A stretch of 64,000 nucleotides of DNA from Opitutus sp. ER46 (GTDB lineage: Bacteria > Verrucomicrobiota > Verrucomicrobiia > Opitutales > Opitutaceae), in assembly GCF_003054705.1 (NCBI RefSeq), contig NZ_QAYX01000024.1, positions 620,001-684,000 of the forward strand. Direction: 5' to 3'. The translations under genes and the position numbers were made by a program. Shown one piece after another: positions 1 through 64,000 of the stretch. The notes under the pieces were generated by a model. The model made no database searches. It was not told where the DNA came from and saw nothing but the letters and a program-made list of their open reading frames with translations. The stretch's first letter is position 1; every line of letters starts with the position of its first letter.

Positions 1-300
1 CCGGTTCTCTCCGAGATCCTGATCCACCTCAGCGTCACCCGTCCGGAGAACATCGCGATCGACGGCTTTGAGTTCCTGCCCAACGGCGTCGGCCTGCGGC
101 TCACCGTGCGCGGCTCGCCCGAGGCCGCTGCGGGTTATGCCACCGCCTACCTCGAGCAGTTGCGCAACGATACCGAGCTGACCGCGTTCGACCGCGCCAA
201 GTTCGAGTTCACCAACCAGGCGCGCAACACCGCCACCGGCCGGCTCTCGGTGGAGTTCTTCCTGAAGTTCAACGCGCAGTACGCCGACAAGCGCCTATGA
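1..300 (+). CDS. PilN-like type IV pilus assembly protein, C-terminal fragment
   Basis: The reading frame is open from base 1, so the gene starts outside the window; only the last 99 residues are visible. They hold a small alpha/beta domain (ILIHLSVTRP, then GLRLTVRGSPEAAAGYATAYLEQL) of the kind seen at the C-terminus of PilN/GspL-like inner-membrane pilus proteins, which link the cytoplasmic PilM-like ATPase to PilO. The stop overlaps the next start by four bases (ATGA), as do the following two junctions, so these genes form one translationally coupled operon ending in a secretin. The PilN assignment rests mainly on position and fold-like pattern. Confidence 0.6.
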   Translation, partial: PVLSEILIHLSVTRPENIAIDGFEFLPNGVGLRLTVRGSPEAAAGYATAYLEQLRNDTELTAFDRAKFEFTNQARNTATGRLSVEFFLKFNAQYADKRL

Positions 301-836
301 CCTCCGAGGATCTCGTCAGCACGTTCAAGAAGCACCCGGTCACGCTGATCTGCGGCGTCCTGAGCCTGGGGCTGGCGATCGGCATCTATGTGCGCGCGGG
401 GGACATCCCGGCGGCGAACCAGCGCTTGGACGAAAAGACCGCCGAGGCCCGGCGCTGCGCGCTCAACATCACCAACGGCGCCCAGCTCAAGGAGCAGCTC
501 GACGCGATGATCGCGGCCAACCAGGCCGTCGAGGCGCGCCTCATCCGGGCCTCGGACCTCGGCATCAACCAGCAGTTCTTCTACAAGCTGGAGAGCGAGA
601 GTGGCGTGAAGCTCACGGACCTCCGCCAGGGGCGTCTCGGCGCGGTCAAGGGCAGCTACGGGCCGGTGACGTTCACCGTTTCGCTCGATGGCAGCTACCC
701 GCAGGTGCTCGCGTTCGTGCAGGCCCTTGAAAGCCGGGCGCACTACTGCCGGATTCTCACGGCCTCCCTGGTCGGCTCCCGCGCCGGCGCCGGCGTCTCG
801 CTGTCCTTGAACCTGGAACTTCTCGGCCGCCCATGA
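297..836 (+). CDS. PilO-like inner-membrane pilus assembly protein
   Basis: A 179-residue protein with one membrane segment near residues 15-32 (HPVTLICGVLSLGLAIGIYV), a coiled-coil-prone stretch after it (about 40-85) and a C-terminal domain with the PilO-like pattern PVTFTVSLDGSYPQVLAFVQALES. PilO proteins pair with PilN in the inner membrane and align the type IV pilus machine with the outer-membrane secretin. The start ATG overlaps the previous stop by four bases. In the related Akkermansia cluster the gene at this place encodes the larger surface protein Amuc_1100; this one is much shorter, so equivalence is only positional. Confidence 0.6.
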   Translation: MTSEDLVSTFKKHPVTLICGVLSLGLAIGIYVRAGDIPAANQRLDEKTAEARRCALNITNGAQLKEQLDAMIAANQAVEARLIRASDLGINQQFFYKLESESGVKLTDLRQGRLGAVKGSYGPVTFTVSLDGSYPQVLAFVQALESRAHYCRILTASLVGSRAGAGVSLSLNLELLGRP

Positions 837-1384
837 ACCGTCGCCTTTCTTCTGTCCTGGCGGTGCTGGCGGGCGCTCTGACCGTGGCGCCGGTTGCGTT
901 CGCGGCCAAGCCGCCGGCTGACATCCCCTCGGTCGAGCAGCGTCGTGCGATCGTGCAGCGGGCCGAGAAGCTCGCCCGCGCGCTGCCGCCCGCGCCGCTG
1001 CCGCCGGAACTGGTTTCGCCTTTCAGTCCGCCCGGGTTCGACCGGCCCGAGGCGTCGGAAGTCTCCCGGCCTGACGGTCGTGCGGCCGCGGCACCTGATG
1101 CCTCCGCGGGCGCTCAGCCCGCCGCTCCCGCGTTGCCTCAGACCGACCGCGACCTCCTCGCGGCGGTGGCGGCCAAGATTCCCACCACCGGCACCATCAT
1201 CATGGGCGGCCGGCCTCTCCTCATCAGTGGCACGAACCGCATCGAGGTCGGCTCCCTTTTCACCGTCGTCTACAGCGGCCAGGAGTACGAGCTCGAGCTC
1301 GTCGCGGTCGATCGGACGACGTTCACCGTGCGCTACAAGGGCGAGGAGTTCACCCGCCCGATCAAATTAGGAAAGTCCCCATGA
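833..1384 (+). CDS. Secreted protein in PilP position of the pilus operon
   Basis: A 183-residue protein with an N-terminal signal sequence (MNRRLSSVLAVLAGALTVAP, cleavage near AFA-AK), a proline/alanine-rich linker (about residues 45-105) and a compact beta-rich C-terminal domain (GTIIMGGRPLLISGTNRIEV to the end). This layout of exported, disordered linker plus small beta domain is that of PilP, which docks onto the N-domains of the secretin. No lipobox cysteine is seen, unlike classical PilP. ATGA overlaps on both sides couple it to the PilO-like gene and the secretin. Family membership is not certain from sequence alone. Confidence 0.55.
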   Translation: MNRRLSSVLAVLAGALTVAPVAFAAKPPADIPSVEQRRAIVQRAEKLARALPPAPLPPELVSPFSPPGFDRPEASEVSRPDGRAAAAPDASAGAQPAAPALPQTDRDLLAAVAAKIPTTGTIIMGGRPLLISGTNRIEVGSLFTVVYSGQEYELELVAVDRTTFTVRYKGEEFTRPIKLGKSP

Positions 1385-3126
1385 GAACACGTCACCTCCC
1401 GTTCGCGCTGGTTGCCTTGACCGCCTGGCTCGCCGCGCCCGTGCTGCGCGCCCAGACCGCTCCGGCGGCGACCCCTCCGCCGCCCGCCCCGACGGCCGCG
1501 GTGACTGACGCCGCCCCAACGGCGACTCCCGCTCCCGCCGCCGCGACCAAGTCGAAGGACGCCGCCGGCCGGGACACGCTCTCCGTCGACTTCCCGGACG
1601 AGGATGTGCGCAACATCCTGCGTAACGTCGCGGATCTCTTTGAGCTGAACATCATCATGCCCGAGACGCTCCAGGGCAAAACCACGATCAAGCTCCGGGA
1701 CGTCACGTGGCGGCAGATCTTCCAGAGCGTGCTCGACCCGGTCGGCTACACGTACGTGGAGGACGGCAACATCATCAAGATCGTCACCAAGGAGAGCCTC
1801 AACGAGGAGCCGGTGACCACGGACGTCTTCATCATCAACTACGCGCGCGCCGCCGACATCCTCCCCACCGTCAGCTCGCTCGTGGACACGACGAAGGGGA
1901 AAATCGTCGTCGATGCCCGCAGCAACAGCCTCGTCATCACCGAGCGGCCCACCCGCCTCGCGCGCATCCGCCCGATCATCGAGCAGCTCGATAAGGCGAC
2001 CGATCAGGTGATGATCGAGTCCAAGTTCGTCGAGGTCACCAACACCGACATCAAGAACATCGGCGTCAATTGGTCCTCCCTCCAGAACTACTCCGTCGGC
2101 GTCGGCAACATCAGCAGCACATTCAACCGCACCCGCGGCCAGACGAGCTCCGGTGGCGTCAACAACAGCAACAACTCCACCAACAACAGCCAGAACGGCA
2201 CGACCAATAGCGCCACGACGACGACGGCCAATTCCCAAACCTCCGGCTCGAACACGTCGAACACCATCAACTCGACGAATGGCGCGCTGACCTCGACCTC
2301 GATCACCGGCACCACCGGCTCGCTCTCGAACACGACCAACGTCGCCGGCAGCAACGGCACGACCAGCAGCACCGCCGTGGGCAGCACCGAGGCGTTGTCC
2401 TTCCTTAACAATGTCGCCAACTCCGGCGGCACCGCCCGCGAAATCACCGCGCTCTTCTCCGCCGACGACTTCCGCGTCGTGCTCAGCGCGCTGCAGACGC
2501 TGAACGACGTGAAGATCGTCTCCAACCCGACGATCGTCACCCTCAACAACACCGAGGCCACCATCAACGTCGGCGACTCGCAGCCGATCCCGAACTACGC
2601 CTTCAACCAGCAGACCGGCTCGTTCGAGGTGAACGGGTTCACCTACAAGGACATTGGCATCATCCTGCGCGTCACCCCGCAGGTGAACGCCCGCGGCTTC
2701 ATCAAGCTCACGCTCACGCCCGAGGTCAGCCAGCAGAACGGCACCCGCAAATTCGGCGACGCCGAGCTGCCGATCATCGCCACCCGCAAGGCCGTCACCC
2801 AGGTGTCATTGAAAGACGGCTACACCATGGGCATCGGCGGCCTGCTCAGCACCCAGACGACCAAGGGCTCCACCAAGGTGCCGGTGCTCGGTTCGATCCC
2901 CGTGATGGGCCGGCTCTTCCGCTCCGATACGAAGAACGAGTCCTTCACCAATCTCATCATCTTCATCACCGCCAAGACGGTCGCCGCCGACGGCGCCCCC
3001 GTGGAACAGGTCTTTGAGTCCGGCCGCGTCCGGCAGCTCGGCCTGCGCCGCGAGGATATGCCCGGCTACCGCGACGGCTCGTCGCCGTACGTCGAGCCGC
3101 CCGCGCCCAAAGCCAAGTCCAAGTAA
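1381..3126 (+). CDS. Outer-membrane secretin (PilQ/GspD family)
   Basis: A 581-residue secretin with signal peptide (cleavage near LRA-QT), an alanine/proline-rich linker, an STN-like domain (about 65-135; LSVDFPDEDVRNILRNVADL), a NolW-type secretin N domain (about 145-215) and the secretin channel domain in the C-terminal half, ending in the typical VPVLGSIPVMGRLF and LIIFITAK signatures. It would form the gated outer-membrane ring for type IV pili. Between residues about 250 and 340 lies a long Asn/Ser/Thr-rich low-complexity insert interrupting the N-domain region. It is the last gene of the ATGA-coupled pilus operon. PilQ and GspD cannot be fully separated by sequence, but the neighbours favour the pilus. 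Confidence 0.88.
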   Translation: MRTRHLPFALVALTAWLAAPVLRAQTAPAATPPPPAPTAAVTDAAPTATPAPAAATKSKDAAGRDTLSVDFPDEDVRNILRNVADLFELNIIMPETLQGKTTIKLRDVTWRQIFQSVLDPVGYTYVEDGNIIKIVTKESLNEEPVTTDVFIINYARAADILPTVSSLVDTTKGKIVVDARSNSLVITERPTRLARIRPIIEQLDKATDQVMIESKFVEVTNTDIKNIGVNWSSLQNYSVGVGNISSTFNRTRGQTSSGGVNNSNNSTNNSQNGTTNSATTTTANSQTSGSNTSNTINSTNGALTSTSITGTTGSLSNTTNVAGSNGTTSSTAVGSTEALSFLNNVANSGGTAREITALFSADDFRVVLSALQTLNDVKIVSNPTIVTLNNTEATINVGDSQPIPNYAFNQQTGSFEVNGFTYKDIGIILRVTPQVNARGFIKLTLTPEVSQQNGTRKFGDAELPIIATRKAVTQVSLKDGYTMGIGGLLSTQTTKGSTKVPVLGSIPVMGRLFRSDTKNESFTNLIIFITAKTVAADGAPVEQVFESGRVRQLGLRREDMPGYRDGSSPYVEPPAPKAKSK

Positions 3127-3144
3127 AACTTCGGGACCCTCCCC

Positions 3145-6100
3145 GTGAACATGCCTTCCCTTCTTCGCGGTTCCATCGGAACCCTGTTGTGGCCGCTGGC
3201 TCGGGCGGCCGCGCTCAGCCTCGCCTTCGCCTCCCTGCTGCCCGCGCAGCAGGAGCCGATCATTGGCGTCGAGATCAACACGATCCGCGTGGCCTCCGGC
3301 AGCGGTGCGATCATCGGCGCCTCTGTGACCAGCGGTGGTGCGGGCTACACGACCGCTCCTGCCGTCACCGTCACCGGCGGCACCGGCACGGGTGCGGTGA
3401 TCACCGCCAACCTGACCGGCGGCGTGGTGACCTCGCTCACCGTCGACAATCCAGGCAGTGGGTACACGAGTCCGACGATCACCATCGCTCCGCCCTCGGC
3501 GACGACGGCCACGGCCACGGCGACGACAGCGGCTGGCGCGGTGACCAGCATTACGGTTACGAGCGGCGGCGCCGGCTACACGAGCGCGCCCACGGTGACG
3601 ATCGGCGGGCCAGGGACCGGCGCGGCAGCCACGGCGACCATCGTCGACGGCAAGGTCACGGCAATCACCGTTACCGCCGGTGGCACGGGCTACACCTCGG
3701 CGACGGTCACGATTTCCGCTCCTCCGACCGGCACCCCGGCGACCGGCACCGTCACGGCGGGCACGATTTTCACCACGCCGTTCCAGAACGAGTCCTACGG
3801 GCCCTACGGTACGCGCATCCTCATCACCGCGCTCGCCCACGGCACCAATCCCGCCGACGGCTATTCGTACGAGTTCTATGTCAACGGCGTCGCGCTCGCG
3901 CAGCCGTTCCCGAACCCAGTCGCGTCCGGCGTCCCGGCGACCGTCAGTTGGGCTCCGCCTCAACCCGGCGCCTATCAGCTCACCGTCAAGGCGAGCGATG
4001 GCGGCCACACCGTCACGTCGCTGGCCGTCCGGTATTTTGCCACCGGCACCGCCATCATCGGCCCGGTCGACAACACCGTCGTGCCGAATGGCTCCTCCGT
4101 GGTGATCCAGGCCACCGCGGTGCCGGCGCCGGTCGGGTCCACGGCGTTCGTCCAGAGGATGGAGTTCCTGATCGATGGCACGCTCCGCGGCACCGATTAC
4201 ACCTACCCGTACTCCTTCATCTACAAGCCCGAGACCACGCCGACGGCTCACACGATCGAGGCGCGCGCCTACGACAACAACGGGGTCCTGGTTTCCGCCG
4301 TCGGCAGCGCCACGCGCTCGCTGCGCATGGTGACTCCGGTCGGCACTCCCCCCACCGTCACCTTCGTCAATCCGCTGAACAATGCGAAGGTCAGCGCCGG
4401 CTCGACGATCAACCTCATCGTCGACGCCGTCTCCACCAGCGGGTTCGTCCGCAACGTGGACTTCTACGTCAACGGCGTCCTCCACGGCTCGTCCCAGTCG
4501 TTCCCGTTCTCCACCACCTGGAGCTCCAGCACGCCGGGCAAGTACGAGTTCGTGGCCATCGCGTCCGACGACAAGAGCAACGCGGTCGCCTCCGCGCCGA
4601 TCACCATCAACGTCGCGGGCGGATTCCCGACGGTGTCCATCGCGACGCCCGAGCCGACCGGTGCCACCGTGATCCAGGGCACGACCCTCTCGGTGCGCGT
4701 GAACGCCGCCGGTCCGGACGGCGGCATCTCGTCCCTGAGCTCCATCGAGCTTCTCGTCGACGGCACGGTGAGCGATGCGCTGCCGAAGAATCCGCAGAAC
4801 GTCACGCCGCCGCCGCCGCTCAGCGAACCTTTCGATTTCACCTGGCGCAGCAGCGTCGCGCTCGGCGCGCACACGCTCGCGGCCCGCGTCACTTCCACCT
4901 CCGGCCTCATCGTCAGTTCGGTCGAGGTGCCGATCACCGTCATCGCGAACCAACTGCCCTCGATCGACATCAAGGCGCCGGCCAGCGGTGCCTCCGGTCC
5001 GGTCGGCACCGCCGTGACGCTGATCGCCAATCCGAGCGACCCCGATGGCGCCGTTGCTTCCGTCGACTTCTACATCAATGGCTCGCTGATCGGTGACTCG
5101 GTGACGACGTCGCCGTACCAGACGACGTGGACGCCGACCGCCGCCGGCTCCTACACGATCACCGCGAAGGTGACCGACAATGCCGGTGCGAGCGTGATGT
5201 CGGACGACGTCGAATTCATCGCGGATCCAGAGTCCACCGGCGGCGCCACCGGCACCAACATCGTGTACCGCGGCGTGTACAGCTCCACGAGCGAGCAGGG
5301 GAGCTTCGTCTTCGCGATCAACAAGGCGGGCCGGGGCACGTTTGTCGGGTCCTCCACCAACCCGGTTGGCCGACTCTACTACTGGAACGATTTCGCGGTG
5401 AGCAATGACGGCAGCTTCAGCGTCGTCGACGCCAATAAGAATGTGCTGGTGTCCGGCCAGACGAGCGCCACGGGCGTGTCGGGAACCTTTGGCGACCGCA
5501 CGTTCATCGGGCCGATCACGCTTGGGACGTACGCGCCTTTGTTCTACACGAGCACGCTGAGCGGCGGCACCGGCGGCACGGTTGTCGCCATGTTCGGCGC
5601 CGACGGCTCCATTTCGTTCTACGCCAACTCGGGTTCGCAAAGTGACGCGGCCAGCGGCAACATCCAGGCCTCCGGCGCCTTCACGATGACGTCGCCCAAC
5701 GGGACCACGTTCACCGGCACGGTCGTCACCGCCTCGGGCGTCATCAGCGGCACCGTCAGCGGCAAGATCAGCGGCAGCTTCTTCCTCAGCCCGATCGCCA
5801 GCCGCCTCGTCAACATCTCCACCCGCACCACCATCGGCGGGGGCGAGAACGTCCTCATCGCGGGATTCACCGTGCGCGGCACCGGCAAGAAGCCGCTGTT
5901 GATCCGCGGGGTCGGACCGACGCTCGTCAATCTCGGTGTCACCGGCGTGATCGCCAATCCCGCGCTCGCGGTCTACTCGAGCGCCAGCGCCGTGGTGGCC
6001 AGCAACGACAACTGGAGTGGCGCCGACGTGGCTGCGAAGGCGAAGCAGCTCGGCGCGTTCGACCTGCCCACGGGCAGCGCCGACGCCGCGCTGCTGTTCA

Positions 6101-6591
6101 CCGCCGATTCCGAGTCGACCTACACGACGATCATCTCCGGCAGCAACGGCACCTCGGGCAATGGCATGGTCGAGATCTACGACTGCGAGGCGGTGGGCAC
6201 CGGGAGCTCGCGGCTTACGAATATCTCGTCGCGCGGTTATCTCCCCGCCGGCGACACCATGTTTGCCGGCTTTGTCATCAGCGGCGACGTCCGCAAAAAG
6301 CTCCTCATTCGCGCGGTGGGTCCGACGCTTTCTAAACTGGGCATCGCCAACCCGCTGCCGAATCCGAAGCTGTCGGTAATGTACGGCCAGACCGTGATCG
6401 CGAGTAACGACAACTGGAGCACGAGCGTTACGCCGACGACCAAGGCGCTGGTCTATCCGTTTGAACTCATGGCCGGCTCGAAGGACGCCGCCATCGTCGT
6501 GCAGCTCAATCCGGGCCTCTACACCGTGCTCGTCAGCGACGCCGATCGCGCCGCCGGCGTGGTGCTCGTCGAGATCTGGGATGCCGACTAA
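3145..6591 (+). CDS. Large secreted repeat protein with Ig-like domains and shared C-terminal module
   Basis: A 1148-residue exported protein (GTG at 3145; an ATG two codons on is an equally good start). After a signal sequence (about 1-32, ending LLPAQQ) come GG-x-GYT repeats of roughly 36 residues (about 50-205), several bacterial Ig-like domains (about 215-690; [20 protein letters not shown] and [13 protein letters not shown] begin two), a linker domain (about 700-885) and two tandem copies of a 130-residue module (890-1019 and 1020-1148) with the pattern [49 protein letters not shown]. The same module ends the NHL protein at 58194-60059. A surface or extracellular adhesive or enzyme-accessory role is likely, but no catalytic site was recognised. 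Confidence 0.8.
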
Positions 6592-6681
6592 TTAACCGCG
6601 TTATCCCGCCGCCGGATCCGCTTCGGCGGCGTGGATTTGGAGTTTGCGGCGCCCCTCGCGCGCTCTACTTGTTTCCGCCTG

Positions 6682-7752
6682 ATGAGCAGCGCCCGACCCG
6701 AGTCCGCGAGCACCCAGCCTGTCGCCCCGGCCCCCGCCTCCGGCGGACCTGCCAAGGCCCATGCCTTCGCGCCGGTTTTCGGGCTCCTTGGCCCGCAGAT
6801 GGCGGCCTTGGACAAGTTTCTGGCCGCCCAGCTTCCGGCGTTCGAGCCGGAGATCCAGGCGATGGTCGAGTACTGCATCGACACTTCCGGCAAACGCATC
6901 CGACCTGCGCTCGTCTTCCTCAGCGGCTGGCAGGGGCAGGGGGAGGTCTCGGATGACCTCGTCCGCGTCGCCGCCGTGGTGGAAATGGTCCACCTCGCGA
7001 CGCTCGTGCACGACGACATCATGGACGACGCCGAGGTGAGGCGGAACCGGCGCACCGCGAGCCGGGAGTACGGCCCCACGCCGGCGGTGCTGCTCGGTGA
7101 CGCGCTTTTCGCGCACGCACTGCATCTCACCACGCTTTTCCCGACGACCGACATCTGCGGCGCCGTGGCCAACTCGATGCGCCGGGTCTGCGCCGGCGAA
7201 ATTGTTCAGACGCTCCGCCGGGGTTCGACCAATCTCAGCCGGGCCGACTACTACCGCATCGTGGACCTGAAGACGGCCGAGCTTTTCCGGGTCTCCTGCT
7301 TCCTGGGCTCACGCCTGGGTGGCTTTCCCGAAGGCTTCGCCGAGGCCGCCGGAAAGTTCGGACGCCACCTCGGCATCGCGTATCAGATCTACGATGACCT
7401 CGTGGACTTCTTCGGCAGCGAAGCCCGGATCGGCAAGACCCTCGGCACGGACCTCGCCAGCGGCAAGCTGACGCTCCCGCTCTTTGTCCTGATGGAGCGC
7501 CTGCCCGCCGCCGAGGCCCAGCAGCTCACGCTCGAAATCACCGGCAAACATGCGCCGCAGCTCGAACTGCGCCTCGCGCAGATGCAGCAGTACGGCGTGT
7601 TCGCCGCGGTCGCCGGCGAGGTTGAGGCTGAGATCGCGGCTGCCGCCAAAGCGTTGGAACCCTGGACGGGTGTGAGCCCCACATCGCTCTTGCTCGAGCT
7701 TTGCTCCGTTCTGCGGACCCAGGTTGCCGCCCTTGCGCCAAAAGGGCAGTAA
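6682..7752 (+). CDS. Polyprenyl diphosphate synthase (long-chain isoprenyl synthase)
   Basis: A 356-residue all-alpha prenyltransferase that elongates allylic diphosphates with isopentenyl diphosphate, supplying the quinone side chain or a related polyprenyl chain. The first aspartate-rich motif is HDDIMDDAEVRR (Asp111 onward) and the second is QIYDDLVD (Asp238 onward), followed by GKTLGTDLASGKLTLPL. An in-frame GTG at 6631 could add 17 residues, but the ATG at 6682 gives the usual start relative to the family. Octaprenyl versus heptaprenyl specificity cannot be read from the sequence. Confidence 0.9.
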   Translation: MSSARPESASTQPVAPAPASGGPAKAHAFAPVFGLLGPQMAALDKFLAAQLPAFEPEIQAMVEYCIDTSGKRIRPALVFLSGWQGQGEVSDDLVRVAAVVEMVHLATLVHDDIMDDAEVRRNRRTASREYGPTPAVLLGDALFAHALHLTTLFPTTDICGAVANSMRRVCAGEIVQTLRRGSTNLSRADYYRIVDLKTAELFRVSCFLGSRLGGFPEGFAEAAGKFGRHLGIAYQIYDDLVDFFGSEARIGKTLGTDLASGKLTLPLFVLMERLPAAEAQQLTLEITGKHAPQLELRLAQMQQYGVFAAVAGEVEAEIAAAAKALEPWTGVSPTSLLLELCSVLRTQVAALAPKGQ

Positions 7753-7868
7753 CCTGTTTGTAACCAACATGCTAATGTTGACGTCCCCGAAAGTGCTGAC
7801 TCGCGGGAACGACCTACCTGACGCAAATTACGTTTGCCGCTACTCTCGCGGCTGATTCCTTTCGCCCC

Positions 7869-8504
7869 ATGGATGCGACCAAAGCCCTCGGCAAGACGCT
7901 TGTAGCGTCACCCGAGCGTCGCCAGGAGGCTGATGCCGACCTGGAGGTGGTTCGTCGCGTCCAGGCCGGAGACGTCGCCGCCTTCGACCAGCTCATCCGG
8001 AAGTATCGCGAGCGGCTTTACGGGGTCGTGTACAACCTCACGTCCAATCGCGAGGATGCGGCAGATCTTACGCAAGATGCTTTTATCAAGGCATTTCAGT
8101 CGATCCAGCGCTTCAGCGGTCAGTCCTCATTCTTCACCTGGCTGTACCGGATTGCGGTCAATTCGACGATCAGCCACCTGCGCAAGAGCCGCCTGCGGTC
8201 GTTCTTCAGCCTCGAGACCGTGCATTCCGACGAACCCGTCGCCCGCGATATCATTGACGCGCTTACGGATAAATCGGGCGGGGACCGGGACACGTATGTG
8301 CGTGAGCTTCAGGAAAAATTGAACGCCGCGATGCAGAAACTGTCTATCAAGCATCGTACTGTGGTTACTCTCTTCGAAATCGACGGCCTGAGCCACCAGG
8401 AGATTGCAGATGTCATGGACTGTTCCGTGGGCACCGTGCGTTCGCGATTGCACTACGCGAAGCAACTTCTGCAGGCCGAACTTCAGCCCTATTTGCGCCG
8501 ATGA
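7869..8504 (+). CDS. ECF RNA polymerase sigma factor
   Basis: A 211-residue sigma-70 family protein of the extracytoplasmic-function class. Region 2 spans about residues 38-105 (YRERLYGVVYNL, then DAADLTQDAFIKAFQSI and FFTWLYRIAVN), and region 4 spans about 152-207 with the helix-turn-helix GLSHQEIADVMDCSVGTVRSRL. Regions 1.1 and 3 are absent, as expected for ECF factors. Its last four bases overlap the start of the next gene, a membrane protein with the layout of an anti-sigma factor, so the pair is probably translated together and works as a regulatory couple. Confidence 0.92.
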   Translation: MDATKALGKTLVASPERRQEADADLEVVRRVQAGDVAAFDQLIRKYRERLYGVVYNLTSNREDAADLTQDAFIKAFQSIQRFSGQSSFFTWLYRIAVNSTISHLRKSRLRSFFSLETVHSDEPVARDIIDALTDKSGGDRDTYVRELQEKLNAAMQKLSIKHRTVVTLFEIDGLSHQEIADVMDCSVGTVRSRLHYAKQLLQAELQPYLRR

Positions 8505-9319
8505 TGGATCCGAAAAGCAGGCAGTCGGTTTCGCTGGAGGATCTGATCCGGTTCAAGCGCGCAGAGCGGCCTTCGCCCGAGTTCTGGGCGCAGTTCGATC
8601 GCGAGCTCCGCGAGAAGCAGTTGGCGGCCTTGGTGCAGAAACAGCCGTGGTGGCGTGCGCTGCCTGCCCGCTTCGGAGGCTTCGCCCGTTTTCATCTTCC
8701 GCTCGGTGCCACCGCCGTCCTCGCCGTCACGCTCATTTCGATTCGCGACTACGAGCCCATTTCTCCCTCCGCCGGCCCCGTGGTGCCGACGCTGCAGGCC
8801 AGCCGTCATGGCGGCATCGTCATCAGTGACGCACGCGCGGAGACTGCCACCGTTGCAGCCAGCGAACAGGACGAGGCGCCCGATGCGGGCAACGACGGCG
8901 ATCGCGCCACGGTTGCCGCGACGCGCAACACCCCCGCTTCGCACAGCACCTCCGGACTGACCAATATGGTGGCGCTGCTTTCCAGCGTGCCGGCGGAGTC
9001 GGGCCTTGTTGGCCTTCGTCCGTCCACGCGCTCGATTGAGGAGAACCGCATGGTGGCCGAGGCCCTGCTGGGCACGCGCACCGTGGGCTTCGAGGCCCGC
9101 GCGCTGCCGACCCGGACCGCGCCCCAGGAGCCGCTCGAGCAGTTGGCCAATCCTTCCGAGACTCGCCGCAGCCGTTTCGCCGTGGCGTTCGCCAATGCCA
9201 ACGCGACCGTGGACCCCGCGCCCACCGCCCGCGTGGCGCGACGCCTCTCCGACGAGCAGCTGTACGACTCGATCCATCGCTTCGGCGCCCGCGGCAACAG
9301 CGTCTCGATCAAATTCTGA
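8501..9319 (+). CDS. Putative membrane anti-sigma factor
   Basis: A 272-residue protein with an N-terminal cytoplasmic part of about 60 residues (LEDLIRFKRAERPSPEFWAQ), one transmembrane segment near 64-82 (FHLPLGATAVLAVTLISI) and a long, low-complexity periplasmic part. This topology, and the four-base overlap with the upstream ECF sigma gene, suggest that it binds and silences that sigma factor. No zinc-binding anti-sigma motif (HxxxCxxC) is visible, so the assignment is by context. A strong terminator follows at 9351-9375. Confidence 0.55.
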   Translation: MMDPKSRQSVSLEDLIRFKRAERPSPEFWAQFDRELREKQLAALVQKQPWWRALPARFGGFARFHLPLGATAVLAVTLISIRDYEPISPSAGPVVPTLQASRHGGIVISDARAETATVAASEQDEAPDAGNDGDRATVAATRNTPASHSTSGLTNMVALLSSVPAESGLVGLRPSTRSIEENRMVAEALLGTRTVGFEARALPTRTAPQEPLEQLANPSETRRSRFAVAFANANATVDPAPTARVARRLSDEQLYDSIHRFGARGNSVSIKF

Positions 9320-9350
9320 TCGTCGCTGTCTTCCGCGTCTGACTTTCCGG

Positions 9351-9375
9351 CCCCGCCCTTTCGGCGGGGTTTTTT
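9351..9375 (+). terminator. Rho-independent terminator after sigma/anti-sigma pair
   Basis: The perfect 7-bp stem CCCCGCC/GGCGGGG with a five-base loop is followed directly by six T. It lies 31 bases after the anti-sigma stop and ends the transcript before fumC. Confidence 0.85.
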
Positions 9376-9406
9376 GCTTTCGCCCCGCCCGCCGCTAGCC
9401 TCCGGC

Positions 9407-10810
<1,404 letters not shown>

Positions 10811-10959
10811 CGCTCCTGCCGGCCCCGAGCCACCACCCACCGCATGGGGCAGTCGCGCTTTCCGCCGCCCGCCACGTGCCGTCGATCGCCCGCCGCTGCG
10901 CCCGCGTCATCGTGCAAATCCCCGTTGCGCGAACGGGCGGCGTGCACACGTTGCGCGCC

Positions 10960-11379
10960 ATGTCCCTTCATCAAGTTACCCTTACGGTTCGGACCAATGG
11001 CAAAGGCACCCACGAGATCACGCCGCTGATCGCGCACGAGGTGCAGAGCAGCGGGATCAAGCACGGGCTCGTCTCCGTGTTCTGCCGCCACACCAGCGCC
11101 TCGCTGGTGCTGATGGAGAACGCCGACCCGAGCGCGCGGCGTGACCTCGAGGCCTGGCTCGACCGCCATGTGCCCGAGAACGACCCGCACTTCGAGCACA
11201 CGGTCGAGGGGCCCGACGACATGCCGAGCCACATCAAGATGGCGCTCACCCGCACCAGCGAAACGATCCCGATCGCCGACGGCCGGCTCATGCTCGGCAC
11301 CTGGCAGGGCATCTTCTTCTGGGAACACCGCCGCGACACCCACGCGCGCAACGTGGTCGTGACCGTGATGGGCGAGTAA
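10960..11379 (+). CDS. YjbQ-family (UPF0047) protein
   Basis: A 139-residue single-domain protein of the YjbQ/UPF0047 family, with the family blocks GLVSVFCRHTSASLVLMENA, HFEHTVEGPDDMPSHIKMAL and GRLMLGTWQGIFFWEHR. Some members have weak thiamine-phosphate synthase activity, but the physiological role is unsettled. The frame is open well upstream, yet similarity to the family begins exactly at this ATG. It lies between the two fumarase genes, facing the class I gene. Confidence 0.88.
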   Translation: MSLHQVTLTVRTNGKGTHEITPLIAHEVQSSGIKHGLVSVFCRHTSASLVLMENADPSARRDLEAWLDRHVPENDPHFEHTVEGPDDMPSHIKMALTRTSETIPIADGRLMLGTWQGIFFWEHRRDTHARNVVVTVMGE

Positions 11380-11381
11380 AC

Positions 11382-11411
11382 AAAAAGCCCGAGGCGCTCG
11401 GCGCGTCGGGC
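11382..11411 (-). terminator. Rho-independent terminator of class I fumarase
   Basis: Read on the minus strand, the 6-bp stem GCCCGA/TCGGGC (with further G+C pairing inside) is followed by TTTTTG. It sits 28 bases after the stop of the class I fumarase and just after the stop of the facing YjbQ gene, so it may serve both. Confidence 0.7.
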
Positions 11412-11438
11412 TCGCAGATTCAGTCAGGCGTCAGGCGC

Positions 11439-13082
11439 TCAGTGCTTGTCCGGCAGGCACGCGCCGCAGCCGTTCACGAAGAAGTCGTTGCCCTTGTTGT
11501 CCACGAGGATGAACGCCGGGAAGTCCTGCACCTCGATCTTCCAGATGGCTTCCATCCCGAGCTCGGGGTACTCGAGCACTTCGACCTTCTTGATGTTCTC
11601 CTTGGCCAGGATCGCCGCCGGGCCGCCGATGCTGCCGAGGTAGAACCCGCCGTGCTTCTTGCAGGCGTTGGTGACCTGGGCGCTGCGGTTGCCCTTCGCG
11701 ACCATGATCATCGAGCCGCCCTGCGACTGGAACAGGTCGACGTAGCTGTCCATACGCCCGGCCGTGGTCGGGCCAAACGAACCCGAGGCGTAGCCCTTCG
11801 GGGTCTTCGCCGGGCCGGCGTAGTACACGGGGTGATCCTTGAGGTACTGCGGCAGGCCCTGGCCGGCATCGATGCGCTCCTTGAGCTTCGCATGCGCGAT
11901 GTCACGGGCGACGATCAACGGGCCGTTCAGCGAAACGCGGGTCGTCACCGGCAGCTTCGCGAGTTCGGCGAGGATGTCCTTCATCGGCCGGTTGAGGTCG
12001 ATGCGGACGCTCTTGTCGTCCTTCCAGGTCCGGAGCGCCGCGGGGATGAACCGGCCGGGGTTACGCTCGAGCTTTTCGAGGAAGATGCCGTCCTTCGTGA
12101 TCTTGCCCTTGATGTTGCGGTCCGCGCTGCAGGACACGCCCATCGCCACCGGGCAGCTGGCGCCGTGGCGGGGGAGGCGGATGACGCGCACGTCGACCGC
12201 GAAGTACTTGCCGCCGAACTGGGCGCCGATGCCGCTGGCGCGCGCGATGCCGAGGACTTTCTCCTCCATCGCGAGGTCGCGGAACGCCCGGCCGTGCTCG
12301 TTGCCGGTCGTGGGCAGTGCGTCGAGGTACTTGGCCGACGCCATCTTCAGGGTCTTCATGCAGGCCTCGGCGCTGGTGCCGCCGACGACGAACACGAGAT
12401 GGTACGGCGGGCAGGCGGAGGTGCCGAGCAGCGGCAGCTTGTCCTGCACGAACTTCTCGAAGCTCTTCGGATTCAGGAGCGCCTTCGTCTCCTGGAACAG
12501 GAACATCTTGTTGGCCGAGCCGCCGCCCTTCGCGACGAAGAGGAACTCGTACTTCGAGCCTTCGGTCGCGAAGAGGTCGATCTGCGCCGGCAGGTTGGTG
12601 CCGGTGTTTACCTCTTTCCACATGTCCAGCGCGGCCGTCTGCGAGTAGCGCAGGTTCTCCTTCGTGTAGCACTCGTACACGCCCTTCGAGATCGCCTCGG
12701 CGTCGTTCGCGCCGGTCCAGACCTGCTGGCCTTTCTTGCCGATGATCGAAGCCGTGCCCGTGTCCTGACAGAAGGGCAGCACGCCCTGGGCGGAGACCTC
12801 GGCGTTGCGCAGCATCGTCAGGGCGACGTAGCGATCATTCTCGCTCGCCTCGGGGTCATCGAGAATCGCGGCCACCTGCTTCAGGTGCTTCTCGCGCAGG
12901 AAGAACGAAGCATCGTGAAACGCCTGCTCCGCGAGGTAGGTGAGCGCGCTCGGCTCAACCTTCAGGATCTCGCGGCCCTCGAAGGTCGTCGTGCTGACGC
13001 CCTCCTTCGAAAGCAGACGGTATTCGGTTTCATCAGCCCCGAGCGGGAGCGGGTCTTGATAGAAAAAAGCAGGCGTTGCCAT
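11439..13082 (-). CDS. fumA: Class I (4Fe-4S) fumarate hydratase
   Basis: A 547-residue, oxygen-sensitive iron-sulfur fumarase, close in length to Escherichia coli FumA (548). The three cluster-binding cysteines fall at the same positions as in that enzyme: Cys105 (PFCQDTGT), Cys224 (TSACPPYH) and Cys318 (GVSCSADR). The C-terminal domain contains the GPTTAGRMD and GSIGGPAA motifs. It converts fumarate to malate and is usually used when oxygen is low or iron plentiful. It is monocistronic, with its own terminator at 11382-11411. The pairing with fumC suggests condition-dependent switching between the two. Confidence 0.95.
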
Positions 13083-13395
13083 GGGGGTCAGAGGTTGGAG
13101 GGTTTTCGAGTCGAGTAAAGAGACTGGAATGGCGGTTTACCCCCGTTTGTAGTTCGAGCCGGGGGGCGCATTAGCGGGGCACGAGTTCCAGGTTGGAACG
13201 TTGTAGGTTGGAAGGTTTTTGCCCCGGAAGCTTTTGCCTCTCCGGAAGTTCCAAACCTACAACGGGGAACCCTCTTCGATCTGATATCTCCCGCGAGGCA
13301 GCCGTGTGCCGATCGCCGGACGCCCTCACGTGGGAGGCGCCTGTCTGGCTGAATTTTTACCCGCAAAACACCGCTCCCGCGACGGGCCCGCGGGC
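13083..13395. other. Intergenic region with inverted repeat
   Basis: This gene-free stretch should contain the promoter of the class I fumarase. It holds an inverted repeat of about 14 bp with one bulge: TTGTAGGTTGGAA starting at 13201 and its partner ending at 13262, with shorter copies of the GGTTGGA core at 13090 and 13191. No convincing -35/-10 pair was recognised. Confidence 0.5.
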
Positions 13396-13935
13396 CTATT
13401 CCGGGGCTTCTTCGAGCGCCTGCTCCACCGCCCGGCGGCGGCGGAGATAGTAGATCGTCATGCCGCCTTGGTACAGGACGGTCACGACGCCGATCGTCCA
13501 CCACGTGATGCGGTAGGTCAGCATGAGGAACTCGTCGACTTTGTAGCCGAGCGACACGATCTGCGCCTTCTTCTCCTCGCTGAGCGCCGCCTGCAGCAGC
13601 GTCAGGTCCACGTTGCCCATGCGGAACACGCAGTACGCCAGGATCGAGCCCATCAGGAACAGTTGGCTGCCCACCAGCCAGCGCATGCCCCGGGTGTCGC
13701 CGTGCTGCAGCAGCATCACGCCGTGCAGCTCGATCGCGCCCGAGCCTGCGATCAACAGCCCGACGATCGCGCCCACGCGGTCTCCCCCCGACGCCGAAAT
13801 CAGCGCGAACAGGCCGGCCACAAAGAGCACGCCCATCCCGTCAAAGCGGGCGACGCGCTGCACGCGCACGAACGCTTCTATCGGCAACAAGGGAGGGACG
13901 CGGCTCATTCGAAGCGCGCGAGTGTTGGCGTCCAT
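13396..13935 (-). CDS. Conserved hypothetical multi-pass membrane protein
   Basis: A 179-residue protein with four predicted transmembrane segments: about 32-50 (MGVLFVAGLFALISASGG), 55-75, 88-107 and 143-163 (WWTIGVVTVLYQGGMTIYYL). It ends in a short charged tail (RRRRAVEQALEEAPE). No known domain was recognised and no function can be given. ATG 13935 was chosen over a GTG two codons upstream. It stands alone, divergent from hrpA. Confidence 0.6.
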   Translation of the reverse strand: MDANTRALRMSRVPPLLPIEAFVRVQRVARFDGMGVLFVAGLFALISASGGDRVGAIVGLLIAGSGAIELHGVMLLQHGDTRGMRWLVGSQLFLMGSILAYCVFRMGNVDLTLLQAALSEEKKAQIVSLGYKVDEFLMLTYRITWWTIGVVTVLYQGGMTIYYLRRRRAVEQALEEAPE

Positions 13936-14068
13936 GGCCACTGTGCAAGCCCTGCCTCCCGCGCCTTCTGGGACGCTCGCGCGGTAGCCGGCGGCTACTC
14001 CCGCCGCGTCGGCGCTCGGCGCCGCGCCCGTCTGTCGCCGCGTTGCTGCCCGAAATTCGGGGTGGCGG

Positions 14069-17000
14069 TTGGCGCGGCTTAGCGTTCATTCGCGGGTCCA
14101 AACCGTCGCGTCGTCCTTGGCCTCTTCCTCCCGCAAGTCCTTCCCGTTCCGGCTCGAGTTTCCCCCCGAGCTGCCGATCAGCGCGCGCGCCGAGGAGATC
14201 ACCGCCGCCATCCAAGCCAGCCAGGTCGTCATCCTCGCCGGCGAAACCGGCTCCGGCAAAACCACCCAGATCCCCAAGATGTGCCTCGCCGCCGGCTGCG
14301 GGCAGCAGGGCCGGATCGCCTGCACCCAGCCGCGCCGCGTTGCCGCGTTGTCCATTTCCCGCCGCGTCGCCGAGGAACTCGCGGTGGAGTGGGGGCGCGA
14401 GGTCGGCTGCAAGGTCCGGTTCAACGACCAGACGAGTCGCGACACGCTCATCAAGTTCGTCACCGACGGCATGCTGCTCGCCGAGCTGCAGAACGATCCG
14501 ATGCTGCGTGAGTACGACACCATCATCATCGACGAGGCCCACGAGCGCTCGCTCAACATCGACTTTCTTCTCGGCCACCTGCGCACGCTCCGCTTCCGCC
14601 GGCCCGAGCTGAAGATCATCATCACCTCGGCCACGATCGACACCGAGGCGTTCAGCGCCGCCTTCGACGGCGCCCCCGTCCTGCTCGTCGAGGGCCGCAC
14701 CTATCCGGTCGAGGTCATCTACGCGCCGCTCGACGAACTCGGCTCCGATTACACCGAAAACGACGAGAACGACTCCCGTCCCGAAGGCACCAGCGCCGCG
14801 TCCGTCCGCGCCGAGGCGTTGCACTACATCGATGGCACCGTCGAGGCCGTGGAGCGGATCTGCCGCGAAAGCGCCACCGGCGACGTGCTCGTCTTCCTCC
14901 CGAGCGAGCGCGACATCCGCGAGGTCGGCGACCTGCTCGATGGCCGCCGGCTCCGCGGCACCGAGGTCGTTCCGCTCTTCGGCCGGCTCTCCATGGCCGA
15001 GCAGCAGCGCGTGTTCGCCCCGTCCACCCGCCGTAAGCTCGTCCTCGCCACCAACATCGCGGAGACGTCGCTGACGATCCCGGGCATCCGCTTCGTCGTG
15101 GACACCGGCCTCGCGCGGATCAGCCGCTACTCCGCGCAGTCCCGCACCCGCCGCCTGCCCATCGAGGAGATCGCGCAGTCCAGTGCCGACCAGCGCAAGG
15201 GCCGCGCCGGTCGCGTCGCCGAGGGCGTCTGCATTCGGCTGTACTCGGAAAAGGACTTCCTCGAGCGGCCGCGATTCACCCAACCCGAAATCCAGCGCGC
15301 CAACCTCGCCGACGTCATTCTGCGGATGAAGGCCTTCGGACTCGGGGACATCGAGCGCTTCCCGTTCATCAACATGCCCGCGACCAAGGCCGTTCGCGCG
15401 GGCTACAGCCTCCTCGAGGAACTCGGGGCGATCGGTGAGGCAGAGGCCGGAAGCCGGAAGCCGGAGGCCAGAAGCCAGAGGCCAGAAGCCAGAAGCCAGA
15501 GGCCAGAGGCCGGAGGCCAGCCTGTCCTCCGAAGCCTTGGCGAAGGAGGAAAGCCAGAAGCCGGCCTGTCCGCCGGAGCCTGGGCGAAGGAGGATGGTCA
15601 GACGTCAGAGGTCAGACGTCAGAAGTCAGAGGAAGGAAGCCGTAGCCCGGCGGCGAGGGAGCCGGTCGGCGAGGCGGATGTGGGCGGCGCGGCGTTTGCC
15701 ACACATGTGCTGACGTCGATCGGGCGTGAGCTCGCGCGGCTGCCGGTCGATCCGACCGTCGGTCGCATGATCCTCCAGGCGCGCGCCGAGAAAGCCCTGC
15801 GCGAGGTCATCGTCATCGCCGCCGGGCTTTCCATCCAGGACCCGCGCGAGCGCCCGCTCGACAAGCAGCAGCAGGCCGACACCGCACACCGGCGGTTCGC
15901 GCACCCGGACTCCGACTTCCTCACGCTGCTCAACATCTGGACGTCGTACCACGGCGAGTTCGAGTCGCTCTCCCAGGCCAAGCTCCGCCGTTTCTGCCGC
16001 GATCACTTCCTCAGCTACACGCGCATGCGCGAGTGGCGCGATATCCACGCCCAGCTCCTGGAGGTCCTCGAGCAGCGCGACGATTTCCGCCTCACTTCCG
16101 CGCTCGACGCCGTGGCGCGCCAGGGCGAGCGCACCGTCCGCGCCACTGAGGGCCACGGCCACGGGCGCCGCGGTGACACGCCGCCCGCCCGGCCCAACGC
16201 CCCCGGCAAGCCGGACCCTCGCGCCCGCGCCGCCGGGCCCGAGCCCAAGCGCTCTGGCGGTCCCGCCGCCCCCGCCGGCGGGCGTCGTCCTGCGGCCGAG
16301 CCGGGCGATCCGCTCGCGTTCGGCACGCCTGCCTACCGCGCGATCCACCGGAGCATCCTCGCCGGCCTTCTGGGCAACATCGCCGTGATCGACGAGGAGA
16401 ACGGCGGCTACAGGGCCACCCACGATCGCAAGGTTTCGCTCTTCCCGGGCTCCGTGCTCTTCCGCCGCGAGGACCCGAAACGCAAGGGTGCCGCCGCCAA
16501 GCCCGCCGACGCCGGCGAGTCCGCCGCCCGCCGCAACCCGCGCTGGATCATGGCTGCCGAGATCGTCGAAACCGCGCGGCTCTACGCGCGCACCTGCGCC
16601 CGCCTCGACCCGCAGTGGGCGCTCGACCTTGGCCAGCACCTTGTCCGCGTCGCCCACAGCGAGCCGTTCTGGAACGAGGCCGCCGGCCGCGTGATGGTCC
16701 GCCAGCGCACCCGCCTCTACGGGCTCGAACTCGAGAGCCGCGCCGTCGGCTACGGCCGCATCGATCCGGATCACGCCACCGAGATCTTCATTCGCGAGGG
16801 GCTCGTGAATGACACCATCCGCTTCCCGCTCGATTTCATCCCGCACAACCGCGCCGTCCGCGACGAGGTCGAAGACCTCCTCACGCGCGCTCGCGACAGC
16901 GGTTATCTCAACCTCGACGAGGCGGCGTACCGCTTCTACGCCGCCCGGCTGATGCCCGACGCGCTCGCCGCCACCGCCGCGCCGGGATCCGGCGAGTCCC

Positions 17001-18772
17001 CTGCGAATCCCGCAGAATCGTCCGGAGCGGAAGCCGTGGCTCGCACTGAACCCGCACCCGCCGCCGCCCCACGCGCGCCGAAGCCTCTGCCTGCTGCGGT
17101 ATCGTCGGTTCCCGAACTCGTCGACCTGGTCCGCCACCGCCGCACGACCGATCCGCGTTTTCTATTCATGGCCGCCGAGGACCTGCGCGATCCCGCGACG
17201 CTCACTGTCGATGCGGATGCGTTCCCGAAATCGGTCCCGCTCGAGAACACCGCCCTCCCGCTGAACTACGCCTATAAGCCGGGCCAGCCCGACGATGGGG
17301 TGAGCGTGAACGTCACGGTGCGCGAGGCGGAGGCGCTCACGCCGGCCGCGCTCGACTGGGCTGTGCCGGGACATCTGGAGGCCAAGGTCGAGCACTACCT
17401 GCGGGCGCTACCCAAGGAGCTGCGCCGCGCCTTCGTGCCGCTCGGCGAATCCGCCAAGACCCTCGCCGGCGAACTCACGCACCGCGAGCTCTCCGATCGC
17501 CCGCTGACCGATGCACTTTCCCTGCTGATCGCGGAAAAGTACCGCGTGGCCGTTGATCCCGCCGTCTGGGCCGACAAGCTGCCGCCGGAGCATCTGCGCG
17601 TGCGCATCCGCGTCGTGGACGCCGAGGGCCGCGAACTGTGCGCCAGCCGGGAGCTCGCCGAGATTCGCGCGGCCCTGCTCGCCCAATCACGCGAAGCCAG
17701 CATTGCCGTCGCCCGCGAGGAGCCCGCCGCCTGGCGCGCCGCCCGCGCGCAGTGGGAGACGCCCGAGTTCGGCTCCTGGGCTTTCGATTCGATTCCCGAG
17801 CGGGTGCTCGTCGCGGAGCAGGGTGGGGCGCCCGTGTACGCATTCCCGGGACTACTCGCCGGCGCCGGCGGCGTGGCGCGCCGGTTGTTCAAGACGCCGG
17901 AAGAGGCCGACGCCGCCACCCGCCGCGCCGTGAGTTTCCTCCTCGAGCGCCAGCTCGGGCACGACCTGATGTGGACGCAGCGCGACTTGCGCTCCGTGCG
18001 CGAGGTCGGGCCGCTCGCCGCCACGCTCGCATCCGTCGAGTCTCTCCAGGAGCAGGCCTTCGTAGCCGTGCGTCGGTGGGTCACCGATCCTGCCCGCGCT
18101 CTGCCGCCCGCCGCGCGCAGCCGCGAGGGTGCCGCCGAGGGCCGGCTCCTGCCCGATGGCGCGGGCTTCGCTGCCGCCGCCGAGCAGGCGAAGACCGACC
18201 TGCGCGGACTCGTGCCGCGGCTGGTGGATCTCCTGCGCGAAATCCTCGGGCTGCGCCTGGAATTGCTGGTGCTCAAGGATCCGCCAAAGGGGCTCGGCGA
18301 GGACCTGGCCGCGCTCTTGCCGGCCGACTTCCTCGCCAGCACCCCGTACGAGCAGCTGCGCCATTTTCCGCGCTACCTGAAAGCGATGAAGCTTCGTGCC
18401 GAGCGCTGGCGGAAGAATCCCGGCAAGGACTCCGAGCGCGCCGCCCAACTCGCGCCGTACGAGAAGGCGCTCGCCGAACTGCAGCGGCGCCCTGGCACCG
18501 ATGCCGCCGCGCTCGCGGCGTTCCGGTGGCAGCTCGAGGAGTTTCGCGTCAGCCTCTTTGCCCAGGAGCTCGGCACCGCGGAGCCCGTCTCTGCCGTGAA
18601 ACTCGACCGTGCGATCGGCGCGCTTCGCGCCGGTCCCGCTGCGGCCAGGGCCGAGAGCCCCGCCACCGCCTCAGCCGCCCGGCCGATCCTCACCGCGCCG
18701 ATCGTCCCGCGCGAAAAGAAGTCCGCACCGCTCAAGAACCTCGGCGCCCTCGACAAGCTGTTCGGTCGGTAG
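14069..18772 (+). CDS. hrpA: DEAH-box ATP-dependent RNA helicase HrpA with repeat-derived insert
   Basis: A 1567-residue HrpA-type helicase, longer than typical (about 1300). Motif I GETGSGKTTQ, DEAH in IIIDEAHERS, TSATID and QRKGRAGR are intact in the first 400 residues. Helicase-associated domains follow, and a C-terminal DUF3418-like region (about 1020-1490) is seen. Two regions account for the extra length. One is an insert of about 85 residues (about 458-545) between the winged-helix part ending LLEELGAI and the conserved SIGRELARLPVDPTVGRM; its DNA is a cluster of short repeats (15441-15637). The other is a Pro/Gly/Arg-rich linker (about 690-750). The start is uncertain: TTG at 14069 is the furthest upstream, and similarity begins around PFRLEFPPELPI. 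HrpA unwinds RNA and rescues collided ribosomes in E. coli. Confidence 0.9.
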   Translation: MARLSVHSRVQTVASSLASSSRKSFPFRLEFPPELPISARAEEITAAIQASQVVILAGETGSGKTTQIPKMCLAAGCGQQGRIACTQPRRVAALSISRRVAEELAVEWGREVGCKVRFNDQTSRDTLIKFVTDGMLLAELQNDPMLREYDTIIIDEAHERSLNIDFLLGHLRTLRFRRPELKIIITSATIDTEAFSAAFDGAPVLLVEGRTYPVEVIYAPLDELGSDYTENDENDSRPEGTSAASVRAEALHYIDGTVEAVERICRESATGDVLVFLPSERDIREVGDLLDGRRLRGTEVVPLFGRLSMAEQQRVFAPSTRRKLVLATNIAETSLTIPGIRFVVDTGLARISRYSAQSRTRRLPIEEIAQSSADQRKGRAGRVAEGVCIRLYSEKDFLERPRFTQPEIQRANLADVILRMKAFGLGDIERFPFINMPATKAVRAGYSLLEELGAIGEAEAGSRKPEARSQRPEARSQRPEAGGQPVLRSLGEGGKPEAGLSAGAWAKEDGQTSEVRRQKSEEGSRSPAAREPVGEADVGGAAFATHVLTSIGRELARLPVDPTVGRMILQARAEKALREVIVIAAGLSIQDPRERPLDKQQQADTAHRRFAHPDSDFLTLLNIWTSYHGEFESLSQAKLRRFCRDHFLSYTRMREWRDIHAQLLEVLEQRDDFRLTSALDAVARQGERTVRATEGHGHGRRGDTPPARPNAPGKPDPRARAAGPEPKRSGGPAAPAGGRRPAAEPGDPLAFGTPAYRAIHRSILAGLLGNIAVIDEENGGYRATHDRKVSLFPGSVLFRREDPKRKGAAAKPADAGESAARRNPRWIMAAEIVETARLYARTCARLDPQWALDLGQHLVRVAHSEPFWNEAAGRVMVRQRTRLYGLELESRAVGYGRIDPDHATEIFIREGLVNDTIRFPLDFIPHNRAVRDEVEDLLTRARDSGYLNLDEAAYRFYAARLMPDALAATAAPGSGESPANPAESSGAEAVARTEPAPAAAPRAPKPLPAAVSSVPELVDLVRHRRTTDPRFLFMAAEDLRDPATLTVDADAFPKSVPLENTALPLNYAYKPGQPDDGVSVNVTVREAEALTPAALDWAVPGHLEAKVEHYLRALPKELRRAFVPLGESAKTLAGELTHRELSDRPLTDALSLLIAEKYRVAVDPAVWADKLPPEHLRVRIRVVDAEGRELCASRELAEIRAALLAQSREASIAVAREEPAAWRAARAQWETPEFGSWAFDSIPERVLVAEQGGAPVYAFPGLLAGAGGVARRLFKTPEEADAATRRAVSFLLERQLGHDLMWTQRDLRSVREVGPLAATLASVESLQEQAFVAVRRWVTDPARALPPAARSREGAAEGRLLPDGAGFAAAAEQAKTDLRGLVPRLVDLLREILGLRLELLVLKDPPKGLGEDLAALLPADFLASTPYEQLRHFPRYLKAMKLRAERWRKNPGKDSERAAQLAPYEKALAELQRRPGTDAAALAAFRWQLEEFRVSLFAQELGTAEPVSAVKLDRAIGALRAGPAAARAESPATASAARPILTAPIVPREKKSAPLKNLGALDKLFGR
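15441..15637. repeat. Short-repeat cluster inserted in the hrpA coding region
   Basis: Three repeat types follow one another: GCCAGAAGCCAGAGG-like 9-base units (15441-15520); two copies of a unit starting CCTGTCC (15521-15550 and 15565-15594), the first containing the perfect stepped hairpin CCTCC-GAA-GCC / GGC-GAA-GGAGG at 15526-15549; and GTCAGACGTCAGAG units (15598-15630). All are translated in frame as part of HrpA with no stop. The units have the look of intergenic repeats rather than protein-coding sequence. Confidence 0.8.
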
Positions 18773-19018
18773 GGAACGGACAAGGTCTGGAGCTTGAGGC
18801 GTGAGGTGCGGGTTCCGCGCACCGGCGGGCGTTATGCGTTCACAATCAGGGAGGCTCCCACCGGGTTACATCCACCGCGTGGCTGTGTCCACTGGCGCCA
18901 TGGCAAAGCAAGGATTGCCGTCCCATGGAAATCAGTTCTCCTACTTCGCGCGTTTCCAGTCGCTTATGTCGATCCACACCGACGCCCGGCCCGGTGCGAC
19001 GGATGCGTTCCCACACCC

Positions 19019-19393
19019 ATGCCCAAGATCCTGCTCGTTGAAGACAATGAAATGAACCGTGACATGCTCTCGCGCCGCCTGCTGCGCCGGGGGTATGAGG
19101 TGATCATCGCGGTGGATGGCCAGCAAGGGGTCGACCTTGCGGGCACCAGTATGCCCGACCTGATCCTGATGGACATGAGCCTGCCGGTGATCGACGGCTG
19201 GGAAGCGACGCGCCGGCTCAAGGCGAGCGACGTCACGAAAAAGATCCCCGTGATCGCGCTCACCGCGCACGCCATGGCCGGGGATCGCGAACAAGCGCTC
19301 GCCGCGGGATGTGACGATTACGATACGAAGCCGATCGAGCTGGATCGCCTGCTGCCGAAAATCCAACGGTTCCTCGGTTCCGCCGCCGCCTGA
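19019..19393 (+). CDS. Single-domain response regulator (receiver)
   Basis: A 124-residue stand-alone receiver domain of the DivK/Spo0F/CheY type. The acidic pair is in LLVEDNEMNRD, the phosphoacceptor is Asp52 (LILMDMSLPVIDGWE), the Thr switch is in ALTAHA and the conserved Lys is in DTKPIEL. It carries no output domain, so it must signal by protein contact or phosphotransfer. It is first in a tight operon with a phosphatase and a hybrid kinase. The frame is open for 75 codons upstream, but domain similarity starts at this ATG. Confidence 0.92.
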   Translation: MPKILLVEDNEMNRDMLSRRLLRRGYEVIIAVDGQQGVDLAGTSMPDLILMDMSLPVIDGWEATRRLKASDVTKKIPVIALTAHAMAGDREQALAAGCDDYDTKPIELDRLLPKIQRFLGSAAA

Positions 19394-19428
19394 GCCGCGC
19401 GTTTCGCCGTTCCTAACCGGGTTCATTG

Positions 19429-20922
19429 ATGTCCCCCGCGCCTTCCGAGGCCCGCGCGCCTTTGTCGCATTTGCGGCACGACCTGCGCACGCCGATCAAC
19501 CAGATCATCGGCTACAGCGAACTGCTTGCCGAGGAGGCGCTCGACGCCGGGCACGACGCCTACGCCCCCGATCTCCAGAAGATCAATGGCGCGGCGCGTG
19601 CACTGCTGGCGCTGATCAACGCGAATCTCACTGATGATCGGCTCACGTTGAACGGGGCGGTGGCAGCGGGCGCAGCGCTCGCACCTTCACCGGCAGCCGC
19701 CGAGCCCGCCGAGTCCGCGGCTGCCGACGACCCATCGGAGGGCGACCCCCGGCCGGCGCCGACGCCGGGTCGCATTCTCGTCGTCGACGACCAGGAGGGG
19801 AATCGTGAGGTGCTCCGGCGGCAGCTCGTGCGCCAGGGCCATACGGTCACCGCTGTCGAACACGGCCAGGCGGCGCTGGAGGCACTGCGCGGCGAGCCTT
19901 TCGACCTGGTGCTCCTCGACATGATGATGCCGGTGCTCGACGGCTACAGCACGCTGGTCGAGATCAAGAACGATCCGGCGGTGCGGCACCTGCCGGTGAT
20001 CATGATCTCGGCGCTCGATGAACTGGGCAGCGTCGTGCGCTGCATTGAGCGCGGCGCCGAGGACTACCTGCCGAAGCCCTTTAATCCGACGCTGCTGCGC
20101 GCGCGCATCGGCGCCGGGCTCGAGAAGAAACGCTTTCGGGACCAGGAACGCCAGTACGTCGAGGCCATCGAGCGAACCCAGCGCCGGCTGCACGCCGAGC
20201 TGGCTGAAGCCGAGAACTACGTCCGGTCCATCCTGCCGGCGCCGCTGACGACCGGACCGGTTCACACCGACTGGCGGCTGGTGCCGTCGACCGAACTCGG
20301 CGGCGACTCGTTCGGGTATCACTGGATCGATGACGATCATCTCGCCGTCTATCTGCTGGACGTGTGCGGCCATGGCGTCGGCGCGGCGCTCCTGTCGGTC
20401 ACGGCGATCAACGTCCTGCGCAACGCCGCGCTGCCGGCGGTGGACTTTCGGGATCCGGGCGCGGTGCTCACCGCGTTGAACGAGGCGTTCCTGATGGAGA
20501 AGCAGAACGGGATGTACTTTACCGTCTGGTACGCCGTGTGGCGGCCGTCCACCCGCACGCTGTGCTTCGCCAGCGCGGGCCACCCGCCGGCCGTGCTCGT
20601 GACGAACAGGGAGGCGGAGCGGCGTCACGCGGAAGTGCTGAAAGGCGGGGGGCTCATTCTGGGCGGCATGTCGGGCGTCCGGTACCGCTCGTTCACCGCG
20701 ACGGTCGACCGGCCGGCGGTGCTCTACGTCGTCAGCGATGGCACCTTCGAGATCACGCGGCCGGACGGGTCGATGTGGAGCTTCGCCGCCCTGCAGGAGT
20801 ACCTCGGAACCATGCCGGCCGCCGGCGAGGCGGATCTGGACCGGCTGTTCAGCCACGTGAAGGAGCTGCACGGGTCGGATTCGCTCGAGGACGATTTTTC
20901 GATCATGCGGCTCGCGCTTTGA
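19429..20922 (+). CDS. DHp-receiver-SpoIIE (RsbU-type) protein phosphatase
   Basis: A 497-residue three-part protein. Residues 10-65 form a histidine-kinase dimerisation-type helix pair with the H-box LRHDLRTPINQIIGYSELL (His17), but no ATPase domain follows. Residues 113-230 are a receiver with Asp164 (LVLLDMMMPVLDG). After a coiled-coil linker, residues about 265-497 form a PP2C-like SpoIIE domain with metal-binding motifs GGDSFG and LDVCGHGVGAALL and the end DDFSIMRL. Such phosphatases dephosphorylate STAS antagonists; the STAS gene of this operon (28615-28956) is the likely substrate. The start at ATG 19429 is preferred to a TTG one codon earlier. Confidence 0.9.
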   Translation: MSPAPSEARAPLSHLRHDLRTPINQIIGYSELLAEEALDAGHDAYAPDLQKINGAARALLALINANLTDDRLTLNGAVAAGAALAPSPAAAEPAESAAADDPSEGDPRPAPTPGRILVVDDQEGNREVLRRQLVRQGHTVTAVEHGQAALEALRGEPFDLVLLDMMMPVLDGYSTLVEIKNDPAVRHLPVIMISALDELGSVVRCIERGAEDYLPKPFNPTLLRARIGAGLEKKRFRDQERQYVEAIERTQRRLHAELAEAENYVRSILPAPLTTGPVHTDWRLVPSTELGGDSFGYHWIDDDHLAVYLLDVCGHGVGAALLSVTAINVLRNAALPAVDFRDPGAVLTALNEAFLMEKQNGMYFTVWYAVWRPSTRTLCFASAGHPPAVLVTNREAERRHAEVLKGGGLILGGMSGVRYRSFTATVDRPAVLYVVSDGTFEITRPDGSMWSFAALQEYLGTMPAAGEADLDRLFSHVKELHGSDSLEDDFSIMRLAL

Positions 20923-20964
20923 AGCCGCCCTCCCGCCCCCGGCATCGAGCCCCCCCTTTCCTCC

Positions 20965-23751
20965 ATGAAGATCTCTCGTTTCCTGCCCAAGACGATCGGC
21001 GCGCGGCTCATGGTCGCCGGTGGGATGGCATCCGCGCTGGTCATCGGGAGCATTTCGCTGATGGCGTACCACAAGGGCCGCTCCGCGCTGGAGGCCCAGG
21101 TCGAGGCTGAGGCCTTCACGGAGGTGCAGACCGCCGCCGCGGCCGTCGACGAGGCGCTCAACCGGCTGGCGTACGTGCCGCGGATGCTGGCCGCGTACCA
21201 GGCCGGGATCGGCCGCGAACCGGCGCCGAATCTCGAATCGGTCATCCGCAATCTCCTCCGGCGCATTCCGGCGCGTGAGATCTTCGGCCTATACATCGCG
21301 TTCGAGGCGAAGAACGCCTATGACCCGCAGGGCATGGTATGGATGGACCGCGCCAGCTGGCCCGCCCTGCGGCGGGTCGACTACGACTACCACGACCCCG
21401 CGAATGGCTGGTACGCCCGCGCGAAGGCGAAAGGCAGTCTGCACCTGACGGAGCCGTTCTTCGATCGGGGCGGCTCGGATCACACGATGGTTGGCATCAC
21501 GTTTCCCGTGTTGGTGAACGGCGAGTTCGTTGGTGTCACCGGCATCGATCTGCCGCTCACGGAAATTGCCGGCCTGCTGAAGTCCATCCATCACCAGGCG
21601 ACGAATCGACGCGCGTCGGCCGCCTCCGAGTTTCTCTTTCTCGCCGGCGGTTCCGGCCAGCTGCTCGTGCACCCGAATGCCTCCCTGCTGCTACGCGAGG
21701 ACTTTGCGGGTACGTCGCTGTCCACCCTGCCGCAGGGCGCGCGGCTCGCGGCGGAAGCATCCGGGACCACGCGTTACCGCGGCGCGGATGGCGAGCGGAT
21801 CATATTCTGGGCCATCGCCCCAACCACGGGGTGGAAGGTCGTGCTCGATCAACCCGCGTCGCTCGTGCTGGCTCCGGTTCATGCGCTGGCGTGGCGGACC
21901 GCCGCCATCGGGGGCGGCGGGCTCGTGGTCCTGCTGGCTTTGATCGGCTTCATCGCCCGGCGCGCCACCCGCCCGATCGTCACGCTCGAGCAGGCGGCCA
22001 AGGCCCTGGAAAGCGGCTCGTTCCGCGTGGCCGAACTCGAGCCCCTCACCACCCGCGCCGACGAAAGCGGCCGGCTGGCCCGCTCGTTCCTCAGCATGGC
22101 CCGCGAGATCCAGGCGCGCGAGGAACGGCTGGCCGACTGGAACCAGAACCTGGAGCGCACGATCGAGGAGCGGACCGCGGACCTCCGGCTCGCGCGCGAG
22201 GCGGCGGAGGAGGCGAGTCGCACCAAGAGCGCGTTCCTTGCGAACATGAGCCATGAGCTGCGCACGCCGATGAACGCGATCATCGGCTACAGCGAGATGC
22301 TCATCGAGGAGGCGGAGGACGCCGACCAACCCGATTTCATCCCCGACCTGAAGAAGATCCACGGCGCCGGCAAGCATCTGCTCGGACTGATCAACGACGT
22401 CCTCGACCTGTCGAAGATCGAGGCCGGCAAGATGACCGTGTACCTCGAGCAGTTCGCGGTGCCGGCGATGATCAACGAAGTGACGGCCACGATCCAGCCG
22501 CTGGTCGACAAGAACGCCAACCGGCTCGTCGTAACGTGTCCGCCGGAGATCGGCACGATGCGGGCCGACGTCACGAAGATCCGGCAGACCTTGTTCAATC
22601 TCCTCAGCAACGCGGCGAAGTTCACGCACGAGGGCACCGTCTCCCTCACGGTTGAGGAAATCGCCCGTGGTGACGTGGACTGCATCGCGTTTCGCGTCAC
22701 CGATACGGGCATCGGCATGACCCCGGAGCAGGTGAGCCGGCTTTTCGGCGCGTTCGTGCAGGCCGACGCATCGACGACGCGGAAATACGGTGGCACCGGA
22801 CTCGGGCTCGCGATCAGCCGCCGGTTCTGCCGGCTCATGGGCGGCGACATCGAGGTCGCCAGCGCCCCGGGCCGCGGCACGACCTTTACGGCCGTGGTGC
22901 CCCGGATGGTAGCCGACGCGGCCGCTCCCACGCAGCCGCCGTTCGCCGGCCACACCGCCCAACCCGCCGACGCCGTGCCGCGAAGCCCGGATGCGCCGCT
23001 GATCCTCGTGGTCGATGACGACCCGACGGTGCTCGATCTGCTCAGCCGGACCTTGAACCGCGAAGGTTATCGCGTGCGCACGGCGGCCAACGGTGCGGCG
23101 GCGCTGACGGCCGCCCGCGAGCTGCGGCCGAAGCTCATTACCCTGGACGTGATGATGCCGAGCATGGACGGGTGGTCCGTGCTGACGGCCCTCAAGGCCG
23201 ATGCCGCCACGCGGGATATTCCGGTCGTCATGGTGTCGATCGTCGACGACAAGCAGCTCGGTTTCGCCCTGGGCGCCGCGGACTACCTGACGAAACCGTT
23301 GGATCGCGATCGCTTCACCGAAATCCTCGCCAAGCATGCGCCGCTCGCCCGCGAACGGCTGGCGCTCGTGATCGACGACCTGGAAGACAACCGGGCGATG
23401 CTGCGCCACGCGCTCGAGCGCGAAGGGTGGTCGGTCCTCGAGGCCGAGAATGGTCGCGCCGGTCTCGCCCTGGTGACCGATCATGCGCCCGCGCTCATCC
23501 TGCTCGACCTGATGATGCCGGTGATGGACGGCTTTGAGTTTCTGCGCGAGTTGCGCGCCCGGCCGGACGGCCGCGCCGTCCCGGTGGTCGTCGTGACCGC
23601 GAAGGAGCTCTCCCCGGCCGAGCGGGATCTTCTCCGCGCGGGCGTGGAAAACATCGTGCAGAAGGGGACCGTCAGCCACGAGGCGCTGCTGGCCGACATT
23701 CGCGAGAAAATCGCCCGGCCCGCGCCGCCGGCCTCCCTGCGCACCCCCTGA
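20965..23751 (+). CDS. Hybrid sensor histidine kinase with Cache-type sensor and two receivers
   Basis: A 928-residue membrane kinase. Transmembrane segments near 12-33 and 308-330 enclose a periplasmic Cache-like sensor (about 35-300; contains FGLYIAFEAKNAYDPQG and VGITFPVLVNGEFVGVTGID). A HAMP-like linker, HisKA (His430 in SHELRTPMNAIIGYSEML), HATPase_c (GTGLGLAISRR) and two receivers (Asp728 in LDVMMPSMDG; Asp848 in LDLMMPVMDG) follow. The second receiver ends unusually in VENIVQKGT rather than a plain TKP segment. It sits 42 bases after the phosphatase gene and 10 bases before a periplasmic binding protein gene, whose product may be the ligand-loaded partner of the sensor. Confidence 0.93.
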   Translation: MKISRFLPKTIGARLMVAGGMASALVIGSISLMAYHKGRSALEAQVEAEAFTEVQTAAAAVDEALNRLAYVPRMLAAYQAGIGREPAPNLESVIRNLLRRIPAREIFGLYIAFEAKNAYDPQGMVWMDRASWPALRRVDYDYHDPANGWYARAKAKGSLHLTEPFFDRGGSDHTMVGITFPVLVNGEFVGVTGIDLPLTEIAGLLKSIHHQATNRRASAASEFLFLAGGSGQLLVHPNASLLLREDFAGTSLSTLPQGARLAAEASGTTRYRGADGERIIFWAIAPTTGWKVVLDQPASLVLAPVHALAWRTAAIGGGGLVVLLALIGFIARRATRPIVTLEQAAKALESGSFRVAELEPLTTRADESGRLARSFLSMAREIQAREERLADWNQNLERTIEERTADLRLAREAAEEASRTKSAFLANMSHELRTPMNAIIGYSEMLIEEAEDADQPDFIPDLKKIHGAGKHLLGLINDVLDLSKIEAGKMTVYLEQFAVPAMINEVTATIQPLVDKNANRLVVTCPPEIGTMRADVTKIRQTLFNLLSNAAKFTHEGTVSLTVEEIARGDVDCIAFRVTDTGIGMTPEQVSRLFGAFVQADASTTRKYGGTGLGLAISRRFCRLMGGDIEVASAPGRGTTFTAVVPRMVADAAAPTQPPFAGHTAQPADAVPRSPDAPLILVVDDDPTVLDLLSRTLNREGYRVRTAANGAAALTAARELRPKLITLDVMMPSMDGWSVLTALKADAATRDIPVVMVSIVDDKQLGFALGAADYLTKPLDRDRFTEILAKHAPLARERLALVIDDLEDNRAMLRHALEREGWSVLEAENGRAGLALVTDHAPALILLDLMMPVMDGFEFLRELRARPDGRAVPVVVVTAKELSPAERDLLRAGVENIVQKGTVSHEALLADIREKIARPAPPASLRTP

Positions 23752-23761
23752 ATTCAATCCG

Positions 23762-24706
23762 ATGAACACCTTCGTATTCCGCCCTGCGGTCGCGCTGCTT
23801 GCCGCCGCCCTGCTGTTCACCGCCAGTGCATCCGCCGCGCCGCGAATTGGCGTCCTGTTGAAAGGTCGCACCGATTTCTGGACGGCCGTGGAGAAAGGCT
23901 GCGTGGCCGCGGCTCCGGGCGGACGCGCCGAGGTGACCGCGAAAATGCCGCCGTCGGAGTCCGATATCGACGTGCAGATCCGGATGCTTGATGCGCTCGT
24001 CGCGCAGGGCATCGACGCACTCGTGATCGCGCCGTGCAGCACCACGGCCCTGTCCGGCCCCGTGGCTGCGGTCGCGGCCAAGGGCGTCAAGATCGTCGTC
24101 ATCGACACACCGCTGGAGGGCGAGATGCCGGCCTTCATCGCCACCAACCACACCGCCGCCGGCGCCGCCGCGGGCAAGCTGCTCGCCTCGCTGGTGGCCG
24201 ATACCGACGAAGTCAGCATTCTGAAGCATTCGCGGACCAGCGGTGCGACCACCCTGCGCGAGGTGAGCGCCTTCGCCGAATTGCGCCGCGCGCATCCCGG
24301 CCTCGTGATCCATCGCGACATCTTCAGCGGCACCGTGGCCGGACGCGAAGTGGAGCAGGCCCGGCGCCTCCTGACCGAACATCCGCGCACCGGCGGCATC
24401 CTGGCCTCCGGGACTCCGGGTTCGATGGCGATGTTGCGGGTGCTGCAGGAGTCCGGCCATGCCGGCCGGATCCGGTTCGTGGGTTTCGGCTTCAATCTCA
24501 ATCCGACGGCCGCGGCTGCGCTCGAAAACGGCACGATGGATGGCTGGATTGCCCAGTTGCCCGGCGAGATCGGCGCGCGGGCGATCAACGCCGCCCTCGC
24601 GCTCCTGCAGGACCGGCCCGTGGCGGAAGTTTCGTTCTGTGACTTCCTCGTGATCACCCGCGCAAATCTCCACGAACCGCGCGTCCAGGCGCTTTTGTCC
24701 CAATGA
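23762..24706 (+). CDS. Periplasmic sugar-type substrate-binding protein
   Basis: A 314-residue protein with a signal peptide (cleavage near ASA-AP) and a type I periplasmic binding fold of the LacI/RbsB kind: RIGVLLKGRTDFWTAVEKGC, LVAQGIDALVIAPC, VKIVVIDTPLEGEMPAFIAT and GTMDGWIAQLPGEIGARAIN. No sugar importer lies nearby. Instead it is placed between a sensor kinase and a DevBCA-like exporter, so it probably acts as a sensory co-receptor rather than an import component. That role is inference; the ligand is unknown. Its stop overlaps the next start by four bases. Confidence 0.85.
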   Translation: MNTFVFRPAVALLAAALLFTASASAAPRIGVLLKGRTDFWTAVEKGCVAAAPGGRAEVTAKMPPSESDIDVQIRMLDALVAQGIDALVIAPCSTTALSGPVAAVAAKGVKIVVIDTPLEGEMPAFIATNHTAAGAAAGKLLASLVADTDEVSILKHSRTSGATTLREVSAFAELRRAHPGLVIHRDIFSGTVAGREVEQARRLLTEHPRTGGILASGTPGSMAMLRVLQESGHAGRIRFVGFGFNLNPTAAAALENGTMDGWIAQLPGEIGARAINAALALLQDRPVAEVSFCDFLVITRANLHEPRVQALLSQ

Positions 24707-25731
24707 GGCCGCCTCCCGTGTGCCTTGCCGTCGCTGCGCTCGCGCTGGCGGGGTGTGCCCGCGAGCCGGTCACCCTGGTGAGCGCCGCGTCCGCCGCTCC
24801 CGGCGCCGCCGCGGAAGGCGTGGCGGCGTTGGGTCGCATCATTCCGGGCGACGGAGTCGTGGAACTGAGCGCGCCGTATGCATCCACCGGCGGCCCGTCG
24901 CTGATCGCCGAGATCAAGGTGCGTCGGGGCGAGGCGGTCAAAAAGGGGCAGGTTCTCGCGGTCCTCGGCTCGCAACCCGCCGCGCTCGCCGACCTCGAGA
25001 CGGCGAGGGCGCGGGTGGCCGTCCAGGAAGCGGCGCTGGCGCGGGTGCGCGCCGGCGCCAAGCCCGGAGCGATCGCGGCGCAGCGGGCCACCGTGGAGAT
25101 GCGGCGGGCGGAGCTGGAGCACGCGCGCGAAAACCTGACCCGCACGTCCACGCTTCGCCGCAGCGCGGTCGCGGCCGAAATGGATCTCGAGGCCGCGACG
25201 ACGCAGTTGACCGTCGCGGAAAAGGCGCTCGCAGCCGCGCTGCACGAAGCGGAGGCGATGGCGGAAGTGCGGGACGTCGATGTGCGGCAGGCGGAGTACG
25301 AGCTCGCGTTGGCCCGTGCCGAGGCGGTGGCGGCGGAACGCCGTTGCGACCTTTCCGTGCTGCGCTCGCCACTCGATGGCGCCGTGCTCGAAATCCTGCG
25401 CTGGCCGGGTGAGTTGGCGAGCGGGGGAACGATCATGGAACTCGCGGAGGTGTCCCGGATGGGCGTCGAGGCCTTCGTGTACGACTCCGACGTGGCGCGG
25501 GTCCGTCGTGGCGCCGACGCGGTGGTGGCCGGTCCCGCCTTCACCGGGGTGCTGCACGGCAAGGTCGACGAGGTGGGTGGCGTCGTCATGTCCAGCCCGA
25601 CGCGGGCCGTGAATCCGGACGCGCCGGTCGATCGCCGCGTCGTCCGGGTCCGCATCGCGCTCGACCCCGCGGATGGCGCCCGCGTCGCCGCGCTCAACCG
25701 GCACGAGGTCTCGGTCGTGATTGCGCGATGA
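24703..25731 (+). CDS. DevB/HlyD-type membrane fusion lipoprotein
   Basis: A 342-residue periplasmic adaptor. It has a lipobox (ALALAGCARE, Cys19), a lipoyl/barrel-sandwich half starting IIPGDGVVELSAP, a long coiled-coil hairpin (about 95-215; rich in Ala, Glu and Arg) and a return half (LSVLRSPLDGAVLEILRWPG), then a beta-barrel part. It resembles the DevB family of ABC-exporter fusion proteins that connect an FtsX-like permease to an outer-membrane duct. It overlaps its neighbours by four bases at both ends. Confidence 0.85.
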   Translation: MRPPPVCLAVAALALAGCAREPVTLVSAASAAPGAAAEGVAALGRIIPGDGVVELSAPYASTGGPSLIAEIKVRRGEAVKKGQVLAVLGSQPAALADLETARARVAVQEAALARVRAGAKPGAIAAQRATVEMRRAELEHARENLTRTSTLRRSAVAAEMDLEAATTQLTVAEKALAAALHEAEAMAEVRDVDVRQAEYELALARAEAVAAERRCDLSVLRSPLDGAVLEILRWPGELASGGTIMELAEVSRMGVEAFVYDSDVARVRRGADAVVAGPAFTGVLHGKVDEVGGVVMSSPTRAVNPDAPVDRRVVRVRIALDPADGARVAALNRHEVSVVIAR

Positions 25732-26900
25732 AGGGCCGGTTGTTTCCCCTCGGTGCGCCGCTGTCGTGGCTGCAGTTGCGGAGCGATCCCCACCGGTTCG
25801 CGACCGCGGTTGCGGGCGTCGCGTTCGCCGCCGTGATGATGCTGTTCCAGCTCGGTCTCGTGCACGAGCTCTTCGCGCGCGCCGTCGCCCTGCACGAGCG
25901 GCTGAACGCCGATCTCGTCATGGTGGGCCGCGAATACAGCTCGCTGGCGTTCAGTTTCCCGTTCGCCGAGGAGCGCTTGTACCAGAGTCGCGGCGACGCC
26001 GCGGTCGCGTCGGTTTCACGCTTGTACGTCGCGTTCATGCCCTGGCGGAACCCGGCCACCCAGCAGCGTCAGGCCAATGTGATGGTCCTGGCCTTCCGGC
26101 CGGATGAGACGCCGCTCGCGCTCCCGGACCTCGTCCGGCAGGCGGCGCTGCTGAAGCGCGTCGGCACCGCGCTCTACGATCGCGACGCGCGCCGCAATCT
26201 CGGTCCCGTGGCCGAGCTCCTCCAGGCGCAGGGGCCCTTCTATGCGGAGCTCCAGCAGCGCCGGCTCCAGATCGCCGGAACGTTCGCGCTCGGCCCGACC
26301 TTCTCGATCGATGCCAGCGTTGCCATGAGCGAAGAGACGTTCCTTGAGCAGTTTTCGAACCGGCGCGGCGGGCTGGTCGATCTGGGGCTCATCCGGCTCC
26401 GGCCCGGCCGCGACCCCGCGGCGGTCGCGCGCCACCTCGAGCGGCGCGCCGGCCCCGACGTGCGCGTCCTGACCAAGGCGGAGTTGATCCGGCTCGAGCA
26501 GAAATACTGGCGTGAGCGGACCCCAATCGGGTTTACGCTGCTCGCCTCGATGCTCGTCGCGTTTTTCGTCGGCGCCGTCGTCGTGTATCAGATCCTCTAC
26601 GGCGACGTCGCGGAGCACCTGCCCGAATATGCGACGCTCAAGGCCATCGGTTTCGACGATCGTTTCCTGGTGCGGCTGATCATCGAGCAGGCGCTCACGT
26701 TGTCCGTGGTGGGCATGTTGCCGGCCGTGCTGGCCGCGACCGGCTTGAGCGGGATCATGCACGCCGTGACCGGCCTCACGCCGGCGGTGACGTGGAGCCG
26801 GTTCGGGGTGGTGTTCGCGCTCACGGTCGGCATGTGCGGCATCGCGGGCCTGCTCGCGACGCGGAAACTCCGGCACGCGCGGCCGGCGGAGGTGTTCTGA
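25728..26900 (+). CDS. DevC-type ABC exporter permease (FtsX/MacB-like)
   Basis: A 390-residue permease with four predicted membrane spans: one near 22-48 (FATAVAGVAFAAVMMLFQLG) and three in the C-terminal third (about 268-290, 318-345 and 355-378). A large periplasmic domain lies between. The pattern YATLKAIGFDDRFLVRLIIEQALTLSVVG before the third span is typical of DevC/FtsX permeases, as is the long outside domain. It works with the DevB-like adaptor upstream and the ATPase one base downstream. No outer-membrane TolC gene is in the window, so a duct must come from elsewhere. Confidence 0.87.
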   Translation: MKGRLFPLGAPLSWLQLRSDPHRFATAVAGVAFAAVMMLFQLGLVHELFARAVALHERLNADLVMVGREYSSLAFSFPFAEERLYQSRGDAAVASVSRLYVAFMPWRNPATQQRQANVMVLAFRPDETPLALPDLVRQAALLKRVGTALYDRDARRNLGPVAELLQAQGPFYAELQQRRLQIAGTFALGPTFSIDASVAMSEETFLEQFSNRRGGLVDLGLIRLRPGRDPAAVARHLERRAGPDVRVLTKAELIRLEQKYWRERTPIGFTLLASMLVAFFVGAVVVYQILYGDVAEHLPEYATLKAIGFDDRFLVRLIIEQALTLSVVGMLPAVLAATGLSGIMHAVTGLTPAVTWSRFGVVFALTVGMCGIAGLLATRKLRHARPAEVF

Positions 26901-26901
26901 C

Positions 26902-28173
26902 ATGACCACGATCCCCGTCATTTCGGTGCGTGGTCTCCATCACGCGTACGGTTCCGGGGCGCTGGAGCGCAAGGTCCTGCACGGGCTGAATGTCGATTTC
27001 CATCCGGGCGAGATCACGATCGTCATGGGCCACAGCGGCTCGGGGAAATCCACCTTTCTCACCCTCGTCGGCGCGTTGCGCACCGTCCAGACGGGGCAGG
27101 TGAGGGTGCTCGACCAGGAATTGGGCGGCGCAACTGCCAGCCAGCTTGTGCGCGTGCGCCGCTCGATCGGGTTCATCTTTCAACGGCACAACCTCCTCGC
27201 GGCGTTGACGGCGCGGCAGAATGTCCACCTCGCCCTCGCGTTGCACCACCCGGCCGCCGTGGCCGCCGATGCCGACCGGCTGCTCGCCCGGGTCGGACTC
27301 GGGGCGCATGGCCACAAACGGCCCCGGGAGCTCTCCGGCGGACAACAGCAGCGGGTCGCCATCGCGCGCGCGCTGGCGGGACACCCGCGCGTGTTGATCG
27401 CGGACGAACCGACCGCGTCGCTCGATCGCCAGAGCGGGCGCGACGTCGTCGAGCTCATGCGCGCGCTGGCCCGCGACGAACAGTGCGCGGTGCTGATGGC
27501 GACGCACGACCCGCGCATTCTCGACATCGCCGATCGCATCCTGACGCTGGAAGATGGGGTGATGACGGAGACGGATGCGGCGTTGCAGCGGCTGGCGGAT
27601 GAGCTCGCGGAACTCGTCGGAGTGCTGACGCAGTACCCGGCATGTTTTCCGGCGGAACGGACGGCGCCCACGGCGGAGCTTCCGCCGCTGCGGGAACGAT
27701 TCAGTGCCGGAGCCACGACGCTCGCGGTGCAGACGGCCGACTACGTGCACCTCCGACTCCGGCCGGGACTCGCGGACAAGGCGGGCGCGACGCAGCAGCT
27801 CGCCGCGACGGTCCAGACCCTCGAGCAGACGCTCGTCGATTTCCTGGCCACGCTGCGCGCGAGCCCGGCCGATCTGCAGTCCGGCTTGGGCGACCGGCTT
27901 TTCCAAGCGATGGAGGTCCTGCTGTTCGCGACGCTCGATGCCGCGCGCTCACGCAGCCGCGCGGACACGGACATGCTGGGCGAGCTCACGCGGGATCGGG
28001 GCCACGCCATGCGGCGGCTGCGTCAGACCTACCTGACGGCGGGCGAAACCGGCAGCGAGGAACGTCGCGCGGCGGTGTTTCAGCTCACGCAGGGATTCGA
28101 GCGGCTGGTTTTTCTGTTGAGCGAAATGGCCCGGTTCGTTGCCCTCGCGCCGCAGGATTCCCCCCAACCCTGA
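26902..28173 (+). CDS. DevA-type ABC exporter ATPase with C-terminal helical extension
   Basis: A 423-residue ATPase. Residues 1-230 are a complete MacB/DevA-like nucleotide-binding domain: Walker A GHSGSGKST, Q-loop FQRHN, signature LSGGQQQRVAIARAL, Walker B VLIADEPTASLD and H-loop ATHDPRIL. The remaining 190 or so residues are an all-helical, Ala/Leu/Arg-rich extension (from about 245; QQLAATVQTLEQTLVDFLAT, ERLVFLLSEMARFVAL) not found in ordinary DevA. It resembles a PhoU-like or four-helix-bundle regulator in pattern, but this is a weak guess. The extension may tie export activity to the kinase/antagonist pair encoded next. Confidence 0.88.
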   Translation: MTTIPVISVRGLHHAYGSGALERKVLHGLNVDFHPGEITIVMGHSGSGKSTFLTLVGALRTVQTGQVRVLDQELGGATASQLVRVRRSIGFIFQRHNLLAALTARQNVHLALALHHPAAVAADADRLLARVGLGAHGHKRPRELSGGQQQRVAIARALAGHPRVLIADEPTASLDRQSGRDVVELMRALARDEQCAVLMATHDPRILDIADRILTLEDGVMTETDAALQRLADELAELVGVLTQYPACFPAERTAPTAELPPLRERFSAGATTLAVQTADYVHLRLRPGLADKAGATQQLAATVQTLEQTLVDFLATLRASPADLQSGLGDRLFQAMEVLLFATLDAARSRSRADTDMLGELTRDRGHAMRRLRQTYLTAGETGSEERRAAVFQLTQGFERLVFLLSEMARFVALAPQDSPQP

Positions 28174-28179
28174 CCCCCC

Positions 28180-28608
28180 GTGTCCTCACCCGCCGTGCAG
28201 ACCCTGGAATTGCGCAGCGAGCTCGCCGAGATCGAGCGCCTGGCGGCATTCATCGAGAGCTTTGGCGAGGCGGCAAAGCTCGGGCCCGATGATGTATTCT
28301 CGCTGCAGTTGGCGCTGGAAGAAGCCGCGACAAACGTGATTACCCACGGGTACGGCGCCCCGGGCCAGGTCTTCACCGTGACCCTCGCCGCCGGGCCAGA
28401 CGCGGTCACGGCCACGCTCTCCGACACGGCGGCACCCTACGATCCGCTGGCGCGCGCGGACGTGGTTACGAATGCTCCGCTCGAGGATCGCGCGGTGGGC
28501 GGGCTGGGCGTGCATCTGCTGAAGAGACTGATGCACCGGGCCGAATATGAGCGGCGCGGCGACACCAACGTGCTGACGCTGACCCGCAACCTCGCGCCGC
28601 GGAGGTGA
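28180..28608 (+). CDS. RsbW-type serine kinase / anti-sigma factor
   Basis: A 142-residue GHKL ATPase of the RsbW/SpoIIAB kind. It has the N-box EEAATNVITHGYG, the G1-like SDTAAPYDPL and the G2-like GGLGVHLLKRLMHRAEYER, ending in TNVLTLTRNL. Such proteins bind a sigma factor or other target and phosphorylate the STAS antagonist on serine. The start is GTG at 28180, six bases after the exporter ATPase. It lies directly before the STAS gene, completing a partner-switching pair whose phosphatase is three signalling genes upstream. Confidence 0.88.
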   Translation: MSSPAVQTLELRSELAEIERLAAFIESFGEAAKLGPDDVFSLQLALEEAATNVITHGYGAPGQVFTVTLAAGPDAVTATLSDTAAPYDPLARADVVTNAPLEDRAVGGLGVHLLKRLMHRAEYERRGDTNVLTLTRNLAPRR

Positions 28609-28614
28609 AGATTT

Positions 28615-28956
28615 ATGGACATGACTGAAACCAGACACGACACGACGACTGTTCTCGCGCTGAACGGGCGCCTTGACGGCATCGCAAGCCCGGGCGCTGA
28701 ACGCCGGATCGACGGGCTGATTGCGGGCGGAGTTCGCCGGCTCGTGTTTGATTGCAGCCAGTTGAGCTATGTCAGCAGTGCCGGGCTGCGCGTGTTTCTG
28801 ACCGCGGCGAAGAAGCTGAAGGCAACCGGCGGCCAGGCGGTGTTTGCGGCGCTGACACCCCCGGTCGCCGAGGTGTTCGAACTCGCTGGGTTCACCGGCA
28901 TTCTCGAGGTCCATGCCAGCGTCGCCGAGGCAGCCGGCGGGGGACGTAACGATTGA
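28615..28956 (+). CDS. STAS-domain anti-sigma factor antagonist (RsbV/SpoIIAA type)
   Basis: A 113-residue STAS protein with the antagonist pattern LVFDCSQLSYVSSAGLRVFL; the SS pair at 54-55 contains the expected phospho-serine. In its unphosphorylated form it would bind the RsbW-like kinase encoded just upstream and free that kinase's target. The SpoIIE-type phosphatase at 19429-20922 should reactivate it. It is the last gene of the nine-gene operon. The true target, a sigma factor or the exporter itself, is not shown by the sequence. Confidence 0.9.
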   Translation: MDMTETRHDTTTVLALNGRLDGIASPGAERRIDGLIAGGVRRLVFDCSQLSYVSSAGLRVFLTAAKKLKATGGQAVFAALTPPVAEVFELAGFTGILEVHASVAEAAGGGRND

Positions 28957-29101
28957 AGAAGTAACAGGTGCCAAGCGCCGGCAGCAGCTGGCGCCGCTGC
29001 CCTGTACGGCGCCGGCGCGGCTCGGCGCCGGGACAAAATCGGGCTCCGGGTTGCGGGCCGCCCGAGCCCGGCGACAGTGTGCGCCTACCCACCCCGCACC
29101 C

Positions 29102-29545
29102 ATGAATGTTCCCGTCTCTGCCTTGCTGGAGCGCAAGGGTCACGGCGTCTTCTCCGTCACGCCCCAAGTCACGGTCTCCCAGGCCGTCGCCGAAATGAAC
29201 CAACACCGCGTCGGCGCCATGCTCGTGCTCGAGTCGGGCCGGCTTGTCGGCATCTTCACCGAACGCGATGTGCTTCGCCGCATCGTGGGCCCCGGCCTCG
29301 ACCCCCACCAGGTCCTCGTGAAGGACGTGATGACGACGCGCGTCACGACGATCTCGCCGGACGCCACGATCGACAACGCGATGGCCTTGTTCACCGAGGA
29401 GCGGTTCCGGCACCTGCCGGTCATGGATGGCGAGCGGCTCATCGGCACGATCTCGATCGGCGACGTCACCCGCTGGATCTCGGACCACCACCGGATGGAG
29501 GCCGAGCATCTCAAAAACTACATCGCGGGCGGGCTCGCGACCTGA
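29102..29545 (+). CDS. CBS-domain pair protein
   Basis: A 147-residue protein made of two CBS domains (about 8-63 and 72-128), with AEMNQHRVGAMLVLESGRLV and RFRHLPVMDGERLIGTISIGD as the characteristic strands. Stand-alone CBS pairs bind adenosine nucleotides or S-adenosylmethionine and regulate partner enzymes or channels. No partner is evident here. The frame is open 63 codons upstream, but similarity begins at ATG 29102. Confidence 0.87.
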   Translation: MNVPVSALLERKGHGVFSVTPQVTVSQAVAEMNQHRVGAMLVLESGRLVGIFTERDVLRRIVGPGLDPHQVLVKDVMTTRVTTISPDATIDNAMALFTEERFRHLPVMDGERLIGTISIGDVTRWISDHHRMEAEHLKNYIAGGLAT

Positions 29546-29641
29546 GTTCCGGCGCCGCCTTTCTGCGCGCATTTCGCGTCCGTCCTGTCCCGGCCGGAGA
29601 CGCGAGTCCGCGCGGCGCGCACCTCACCCATTTCCCACACC

Positions 29642-30436
29642 ATGAAGCTCCTTGCCTGCCTATGCCTCCTTGGCGCCGCCCTCACGGCCCAAGCGAAGAT
29701 TGTGACCCGCGCCGTGCCCTACGAACACAACGGCGTGAAGCTCGAGGGCTACCTCGCCTACGACGACGCGAAGAGCCGCTCCGGCCGCCTGCCCGGCGTG
29801 CTCGTCCTGCCCGAATGGTGGGGCCTCAACGAGTACCCGAAGAGTCGCGCCGAACAGCTCGCAAAACTCGGCTACGTCGCCTTTGCGGCCGACATGTACG
29901 GCGCGGGCGTGACCACGACCGACGCGAAGAAAGCGGGTGAACTCGCGAGGCAGTTCTACGGCAAATCGCTCATGGCCGAGCGCGCCCGCGCCGGACTCGA
30001 CACCTTGCTCGCCAGCGGGCTCGTGGATCCGCAGCGCGTCGCCGCCATCGGCTACTGCTTCGGCGGCGCGGCCGCGCAGGTTCTCGCGTGGAGCGGTGCG
30101 CCGCTCGCCGGGATTGTCAGCTTCCACGGCAGCCTCGTGCCGCCGCCGAGCGAGCCGGGCCGCGTCAAGGCCCGCATCCTCGTCTGCCATGGCGCGATCG
30201 ATCCCTTCGTGAAGCCGGAGGAGCTGGCGAAGTTCAAGGACGCGCTGGATGTGGGCGGGCTCGATTACCAGTTCATCCAGTACGCGGGCGCGGTGCATGC
30301 GTTCACCAATCCGCGGGCCGACGACGTTGCGCGCGCGGCCGGGCTGAAGGGCATCGGTTACAATGCCGCGGCGGACCGGCGTTCCTGGCAGCACATGCAG
30401 GACTTCTTCGCGGAACTGTTTGGGCCGCGGCCGTAA
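29642..30436 (+). CDS. Secreted dienelactone hydrolase family protein
   Basis: A 264-residue alpha/beta hydrolase with a signal peptide (MKLLACLCLLGAALTAQA). The nucleophile elbow is GYCFGG with a cysteine, as in dienelactone hydrolase. The Asp is in HGAIDPFV and the His in GAVHAFTN, giving a Cys-Asp-His triad. The exported location suggests action on periplasmic esters or lactones rather than chloroaromatic catabolism; the substrate is unknown. It is followed by a weak terminator-like hairpin. Confidence 0.87.
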   Translation: MKLLACLCLLGAALTAQAKIVTRAVPYEHNGVKLEGYLAYDDAKSRSGRLPGVLVLPEWWGLNEYPKSRAEQLAKLGYVAFAADMYGAGVTTTDAKKAGELARQFYGKSLMAERARAGLDTLLASGLVDPQRVAAIGYCFGGAAAQVLAWSGAPLAGIVSFHGSLVPPPSEPGRVKARILVCHGAIDPFVKPEELAKFKDALDVGGLDYQFIQYAGAVHAFTNPRADDVARAAGLKGIGYNAAADRRSWQHMQDFFAELFGPRP

Positions 30437-30463
30437 AGGGACTGCGAACCTGAGGCAAAAAGG

Positions 30464-30497
30464 CCGGCGGCTTGCCTTGGCCGCCGGTTTGGCCTTT
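30464..30497 (+). terminator. Possible weak terminator
   Basis: A 7-bp stem CCGGCGG/CCGCCGG is followed by a broken T-rich tail (TTTGGCCTTT). It lies 27 bases after the hydrolase stop and just before the next start. Confidence 0.4.
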
Positions 30498-30507
30498 CTC
30501 GCGGGAC

Positions 30508-30927
30508 ATGGATCTCGAGACCGCTCGTCAGATAACCAAGACGTACGTGGACCGAATGCGGGTCGCGTACCGGCAGCCGGTTTTTGACGAATGGGCGATC
30601 CTCGGCGTGACGGCTGGTACGGGCGGTGTGCTGGCCTACACGGGTCCGCGCGCCGAACAATTCCGGGCCAATGTTCCGAACGATGCCGAGCTCCTCAGCC
30701 GAGGCACCAAGGGCAAGCCGCTGCACGACGGTGATATCGAATTCGTCAGCGACGCCCATGGCACGCAGTACGACGCGCTGATGAAAACCGGCGCGACGAG
30801 TTATCTCGTTTTGAATCACACCACGAAGACGCTCGCCGATATTCGCGCCGACGTGAAGTGGCTCGCGGTGCAATCGATCCTCTTCGAGCTCAGCGAAAGA
30901 TTCCGCGCGGATCCGCTCGAACTCTGA
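30508..30927 (+). CDS. Conserved hypothetical protein
   Basis: A 139-residue soluble protein with no signal or membrane segment. It begins DLETARQITKTYVDRMRVAY and ends RFRADPLEL. The compact mixed alpha/beta composition, with ordered hydrophobic pattern throughout and in-register GC3 use, supports a real gene. No family was recognised. ATG 30508 is preferred over an upstream alternative that would overlap the hairpin. Confidence 0.6.
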   Translation: MDLETARQITKTYVDRMRVAYRQPVFDEWAILGVTAGTGGVLAYTGPRAEQFRANVPNDAELLSRGTKGKPLHDGDIEFVSDAHGTQYDALMKTGATSYLVLNHTTKTLADIRADVKWLAVQSILFELSERFRADPLEL

Positions 30928-30998
30928 AGAATTTCCTTCGCCCTCCGCGTTCGCTTTTGCGCGCGGGGCCGCAGGATTTCTTCACGAAATCGTACGCG

Positions 30999-31028
30999 CT
31001 TTCGTCTTGGCGCGCGCAAAGACGAAAG
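30999..31028. repeat. Hairpin, 10-bp arms
   Basis: Perfect arms CTTTCGTCTT (30999-31008) and AAGACGAAAG (31019-31028) enclose a ten-base GC-rich loop. There is no T tract, so it is not a typical terminator. Confidence 0.7.
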
Positions 31029-31078
31029 AGCTTCGAGCGAAAACCCGCGCGCTCCGCGTCACAATTCTCGCCAAGCTC

Positions 31079-31109
31079 CTTTTGTTTTCGCCGCCGGCGA
31101 AAACAAAAG
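31079..31109. repeat. Hairpin, perfect 14-bp arms
   Basis: CTTTTGTTTTCGCC (31079-31092) and its exact reverse complement (31096-31109) are separated by three bases. It directly precedes the 21-bp periodic direct repeats. Confidence 0.8.
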
Positions 31110-31165
31110 ATCCGGACATTATGAAAAAGTATCCGGACATTATGCTGGAGTATCTGGACATTATC
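31110..31165. repeat. Three 14-base direct repeats with 21-bp period
   Basis: ATCCGGACATTATG (31110-31123), the same sequence at 31131-31144, and ATCTGGACATTATC (31152-31165). The start-to-start distance is 21 bp both times, i.e. two helical turns, so a protein could bind all three on one face. On the minus strand they read CATAATGTCCGGAT. Similar iterated sites occur at the ends of IS21-type elements and in some operators. Confidence 0.8.
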
Positions 31166-31466
31166 CCGGAAGTGCCATGTGCGTAGCGATTTATAATTGT
31201 TGCCCTCGTCCCCTCGTATCGAGGGTTTTTGCTACCGCAGAACTGAAAGCTGAGGGCTTTGCGACCAAGCTGCTGGGGATCGCGCATGAAGCGGGGGCGC
31301 GAGGAGGGCGCGAAAAGGGCGGCCCGGGGCAGTGCCGGGGGCGGCAAGTGTGACGAAACGGGGCCGCGAAGGGGCGAGACGCGGCCCGATCTGCGCGCCC
31401 CAAAGGGCGCGGATCCGGGCGCGAAGTCCCGCCGGTTGGGGCAGGGCCCACCAACTTCGGGTCGCC

Positions 31467-31658
31467 CCTCTGTTGGCTCCCTTATCTCCTGTGAGATGCC
31501 CTGGAATTCCGTGGCTCGAATCTCCAAGTCCCGATCCGCCTTACAGGAGGCAACAGAGGCAACGGAGGGTTTGTTTCAGGATGCCCAACCTCGGATCGGA
31601 TCCTCTGTTGCCTCCGTTGTCTCCTGTGAGATGCCTTGGAATTTCGTGGTTCGGATTG
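31467..31658. repeat. Duplicated 57-bp repeat with inverted partial copy
   Basis: Copy A 31467-31523 and copy B 31602-31658 share CCTCTGTTG, CTCCTGTGAGATGCC, TGGAATT and CGTGG in the same order with about one mismatch in six. Between them, 31541-31568 (TTACAGGAGGCAACAGAGG onward) is an inverted partial copy of the CTCTGTTGCCTCC part. Confidence 0.75.
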
Positions 31659-31753
31659 CCCAATCCTCGCAAGGGAAGGTTCGTCCAACGGGCCCGAACC
31701 ATCGATGCGCTCCGACGAGTGGCGAAGGGGCGCAATTCCGGCATCGTGCGCGC

Positions 31754-32179
31754 ATGAGCGTGCGCATTGTTCGCCTCGGAACTCCCCGACATCCTCACGA
31801 AGGTCTGCGACTCGGCACGGTGCGGCGGCCGCCGCGCGGCGTGCCCAAATCTGAGTTTGCCGCGCAGAACTGGTACGACGTTTGGTTTCCCAATCTCGCG
31901 CCCAGTCTCGCATCCATGCAGCAGGCGCTGCGCGCCGAAAACCCCGCCCAGTGGAACGCGTTCGTGCGCAGCTATCGGAAGGAAATGGCCGCGCCCGCGG
32001 CCACGCATGATCTCGAGCTTCTCGCCCGGCTGTCGCACACCACAGACTTCTCCGTGGGCTGTTACTGCGAGGACGAGAGCCATTGCCATCGCTCGATCCT
32101 TCGCGAGTTGCTCCGCGCCCACGGCGCATCGTTTGCGGACGACGACGCGCCGCCCGCGAAATCCGATCCCGCGCGGTGA
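31754..32179 (+). CDS. DUF488 family protein
   Basis: A 141-residue protein of the DUF488/YeaO family: it starts VRIVRLGTPRHPHEGLRLGT, contains NWYDVWFPNLAPS in the middle and has the conserved CYCEDESHCHRSIL near the C-terminus. The Cys/His-containing motif is typical of the family; the biochemical function is not established. The frame is open far upstream through repeat DNA, but family similarity begins at ATG 31754. Confidence 0.85.
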   Translation: MSVRIVRLGTPRHPHEGLRLGTVRRPPRGVPKSEFAAQNWYDVWFPNLAPSLASMQQALRAENPAQWNAFVRSYRKEMAAPAATHDLELLARLSHTTDFSVGCYCEDESHCHRSILRELLRAHGASFADDDAPPAKSDPAR

Positions 32180-32211
32180 GCCGTGCGAGTGGGCGAGGCG
32201 GCCGCGCCCGT

Positions 32212-33249
32212 TCAGCCCAGGAGCCCAACGCCGACAAACCACGCGTACGCGCCCAGCAGCGGCCAGCCCATCCAGCGCGGCAGGCCGTCGGCAAACGCCA
32301 CGCACAAGGCGTGGACGACCGCGACGATCACCAACAGCGCGAGGCCGGGCGCGAAGAACGCCGGCACCTTCACGGGATGCAGCATCGCGCTCAGGCCGAT
32401 GCACAGCGGGATGCAGATATGTCCGTCGCCGACCTGTGAGGCGAAGGCGATGTCGGCGCGGCCCCGCGCCGCGTAGTAGAACGCGAGCAGCGCGTTGGGC
32501 AGCACCATCAGCCAGCCGGTGATCCAGCCGAGATGCGCGGCGTTGACGAACGCGCCCTGCTGCGCCGCCAGCCAGGTCACGAGCCAGTCGAGGCTCACGT
32601 ACACCCCGAACGCCCCCACGAGCACCACGGCCACGTCGAGGTAGAACATTGAAGAGAAGCGCTGCCGCTGCCGCACGTTGTGCTTCAGGACGTCGAAGAC
32701 CTGGAACGTCTGCCAGAAAAGGAAGAGCCCGACGAGGACCAGCCCGTCGCTCAGGTCGAGCACGCCGTCACGCGCCAGCGCCCAGGACACGCCGCTGAAG
32801 AAGCCCACCGCCGCGAGCGTGAGCAGGAGCGAGAGCCGGTTGAGCTGCCGGCTGGTCTCGTCGTCCTTGCCGCCGCCCGTCTTGCCGGCGCCCGCCGCCT
32901 TGCGCTTCCCCGCGCCGCCGGCGGGGCGTTTCCGCGCGAGGGTCAGCCCCCAGAACAACGTCGGCAGCCCGAGCACCAGCGTGAGATTGGTCGCGTTGTT
33001 CACCAGACAGTTGGTCAGCACCTCCTGCCCGGGCCCGCCTTGCATGCCGATGATTGCGACGAAGAGCAGATTTCCGAGCCCGGAGCAGTACGGCATCACC
33101 ACCGTGCCGAGCGCAGTGCCTTCGAGCCCGTGCGCGAGCAGCGCCTCGAGCCGCCAGATCATCAGCAACGACGCCGCGAGAAAGAGCCCGAAATAGGTCC
33201 ACGCGCTCGTCAGCCCGAGGGTTTCGATCGTATCGGTGAGCGGGTTCAC
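32212..33249 (-). CDS. Sodium/calcium exchanger-like membrane protein
   Basis: A 345-residue membrane protein with about ten spans in two halves around a lysine/glycine-rich cytoplasmic loop (about residues 107-135, RKRPAGGAGKRKAAGAGKTG). The segment GTVVMPYCSGLGNLLFVAII and the following NCLVNNATNLTLVLGLPTLF recall the alpha-repeat of CaCA-type cation exchangers; the second half has FASQVGDGHICIPLCIGLSA. The start is GTG at 33249, overlapping the stop of the upstream ABC ATPase as GTGA, so the two are translationally coupled. Ion specificity cannot be told. Confidence 0.65.
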   Translation of the reverse strand: MNPLTDTIETLGLTSAWTYFGLFLAASLLMIWRLEALLAHGLEGTALGTVVMPYCSGLGNLLFVAIIGMQGGPGQEVLTNCLVNNATNLTLVLGLPTLFWGLTLARKRPAGGAGKRKAAGAGKTGGGKDDETSRQLNRLSLLLTLAAVGFFSGVSWALARDGVLDLSDGLVLVGLFLFWQTFQVFDVLKHNVRQRQRFSSMFYLDVAVVLVGAFGVYVSLDWLVTWLAAQQGAFVNAAHLGWITGWLMVLPNALLAFYYAARGRADIAFASQVGDGHICIPLCIGLSAMLHPVKVPAFFAPGLALLVIVAVVHALCVAFADGLPRWMGWPLLGAYAWFVGVGLLG

Positions 33250-34034
33250 GCGCGCGCAAACTGCAGGGCGTACCGGCCGTCGGGGCGCCGGGATAGCGTC
33301 AGCGCCGCGCCGAAGGTGGTGCTGAGCAGCGCCGGCTTCAGCACCGTGCGCCGCGGACCGGCCGCGATGATCCGGCCCTGCCGCAGGAGGAGCGCATGCG
33401 TGAAGGCCGGCATGATTTCCTCCACGTGGTGCGTGACGAGCACAAGCGCCGGGGCGCCGCGCCGCCGCGCGAGCCGCTCGATGAACTGCAGGAAGTGTTC
33501 GCGCGCCACCGGATCGAGCCCGGAGCAGGGTTCGTCCAGGATCAGCAGCCGGGGGCGCAGCATGAGCGCCCGCGCGATCAGCACGCGCTGCCTTTCGCCT
33601 TGCGAAAGAAACGCCCACTCGCGCTCCGCCAGGGCCTCGAGTCCCACGAAGCGCAGCCACCGCCGCGCCTGCGCCCGGTCCTCCCGGCTCACACGATGCC
33701 AGAGGTCGAGCTGCGCGAACTTGCCGCTGACGACCGTGTCGAGCGCCACCTCCGCCGGCGGGATCGCCGCGATGAAGGCGCTCGTCACCACGCCCACTTT
33801 GAGCCGCAGGTCGCGCCAGTCGCTGGCGCCGTAACGCTGGCCCAGCACCATGATCTCGCCGGACGTCGGCGGCAGGTAGCCCGTCAGCGTCTTGAGCAGC
33901 GTGGTCTTGCCGGAGCCGTTGGCTCCCAGGATCACCCAGTGCTCGCGGGGCGCGACGCGCCAGGACACGTCCGCGAGGATCGCGGTGCGTCCTCGTGTCA
34001 CGCATAAACTGGATACGTCGAGCAGGGCCGGCAT
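33246..34034 (-). CDS. ABC transporter ATP-binding protein
   Basis: A 262-residue ATPase: Walker A GANGSGKTT, signature LSQGERQRVLIARAL, Walker B LLILDEPCSGLD and H-loop VTHHVEEI. It resembles ModF/YlmA-type single ATPases for which no permease is known. No ABC permease lies nearby. Instead the gene overlaps the exchanger-like membrane protein, an unusual partner. The start at ATG 34034 follows the family; a longer in-frame version to 34076 is less likely. Confidence 0.85.
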   Translation of the reverse strand: MPALLDVSSLCVTRGRTAILADVSWRVAPREHWVILGANGSGKTTLLKTLTGYLPPTSGEIMVLGQRYGASDWRDLRLKVGVVTSAFIAAIPPAEVALDTVVSGKFAQLDLWHRVSREDRAQARRWLRFVGLEALAEREWAFLSQGERQRVLIARALMLRPRLLILDEPCSGLDPVAREHFLQFIERLARRRGAPALVLVTHHVEEIMPAFTHALLLRQGRIIAAGPRRTVLKPALLSTTFGAALTLSRRPDGRYALQFARA

Positions 34035-34090
34035 GGAAGGGCCGGTAGCATGGGCGTCTGGTCCTCTCTGCGTCAAACCGCCCTTCGCGC

Positions 34091-34130
34091 CCTTCTCTTT
34101 CTCCTACTCTTACTCGTTCTCTTTCTCTCC
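34091..34130. repeat. Polypyrimidine tract of the CTCTTTCTC type
   Basis: About 40 bases of C/T with single interruptions (TCTCTTTCTCCTACTCTTAC and so on) lie upstream of the ABC ATPase gene. It belongs to the same family as tracts near 38679, 43287 and 44651. Confidence 0.7.
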
Positions 34131-34264
34131 CAATCTGCGCCACCTCTCGCCCGTCCCGCCCCGCGGCGCGTCCAAACGCGCAAAGCCCGCGGTACCGGGC
34201 GAGCGTAGGATGTGCGCGCCACCGGTCGCGGGCTTCCGGTCTCAAACTAGGTCGGGGGCGTCCG

Positions 34265-35092
34265 TTATCGCGCGTCGACCCGGATGTTGCCGCCACTCGA
34301 ACGGAGCTTCAACAGCGGGCCGCCGCCATTGACGGCACCGATGAGCTTGTCCCGGTCGCGCCGGCCGGTCTCAGCTTCGATGGAGAGGCCGTTGCCGCGA
34401 ACCGTCCCGCCCCCCGTGGCCGCGTCGAGCCGGAAGGCGGCCGACGCGTCGATCGTGAGAATGATGCCGCCGCCGGACGTGGAGAGTTCGCAGTCTCCGG
34501 CGAGCTTGCCGACGAAGCCGACGCGGACGTTGCCGCCGCTCGTATGCGCGAGCACGCGGTTCCTGACCGACTCGATCTCGATGCTGCCCCCGGAGGTGCG
34601 TACATCGACTCCGGCACCGATATTGCCCAATCGGATGCTGCCGCCCGACGTGCGCGCTTCCACGTTTCCGCCCAAGTCGCCGACGATGATGCTGCCGCCG
34701 CTCGTGTGCAGATTGGCGGCATAGGCCGCCGGCACCGAAGCAATGAACTCCACCGAGACCGAGGAGGTGTCGGAGCCGGTTTTGTCCGCCGGCCCGCATT
34801 TCGCGGTCGCCTGCACGTCATTTCCGCTCTGGTCGAAGGCGAGCTCCACATTGGCCAGCAGCTTTTCGGCCTGGGCCTCGGAGTCCGCCCGGGCGGTCTG
34901 TTTGGCGACGATGGTCACAACTCCGTCTGGGCCCGCGGCCACGCGGATCGTGCCGCCGCAGGTGTTGAGCCGGAGCGTGCCGGCGCCTGTGACGGTGAAG
35001 GTCTTTTCGACGGTCCGCTCGGTTTTGGCGCCGAGCGGGAGCACGGCGAAGGACAGCGCGGCGGCGATGGCGAGGTAGGAGGGAAGTTTCAT
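34265..35092 (-). CDS. Secreted DUF4097-like beta-helix repeat protein (copy 1)
   Basis: A 275-residue exported protein with a signal peptide (cleavage near LGA-KT). After a domain shared with its neighbour (ERTVEKTFTVTGAGTLRLNT onward) it contains a ladder of TSGGS/TSGGN turns at about 17-residue steps (about 145-225), as in DUF4097/GIN-type putative adhesin domains that fold into a right-handed beta-solenoid. It ends GGPLLKLRSSGGNIRVDAR. A cell-surface or periplasmic structural role is likely; no enzyme motif is seen. It is a tandem paralogue of 35268-36209. Confidence 0.78.
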   Translation of the reverse strand: MKLPSYLAIAAALSFAVLPLGAKTERTVEKTFTVTGAGTLRLNTCGGTIRVAAGPDGVVTIVAKQTARADSEAQAEKLLANVELAFDQSGNDVQATAKCGPADKTGSDTSSVSVEFIASVPAAYAANLHTSGGSIIVGDLGGNVEARTSGGSIRLGNIGAGVDVRTSGGSIEIESVRNRVLAHTSGGNVRVGFVGKLAGDCELSTSGGGIILTIDASAAFRLDAATGGGTVRGNGLSIEAETGRRDRDKLIGAVNGGGPLLKLRSSGGNIRVDAR

Positions 35093-35189
35093 GCTGGTTT
35101 GTGGCTCAAGAACACGGCGTGGCGCAATTAGTTGCACGCGCCAGCGAAAAACCTTCGACCCCGCGTTGGGAGAGAAGGCCTCCCAATGC

Positions 35190-35212
35190 AAAAGCCCGCC
35201 AAACCGGCGGGC
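35190..35212 (-). terminator. Rho-independent terminator between the two paralogues
   Basis: On the minus strand GCCCGCC-GGTTT-GGCGGGC is followed by TTTT. It ends the transcript of the gene at 35268-36209 before the downstream paralogue, so the two are separately transcribed. Confidence 0.75.
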
Positions 35213-35267
35213 GCGAAGGCGCCGCCGGTCGCGGGCTTCTGGGCTCAGGCTGGGCGGGCTGGCGTGC

Positions 35268-36209
35268 TTACCGCGCGTCGACCCGGATGCTGCCGCCGCT
35301 CGAGCGGAGCTTCAGGAGCGGGCCGCCGCCGTTCACCGGGCCGGAGAGCTTGTTCCGGCTGTGGTGCCCGTTCTGAAGCGTCATGGTAATGCCGTTGACG
35401 TTCACGCCACCGCCGCTGGTGGAGGCGTCGAGTTGGAAGCTGGCGGCCTTGTCGACGGTGACGCTGACGCTGCCGCCGGAGGTGGAAAGTTCGCAGTCGC
35501 CGTTGAGCTTTCCGGCGATGCCGGCGCGCACGCTGCCGCCGCTGGTGTGGGCGTTCACGCGGTTGCTGACGGACTCGATCTCGATGCTGCCGCCCGAGGT
35601 GGAGAGGTCGGCGGTGCCGGCGACGTTACCGACTTCGATCCGGCCGCCCGAGGTGTTCAGCTTTACGTTACCGCTGGCCGAACGGAGCGTGATGCTGCCG
35701 CCGGAGGTGTGGGCGTCCACGTCATTGCCGATGCGGCCCAGCCGGATCCCCCCGCCGGAGGTGCGGGTTTCGACGCGGCCGTTGAGATCGCCGACGGTGA
35801 TGCTGCCGCCGGAGGTGCGCAGATCGGTCACGTAGGCGGCGGGGACGGTGGCGATGAATTCGACGACCACCGGGCTGCCTCCCCAGCGGAAGAAGCCGCT
35901 GACCGGCCGGTCATACTTCGCCGACGCCTGCACGTCGTTGCCGTTCTGCGCGAACGTCAGCTCCAGGTCCTCCAGCAGCTTGTCGGCCTCCGCGTCGGAA
36001 TCGGCCCGGATCGTCTCCTTGGCGACGATCGTCACGACGCCATCCGGCCCGGGCGAAACCCGGATCGCGCCGCCGCTGGTGTTGAGTCGGAGCGTGCCGA
36101 TGCCTGTGACGGTGAAGGTCTTTTCGACGGTTCGCTCGATCTTGGCGGACAGCGGGAGCGCGGCGCAGGTGAACGCCGCGACGAAGGCGAGGGTGGTAAG
36201 GGCTTTCAT
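35268..36209 (-). CDS. Secreted DUF4097-like beta-helix repeat protein (copy 2)
   Basis: A 313-residue paralogue of the protein at 34265-35092, with a signal peptide (cleavage near LSA-KI) and the same N-terminal domain (ERTVEKTFTVTGIGTLRLNT). It has about two more TSGGS turns than its neighbour (e.g. HTSGGSITLRSASGNVKLNT and LSTSGGSIEIESVSNRVNAH). The ends are nearly identical (SSGGSIRVDAR), and the similarity continues past the stop into non-coding DNA, which points to a fairly recent tandem duplication. Function unknown. Confidence 0.78.
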   Translation of the reverse strand: MKALTTLAFVAAFTCAALPLSAKIERTVEKTFTVTGIGTLRLNTSGGAIRVSPGPDGVVTIVAKETIRADSDAEADKLLEDLELTFAQNGNDVQASAKYDRPVSGFFRWGGSPVVVEFIATVPAAYVTDLRTSGGSITVGDLNGRVETRTSGGGIRLGRIGNDVDAHTSGGSITLRSASGNVKLNTSGGRIEVGNVAGTADLSTSGGSIEIESVSNRVNAHTSGGSVRAGIAGKLNGDCELSTSGGSVSVTVDKAASFQLDASTSGGGVNVNGITMTLQNGHHSRNKLSGPVNGGGPLLKLRSSGGSIRVDAR

Positions 36210-36243
36210 GCAGGTTGGTGGCCCAAGAACACTACGACCGCCC

Positions 36244-36287
36244 CAAAAGTTACAGCCGGCACAGCAGTTTCTGCTGGTCGGCTGTAA
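36244..36287 (-). terminator. Terminator of the secreted hypothetical gene
   Basis: On the minus strand a long stem, TTACAGCCG/CGGCTGTAA with inner CAGCAG/CTGCTG and a three-base loop, is followed by CTTTT. It lies about 60 bases after the stop at 36345. Confidence 0.75.
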
Positions 36288-36344
36288 GTGAGGCGCGGAG
36301 CAAGGCGCAGTCGCCCGCGCGCGGTGTGTACGGAGGTGCAGGGA

Positions 36345-37052
36345 TTATTGGCGTGCTGGCGTGGCGGGCGCATTGCCGGCCAGGGCGTCGATGCGCGCGA
36401 CGGCGGCGACGTAAGCCTGGTACTCTGCCGCCACTTGGCTGCGCTTTTCGTCCCAGTTTTGTTCTGCGCCGCGTCCGGCCGAGCGGAGACTCTTTTCGAG
36501 CGACTTCTCCCGGGCGCGCGCCTCGGCGTCGGCAGCGTCGAACGCCGCGCGGCCCTCGGGGCTCATTTCGCCGCGGGAGCGCCGATATTCGCGCATCGCG
36601 ACCTGGCTCTCGCGCACGCGCACCCGGACGCTGTCGATCACCTCGTCGCGGCGGGTGCCGGCGGTGTTTTGAATGAGGGTCTGAACCTGCGGCGCGTCGA
36701 GGGTGGCGGCGGCGGCGATCACCGGGCGGCCCGTGGGCAGCAGCCCGGGCGCGACGGTCGGCTGCAGAATCGCGAACGCCGGGGGCGGCGCCGCAAACGG
36801 CGCTGGCGTGCTCGCAGGCGTGTTGGGCGGCACCGTCTCGTCGAACGCCTGGCCGTTCGGCGGCAGTGCGTCGTCCTGCGGACGAAAGGCGAGGAAGGGC
36901 GCGCGGCTGTAATTGCTGCCGTCGGGCACGGCGGGGATGGCGATCACGACCGGCGCGCTGGCGCGTTTCGGAGTGCCGGCGGAGAGAGTCGGGGCCAGGG
37001 CAAGCGAGCCGGCCGCGGAGGTAAGCAACAGAGTGACAAGGGTGTTTTTCAT
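36345..37052 (-). CDS. Secreted hypothetical protein
   Basis: A 235-residue protein with a signal peptide (MKNTLVTLLLTSAAGSLALA). A proline/alanine-rich middle (about 55-105) is followed by a charged helical C-terminal half (about 115-225; RDEVIDSVRVRVRESQVAMR, then GEMSPEGRAAFDAADAEARA) likely to form a coiled coil. No family was recognised. It is transcribed alone and has a good terminator. It could be a periplasmic structural or chaperone-like protein, but nothing specific supports this. Confidence 0.6.
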   Translation of the reverse strand: MKNTLVTLLLTSAAGSLALAPTLSAGTPKRASAPVVIAIPAVPDGSNYSRAPFLAFRPQDDALPPNGQAFDETVPPNTPASTPAPFAAPPPAFAILQPTVAPGLLPTGRPVIAAAATLDAPQVQTLIQNTAGTRRDEVIDSVRVRVRESQVAMREYRRSRGEMSPEGRAAFDAADAEARAREKSLEKSLRSAGRGAEQNWDEKRSQVAAEYQAYVAAVARIDALAGNAPATPARQ

Positions 37053-37301
37053 GTGAGCTCCCGTTCGAATTCGCGGCATAGAGCCCGGCCTCCGGCGTAC
37101 GTTGCGCTACGGCCGGCAGGACCCACCGCATTCGCCGATGGGCGGGGCTCGAGACCCACCGGACCCCGGGTCTGCGCCGCGTACGGCGGGCGGTCCGCGC
37201 CCCAGGCCGGGCCGCGTCTCTCGCGTTTCACTCGTGGTCCGGCGCGTGCCAGCTTCGGGATTGTTTCGCCTTCGAAATCTGACTCAGTGGCGGGGCTTCC
37301 C

Positions 37302-38648
37302 ATGCGCATCACCGGTCTTGCCCTCGTCCCGCCGCCTTCGGCCGCCGACCTGCCGAAGGTTACGCCTGAACTCCTTGCGTCGGTGCTCGCGCGCTATTCG
37401 CGCAGCAACGAGGGCATCGCCTCGATCCTCTCCAAGGTCGACGTCACCAACCCCGACGCCTCGATCGACCGCATCCTGAAGTTCGTCGACTACGGCCATG
37501 CCTCGATCGGCGGCCTCACCGGGGGGCTGGCGATCGCGCTGGACGGAGTGTCGATGTGGCTCGCGTACAAGATCTTTGAGATCGCGCAGATGGCCGACGG
37601 CCAGGAGTCGAGCACTCGCTACATCGCGATGGATGCGGCGAACCTGCCGACGGCGGAGGAACTGGGCGTCCCGGCTGACCTCGCGGGCCGGTGGCACGAC
37701 GTGCTTGCCCGCGCGTTTGCCGCGTACCACGCGGAGTACGACCGGCTCGACGCGCTCGCGAACGCCGAGCCCGGCCGCGTTCGGCTCCCGGCCGACGCCA
37801 AGCCCGCCGTCGTCACGCGGCTGCGCAAGAACTACGCGCTGGACCGCGCGCGGTACTTCGTGCCGCTGGCGACGCGGACCAACCTCGGCCTCGTGCAGAG
37901 TTCCCGCATGTGGGCGATCACCGTGAAGCAGCTCGACTCACTTGCGCATCCCGAGGCCAAGGCGGCCGCGCGGCTGATTCGCGACGAACTGCTGAAGCAG
38001 TCGCCGCGGCTCATGCGGCACAGCTCCGCGGAAAAATCTTTTGAGGAGCAGGCCCGGCAGGAGCTTCAGACGTCGCTCGCGCTCGGTCTCGAGCGGCTCT
38101 CGGCGGACGCGTTGCCCGACGAGACCTGGGTGCACGTCGACCGCGCCACGCCGCCGTGGCTCGCGGAGCGTCAGTCGCTCGCCGAGGCGCTGCGGCATCG
38201 CACGAACCGCTATGGCCAGCAGGGCACCGCGACGCGCCGCATGCGGGTGACGTTCGCCTGGAACAACCTGGCGCTGGCCGAGCTGCGCGACCTAAACCGC
38301 CACCGGACGGGGCATCGGTACACGCCGCTGATCCAGGCCGGCTTCTATCTGCCGCCGGAGATCGACCGCGGGACACATGCCGCGCTGTTGCGGGATCAAC
38401 TCGCCCTGACGCGCGAGCTCATGACGCGCAAGTCGCCGGCCTACGTGTACTCGCTCCTGCTCGGCGCGCAGACGCCGTTCGAGCACAGCACGCATGCCGA
38501 CAAGTTCATCTACGAAGCCGAGCTGCGCACCGGCATGGGCGCCCACTTCCGCTACGCCGAACACCTGAGCGCCGCCCTGAAGGAGTTCTTCCGTCAGGTC
38601 CCCGAAGCCAAAGAGTGGGTGGTGGAGGGTACCGCCGAGCCCGAATAA
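37302..38648 (+). CDS. Divergent two-domain ThyX-like protein
   Basis: A 448-residue protein with two ThyX-like segments. The N-terminal half has DYGHASIGGLTGGLAIALDG followed by QMADGQESSTRYI, recalling the flavin-dependent thymidylate synthase signature, but with the catalytic RHR triplet replaced. The C-terminal half has ELRDLNRHRTGHRYTPLI, with an RHR but without the downstream serines. ThyX makes dTMP from dUMP with FAD and methylene-tetrahydrofolate and is normally 200-250 residues. The double length and split motif mean it may be a thymidylate synthase variant or a relative with another job. ATG 37302 was chosen because similarity starts there. Confidence 0.6.
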   Translation: MRITGLALVPPPSAADLPKVTPELLASVLARYSRSNEGIASILSKVDVTNPDASIDRILKFVDYGHASIGGLTGGLAIALDGVSMWLAYKIFEIAQMADGQESSTRYIAMDAANLPTAEELGVPADLAGRWHDVLARAFAAYHAEYDRLDALANAEPGRVRLPADAKPAVVTRLRKNYALDRARYFVPLATRTNLGLVQSSRMWAITVKQLDSLAHPEAKAAARLIRDELLKQSPRLMRHSSAEKSFEEQARQELQTSLALGLERLSADALPDETWVHVDRATPPWLAERQSLAEALRHRTNRYGQQGTATRRMRVTFAWNNLALAELRDLNRHRTGHRYTPLIQAGFYLPPEIDRGTHAALLRDQLALTRELMTRKSPAYVYSLLLGAQTPFEHSTHADKFIYEAELRTGMGAHFRYAEHLSAALKEFFRQVPEAKEWVVEGTAEPE

Positions 38649-39138
38649 GCCCCGAGCAATCCCGGCCCGGCCCTTCATCGTTCTCGTTCTCTTTCTCGTT
38701 CTCCCCGTCCATCCCCCCGCCGTACTCTTTCTCTTCCTCTTACTCTTCCTCTTTCTCTCATCTGTCAGCCCCTCGTCCTCACCGCCTGCGCTTACGGTCC
38801 CCGATCCCGAGCCCGAGCCCGAGCCCGAGAACGAGAACGAGAACGAGAACGAGAACGAGAACGAGAACGAGAACGAGAACGAGAACGAGAACGCGCGCGT
38901 CGGCTACCTCAACGCGCGCTGACCCTCAATCCTGCGGTTCTCGGCCCCACACTCCCTTCATCCCTCACTCCCTGCGCGCGGCGAGCCGCTGCGCCGCGCG
39001 CCCAAAAGGGGGTTGCGAGCCGGATTCCGGGGTTCATCCTCAGCGGCGCGCCGTCATGCCGGTTTTCTCCCGTCTCCCCATGGGCTTGGCCTTGCGCGGC
39101 AGGGAAATTCCCGCCGCCGCCAGCCGCGCGACCACGCC
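38649..39138. other. Intergenic region with purine/pyrimidine tracts and microsatellite
   Basis: There is no credible gene. It contains a C/T-rich tract (38679-38760) and a hexanucleotide array (38806-38889) of the complementary purine type; the two could pair as a large imperfect hairpin. The rest up to the next start is featureless to the eye. Confidence 0.6.
38806..38889 (+). repeat. Hexanucleotide microsatellite (CCCGAG)4(AACGAG)10
   Basis: Four perfect CCCGAG units (38806-38829) run straight into ten perfect AACGAG units (38830-38889). Both are in the same phase, so one array seems to have been seeded from the other by substitutions in the first three bases. Confidence 0.95.
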
Positions 39139-39912
39139 ATGAAACCGCTGCGGGTGCTCCAGTTTAACATGCAGTTCGGCCAGGGGTGGGACGACGCCGA
39201 TCCCGACCACGCGCCGATCCGGCTTGAGGACACGATCACGGTGATCCGGGAGCAGGACGCCGACATTGTCTTCCTGCAGGAGGTCGAGCACGCGCAGAAC
39301 GGCGGAGTGCAGATTACGCCGCCGCCCAACTACACACGCCTGCTCGCAGAACTGTCCGGTTACCACGGCTGCTTCACGTACCCGCGGGCAGACCCGCGCG
39401 AGCTGCCCTTCGGCATCGGCCTGGCCATCCTGACGCGGACGCCCTTGCGCGGGGTGACGGTGCGCGACCTCCCGTCACCACCGGTGACCTTCGATTTCTA
39501 TGGGCGGAAGACGACGCCGACGGATCGCGTCATGTTGCGGGCGGACACGACGATCGGCGGTCGGGAGCTGCGGCTCCTGAACACGCACCTGCTCGCGTTC
39601 TTCATGCTCGGGGCCAGCAGTGCCGACCACCCCGGCCAGCGACAGCGGGTAGCCGAGGAACTCGCCGCCGCGCCCGGCCCAATGCTCCTCGCCGGTGATT
39701 TCAACGTCAGCCACCACGAGTCGCTCGTCGCCCAGTTTGCGGCGCAAGGCTTCCGCACCGTGCAGGACCAGGAGATCACCTGGCGGCGCCGGCCGTACGT
39801 GCTCGACCACATCTTCTTCAACGCCCCGCTGGCGCGCGTCGCTCACCGGGTCATCCCCACGCCCGCCAGCGACCACCACGCGTTGGTGGCTGAGTTCGAG
39901 TGGGTGAAGTGA
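39139..39912 (+). CDS. Endonuclease/exonuclease/phosphatase family protein
   Basis: A 257-residue EEP-fold hydrolase. Motifs in order: VLQFNMQFG (first strand with Asn), DIVFLQEVEH (catalytic Glu), LLNTHLLAF (His), MLLAGDFNVS (Asp/Asn) and the final TPASDHHALVAEF (Asp-His). No signal peptide is seen, so it acts inside the cell, on nucleic acid or a phosphoester. The family is too broad to name the substrate. ATG 39139 is where similarity begins. Confidence 0.85.
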   Translation: MKPLRVLQFNMQFGQGWDDADPDHAPIRLEDTITVIREQDADIVFLQEVEHAQNGGVQITPPPNYTRLLAELSGYHGCFTYPRADPRELPFGIGLAILTRTPLRGVTVRDLPSPPVTFDFYGRKTTPTDRVMLRADTTIGGRELRLLNTHLLAFFMLGASSADHPGQRQRVAEELAAAPGPMLLAGDFNVSHHESLVAQFAAQGFRTVQDQEITWRRRPYVLDHIFFNAPLARVAHRVIPTPASDHHALVAEFEWVK

Positions 39913-39992
39913 GCCGCGTGTCGCCGACGTCCGGTGGCGCCGCTCTGTTATCCCCGTTTCCCCGCGTGCCGTCGCGGAACTCGCTCGTACCG

Positions 39993-40070
39993 AGTGTCAC
40001 GCAATACGTGACACTGGCACGGGGCGCCACGAGGGAGCGGAAGAAAAAGTGTCACGTATTGCGTGACACT
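39993..40070. repeat. Palindrome pair A
   Basis: Two 23-bp palindromes, 39993-40015 and 40048-40070, each with left arm AGTGTCACG(T/C), centre AAT/ATT and right arm (A/G)CGTGACACT. The second is the exact reverse complement of the first. Start-to-start distance is 55 bp. They lie between the EEP nuclease gene and panB. Confidence 0.95.
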
Positions 40071-40407
40071 TAGCGGAGCCAATTTTTCGGTCCGGTCGGG
40101 CCTGTGCCGGCGGCGACCCGGGGTGCGGCATCTCCTTCGACCTGAGCGGCATGCCCGGGAATTCGCCGCGGGTGAGGGCCGATCGCGCTGACGGGCACGA
40201 GCGCCGGCGCGGCAAGCGGGCTGACGCAGGGCGGTTGCAGGACAGAAATTCGATTTGCGCGGCGGACAAAATCCGCGACCTTGGCGCCGTCTAGCGCGAA
40301 CACGATCGCGACCGGACACTCAAAACCACAACTCATCCTTCCTCGGGACCCGAGGCTTCATCGCCATGCGACAAGCACCCATGTCCTCTTCCGCCGCCTG
40401 CCCGCCG

Positions 40408-40427
40408 GTTTTCCGAAGTCGGAAAAC
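40408..40427. promoter_or_regulatory. Perfect 20-bp inverted repeat before panB
   Basis: GTTTTCCGA and TCGGAAAAC are separated by AG, ending 12 bases before the panB GTG and just ahead of its GAAGG ribosome site. It could be an operator or an mRNA hairpin limiting translation of the CoA supply operon. Confidence 0.5.
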
Positions 40428-40439
40428 AGCGAAGGCCAG

Positions 40440-41231
40440 GTGAAGACGATCCTCGATTTGGCGCGCGCAAAGCGCGAACAGCAGCCGATTGTAATGTTGA
40501 CGGCGTACGACGCGCTCATGGCGCGCATCGTCGCAGCCTCGGAAGCCGACCTCATTCTCGTGGGCGACAGCGTGGCCATGGTCGTCCATGGCTTTCCTTC
40601 CACCGTGCACGCGACGCCGGAAATGATGGCCGCCCACGTGGCGGCGGTGCGCCGCGGGACGCCCGACATGGTCGTGGTGGCCGACATGCCTTTCCTCTCG
40701 GTGCGCCGCGGGACCGCGTACGCCGCCGAGGTGGCGGGCCAGTTGATGCAGGCGGGTGCGACTGCCGTGAAGGTGGAGGGCGTCACCGGGCACGAGGAGG
40801 TGATCTCGCATCTCGTGGGCAGCGGCATTCCCGTGATGGCCCACCTCGGGCTCACGCCGCAGTCGGTGCACCAGTTTGGGGGTTACCGTTTCCAGGGCCG
40901 CAGCGCCGCCGACGCCGAGCGGCTGCGCGACGAGGCGCGACAGGTCGAGGAACTGGGCGCGTTCGCCCTCGTGCTCGAGTGCGTGCCGTCCGCCCTCGCG
41001 AGCCAGATCACCGAGGAGCGTGCGATTCCAACGATCGGCATTGGCGCCGGCGCGGGGACTTCGGGTCAGGTGCTGGTCATCTCGGACCTGCTCGGGCTCG
41101 ATGCGCAGTTCCAGCCGCGCTTCGCCCGTCGGTACCTCGAGGGCCACCAGTTGATCGGAGAGGCCATAAACCGTTTCACCCGCGACGTGCGGGGCGCCCG
41201 GTTCCCCGCGCGCGAGGAGGTGCTTGCATGA
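40440..41231 (+). CDS. panB: 3-methyl-2-oxobutanoate hydroxymethyltransferase
   Basis: A 263-residue TIM-barrel enzyme that makes ketopantoate from alpha-ketoisovalerate and methylene-tetrahydrofolate, the first committed step of pantothenate synthesis. Motifs: MLTAYDALMARI, LILVGDSVAMVVHG (metal-binding Asp), ADMPFLS, VKVEGV, MAHLGLTPQSVHQFGGYRFQG and IPTIGIGAG. The start is GTG at 40440, with GAAGG five bases ahead; this gives the length of E. coli PanB (264), whereas the longer open frame does not match the family. The stop overlaps panC by ATGA. Confidence 0.94.
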   Translation: MKTILDLARAKREQQPIVMLTAYDALMARIVAASEADLILVGDSVAMVVHGFPSTVHATPEMMAAHVAAVRRGTPDMVVVADMPFLSVRRGTAYAAEVAGQLMQAGATAVKVEGVTGHEEVISHLVGSGIPVMAHLGLTPQSVHQFGGYRFQGRSAADAERLRDEARQVEELGAFALVLECVPSALASQITEERAIPTIGIGAGAGTSGQVLVISDLLGLDAQFQPRFARRYLEGHQLIGEAINRFTRDVRGARFPAREEVLA

Positions 41232-42043
41232 AGATCCAACGCGAACTCGGAGTTCCACCCCGGCCGGACGTCCCGCCGGTCTACACCCGGCGTGCCGGCT
41301 GGCAGGCGGTGCGCGGCGATGCCGCCTGGGCAGGCCGCAGCATCGGCTTTGTCCCAACGATGGGGGCGCTGCACGCCGGACATGAGGCGCTGCTCGCCCG
41401 CGCGCGCGCCGAGAATGAACGCGTGGTGCTCAGCATCTTCGTCAATCCCACCCAGTTCAACGATCCGACCGACCTGGCAAAATACCCGCGCACGCTCGAG
41501 GCCGACCTCGCGCTCGCGCGGTCGTATGTTGACGCCGTCCTCGCGCCCGAGCCGGAGGAGCTGTATCCGGATGCCTATCGCTACCGGGTCACCGAAAACG
41601 AGCTGAGCCGCCGCTGGGAGGGTGCGCATCGCCCGGGTCACTTCGACGGCGTGCTCACGGTTGTCCTGAAGCTCTTCAATCTCGTGCGGCCCACGCGGGC
41701 CTACTTCGGTGAGAAGGACTGGCAGCAGTTGCTGCTGGTGCGCGGCATGGTCCAGGCCCTGTTGTTGCCGATCGAGGTCGTGCCGTGCGCGACCGTGCGC
41801 GAGGCCGACGGGCTCGCGATGAGTTCGCGCAACCGCCGGCTGGCTCCCGCCGATCGCGCGCGCGCCCCGGAGTTTGCCCGGGCCTTGCGCGAGTCGCCCG
41901 ACGCCCCCACCGCCGCCGCGCGGCTGCGCGCCGCCGGTTTCGAGGTCGATTACGTCGAGGATGCCGACGGCGTCCGCATGGGCGCGGTTAGGCTCGGCGA
42001 CGTGCGGCTCATCGACAACTGCCGCCTGCCCGCGGCGCGGTGA
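41228..42043 (+). CDS. panC: Pantothenate synthetase
   Basis: A 271-residue ligase that joins pantoate to beta-alanine using ATP. The HxGH-type nucleotidyltransferase motif is MGALHAGHEALLARAR, followed by SIFVNPTQFNDPTDLAKYPR, HRPGHFDGVLTVVLKLFN, YFGEKDWQQLLLVRGM and ADGLAMSSRNRRL. All active-site blocks are present, and its partner substrate is made by the panD product of the same cluster. ATG at 41228 overlaps the panB stop. Confidence 0.95.
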   Translation: MKIQRELGVPPRPDVPPVYTRRAGWQAVRGDAAWAGRSIGFVPTMGALHAGHEALLARARAENERVVLSIFVNPTQFNDPTDLAKYPRTLEADLALARSYVDAVLAPEPEELYPDAYRYRVTENELSRRWEGAHRPGHFDGVLTVVLKLFNLVRPTRAYFGEKDWQQLLLVRGMVQALLLPIEVVPCATVREADGLAMSSRNRRLAPADRARAPEFARALRESPDAPTAAARLRAAGFEVDYVEDADGVRMGAVRLGDVRLIDNCRLPAAR

Positions 42044-42079
42044 GCGCGGCCGCGCCTTCTCCTTCCGCTTCCAGCTTCC

Positions 42080-43282
42080 ATGAGCAACGTTCTGTTCATC
42101 CTCACCGGCTCGATCGCCTGCTACAAGGCGTGCGAGGTGATTTCCCAGCTCGTACAGCGGGGCCATCACGTGCGCCCGGTCGCCAGTGCGGCCGCCTTGC
42201 GCTTCGTTGGCGCCACCACCCTCGAGGCCCTCACCCACGAAAAAGTGCGCACCGACCTTTGGGCCGAAGGTGAGGCGCTCGATCACATCAATCTCGACCG
42301 CTGGGCCGACGTGACCGTCGTGTGTCCCGCCACCGCGAATACCCTCAACGCGCTCGCGGCCGGCCTGGCGGACAACCTCGTGGGTTCGCTGCTCCTGGCG
42401 CACGATCCGCACAAACCGCTCCTCGTCGCCCCGGCGATGAATCCGGCGATGTGGAAACACCCGGCGACGGTGGCGGCGAGCCGGCGGCTCCGTTCCTGGG
42501 GCGTGCAGTTCATCGAGCCCGCCGCCGGGCGCACTGCCTGCGGCGAAGTGGGCGAGGGGCGTCTGGCCGAACCGGAGACCATCGTCGCCGCGATCGACGC
42601 CGCCCTGGTGCGACCCGAACACCGGCTCCGCGTCCTCGTCACCAGCGGCGGCACCAGCGAGCCGATCGACGGTGTCCGCGTGCTAACCAACATCAGCACA
42701 GGCGCCACCGGCGCCGGCATCGCTGAGCATTTCTCCCGGCTCGGCCACGACGTGCTGCTGGTGCGGGCCGCTACGTCCGTGCCGTTGTCCGCTCCGGGCC
42801 GCGAGGAGACCTACGGGAGCTTTGGCGACCTCGATGCCGTCCTGGAGCGCCGGCTCCGCGAAGAGCACTTCGACGTCGTCATCCATGCGGCGGCCGTTTC
42901 CGACTACGCGATCGAGGCGATCGAGGTGGACGGGCAGACGTGGCGACCCGGCGCCGGCAAGATCCCGTCGCAGGCCACGCCGCTGATCCGGTTGCGGCGC
43001 AATCCCAAGCTCCTCGACAAACTGCGGAGCTGCAGCCTCAACCCCGCCATCCGCGTCGTGGCTTTCAAGCTGACCAAGGAGGCCGACGACGCCGCCATGC
43101 GCGCGGCGGTCGAGGCGATCCTCGCCCACGGGACCGCAGATTACGTCGTGCAGAACGATCTCGCGCAGCGTGAGCCGGACGGGGCGTTTCCCGCCGACAT
43201 CTGGGGCCCGCAGCGCACCATCGTCGCCCACTGCCGCGACCGCGCCGACATCGCCTTGGCCCTCGCAACGCTCCTGTCGTAG
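42080..43282 (+). CDS. coaBC: Bifunctional phosphopantothenoylcysteine synthetase/decarboxylase
   Basis: A 400-residue fusion. The N-terminal half is the flavin-dependent decarboxylase CoaC (FILTGSIACYKACEVISQLV, CPATANTLNALAAGLADNL, PAMNPAMWKHPA and GRTACGEVGEGRLAEP with the catalytic Cys). From about residue 180 the C-terminal half is the synthetase CoaB (VLVTSGGTSEPIDGVRVLTN, HAAAVSDY, KIPSQATPLIRLRRNPKLLD and VVAFKLTKEAD). It converts 4'-phosphopantothenate plus cysteine to 4'-phosphopantetheine, following panC and CoaX in the pathway. It lies 36 bases after panC. Confidence 0.95.
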   Translation: MSNVLFILTGSIACYKACEVISQLVQRGHHVRPVASAAALRFVGATTLEALTHEKVRTDLWAEGEALDHINLDRWADVTVVCPATANTLNALAAGLADNLVGSLLLAHDPHKPLLVAPAMNPAMWKHPATVAASRRLRSWGVQFIEPAAGRTACGEVGEGRLAEPETIVAAIDAALVRPEHRLRVLVTSGGTSEPIDGVRVLTNISTGATGAGIAEHFSRLGHDVLLVRAATSVPLSAPGREETYGSFGDLDAVLERRLREEHFDVVIHAAAVSDYAIEAIEVDGQTWRPGAGKIPSQATPLIRLRRNPKLLDKLRSCSLNPAIRVVAFKLTKEADDAAMRAAVEAILAHGTADYVVQNDLAQREPDGAFPADIWGPQRTIVAHCRDRADIALALATLLS

Positions 43283-43286
43283 CCGG

Positions 43287-43404
43287 CTCTTTCTCTTACT
43301 CCTACTCTTACTCTTTCTCTCCAACTCCGTCAGCCCGCCGAATCCTGAGGATACCGGCACAAACTCGGAGAGAGTAAGAGAAAGAGGAAGAGTAAGAGAA
43401 AGAG
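43287..43404. repeat. Pyrimidine/purine inverted repeat between coaBC and coaX
   Basis: A C/T tract (43287-43320) and a G/A tract (43369-43404) are built from CTCTTTCTCTTACTC-like units in opposite orientation. At least 15 bases pair perfectly and the rest imperfectly, so the 118-bp stretch can fold into a large hairpin inside the operon. Confidence 0.8.
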
Positions 43405-43474
43405 TACGATCAGACGGGCTCCACCCACTCTCACTCTCACTTTCACTCCGAAGGCACTCGTACTTTTTTGCCCC

Positions 43475-44266
43475 ATGCTCCTCTGTCTCGATATCGGTAA
43501 CTCCCAGATGCACGCGGGCGTGTTCGATGGCGACACGCTGCGTCTCCAGTTTCGCAAGACGACGCACCCCCTCGGGGCGTCGGACGAGTTCGGCGTGTTC
43601 TTCACGTCGGTCCTCCGGGAAAACGGACTCGATCCGCGCGCGATCACGCAGGTCGCTCTCTGCTCCGTCGTGCCGGCGGCCGTGTATCCGATCCGCAACG
43701 CCTGCCTGAAGTACTTCCACCACGAGCCGTTTGTGCTGCAGGCGGGCGTCAAGACCGGTCTCCGCGTCCGCTATCGCAACCCGCTCGAGGTCGGCGCCGA
43801 TCGCATTGCCGGTGCCATCGCGGCGGCGCAGCGCCGGCCGGGCGGCAATCTCATCGTTGTCGATTGCGGCACCGCGACGACCTTCGATGTCGTCACCAGC
43901 TCAGGCGACTACCTCGGCGGTGCGATTCTCCCCGGCATCGGCATCTCGGTGGAGACGCTCGCCGGCCGCACCGCCAAGCTGCCTTCCGTCGAGATCGCGC
44001 GTCCCGCGGCCGCCCTCGGGCGCTCCACGGTCGAGAGCATCCAGGCTGGCGTCTATCACGCGCATGTCGGCGCCATCCGACACCTCGTCGCCGAGCTCAG
44101 CCGCGAAGCCTTCGACGGCAACCGGCCGTTCATCGTCGCGACCGGCGGATTCGCGCGGCTCCTCCTGACGGAGAACCTGTTCGATGAGGTCGTGCCCGAG
44201 CTGGTCCTGCTCGGCATCAAGCGCGCCGCCGAACTCAACCCCGAGACTGCCGCCACCCCCGCCTGA
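43475..44266 (+). CDS. coaX: Type III pantothenate kinase
   Basis: A 263-residue kinase of the actin-like ASKHA fold that phosphorylates pantothenate. It has the phosphate-binding loop [18 protein letters not shown], the pantothenate site [14 protein letters not shown], the catalytic Asp in [15 protein letters not shown] and [18 protein letters not shown]. Type III kinases are not feedback-inhibited by CoA and need a monovalent cation. It follows coaBC after a repeat-containing gap and is five bases from panD. Confidence 0.94.
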
Positions 44267-44271
44267 TTTCC

Positions 44272-44640
44272 ATGCAACTGACACTTCTGAAATCGAAGCT
44301 GCACCGCGCCACGGTGACAGCGGCCGACCTCCATTACGAAGGCTCGATCGCGCTCGGGCCCGACCTGCGTGCGGCGGCCGGGCTGCTCGAGTTCGAGCGG
44401 GTCGAGATCTACAACGTCACGAATGGCGCGCGCTTTGCCACCTACGTGATCGCCGGTCGCTCGCGCGGCGAGGTCATGCTCAACGGCGCCGCCGCCCGGC
44501 TCGTGCAGCCTGGCGACCACGTTATCATCGCCGCCTACGCGCAGTTCACGCCCGAGGAGGCCGCGAAGCACCAGCCGACCGTCGTCCTCCTCGACGCCAA
44601 GAACCGGCCGAAGCAGAAGAGGGCCCCGGCGCGGGAGTGA
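44272..44640 (+). CDS. panD: Aspartate 1-decarboxylase
   Basis: A 122-residue pyruvoyl enzyme precursor that makes beta-alanine for pantothenate synthetase. The self-cleavage site is Gly24-Ser25 in LHYEGSIAL, close to the usual position. [28 protein letters not shown] and the metal/active-site context match PanD. Some lineages need PanM/PanZ for cleavage; none is seen here. It closes the panB-panC-coaBC-coaX-panD cluster. Confidence 0.95.
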
Positions 44641-44650
44641 GCGGCCCAAG

Positions 44651-44784
44651 TCTTTCTCTTACTCTTAATCTTCCTCTTTCTCTCAAGCGTTGCGCCGGAC
44701 CGGCACTTTTGGCCGTCCCGAAGCGCTGGCTCGCCTCGACGACCGACCGGCTGAGACTGGGAGAAAGAGGAATAGTAAGAGAAG
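44651..44784. repeat. Pyrimidine/purine inverted repeat between panD and clpB
   Basis: A C/T tract (44651-44684) and a G/A tract (44761-44784, GAGAAAGAGGAATAGTAAGA onward) are in opposite orientation, pairing over about 12 bases perfectly. Same family as 43287-43404. Confidence 0.75.
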
Positions 44785-44907
44785 GCGGTGCAGAGCGCCC
44801 CCGTGCCGGTTTGGCGCGGTGGCGTGACACGCTGTCCACCGGCGGCACACCCCGGGGCGGCATTTGCCGAGGGCGCCGCGCGGGGCTATCTTGGCGCGCC
44901 GGCTGCG

Positions 44908-44915
44908 AAGGAGGA
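44908..44915 (+). promoter_or_regulatory. Strong ribosome binding site of clpB
   Basis: AAGGAGGA lies six bases before ATG 44922, the best Shine-Dalgarno sequence noticed in the window. It fixes the start against a long open frame upstream. Confidence 0.85.
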
Positions 44916-44921
44916 TGCACT

Positions 44922-47555
44922 ATGGATTTTGCCAAACTCACCCAGAAGTCGCGCGAGGCGGTCGCGGAGGCCCAGAACCTCGCCCGCCGTCAGTCGCACA
45001 ACGAGGTTGATACCTGGCACCTGCTCGCCGCGCTGATCGAGCCGGAGGACGGCATCGTCAACGGGCTCCTGCACAAGCTGAACTCGACTCCGAGCGCGAT
45101 GCAGCTCGCCGTCAGCCGCGAGTTGGAGCGGCTGCCCAAGGTGTCCGGCAGCGTCGACACCTCCAAGGTTTACGTCACCCAGGCCGTCAACGAGGTGCTC
45201 ACCCGCGCCGAGGAGGAGGCCGACAAGCTCAAGGACGAGTACGTCTCGGTGGAACATCTGTTTCTGGCGCTGCTCGACGTGGGCAAGCCGGATGCCCTCA
45301 AGAAGCTGTTCAAGAGCTTCGACCTCGACCGCGCGAAGGTGCTCGCGGCGATGAAGGAGATCCGCGGCTCGCAGCGCGTGACCACCGACAACCCGGAGAG
45401 CACGTACCAGGCGCTCGAGAAGTACGGCACCGACCTCGTGGCCCTCGCGCGGAAGGGCAAGATGGACCCCGTCATCGGACGTGATGAGGAGATCCGCCGT
45501 ACCATCCGCATCCTCTCCCGCAAGACGAAGAACAACCCCGTGCTCATCGGCGAGCCGGGCGTCGGCAAGACCGCCATCGTCGAAGGGCTCGCCCAGCGCA
45601 TCCTGCGCGGCGACGTGCCTGAGGGGCTGAGGGACAAGACCCTCTTCGCCCTCGACATGGGCGCGCTCGTCGCTGGCGCGAAATACCGCGGCGAATTCGA
45701 GGAGCGCCTCAAGGCCGTCCTGCAGGAAATCAAGCAGAGCGAGGGGCGCATCATCCTCTTCATCGACGAGCTCCACGTCATCGTCGGCGCCGGCAAGACC
45801 GAGGGCGCGATGGACGCCGGGAACCTGCTCAAGCCGATGCTCGCGCGCGGTGAGCTGCACTGCATTGGCGCCACCACGCTCGACGAGTATCGCCAGCACA
45901 TCGAGAAGGACGCCGCGCTCGAGCGCCGCTTCCAGCCGGTCGTCGTGGACCAGCCGAGCGTGGAGGACGCGATCTCGATCCTCCGCGGCCTGAAGGAGCG
46001 CTTCGAACTGCACCACGGCGTGCACATCCAGGACAACGCGCTGGTGAGCGCGGTCACGTTGTCGAACCGCTACATCTCCGACCGCTTCCTGCCCGACAAG
46101 GCCATCGACCTGATGGACGAGGCGTGCGCCATGATCCGCACCGAGATGGACTCGATGCCGCAGGAGCTCGACGAGCTCACGCGGCGCGTGCTCCGGCTCG
46201 AGATCGAGGAGACCGCGCTCGCGAAGGAAAAGGACGAAGCCAGCGCGCGCCGCCTTGAGGCCCTGCGCCACGAACTCGCGGAAGCGCGCGAGCAGGCGAA
46301 GGGCCTCAAGCTCCAGTGGGAGCGCGAGAAGGCCGCCATCGACCACACCCGCAAGCTGCGCGAGCAGATCGACGCCGCCCGCCTCGAGATGGAAAAGGCG
46401 GAGCGCGCGTACGACCTCAACCAGGTCGCCGAACTCCGCCATGGCCGCATCCCGCAGCTCGAGGCCGAGCTCAAGCGCCTCGAGCAGAAGAGCCGCGACC
46501 AGGTTGCGTCACTGTTCAAGGAGGAGGTTTCCCAGGAGGAGATCGCCGAGGTCGTCGCCAAATGGACCGGCGTGCCGGTCACCCGCCTGATGGAGGGCGA
46601 GAAGGAGAAGCTGCTCCGGCTGGAGGACGTGTTGCACCAGCGCGTCGTCGGCCAGGAGGAGGCGGTCTCGCTGGTCACCGAGGCCATCCTGCGCGCGCGC
46701 AGCGGCATCAAGGATCCGCGGCGCCCGGTGGGCAGTTTCCTGTTCCTGGGTCCGACCGGTGTCGGCAAGACGGAGCTGGCCAAGACTCTCGCCGAGACGC
46801 TCTTCGACACCGAGGCGGCCATCGTCCGGATCGACATGTCCGAGTACATGGAGAAGCACAGCGTGGCCCGGCTGATCGGTGCGCCTCCGGGCTACGTGGG
46901 CTACGAGGAGGGCGGCCAGCTCACCGAGGCCATTCGCCGCAAGCCGTACGCGGTCGTCCTCTTCGACGAGATCGAGAAGGCGCACCCCGACGTATTCAAC
47001 GTGCTGCTGCAGGTGCTCGACGATGGCCGCATCACCGATGCGCAGGGCCGCACGGTCGATTTCAAGAACACGATCATCATCATGACGTCGAACATCGGCT
47101 CGCGCTTCCTGCTCGATGGCGTGCAGGGCGATTCGATCCCCGACAGTGTGCGCGAGAGCGTCATGGCGGAGCTGCGCCGGTCGTTCCGGCCGGAGTTCCT
47201 GAACCGCATCGACGAGACAATCCTCTTCAAGCCGCTCACCCTCGAGGAGATCACGACCATCGTGGATCTGCTCGTGGCGGACCTGAACCGGCGGCTCGCC
47301 GAGCGCCGGGTCACGGTCGCGCTCGACCCGAAGGCCAGGGAGTGGGTGGCGGAGAAGGGCTACGACCCGGTGTTCGGCGCCCGCCCGCTGAAGCGCTTCC
47401 TGCAGCGCAACATCGAGACCAAGCTCGCCCGCGCGCTCATCGGCGGCGAGATCGCCGAGGACAGCACCGTGACGTTCTCGATCCACGGGGACGAGCTGGT
47501 GATGTCCGGTGCCGGCGCCGCGTCGCGCCCTTCCCCCGCCAAGCGCGCCCGCTGA
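44922..47555 (+). CDS. clpB: ATP-dependent chaperone ClpB
   Basis: An 877-residue Hsp100 disaggregase. It has the N-terminal Clp repeat domain (about 1-145), the first AAA+ module with GEPGVGKT at 210 and [13 protein letters not shown], a full coiled-coil middle domain (about 400-525; long Glu/Lys/Leu heptads) and the second AAA+ module with GPTGVGKT at 610, [13 protein letters not shown] and [14 protein letters not shown]. The full middle domain separates ClpB from ClpA/ClpC. It works with DnaK to rescue aggregated proteins. No CIRCE element was recognised upstream. Confidence 0.96.
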
Positions 47556-47557
47556 AA

Positions 47558-47727
47558 ACTGTCACGCAATACGTGACAGTTCCCGCCCGCGGCTCCGGCG
47601 CACAGTGTCACGTAATACGTGACACTGGAGCGCGCACGCCAGAGGGGGGATCCGGGAAAACTGTCACGTAATACGTGACCGTGGGCGCGCGCGGCGGACG
47701 GCGAAAGTGTCACGTAATACGTGACAC
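47558..47727. repeat. Palindrome cluster B (four copies)
   Basis: Four 23-bp palindromes of the same family: 47558-47580, 47604-47626, 47660-47682 and 47706-47727. Start-to-start distances are 46, 56 and 46 bp. The first begins three bases after the clpB stop. They occupy the space between the convergent clpB and SNF2 genes. Confidence 0.95.
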
Positions 47728-47771
47728 GATATCTCACCACGGGAGACCGGGGAAAGCGCGATGCGGGCGTG
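47604..47771. repeat. Long direct repeat, copy 1 (downstream side of SNF2 gene)
   Basis: This matches 51630-51806 in the same orientation, including the spacers GGAGCGCGCACGCCAGAGGG and GCGCGCGGCGGAC and a final 41-base identical block (47731-47771). It contains three of the palindromes. Confidence 0.9.
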
Positions 47772-47811
47772 TGGGCCACGCGTCGGGACCCGAAGCGGCG
47801 CGGTTTCGGCG

Positions 47812-51522
<3,711 letters not shown>

Positions 51523-51629
51523 ACCCTCCGGCGGGCGTCACGCCGGAATCCTGCGCCGCCCAAAAAGCGACGCCGGGTTGCGACGGACCCTTCCCGCGTG
51601 GGGCGACGGCGCCGCGTCGGCCCGCTGAA

Positions 51630-51753
51630 AGTGTCACGCAATACGTGACACTGGAGCGCGCACGCCAGAGGGGGATCTGGGAAAACTGTCACGTATTACG
51701 TGACACTGAGCGCGCGCGGCGGACATCGGGAGTGTCACGTAATACGTGACACT
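51630..51753. repeat. Palindrome cluster C (three copies)
   Basis: Palindromes at 51630-51652, 51685-51707 and 51731-51753 lie in the divergent region between the SNF2 and SDR genes. Start-to-start distances are 55 and 46 bp, as in cluster B. Confidence 0.95.
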
Positions 51754-51806
51754 TTGCCGGGGGACATCTCACCACGGGAGACCGGGGAAAGCGCGATGCG
51801 GGCGTG
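51630..51806. repeat. Long direct repeat, copy 2 (upstream side of SNF2 gene)
   Basis: Counterpart of 47604-47771. Just before it, CCCGCTGAAA also matches the bases before the first palindrome of cluster B, as if copy 2 were copy 1 with its first two palindromes merged into one. The 41-base identical block is 51766-51806. Confidence 0.9.
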
Positions 51807-51843
51807 CGGGCAACGGGGCGGGCGTGCCTCGGTCTAGGTGGCG

Positions 51844-52692
51844 ATGAACAAAGAAACGGTCCTGATCACAGGCGCCTCGAGCGGCATCGGGCTCGCGCTG
51901 GCGCGTGAATTTGCCTCGCAAGGTCACCCGCTCGTCCTCACGGCCCCGGTGGCGGCCGAGTTGCGCGACGTCGCCGCGGATGTCGGCCGCTCCTACGGCG
52001 TGAGCGTGCGGACGATCGCCAAGGATTTCGAAACGATCTCTGCCTCCGAGGAGATCTTCGCCGAGCTCGCGGCGGACCGGGTGTCCATCGAGATCCTCGT
52101 GAACAACGCGGGCTTCGGCCAGCGCGGCAAGTTCTGGGAGACGCCGCTCGATCGCGACATCGGGATGCTGCGGGTGAATATCGAGGCGGTGGTGCGGCTC
52201 ACAAAGCTCTTCCTCCCGGGCATGGTGAAGCGGGGCCATGGCCGCATCCTCAACACGGCCTCGGTGGCGGGCTTCGAGCCCGGCCCGATGCTGGCGGTGT
52301 ACCACGCCACGAAGGCATTCGTGCTCTCCTTCTCGGAGGCGATCGCCACGGAACTTGAGGACACCGCGGTCACCGTGACCGCCTTGTGTCCGGGGCCGGT
52401 GGACACGGACTTCTTCCCGAAGGCGGACATGATCGACACCCAGGTTTTCCAGCGCGGCAAAGTCGCCGCCCCCGCCGAAGTCGCCAAGGCCGCGTACCAG
52501 GCGCTCATGGCTGGCGAGCGCGTGATCGTTCCCGGAGGCGTGAACAAGGCCATGGTGTTCCCCCGTCGCTTCATGACCGAGTCGGCCCAGGCGAAGATGA
52601 ACGAGAAGATGTACGAGGACGCCGACCCGGCGAAGCGGAAGCGCGAGCGCGGCGACATCGAGGCGGAGCAGTCGAAACCCAAGCCGCACTAG
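51844..52692 (+). CDS. Short-chain dehydrogenase/reductase
   Basis: A 282-residue classical SDR. The NAD(P) site is LITGASSGIGLALAREF, followed by the strand motif ILVNNAGFG, catalytic Ser in LNTASVAG and YHATK (Tyr-x3-Lys). CPGPVDTDFF follows. The length and the C-terminal charged tail (KRKRERGDIEAEQ) are typical of the DltE/YqjQ-like subgroup; the substrate is unknown. ATG 51844 was chosen over a GTG two codons earlier. Its upstream region carries palindrome cluster C. Confidence 0.9.
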   Translation: MNKETVLITGASSGIGLALAREFASQGHPLVLTAPVAAELRDVAADVGRSYGVSVRTIAKDFETISASEEIFAELAADRVSIEILVNNAGFGQRGKFWETPLDRDIGMLRVNIEAVVRLTKLFLPGMVKRGHGRILNTASVAGFEPGPMLAVYHATKAFVLSFSEAIATELEDTAVTVTALCPGPVDTDFFPKADMIDTQVFQRGKVAAPAEVAKAAYQALMAGERVIVPGGVNKAMVFPRRFMTESAQAKMNEKMYEDADPAKRKRERGDIEAEQSKPKPH

Positions 52693-52735
52693 ACATTAGG
52701 CAGGACGAGGGGTGCGCTCGAGCCAGGGAAGGACG

Positions 52736-52770
52736 GGGAGACCGAGAACGATTAAGAGAACGAGAACGAT
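52736..52770. repeat. Unpaired GAGAACGA purine tract
   Basis: GGGGAGACCGAGAACGATTA and on, built of GAGAACGA units like the microsatellite at 38806-38889, but short and without a pyrimidine partner nearby. Confidence 0.6.
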
Positions 52771-52794
52771 AGCGGGGCGCCCCGGCCCTTGCCA

Positions 52795-52829
52795 AACCCC
52801 GGGGTTGTGCCCCGGCCGGGGTTCTGTTT
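52795..52829 (+). terminator. Possible terminator after the SDR gene
   Basis: AACCCCGG (52795-52802) and CCGGGGTT (52816-52823) can form an 8-bp stem, with further GC pairing inside. The tail is CTGTTTC, so T content is weak. It lies just ahead of psd. Confidence 0.4.
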
Positions 52830-52842
52830 CGTTGCGCGCCGA

Positions 52843-53760
52843 ATGGCCGAACCCATCCGTTTCTACAATCGCTACACCCGTAAGATCGAAGCCGAGAAAA
52901 TGTACGGCGAGCGCTGGGTGCGCATGGCGTACGAGAACCCCGTCGGCCGCTTCTTTGTGTGGGCGATGGCCCGACGCGCCGCATTCTCGCGTTACTACGG
53001 CACGAAGATGAACAAGCGCGTCAGCGCGCTGCGGATCCTGCCGTTCATCGCGCAGTACGACATCAACCCCGACGAGTTCGCGAAGTCGCCGTTCGACTAC
53101 AAAACCTTCAACGAGTTTTTCTTCCGTGCCCTGAAGCCTGAGTGCCGCCCCATCGCGGCGGGCGAGAAGGTCGCGGTCTTCCCGGCGGACGGACGCCACC
53201 TGGCTTTCCAGGACGTCGCGCAGGCGCCGGGGTTCTACGTCAAGGGCGTGACCTTCACGCTGGCGGAGCTTCTCGGGGAGGCGTCCCTGCCGGCGGACCA
53301 GCAGACGCTCGCCAAGACGTTCACCGGCGGGGCGATGGTCATTTCCCGGCTCTGCCCCGTGGACTACCACCGTTTCCATTTCCCTGTCTCCGGACTGCCC
53401 GCGGAGTCCCGCCGAATCGACGGCTGGCTGTACTCGGTCAGCCCGGTGGCGCTGCGGCGGAACCTGCGCTACCTGATCGCCAACAAGCGCGAAATCACGC
53501 TCATCGACTCCCCGCAGTTCGGCCAGGTCGCGATGATTGAGATTGGCGCGACCAACGTCGGCTCGATCAGCCAGACCTTCGTGCCGGGCCGCGAGGTGAA
53601 GAAGGGCGACGAGAAAGGCATGTTCGCCTTCGGCGGTTCGTGCGTCGTCACCGTTTTCCAGCGCGGCCGCATCCGGTTCGACGCTGATGTGCTCCAGCAA
53701 AGCGCGGAGCACATGGAAACGTTTGCCCGCATGGGCGACCGGCTCGGCGAGGCGCCCTGA
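52843..53760 (+). CDS. psd: Phosphatidylserine decarboxylase
   Basis: A 305-residue proenzyme that converts phosphatidylserine to phosphatidylethanolamine at the membrane. Motifs: FNEFFFRALKPECRPI, VFPADGR, RLCPVDYHRFHFPVSG and MIEIGATNVGSI. The self-cleavage site is GGSC (FAFGGSCVVTVF), where the usual residue after Ser is Thr; Ser266 should become the pyruvoyl group. The protein is of the group with an N-terminal extension (about 60 residues; RFYNRYTRKIEAEKMYGERW). No pssA gene is in the window. Confidence 0.93.
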   Translation: MAEPIRFYNRYTRKIEAEKMYGERWVRMAYENPVGRFFVWAMARRAAFSRYYGTKMNKRVSALRILPFIAQYDINPDEFAKSPFDYKTFNEFFFRALKPECRPIAAGEKVAVFPADGRHLAFQDVAQAPGFYVKGVTFTLAELLGEASLPADQQTLAKTFTGGAMVISRLCPVDYHRFHFPVSGLPAESRRIDGWLYSVSPVALRRNLRYLIANKREITLIDSPQFGQVAMIEIGATNVGSISQTFVPGREVKKGDEKGMFAFGGSCVVTVFQRGRIRFDADVLQQSAEHMETFARMGDRLGEAP

Positions 53761-53787
53761 CGTCCGCGCGCCGGCGGGGCCGCCGCC

Positions 53788-55674
<1,887 letters not shown>

Positions 55675-55682
55675 GATGAAAG

Positions 55683-55766
55683 TGGTGCCCGAGGCGGGAC
55701 TCGAACCCGCACGCCTTACGGCAAAGGCTTCTAAGACCTTCGTGTCTGCCATTCCACCACCCGGGC
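55683..55766 (-). tRNA. tRNA-Leu (anticodon UAG)
   Basis: 84 bases on the minus strand, starting GCCCGGGTGGTGGAATGGCA and ending CTCGGGCACCA. The acceptor stem pairs GCCCGGG with CTCGGGC (one G-U), the anticodon loop is CTTAGAA with anticodon TAG, a long variable arm fits a class II leucine tRNA (TTTGCCGTAAGGCGT) and the T-loop is GGTTCGAGTCC. The CCA end is encoded. It reads CUN leucine codons. Confidence 0.95.
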
Positions 55767-55868
55767 GGGGGCGAACGGGGGGCAGACTGCCGAGGGCCCA
55801 TTCCTGAGGGCAAGAGCGAAGACAGGGGGGCGGGCCTGGGATGACGCAGGCGGCCGGACGATCCGGGC

Positions 55869-55907
55869 AAAAAAACAGGCGGGTGGCCGCCGCAGCAGCC
55901 ACCCGCC
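55869..55907 (-). terminator. Rho-independent terminator of the M20 dipeptidase
   Basis: On the minus strand, GGCGGGTGGC and its perfect 10-base complement flank a ten-base loop, followed by TGTTTTTTTG. It begins about 20 bases after the dipeptidase stop. Confidence 0.9.
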
Positions 55908-55928
55908 CGGGTTTCGCGCCGCGGGGGT

Positions 55929-57293
55929 TTAGCGCGCGAGTTCCTGCCAGAGCCAGGCGCTCATGCGCTGGCCGGCGGCGAAGCAGTCGAGATCGAGCCG
56001 CTCGTCGGGCGAATGGATGTTCGCGTCGGGCAGCGCGATGCCCAGCAGGAGGGTGTCGACGCCGAGGACCTGCTTGAAGTCGTTCACGATCGGGATGGAT
56101 CCGCCCTCGCGCGTGAGCACGGGCTTCTTGCCGAAGCCGGCCTGCAGGGCGCGCAGCGCGGCCTTGGCGTGGGTGCTCGTGGGCTCGACGAGGTAGGGCG
56201 TGGAACCGTGGGCGTCGGTGATCTCCATCCGCACAGTCGGCGGGCAGAGCTTCTTGAGGTAGGCGATGGTGGACTTGAGCACCTTCTCCGGCTTTTGGCC
56301 GGGGACGATGCGCAGCGTCAGCTTCGCGCGGGACCACGCCGGGACGATGGTCTTGCCGCCCGGGCCCTGGTAACCGCTGGTGAGCCCGTTGATCTCGAAG
56401 GTCGGGCGGGCGACGGTGCGCTCGATCGAGCTGTAGCCGGCCTCGCCGTGGAGCTTGGGCACGCCGAGCATGCGGCGGTACTTTTCCTCGGAGCCGAAGA
56501 TGCGACGCAGCTCCTTCCGCTCCAGCGCGGAGAGCGGGCGGACGTCATCGTAGAAGCCGGGAATGGTGATCCGGCCCTTGGCATCGTGCATCTGCGCCAG
56601 CAGGCGGCAGAGCGCGGTGGCAGGGTTCTCGACGGAACCGCCGAAGATGCCGGAGTGGAGGTCGCGGGCGGGCCCGCGAAGCGTGACCTCAAGCGCGACG
56701 GTCCCGCGCAGGCCGTAGGTCAACGCCGGCATGTCCTTGGCGGGCATATCGCCGTCGGAGACGACGACTGCATCGCAGGCGAGCTGCTTGCGCATCTGGC
56801 GGAGGAACGGCGTGAGGCTTTCGCTGCCGACCTCCTCCTCGCCTTCGAAGACGAAAATCAGGTCGCACGGCAGTTCGGTGCCGGTCTTCAGGTAGGCCTC
56901 GACGGCCTTCAAGTGGGCGAAGAGCTGGCCCTTGTCGTCAGCCGAGCCGCGGGCGAAGAGGTTGCGGCCGCGGCGCGTGGCCTCGAACGGCTGCGAATGC
57001 CACAACTCGAGCGGGTCCGGCGGCTGCACGTCGTAGTGGCCGTAGATCAGGACGCGCGGGCGGCGGCCGGAGCGCGCCGGCGTGCGCGCGAGCACGATCG
57101 GATTGCCCTTGGTCGGGCAGAGCTTGGCCGTGAGGCCGATGCTGGCGCAGTGCTGGGTGAGCCACTTGGCGCAGGCGAGGAGATCGCCGCGATGTTCGGG
57201 CTGCGCCGAGATGCTCGGGAACCGGAGAAACTCGCCCAGCTCCTCGAGGAAGCGGGGCTGGTTCACCTTCAGATAGTCGAGAACGGTTTTCAT
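55929..57293 (-). CDS. M20 family dipeptidase
   Basis: A 454-residue zinc peptidase of the CNDP/PepV-like M20 group. The metal ligands and catalytic residues lie in YGHYDVQPPDP (His, Asp), RGSADDKGQ (bridging Asp), VFEGEEEVGS (catalytic Glu and ligand) and VSDGDMP (ligand Asp), with the final His in ANIHSPDERL. The lid domain (about 200-370) contains RGPARDLHSGIFGG. It is cytoplasmic and cleaves dipeptides. ATG 57293 matches the family start (MKTVLDYLKVNQPRFLEELG). It is transcribed alone. Confidence 0.93.
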   Translation of the reverse strand: MKTVLDYLKVNQPRFLEELGEFLRFPSISAQPEHRGDLLACAKWLTQHCASIGLTAKLCPTKGNPIVLARTPARSGRRPRVLIYGHYDVQPPDPLELWHSQPFEATRRGRNLFARGSADDKGQLFAHLKAVEAYLKTGTELPCDLIFVFEGEEEVGSESLTPFLRQMRKQLACDAVVVSDGDMPAKDMPALTYGLRGTVALEVTLRGPARDLHSGIFGGSVENPATALCRLLAQMHDAKGRITIPGFYDDVRPLSALERKELRRIFGSEEKYRRMLGVPKLHGEAGYSSIERTVARPTFEINGLTSGYQGPGGKTIVPAWSRAKLTLRIVPGQKPEKVLKSTIAYLKKLCPPTVRMEITDAHGSTPYLVEPTSTHAKAALRALQAGFGKKPVLTREGGSIPIVNDFKQVLGVDTLLLGIALPDANIHSPDERLDLDCFAAGQRMSAWLWQELAR

Positions 57294-57500
57294 GAGTTGT
57301 GATGGCGCGGCACGAAGCGGCGGGAGCCGCCGCGGGGCCGGGCTGGTGGGCCCGGCGCCGGTCGTGTCGATGCGCATGTCTGCGACGAGTCCGACACAAT
57401 CCGCGGCGCCGCACAAATCAGATGTCAACGGTGCTGGAGGGGGCTCGATGCACCCGCCGACGGATGGCGTTCTCCGGCGGACGGCGCGCTGGCGCGGGCA

Positions 57501-57983
57501 TCACGGCACCGGCTCGAATTCGCGGTGCGGGACGGGGGGCGCCGGCAGTTCGGGCGGGGGGCCTGCCGGCGCGGGCGGTTGCGACAAGGTGATCGTCCAG
57601 GCGTCGTTTTCGCCGCCGAGCGAGACGATCGTGGTGGGCCGGCCGCGATGCGCGGCGAGGAGGGCGTTGATCCAGGGCTCGATCGCGGGGTCGGACGCGC
57701 CGGGCGCGTCGCCGGCAAGGACGATAAGGTCGGCGTCGAGCGCGGCGGTCACGGCGCGATCGGCCCAGTAGGAACTCGCGAGTTGCGCGAAGCGCCACAG
57801 CCGCGGCTGGATCTCCACGCGGAGGCCGGCGCGACGCACCACGTGTCCGACGATGCCCGTGGCGCGCCGGGCGGCCGCGATGTCGGCGTAGCCGATGAAG
57901 ACACGGAAGGGGACCACAGGCAGGGGACGCCGCCGGCTCAGGCTCCGGGGACCAAGGTGACGGGCGGCGGGCGGGGTTTTCAT
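57501..57983 (-). CDS. Conserved hypothetical protein
   Basis: A 160-residue protein with an ordered central part (FRVFIGYADIAAARRATGIV, then RLWRFAQLASSYWADRAVTA and LIVLAGDAP) that looks like a Rossmann-like or receiver-like fold, and a proline-rich tail (LSQPPAPAGPPPELPAPP). No family was recognised and no function is offered. The start at ATG 57983 is preferred; the frame continues open upstream without similarity-like pattern. Confidence 0.5.
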   Translation of the reverse strand: MKTPPAARHLGPRSLSRRRPLPVVPFRVFIGYADIAAARRATGIVGHVVRRAGLRVEIQPRLWRFAQLASSYWADRAVTAALDADLIVLAGDAPGASDPAIEPWINALLAAHRGRPTTIVSLGGENDAWTITLSQPPAPAGPPPELPAPPVPHREFEPVP

Positions 57984-58193
57984 CTCGGCCCAGCGTACCG
58001 AACGCGGCAGCGTCCTCGCAGTAGGTGGAGCCCGTAGCCAGAGGCGGGTGCCCGGATGGGCGCCCGGCGCGGCCGGTGGAGTAGGCCAAGACCCACCTGT
58101 AAACGGGGTGAAGACCGCAGCGTCCGTTTTGGCTGAGGCGCGGACTAACCGGCCACGCGCGACCGCCGGGAACGCGCCCAACCCAAACCACGC

Positions 58194-60059
58194 ATGTACT
58201 CGTTATCCGTCCTTACGGCGCTCGTGCGCCGGATCAGCGAACGCGCGCTCTCGCCGCTCGCTGCTGCTTGTCTGTGGCTCGTGCTACTGGCCGCGCCGCA
58301 CTCCGTCTCCGCGCAGACGTTCCTGGCGGAGTGGGGCTTCGATGACATCGGGCGCATCGGGCCCACCGGGCTCGCGTTGGATACCTCCGGCTCCACGACC
58401 CTCCTCTACGTGGCCGACCAGCCGGGCGGGCGTATCCTGAAAATCGATGCCGCCACCGGCGCCCGGCTGGCGGTCTGGGGCCAGACCGGCAACGGCCCGC
58501 TCGAGTTCAACAGCCCGTACGGCGTCGCGGTCGATCCGGTGTCGCACGACATCTACGTGGCCGAGCGGACAAACCATCGCATCCAGCGCCTCACCGCCAA
58601 CGGCGTGTTCGTGATGGGCTGGGGCGAGCTCGGCACCGAGCCCGGGAAGTTCGACGGCCCGATCGGCGTCGCCGCGGACGCGCAGGGCAATGTGTACGTC
58701 GTCGATCACAACAACAACCGCGTGCAGAAATTCCACGTGCAGGGCAGCGCCGGCAACGGGTCGGCGCAACTCGTCACCACGTGGGGCGGCCCCGGCTCCG
58801 CAGCCGGCCAGTTCAACGCGCCCTACGGCCTCGCGCTCGACGCGCAGGGCAACGTCTGGGTGGCGGATGGCGGCAACCACCGCGTCCAGAAATTCGATGC
58901 CAACGGCCAGTTTCTCGCCGCGATCGGCACGTTCGGGACGGGGCCAGGCCAGTTCGTCACGCCGGTCTGGGTGTCGTTCGACAGCGCGGGTGCGCTCTAC
59001 GTGAGCGAGTCGAATTCCGATCCGACCAACCCGGCGGCGCCCGATCTCGCCAACCAGCGGGTGCAGAAATTCAAGGCCGACGGCACCTATGTGCTCGGCT
59101 GGGGCACGTACGGCGAGGGGCCGACCAACTTCAAGCTACCGTTCCAGGTGGTGGTCGACGCGCAGCAGAACGCGTATGTCTCGGACTACTACAACACCCG
59201 GGTCGTGAAGTATTCGCTGAACGCCGCGCCGGCGGGGGGCCGCTTCGTGAACATCTCCTCGCGCCTGCGGGTCAGCTCGGGGCGCTCGCTCATCGCGGGG
59301 TTTGTGATTTCCGGCACCGCGCCGAAGCAGGTGCTGATCCGTGGCGTCGGTCCCACGCTCAGTGCGCTCAACGTGAGCAACCCGCTCCCGAATCCGGGGC
59401 TGCGCGTGTACTCGGGGCAGACGGTGATCGCGAGCAATGAAGACTGGGGCGGGAACGCGGACGTCGCAGCCGCGGCCTCGCGGCTGTATGCGTTTGGCCT
59501 GCCGGCGACGAGCAAGGATGCCGCGCTCCTGGTCACGCTCCAACCTGGGCTCTATACCACGCAGGTGACGGACAATGGCGGCGACGGGGTGGGATTGGTC
59601 GAGGTTTACGATGCCGACACCTCGCCCGGCTCGAGCCTCGTGAACGTTTCCACGCGCGGCTACGTCGAGCCGGGCGACGCCGGCGTGCTGGTGGCGGGCT
59701 TCGTCATCTCGGGCACCGCGCCGAAACGCGTGCTGATCCGCGCGGCTGGTCCGTCGCTCACCCAGTTGCAGGTGCCCGACGCGCTGCCTGATCCGGTCCT
59801 GCGCGTGTACAACTCCGACTCGAAGCTGATTGCCCAGAACGACAACTGGGAGGTCGGCATGACCGTGACCGGGGGCGTCACGGTTGGCACCCTTGCCGAG
59901 CTGCGCACCGCGACCACGGCGACGGGGACGTTTGGCTTTGGCGCCGGGGGCAAGGACGCGGCGGTGCTGCTCACGCTTCCGCCGGGGCTGTACAGCGCCA
60001 TGGTCAGCACCAACGGCACCGCCGGCACCGGACTGGTGGAAGTTTACGGCGTACCGTAA
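58194..60059 (+). CDS. Secreted NHL-repeat protein with shared C-terminal module
   Basis: A 621-residue exported protein. A signal sequence (about 1-42, cleavage near VSA-QT) is followed by a six-bladed NHL beta-propeller (about 45-345), each blade marked by patterns like PYGVAVDP, IYVAERTNHRIQRLTANG and GNVWVADGGNHRVQKFDANG. Residues 350-621 are two tandem copies of the same 130-residue module found at the end of the 3145-6591 protein (AGFVISGTAPKQVLIRGVGP, NPLPNPGL, VIASNEDW, LVEVYDAD). NHL propellers bind proteins or polymers; the module may be a surface or sorting domain. Confidence 0.85.
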   Translation: MYSLSVLTALVRRISERALSPLAAACLWLVLLAAPHSVSAQTFLAEWGFDDIGRIGPTGLALDTSGSTTLLYVADQPGGRILKIDAATGARLAVWGQTGNGPLEFNSPYGVAVDPVSHDIYVAERTNHRIQRLTANGVFVMGWGELGTEPGKFDGPIGVAADAQGNVYVVDHNNNRVQKFHVQGSAGNGSAQLVTTWGGPGSAAGQFNAPYGLALDAQGNVWVADGGNHRVQKFDANGQFLAAIGTFGTGPGQFVTPVWVSFDSAGALYVSESNSDPTNPAAPDLANQRVQKFKADGTYVLGWGTYGEGPTNFKLPFQVVVDAQQNAYVSDYYNTRVVKYSLNAAPAGGRFVNISSRLRVSSGRSLIAGFVISGTAPKQVLIRGVGPTLSALNVSNPLPNPGLRVYSGQTVIASNEDWGGNADVAAAASRLYAFGLPATSKDAALLVTLQPGLYTTQVTDNGGDGVGLVEVYDADTSPGSSLVNVSTRGYVEPGDAGVLVAGFVISGTAPKRVLIRAAGPSLTQLQVPDALPDPVLRVYNSDSKLIAQNDNWEVGMTVTGGVTVGTLAELRTATTATGTFGFGAGGKDAAVLLTLPPGLYSAMVSTNGTAGTGLVEVYGVP

Positions 60060-60585
60060 TCGGACCTCGGTGCGTCGGCCAGAGTCGCGTCGCTCCCGCG
60101 GCGGCGCGGCTCCGGTATGCACGGAACCCCGCGTGGGCGATGCGGACAGTTGCGGATCATGCCACGATCCACGACCAACCGATCCATGCGCGTTGAACGG
60201 CCGGTGAAGGCGTTGCGCCAAGCGCCCACCGATGCCGGCGAAACCGACGAAAAGAAGGCAGCCGGCGCAAACGGGACGGGCAGCCGGATGCGGCGGCGGC
60301 CCGGTCGCGCCGCCTCGCTGCGATCAAGTTCGAACCGCACCCGCTCGCAGCGCTGGCGCGTGCCGAAAAAGGGCGCGCGGCGGATGCGCCGGGGCAATGC
60401 GGTGAGGAAGGGTGCGAAGTAGCGACCAGGCCGCGGGGCCGTCACGGCGGTGCAGATGACGTCCGCCCGCTCGACGTCCGCCGCGTTTGCCCAGAAACAA
60501 AAAAAGCCCCGCACGAATGGCGGGGCTTTGCTTTGGGCGCGCTGCGGGCCGGCGGAGCCGATGACCGCGGCGCACAAACGCGAAC
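60060..60585. other. Intergenic region without recognised gene
   Basis: About 500 bases between the NHL gene and htpG, convergent. Apart from the htpG terminator at 60498-60529 nothing convincing is seen; weak open frames on both strands are very basic or overlap the terminator. Confidence 0.55.
60498..60529 (-). terminator. Rho-independent terminator of htpG
   Basis: On the minus strand the stem GCCCCGC/GCGGGGC, extended by AAA/TTT, has a seven-base loop and runs into TTTTTTTTG. It lies about 57 bases after the htpG stop. Confidence 0.9.
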
Positions 60586-62424
60586 TCAGACGCTCTCGAG
60601 CAGCTTGTTCAGCCGGGCGACCATCGCGGTCGCGTCATCGAGCAGTCCGGCGCTGATCAGCGCGTTGTCGAGGAGCTGCTCGGCGACGAGCTTGGCCTTC
60701 TCCGGCTGCGCGGTGTGCGTCTCGAACAGCCGCTTGATGACGGCGTGGCGCGGGTTGATCTCGAGGTTCACGCGCAGCGGGGTCTCGGCGTCCTTGTTCA
60801 TCGCCTTCATGATGCGGCGCATGTGCGGGGACATGAACTTGTCGGCATTGAGCGCGATGACCGGCGAGTCGACGAGGCGGTCGCTGGGCTTCACCTCGGA
60901 AACGCGTTCGCCGAGGGTGTCCTTGAGCCACTTGGTGAGCGTGGTGACGTCCTCGTCCTTCAGCGCGCCCTCGGGCTTCGGCAGGTCGGCGAGCTTCACG
61001 TCGGCGTGGTCGGCGGCGGTGAGCTTCTTGCCGTCGAATTCGCGGACGTTGTTCATGACGTACTCGTCGACCGTCTCGTAGCAGAACAGCACCTCGAGGT
61101 TGCGGGCCTTGAAGCCCTCGAGGTACGGACCGGACTCGATGGAGGCGCGGTTCGGGCCGACGAGGTAGAAAATCTCCTTCTGGTCGGCGCCCATGCGGGA
61201 AACGTAGTCGGCGAGCGAGGTGGTCTTGCCCTTCTCGGTGAGCGAGGACTCGAAGCGGAGCAGCTTCACGAGCTGGTCCTTGTGGGTGAAGTCGAGCGCG
61301 GCGCCCTCCTTCAGGAATACGCCGAACTCCTTGTAGAACTCGGTGTAGCCCTCGGCCCGGTTCTTGGCTTCCTCCTCCAGGAATTTAAGGAAGCGCTTCG
61401 TGATGACCTTGTTGAGTTTCTCGAGGAGCGATTTGTCCTGCATCGTCTCGCGCGAGATGTTCAGCGGGAGGTCCTCGCTATCGACGACGCCCTTCAGGAA
61501 GCGGAGCCACTCGGGCAGGATGTCCTTGGGCTTGGCGTCGATGAGGACCTTGCGGCAGTAGAGCGAGACGGACGGTTCGAGGCGGGAGAAGCCGAGCTTT
61601 TCAGTGTTCTCCTTCGGCACGAAGAGCAGCGCGTTGATGGCGAGCGGGGCGTCGGCCGAGAAGTGCAGCCGGAGGCGCGGCTCGTCGAAGGCGTGGGCCT
61701 GGAACTTGTAGAACTCGGTGTACTCCTCGTCCTTGACCTCGTTCTTGTTGCGCAGCCAGAGGGCCTGGACGGTGTTGATGCGCTTGCCGTTGAGGTTGAT
61801 CGGGAACGAGACGAACGCGCTGTAGCGCTCGAGGATCTCCTTGATCTTCCAGTCCTGGGCAAAGTCGGCGCAGTCATCCTTCAGCTCGATCACGATCTTG
61901 GCGCCGCGGCGCTGGCCCTCGGCCTCCTCGATCTCGTAGGTGCCGCTGCCGTCGCTGGACCACATGTGGCCGGGGGCGTCCTTGCGCCAGGAGTGCGTGT
62001 ACACCTTGACGGACTTCGCAACCATGAACGCCGAGTAGAAGCCGACGCCGAACTGGCCGATCAGGTTGGAGTTCTTTGCGCCAGATTCGCCGAGCGCCTG
62101 GAGGAAGGCCTTCGAGCCGGAGTGGGCGATCGTGCCGAGGTTCTCGACGAGTTCCTCGCGCGTCATGCCGACGCCGAAATCCTGAATCGTGATCGTCTTC
62201 GCCTTGTCGTCGGTCGTGACGTTGATCTCGAGCGTCAGGTTGTCGTCGAAGACCTCCTTTTCGGTCAGCTGCGTGTGGCGTAGCTTTTCCAGCGCGTCGG
62301 ACGCATTCGAGACCAGCTCGCGGACGAAGATTTCCTTCTCCGTGTAGAGCGAGTGGATCACGATATCGAGCAGCTGCTTGATCTCGGTTTGGAACTCAAA
62401 TTTCTGCGGAGTGGAGTTGGACAT
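60586..62424 (-). CDS. htpG: Molecular chaperone HtpG (Hsp90)
   Basis: A 612-residue bacterial Hsp90. The N-terminal GHKL ATPase has ELVSNASDALEKLR, IQDFGVGMTREELVENLGTI and GQFGVGFYSAFMVA. The middle domain (about 225-490) contains the catalytic-loop region LPLNISRETMQDKSLLEKLN, and the C-terminal dimerisation domain ends DATAMVARLNKLLESV. It remodels client proteins in an ATP-driven clamp cycle. It is monocistronic with a strong terminator. Together with clpB it gives the window two general stress chaperones. Confidence 0.96.
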   Translation of the reverse strand: MSNSTPQKFEFQTEIKQLLDIVIHSLYTEKEIFVRELVSNASDALEKLRHTQLTEKEVFDDNLTLEINVTTDDKAKTITIQDFGVGMTREELVENLGTIAHSGSKAFLQALGESGAKNSNLIGQFGVGFYSAFMVAKSVKVYTHSWRKDAPGHMWSSDGSGTYEIEEAEGQRRGAKIVIELKDDCADFAQDWKIKEILERYSAFVSFPINLNGKRINTVQALWLRNKNEVKDEEYTEFYKFQAHAFDEPRLRLHFSADAPLAINALLFVPKENTEKLGFSRLEPSVSLYCRKVLIDAKPKDILPEWLRFLKGVVDSEDLPLNISRETMQDKSLLEKLNKVITKRFLKFLEEEAKNRAEGYTEFYKEFGVFLKEGAALDFTHKDQLVKLLRFESSLTEKGKTTSLADYVSRMGADQKEIFYLVGPNRASIESGPYLEGFKARNLEVLFCYETVDEYVMNNVREFDGKKLTAADHADVKLADLPKPEGALKDEDVTTLTKWLKDTLGERVSEVKPSDRLVDSPVIALNADKFMSPHMRRIMKAMNKDAETPLRVNLEINPRHAVIKRLFETHTAQPEKAKLVAEQLLDNALISAGLLDDATAMVARLNKLLESV

Positions 62425-62558
62425 GCTTGATGCGATGTGAGGTTGGAAAGGAACGCCGGACGGTCCGGCGAGCCCGCTAGTTTAGCGGCTCAGAGGAAAA
62501 ATCAAGCCACGCGAACGCGCGGCACGAGCCGGACGGCGCGATGGGGACGAACGGGTAA

Positions 62559-62693
62559 AGTGTCACGTATTGCGTGACACTGGCGCGGGGCTGGTTGCGA
62601 CGTTCAGGGTGCGGAACCTGCTATAGAGCGGACGGTTGTGTATCAAATGTGCGCGCGGACAGGCGAATGAAGTGTCACGTAATACGTGACACT
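62559..62693. repeat. Palindrome pair D
   Basis: Palindromes at 62559-62581 and 62671-62693, start-to-start 112 bp, which is twice the 56-bp spacing seen elsewhere. They lie in the 324-base gap between the htpG start and the end of the transporter gene, in opposite central orientation (ATT then AAT). Confidence 0.95.
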
Positions 62694-62748
62694 GGTGCCG
62701 CCGCTCGTGCGACCCCGTTCGGCGGGAGGTGGGATGCAGTGCGGGCGG

Positions 62749-64000
62749 TCAGACGGTGCGCTCGACGGGGGCGCGTTCGATCTTCACGCGGCGGACGCGC
62801 TCGGCGCTGACGTCGACGGCGGTGACGCGGTAATCGCCGGTGACGAAGGATTCGCCGCGCTTGAGCGGGCGGCCGCGGCGGCGTTCGGCCCACTCGCCTA
62901 CGGTCTCGCGGCGCTCCCATTCGAGATCCCAGCCGGTTTCGGCTTGGAGTTCGCGCATGGTGAACCGACCGCTGACCACGATCAGGAGGTCGGTCTGCTC
63001 GAAGACGGGGCCCTCGCCGAGGTCGAGTTCGTCGCGGATGTCGCCGACGATCTCCTCGAGCACATCCTCGAAGCTGATGAGGCCCGCGGTGTTCTGGCCG
63101 TCGTCGAGGACAATCGCCAGGTGGCTGCGGGAAGTGCGGAAATGCTCGATCATCGCGTGGATAGGAGTCCGCAGGGTGAAGGTGAGGTACGGGCGGATGA
63201 GCGGCTCGTACGAGGCCTCGGGGCCGAGCGCGAGGGTCTGCCACAGCCATTCGCGGACGAGGACGACGCCCTTTACGTCGTCGAGCGATCCTTGGCAGAC
63301 GGGCAGGCGGCTGAAGCCGGCGGTCTGGGCGATGCGGAGGTTCTCGGCGAGGGGCTTGTCGAGCCAGAGGGCAACGATCTGGTCGCGCGGGCGCATGACC
63401 TGCTGGGCGGTGGTCGTGCGCAGCCGGAGCGAGCGGACCATGAGTCGGTTGATCAGCGCATCGCCGGGATGCGAGTGTCGCGCGTGGCTGAAGACGTGTT
63501 CCAGCTCGTCAGCGGAGAATTCGTGTTCGCCCTCAGTCGCGGGCTGGAGTCCGCCCCAGCGCAGGAAGGTGTTGGCGGTGCCGTTGAGCGCCCAGATGAA
63601 CGGGTACAGCAGCCGGTAGAAGATCATCAGCGGGCCGGCGGTGTTGAGGGCCACGCCTTTGGGGCGCTGGATGGCGAGCGACTTCGGCGCGAGTTCGCCC
63701 AGAACGATGTGGAAGAAGGTGATCGTCATGAACGCCACGCTGATCGAGATCGACGAGACGGCGCCGGGATCGGTGATGCCGACGTACCGCAGGAGCGGAG
63801 CGAGACGGTGGGCCAGGAACGGTTCACCCAGCCAGCCGAGCCCGAGGCTGGCGAGCGTGATGCCGAGCTGGGTGGCGGAGAGGGCGGCGTCGAGATGGCG
63901 GGTGGCCTGGATGGCGACCTTGACACGCCAGCCACCCTGCTTGGCGAGAGGCTGAAGCTGGCTCGTCCGGACCTTCACCAGCGCGAACTCGGCGGCGACG
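62749..64000 (-). CDS. HlyC/CorC (CNNM) family transporter with CBS pair, 5'-truncated by window
   Basis: The frame is open to the window edge (the last residues read AAEFALVKVRTSQL), so the start lies outside; 416 residues are visible. The DUF21/CNNM membrane domain (to about residue 150; FFHIVLGELAPKSLAIQRPK) is followed by a CBS pair (PRDQIVALWLDKPLAENLRI and LRTPIHAMIEHFRTSRSHLA) and the CorC/HlyC C-terminal domain (DLLIVVSGRFTMRELQAETG). Such proteins are magnesium/cobalt exporters or their regulators; haemolysin activity is a historic name. A GTG inside at 63978 should not be taken as the start. Confidence 0.9.
   Translation of the reverse strand, partial: VAAEFALVKVRTSQLQPLAKQGGWRVKVAIQATRHLDAALSATQLGITLASLGLGWLGEPFLAHRLAPLLRYVGITDPGAVSSISISVAFMTITFFHIVLGELAPKSLAIQRPKGVALNTAGPLMIFYRLLYPFIWALNGTANTFLRWGGLQPATEGEHEFSADELEHVFSHARHSHPGDALINRLMVRSLRLRTTTAQQVMRPRDQIVALWLDKPLAENLRIAQTAGFSRLPVCQGSLDDVKGVVLVREWLWQTLALGPEASYEPLIRPYLTFTLRTPIHAMIEHFRTSRSHLAIVLDDGQNTAGLISFEDVLEEIVGDIRDELDLGEGPVFEQTDLLIVVSGRFTMRELQAETGWDLEWERRETVGEWAERRRGRPLKRGESFVTGDYRVTAVDVSAERVRRVKIERAPVERTV

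Follow-up and report, generated by a model that had tools for sequence, protein, structure and literature searches.

A family of 23-bp palindromes in Opitutus sp. ER46 very probably represents the dispersed, helically phased sites of a dedicated small lambda-repressor-like HTH protein, with which they appear to co-evolve; this reading is based on sequence comparisons. It is carried by what was observed: the repeat family exists, it is linked to the HTH gene, the palindromes that flank such genes in relatives match, arm bases covary with the recognition helix, dispersal goes by type, the spacings are helically phased, and presence depends on the lineage. The spread of the sites is best read as REP-like, and the system has so far been seen in one bacterial family.

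The window, i.e. the whole 64-kb stretch of DNA that was analysed, contains eleven palindromes at the predicted starts. Seven are exact copies of AGTGTCACGNAWTNCGTGACACT, two have one mismatch, one has two and one has three. Array 1 (39993..40015 and 40048..40070, spacing 55 bp) has an Exo_endo_phos gene on one side and a ketopantoate hydroxymethyltransferase gene on the other. Array 2 follows a Clp-type AAA ATPase gene at a distance of 3 bp and has four sites, at 47558..47580 (two mismatches), 47604..47626, 47660..47682 (three mismatches) and 47706..47728 (one mismatch), spaced by 46, 56 and 46 bp. Array 3 (51630..51652, 51685..51707 with one mismatch, and 51731..51753; spacings 55 and 46 bp) separates a SNF2-like gene from a divergently oriented short-chain dehydrogenase gene. 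Array 4 has a spacing of 112 bp and comprises 62559..62581, about 53 bp upstream of a conserved TTGATTTTT in the upstream region of the HSP90 gene, and 62671..62693, 56 bp from a CNNM/CorC gene. The spacings and the intergenic placement claimed in the original prediction were both verified, all four arrays lying between called genes, with gaps of 3 to 211 bp to their neighbours. It was also correct that no copy in the window precedes 39993, because a scan with the self-complementary consensus at up to seven mismatches returned those eleven alone. In 100 shuffles of the sequence no such palindrome occurred.

The arrays at 47558 and 51630 have about 180 bp in common (47604..47785 and 51630..51818, plus strand, ends approximate), which had been missed at first reading. 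The common segment comprises sites, non-palindromic spacers and the right flank, and the array of the second copy is one palindrome shorter. Because non-palindromic spacer and flank are shared too, the two arrays seem to be duplicates of a single segment, with the SNF2-like gene (47812..51522) between them. When every spacer was oriented so that GAGGG shows, GAGGGA was found in the middle of the 32-bp spacer of the 55-bp pair at 40016..40047, and GAGGGG at the corresponding place of the 33-bp spacer 47627..47659 and the 32-bp spacer 51653..51684 (all plus strand). The spacer sequences diverge and their lengths stay fixed, which argues against the idea that the palindromes are short non-autonomous elements of a DDE or other transposon that carry the operator of a host regulator, the HTH protein. 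Several of the CANIJN and CANHJG loci do have the palindrome in the middle of an element of about 130 bp with inverted ends near TATTACTCTGTTA, as judged by eye. However, ends of this kind were not seen by eye in the Opitutus sp. ER46 arrays, and many palindrome types share one design, so that such elements are quite unlikely.

The genome of Opitutus sp. ER46 (an assembly of 25 contigs) contains 66 exact cores, and a reversed-pattern control yielded none. The palindromes form 25 arrays or singletons, which are mostly intergenic and have spacings of mainly 46 and 55 bp. Across genomes the spacings have a period of 10.4 bp, and 0 of 5000 nulls were equally strong; the earlier remark that spacings differ by about one helical turn was thus good across genomes. 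Restriction of the motif to the window and random spacing had been named beforehand as arguments against a functional or mobile family; both were tested, and neither was found. The CNNM-HSP90 spacer has no array in any of the 16 genus-mates with a readable spacer, in which the flanks have diverged too far for a target duplication to be defined. The proposal of a spreading composite repeat therefore held in part, supported by the 25 arrays or singletons, by this missing array and by the patchy occurrence across the family. Some palindromes lie in frame inside protein-coding genes, e.g. in a 3beta-HSD-like gene of Opitutus sp. ER46 (23 of 32 loci were parsed, and nine did not fit the search expression). 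A DNA uptake sequence was considered and rejected, as the half-site AGTGTCACG was not enriched outside palindromes (0 occurrences in 270,620 bases; anagram median 1).

Dozens of well-conserved sites, helically phased arrays and the lack of a single pathway among the window neighbours of the arrays would also fit a chromosome organiser, i.e. a protein that shapes or marks the nucleoid by binding phased arrays and does not regulate genes. This is unlikely, in view of the distribution: the TGTCACG palindrome type occurs in 38 of 150 family genomes and an HTH homolog in 73 of 150, and because of this patchiness the system looks dispensable.

The HTH family, which is unnamed and consists of proteins of about 120-150 aa, emerged from a clustering of 983 called proteins as a group of eight small proteins, one of them from Opitutus sp. 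ER46; seven of the eight are encoded between or beside palindromes of the type seen in the window. Among the 25 clusters listed two were larger, and the HTH cluster was chosen for its position. A single copy was found in Opitutus sp. ER46 in a search that scored 28 of 98 first-look candidates. Its gene (contig C24:708648-709001) is situated some 25 kb past the end of the window and adjoins its own four-site array. Model residues 58-120 (approximately) align to lambda-repressor-like domains. The best Pfam match was the YdaS toxin (PF15943), matched below cut-off in five of seven proteins; this identity was rejected because the curated cut-off was not reached (22.6 versus 30 bits). Pfam yielded no Y1 match in the HTH proteins. 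The protein appears to be a lambda-repressor-like DNA-binding protein, and no transposase domain was recognised in it. As evidence of selection, dN/dS was 0.05-0.19 in 15 of the 19 close gene pairs with a defined ratio; the remaining four had 0.30-0.63, which was counted against the main reading. Among 387 genomes of the phylum 17 matches were obtained, all in one bacterial family. The proposed check for a conserved regulator was thus positive: the HTH gene adjoins one array, and its homologs are flanked by matched palindromes.

The proposed check for a linked RAYT-type transposase had the opposite outcome. A REP/BIME family moved by such a transposase (Y1, HUH), with the HTH gene as a passenger, would account for the copy number, the intergenic placement, the pairs and the in-frame insertions, and the Opitutus sp. 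ER46 genome contains 13 Y1_Tnp matches. In addition, GTAG REPs, intragenic ones included, are described for Opitutus terrae (PMC3733652). However, the 2.3-3.3 kb around each of 12 Y1 matches (out of 13) contained no palindrome at up to six mismatches. Genome G124, with its 24 copies, lacks any Y1 match at E 0.001, and the palindrome-bearing genomes G017 and G023 are also devoid of Y1 matches. Neither in the Opitutus sp. ER46 arrays nor at 68 loci from seven further genomes was a GTAG/CGTC tag seen by eye at the stem foot, and the arm sequences track the HTH protein instead. The transposase reading is very improbable, the least likely of the alternatives considered here.

The surroundings of the HTH gene were compared at 137 loci (130 from the homolog search and seven earlier ones, some being the same gene in another record). 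At least one palindrome was present within 420 bp at 100 loci, on both sides at 71, and 37 had none by this criterion. By the same criterion, no palindrome was found on the 3' side of the Opitutus sp. ER46 gene. The left and right inner hexamers were identical at 70 of the 71 two-sided loci. An AAT/ATT-centred palindrome was found in 156 of 265 adjacent 200-bp windows versus 0 of 516 windows 500-900 bp away (133 distinct domains; about 15 homolog matches, mostly the weakest, were left out of the locus set). In relatives the flanking palindromes have the same design and a different arm sequence, and at least 12 matched protein-palindrome types exist in one bacterial family. Because relatives carry their own matched pairs, protein and palindrome seem to evolve together.

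Next to HTH genes, the stems of the palindromes are often longer and specific to the locus, with pairing that goes from 0.59 to 0.40 over offsets 12-18 against a background of 0.28. This is beyond what simple dimer binding needs and was counted against the main reading. Together with perfect stems and the A/T runs at the edges of many palindromes in the Opitutus sp. ER46 genome, it would fit RNA hairpins, e.g. bidirectional terminators, to which the HTH linkage would be secondary. Yet pairing in the Opitutus sp. ER46 palindromes is broken at offsets 2 (0.51) and 10 (0.64), and the inner bases of the half-sites are kept. The genes around the 25 arrays, according to a simple gene caller, are divergent in 4 cases, tandem in 17 and convergent in 4, and the base choice in the arms covaries with the recognition helix. 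RNA hairpins are therefore very improbable.

This covariation was analysed with the 96 distinct proteins for which one or more palindromes were found, each represented by its best-paired palindrome. At column 89, Arg occurred with arm base C in 34/34, Gln with T in 8/10 and Ala with G in 28/40; at column 79, Arg occurred with C or T in 86/86; and at column 82, Asp/Glu occurred with C in 68/71 and Val/Leu with T in 8/8, the pairs being non-independent. When the HTH columns were excluded from tree building, the five columns whose changes coincided most significantly with those of arm bases on the same branches were 82, 79, 89, 80 and 78. Column 43, outside the HTH, ranked second by mutual information, yet had no same-branch change; column 66 had none either. 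In the Opitutus sp. ER46 protein, whose recognition-helix residues are positions 88-94 and 101, column 89 is Gln and the arm base is G, contrary to the main trend. Of the original suggestion of protein binding sites, part was upheld: a regulator-like gene beside an array, matched palindromes in relatives and the covariation with the recognition helix all point to such sites.

The palindrome type scattered in a genome is the one found beside its HTH gene, and types differ between close genomes. All 14 cognate genomes of the GTAACC type had at least five copies and all 10 of the GTAACG type at least four. The cognate-type lists derive from the locus survey; lists and counts were entered by hand, and all counts by type include copies beside the HTH gene. 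For the GTCACC type, at least eight copies were found in 8 of 8 cognate genomes, as predicted in writing beforehand; contrary to the second half of that prediction, copies (up to 17) also occurred in 6 of 77 homolog-less genomes. No homolog was detected in 9 of the 38 TGTCACG-type genomes, including G115 with 18 copies.

Under the preferred reading of dedicated HTH binding sites, a dimer would contact the two half-sites of each 23-bp palindrome via its recognition helices. At spacings near 46, 56, 66 and 77 bp neighbouring dimers would lie on the same face of the DNA and could bind cooperatively, and the HTH gene may be regulated by its adjoining sites. Sites of the matching type scatter genome-wide, mainly in intergenic positions and occasionally in frame within genes. 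Some lie just upstream of promoter-like sequences, as at HSP90 in the window, and therefore could put neighbouring genes under the control of the HTH protein. Protein and site appear to co-diverge, giving the at least 12 matched types in the family. It is tempting to speculate, though doubtful, that this is a new class of selfish or domesticated genomic repeats. In it, the gene for an HTH protein with no recognised nuclease would multiply jointly with its operator, host replication or repair enzymes would help to copy the operator to new places, and recurrent specificity switches would leave each lineage with a private pair. If so, it would be a natural collection of orthogonal repressor-operator pairs.

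The best known case of dispersed bacterial palindromes with a linked gene is that of the REPs and RAYT transposases. Here, the partner is an apparent DNA-binding protein in which no transposase domain is recognised, and one may ask how binding sites can multiply with no dedicated transposase. One family holds many natural matched protein-site pairs, and therefore the HTH recognition code is directly testable; the pairs are also many candidate orthogonal repressors. No description of this system was seen among the matches listed in searches of the open PMC literature, to which the search was limited.

In REP/RAYT systems the gene is present once or a few times and is flanked by a palindrome scattered in dozens, with matched gene-repeat pairs and a preferred pair spacing. 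The present system resembles them in its one linked gene flanked by a palindrome scattered in dozens, in its matched pairs and in its preferred spacing. It differs in that the linked protein looks lambda-repressor-like, the palindromes are symmetric, and neither a link to the Y1 genes examined nor, by eye, a GTAG/CGTC tag was found. Occasional in-frame intragenic copies are a further likeness, as intragenic REPs also occur (PMC3733652). Rickettsia palindromic elements also lie in frame within protein-coding genes (PMC10969869), comparable to the insertion in the 3beta-HSD-like gene; the present unit is much shorter (23 bp or a pair), mostly intergenic, and has a linked protein. With XRE/Cro autoregulators (phage repressors, restriction C proteins, HigA-type antitoxins) the system shares the HTH fold and palindromes beside its own gene. 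In contrast to them, it has dozens of dispersed phased sites and palindromes on both sides in 71 of 137 loci, its family is confined to one bacterial family among 387 phylum genomes, and its best Pfam match is below cut-off. MatP-matS, SlmA, ParB-parS and Noc each combine one protein with many dispersed palindromic sites, an arrangement that, by analogy, the HTH protein and its palindromes may share. The matS half-sites face the other way, and the site types described here differ between close genomes.

All eleven palindromes of the window were present at the predicted starts, seven as exact copies and four with one to three mismatches, and none was found in 100 shuffled sequences. The predicted spacings were likewise all confirmed, and so was the intergenic placement: the palindromes form four arrays, each between genes. 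Array 1 (starts 39993-40048) lies between an Exo_endo_phos gene and a ketopantoate hydroxymethyltransferase gene, array 2 (47558-47706) between a Clp-type ATPase gene and an SNF2-like gene, array 3 (51630-51731) between the SNF2-like gene and a short-chain dehydrogenase gene, and array 4 (62559-62671) between a CNNM gene and an HSP90 gene. On either side of the SNF2-like gene (1236 aa), arrays 2 and 3 have about 180 bp in common, non-palindromic spacer and flank included (47604-47785 and 51630-51818), and on this account appear to be two copies of a single segment, one of them a site shorter.

The genome (5.71 Mb in 25 contigs) contained 66 exact cores TGTCACGNAWTNCGTGACA, compared with none for the reversed-pattern control, and a slightly shorter core pattern had 69 matches. 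All listed places grouped into 25 arrays or singletons. Among the 44 neighbour spacings of at most 200 bp, 22 were 45-48 bp and 15 were 55-56 bp. The full four-site layout near 46-55-46 was seen in 9 of the 25 arrays or singletons, one further array had the layout 45-55-36, and three four-site arrays had a longer middle gap (79, 81 or 126). The spacers were fixed in length and strongly different in sequence, with GAGGG near the middle of 16 of the 17 spacers of the 55-bp class, each read in a chosen orientation. Arm pairing was near background more than 11 bp from the palindrome centre, and at 10 bp from the centre the half-sites varied independently (pairing 0.64). Because both properties favour a duplex site over a hairpin, the palindrome would be better explained as a duplex binding site.

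The 983 proteins called around palindromes were compared all against all, which yielded a family of eight small helix-turn-helix (HTH) proteins with called lengths of 118-205 aa; seven of them are encoded between or beside palindromes of the window's type. The one from this genome is encoded at 708,627-709,073 of contig C24, outside the window; it adjoins a Competence-domain (PF03772) gene, and a four-site array lies 47 bp away. Pfam matches of the family (YdaS and HTH_3) were sub-threshold only, and no catalytic domain was recognised. An AF2 model (pLDDT 77, pTM 0.52) has five helices; its residues 58-120, approximately, can be aligned to lambda-repressor-like HTH domains, in which the modelled helix 89-97 would take the place of the recognition helix. 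The family profile matched 73 of 150 genomes drawn from the window's family, with one match in this genome, and all 17 matches among 387 genomes across the phylum lay inside the window's family. The protein database contained 773 homologs; the 120 listed had no Pfam domain, and the named ones are called 'hypothetical protein'. Where the ratio was defined (19 close pairs), dN/dS was 0.05-0.19 in 15 and 0.30-0.63 in four.

The homolog genes were surrounded by palindromes of the same design (AAT or ATT centre, arms of about 9-11 bp) with different arm sequences. These sequences include AGTGTCACG, GATGTCACG, ATTGTCACG, AGTGTCACC, TTTGTCACC, TTTGTAACG, AAAGTAACC, TTTGTCATC, CATGTCAAC, TTTGTCACT, AGTTTCACG, CAAAGTCCG and CAATGTTCG, among others. 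At least one palindrome lay within 420 bp in 100 of 137 homolog loci; both sides were occupied in 71, and in 70 of these the left and right palindromes had the inner hexamer in common. Palindromes were present in 156 of 265 200-bp windows adjoining the HTH gene, in contrast to none of 516 control windows 500-900 bp away.

Across 96 distinct proteins, arm bases and 109 protein columns were compared by mutual information, which peaked at the recognition helix; the seven columns 76-82 of this helix were part of 13 of the 25 strongest pairs. Arg at column 89 was accompanied by C at arm base 9, with G on the opposite strand, in 34/34 cases and Gln by T in 8/10, this genome's own protein (Gln with G) being an exception. 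At column 82, Asp/Glu occurred with C (68/71) and Val/Leu with T (8/8), at column 78 Gln with A (79/83), and at column 66 Arg with G (7/8) and Lys or Gln with T (85/86). Such residue-base pairs resemble classic contacts. When columns 60-92 were left out of the tree, same-branch changes of residue and base exceeded expectation at columns 82 (arm base 9, P 2.8e-7), 79 (1.2e-5), 89 (2.4e-5), 80 (5e-4) and 78 (6e-4), which rank first to fifth among the 109 columns; because 654 column-base pairs were tried, only columns 82, 79 and 89 survive strict correction. Columns 66 and 43, also high in mutual information, had no same-branch change with arm bases, so that their covariation may reflect shared descent. 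The predicted binding of the HTH protein to its palindromes is strongly supported by the covariation.

The exact 23-mer was found in at least 120 stretches, with records named Opitutaceae, Opitutae/Opitutia, Opitutus or Verrucomicrobia. Its core occurred in 38 of the 150 genomes (1 to 66 copies) and was absent from all six other same-genus genomes of this draw. An HTH homolog was present in 29 of these 38 genomes, compared with 44 of the 112 without this type (P 1.3e-4), and in 13 of the 14 genomes that have ten or more copies. Two further types, named by their arm bases, were GTAACC (44/150 genomes, up to 74 copies) and GTAACG (23/150, up to 39 copies), with controls of 0 among the rows listed. 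All 14 genomes with a GTAACC-flanked HTH gene had at least five GTAACC copies and all 10 with a GTAACG-flanked gene at least four GTAACG copies, gene-side copies counted; 13 of the former had no GTAACG copy and seven of the latter no GTAACC copy. The 77 genomes without a detected homolog included eight with GTAACC (at most 3 copies) and five with GTAACG (at most 5). For GTCACC, eight expected cognate genomes were written down before counting, and all contained it (G088 10 copies, G117 16, G097 14, G017 16, G009 26, G073 8, G064 25, G020 21); this genome had 0 copies. Among the 77 genomes lacking a detected homolog, the expected absence of GTCACC was borne out in 71, the other six having 2 to 17 copies, and GTCACC was found in 21 of the 142 genomes outside the expected eight.

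Spacings typed from the listings of the window's type, GTAACC and GTAACG stepped through 44-47, 53-58 and 65-68; a few were larger (72, 78, 85, 88). The 56 spacings had a period of 10.4 bp with R 0.67 (0/5000 uniform nulls as strong), and R was 0.68 for the 38 that remained when repeats in one genome and type were counted once, which bears out the original prediction of steps of about one helical turn; a separate set of 63 spacings from fetched loci gave 10.9. Given this periodicity across types, palindromes of whatever type would tend to keep to one helix face.

Concerning mobility, HSP90 adjoined CNNM in 16 of 23 fetched loci of genus-mates, and the palindrome was absent from all 16 of these spacers, although the corresponding spacer of this genome carries an array; TTGATTTTT was kept in 17/17 spacers (this genome included) and here follows the nearer palindrome at a distance of about 53 bp downstream. 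In a gene that we take from its sequence to be 3beta-HSD-like, a loop contained an in-frame palindrome, of several types, in 12 of 23 parsed loci. The insert type was that of the genome's own HTH flank in 5/5 clear cases (G043, G023, G017, G052, L097/L081 record), the comparison being limited to known flanks and clear inserts, with the degenerate insert of G027 left out. At loci L306 and L307 this loop follows AHLLAE.AL, and some genomes have other inserts there (short CTCAA/CCAAAT-like repeats), because of which it appears to be permissive for insertions. The centre of one palindrome in contig C22 of this genome was occupied by an IS of 1496 bp, which encodes a DDE transposase (DDE_Tnp_1_4) and has ends CTGGATTCC / CTGGATCCC and an apparent 7-bp target duplication GTAATAC (locus L160, 3485-5010). 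By eye, an element of about 130 bp centred on a palindrome, with inverted ends near TATTACTCTGTTA, was seen at L025, L050, L054, L065, L079 and L084 (CANIJN) and at L037, L104 and L119 (CANHJG).

The linked RAYT-type transposase considered at the outset was not found: Y1 genes were unlinked where examined and did not occur in every palindrome-bearing genome. This genome had 13 Y1_Tnp (PF01797) matches (L136-L147), twelve of which fall in open reading frames 322-336 aa long, and no palindrome was near the 12 fetched. In a translated frame at L140 (1987-2766), RAPTRGAT occurs twice at short interval and might belong to a CRISPR-like array adjoining a Y1_Tnp gene. Taken together, the palindromes constitute a dispersed, co-evolving family with a dedicated, undescribed HTH protein. 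It lacks the defining features of REP/RAYT systems, but it is REP-like in its behaviour.
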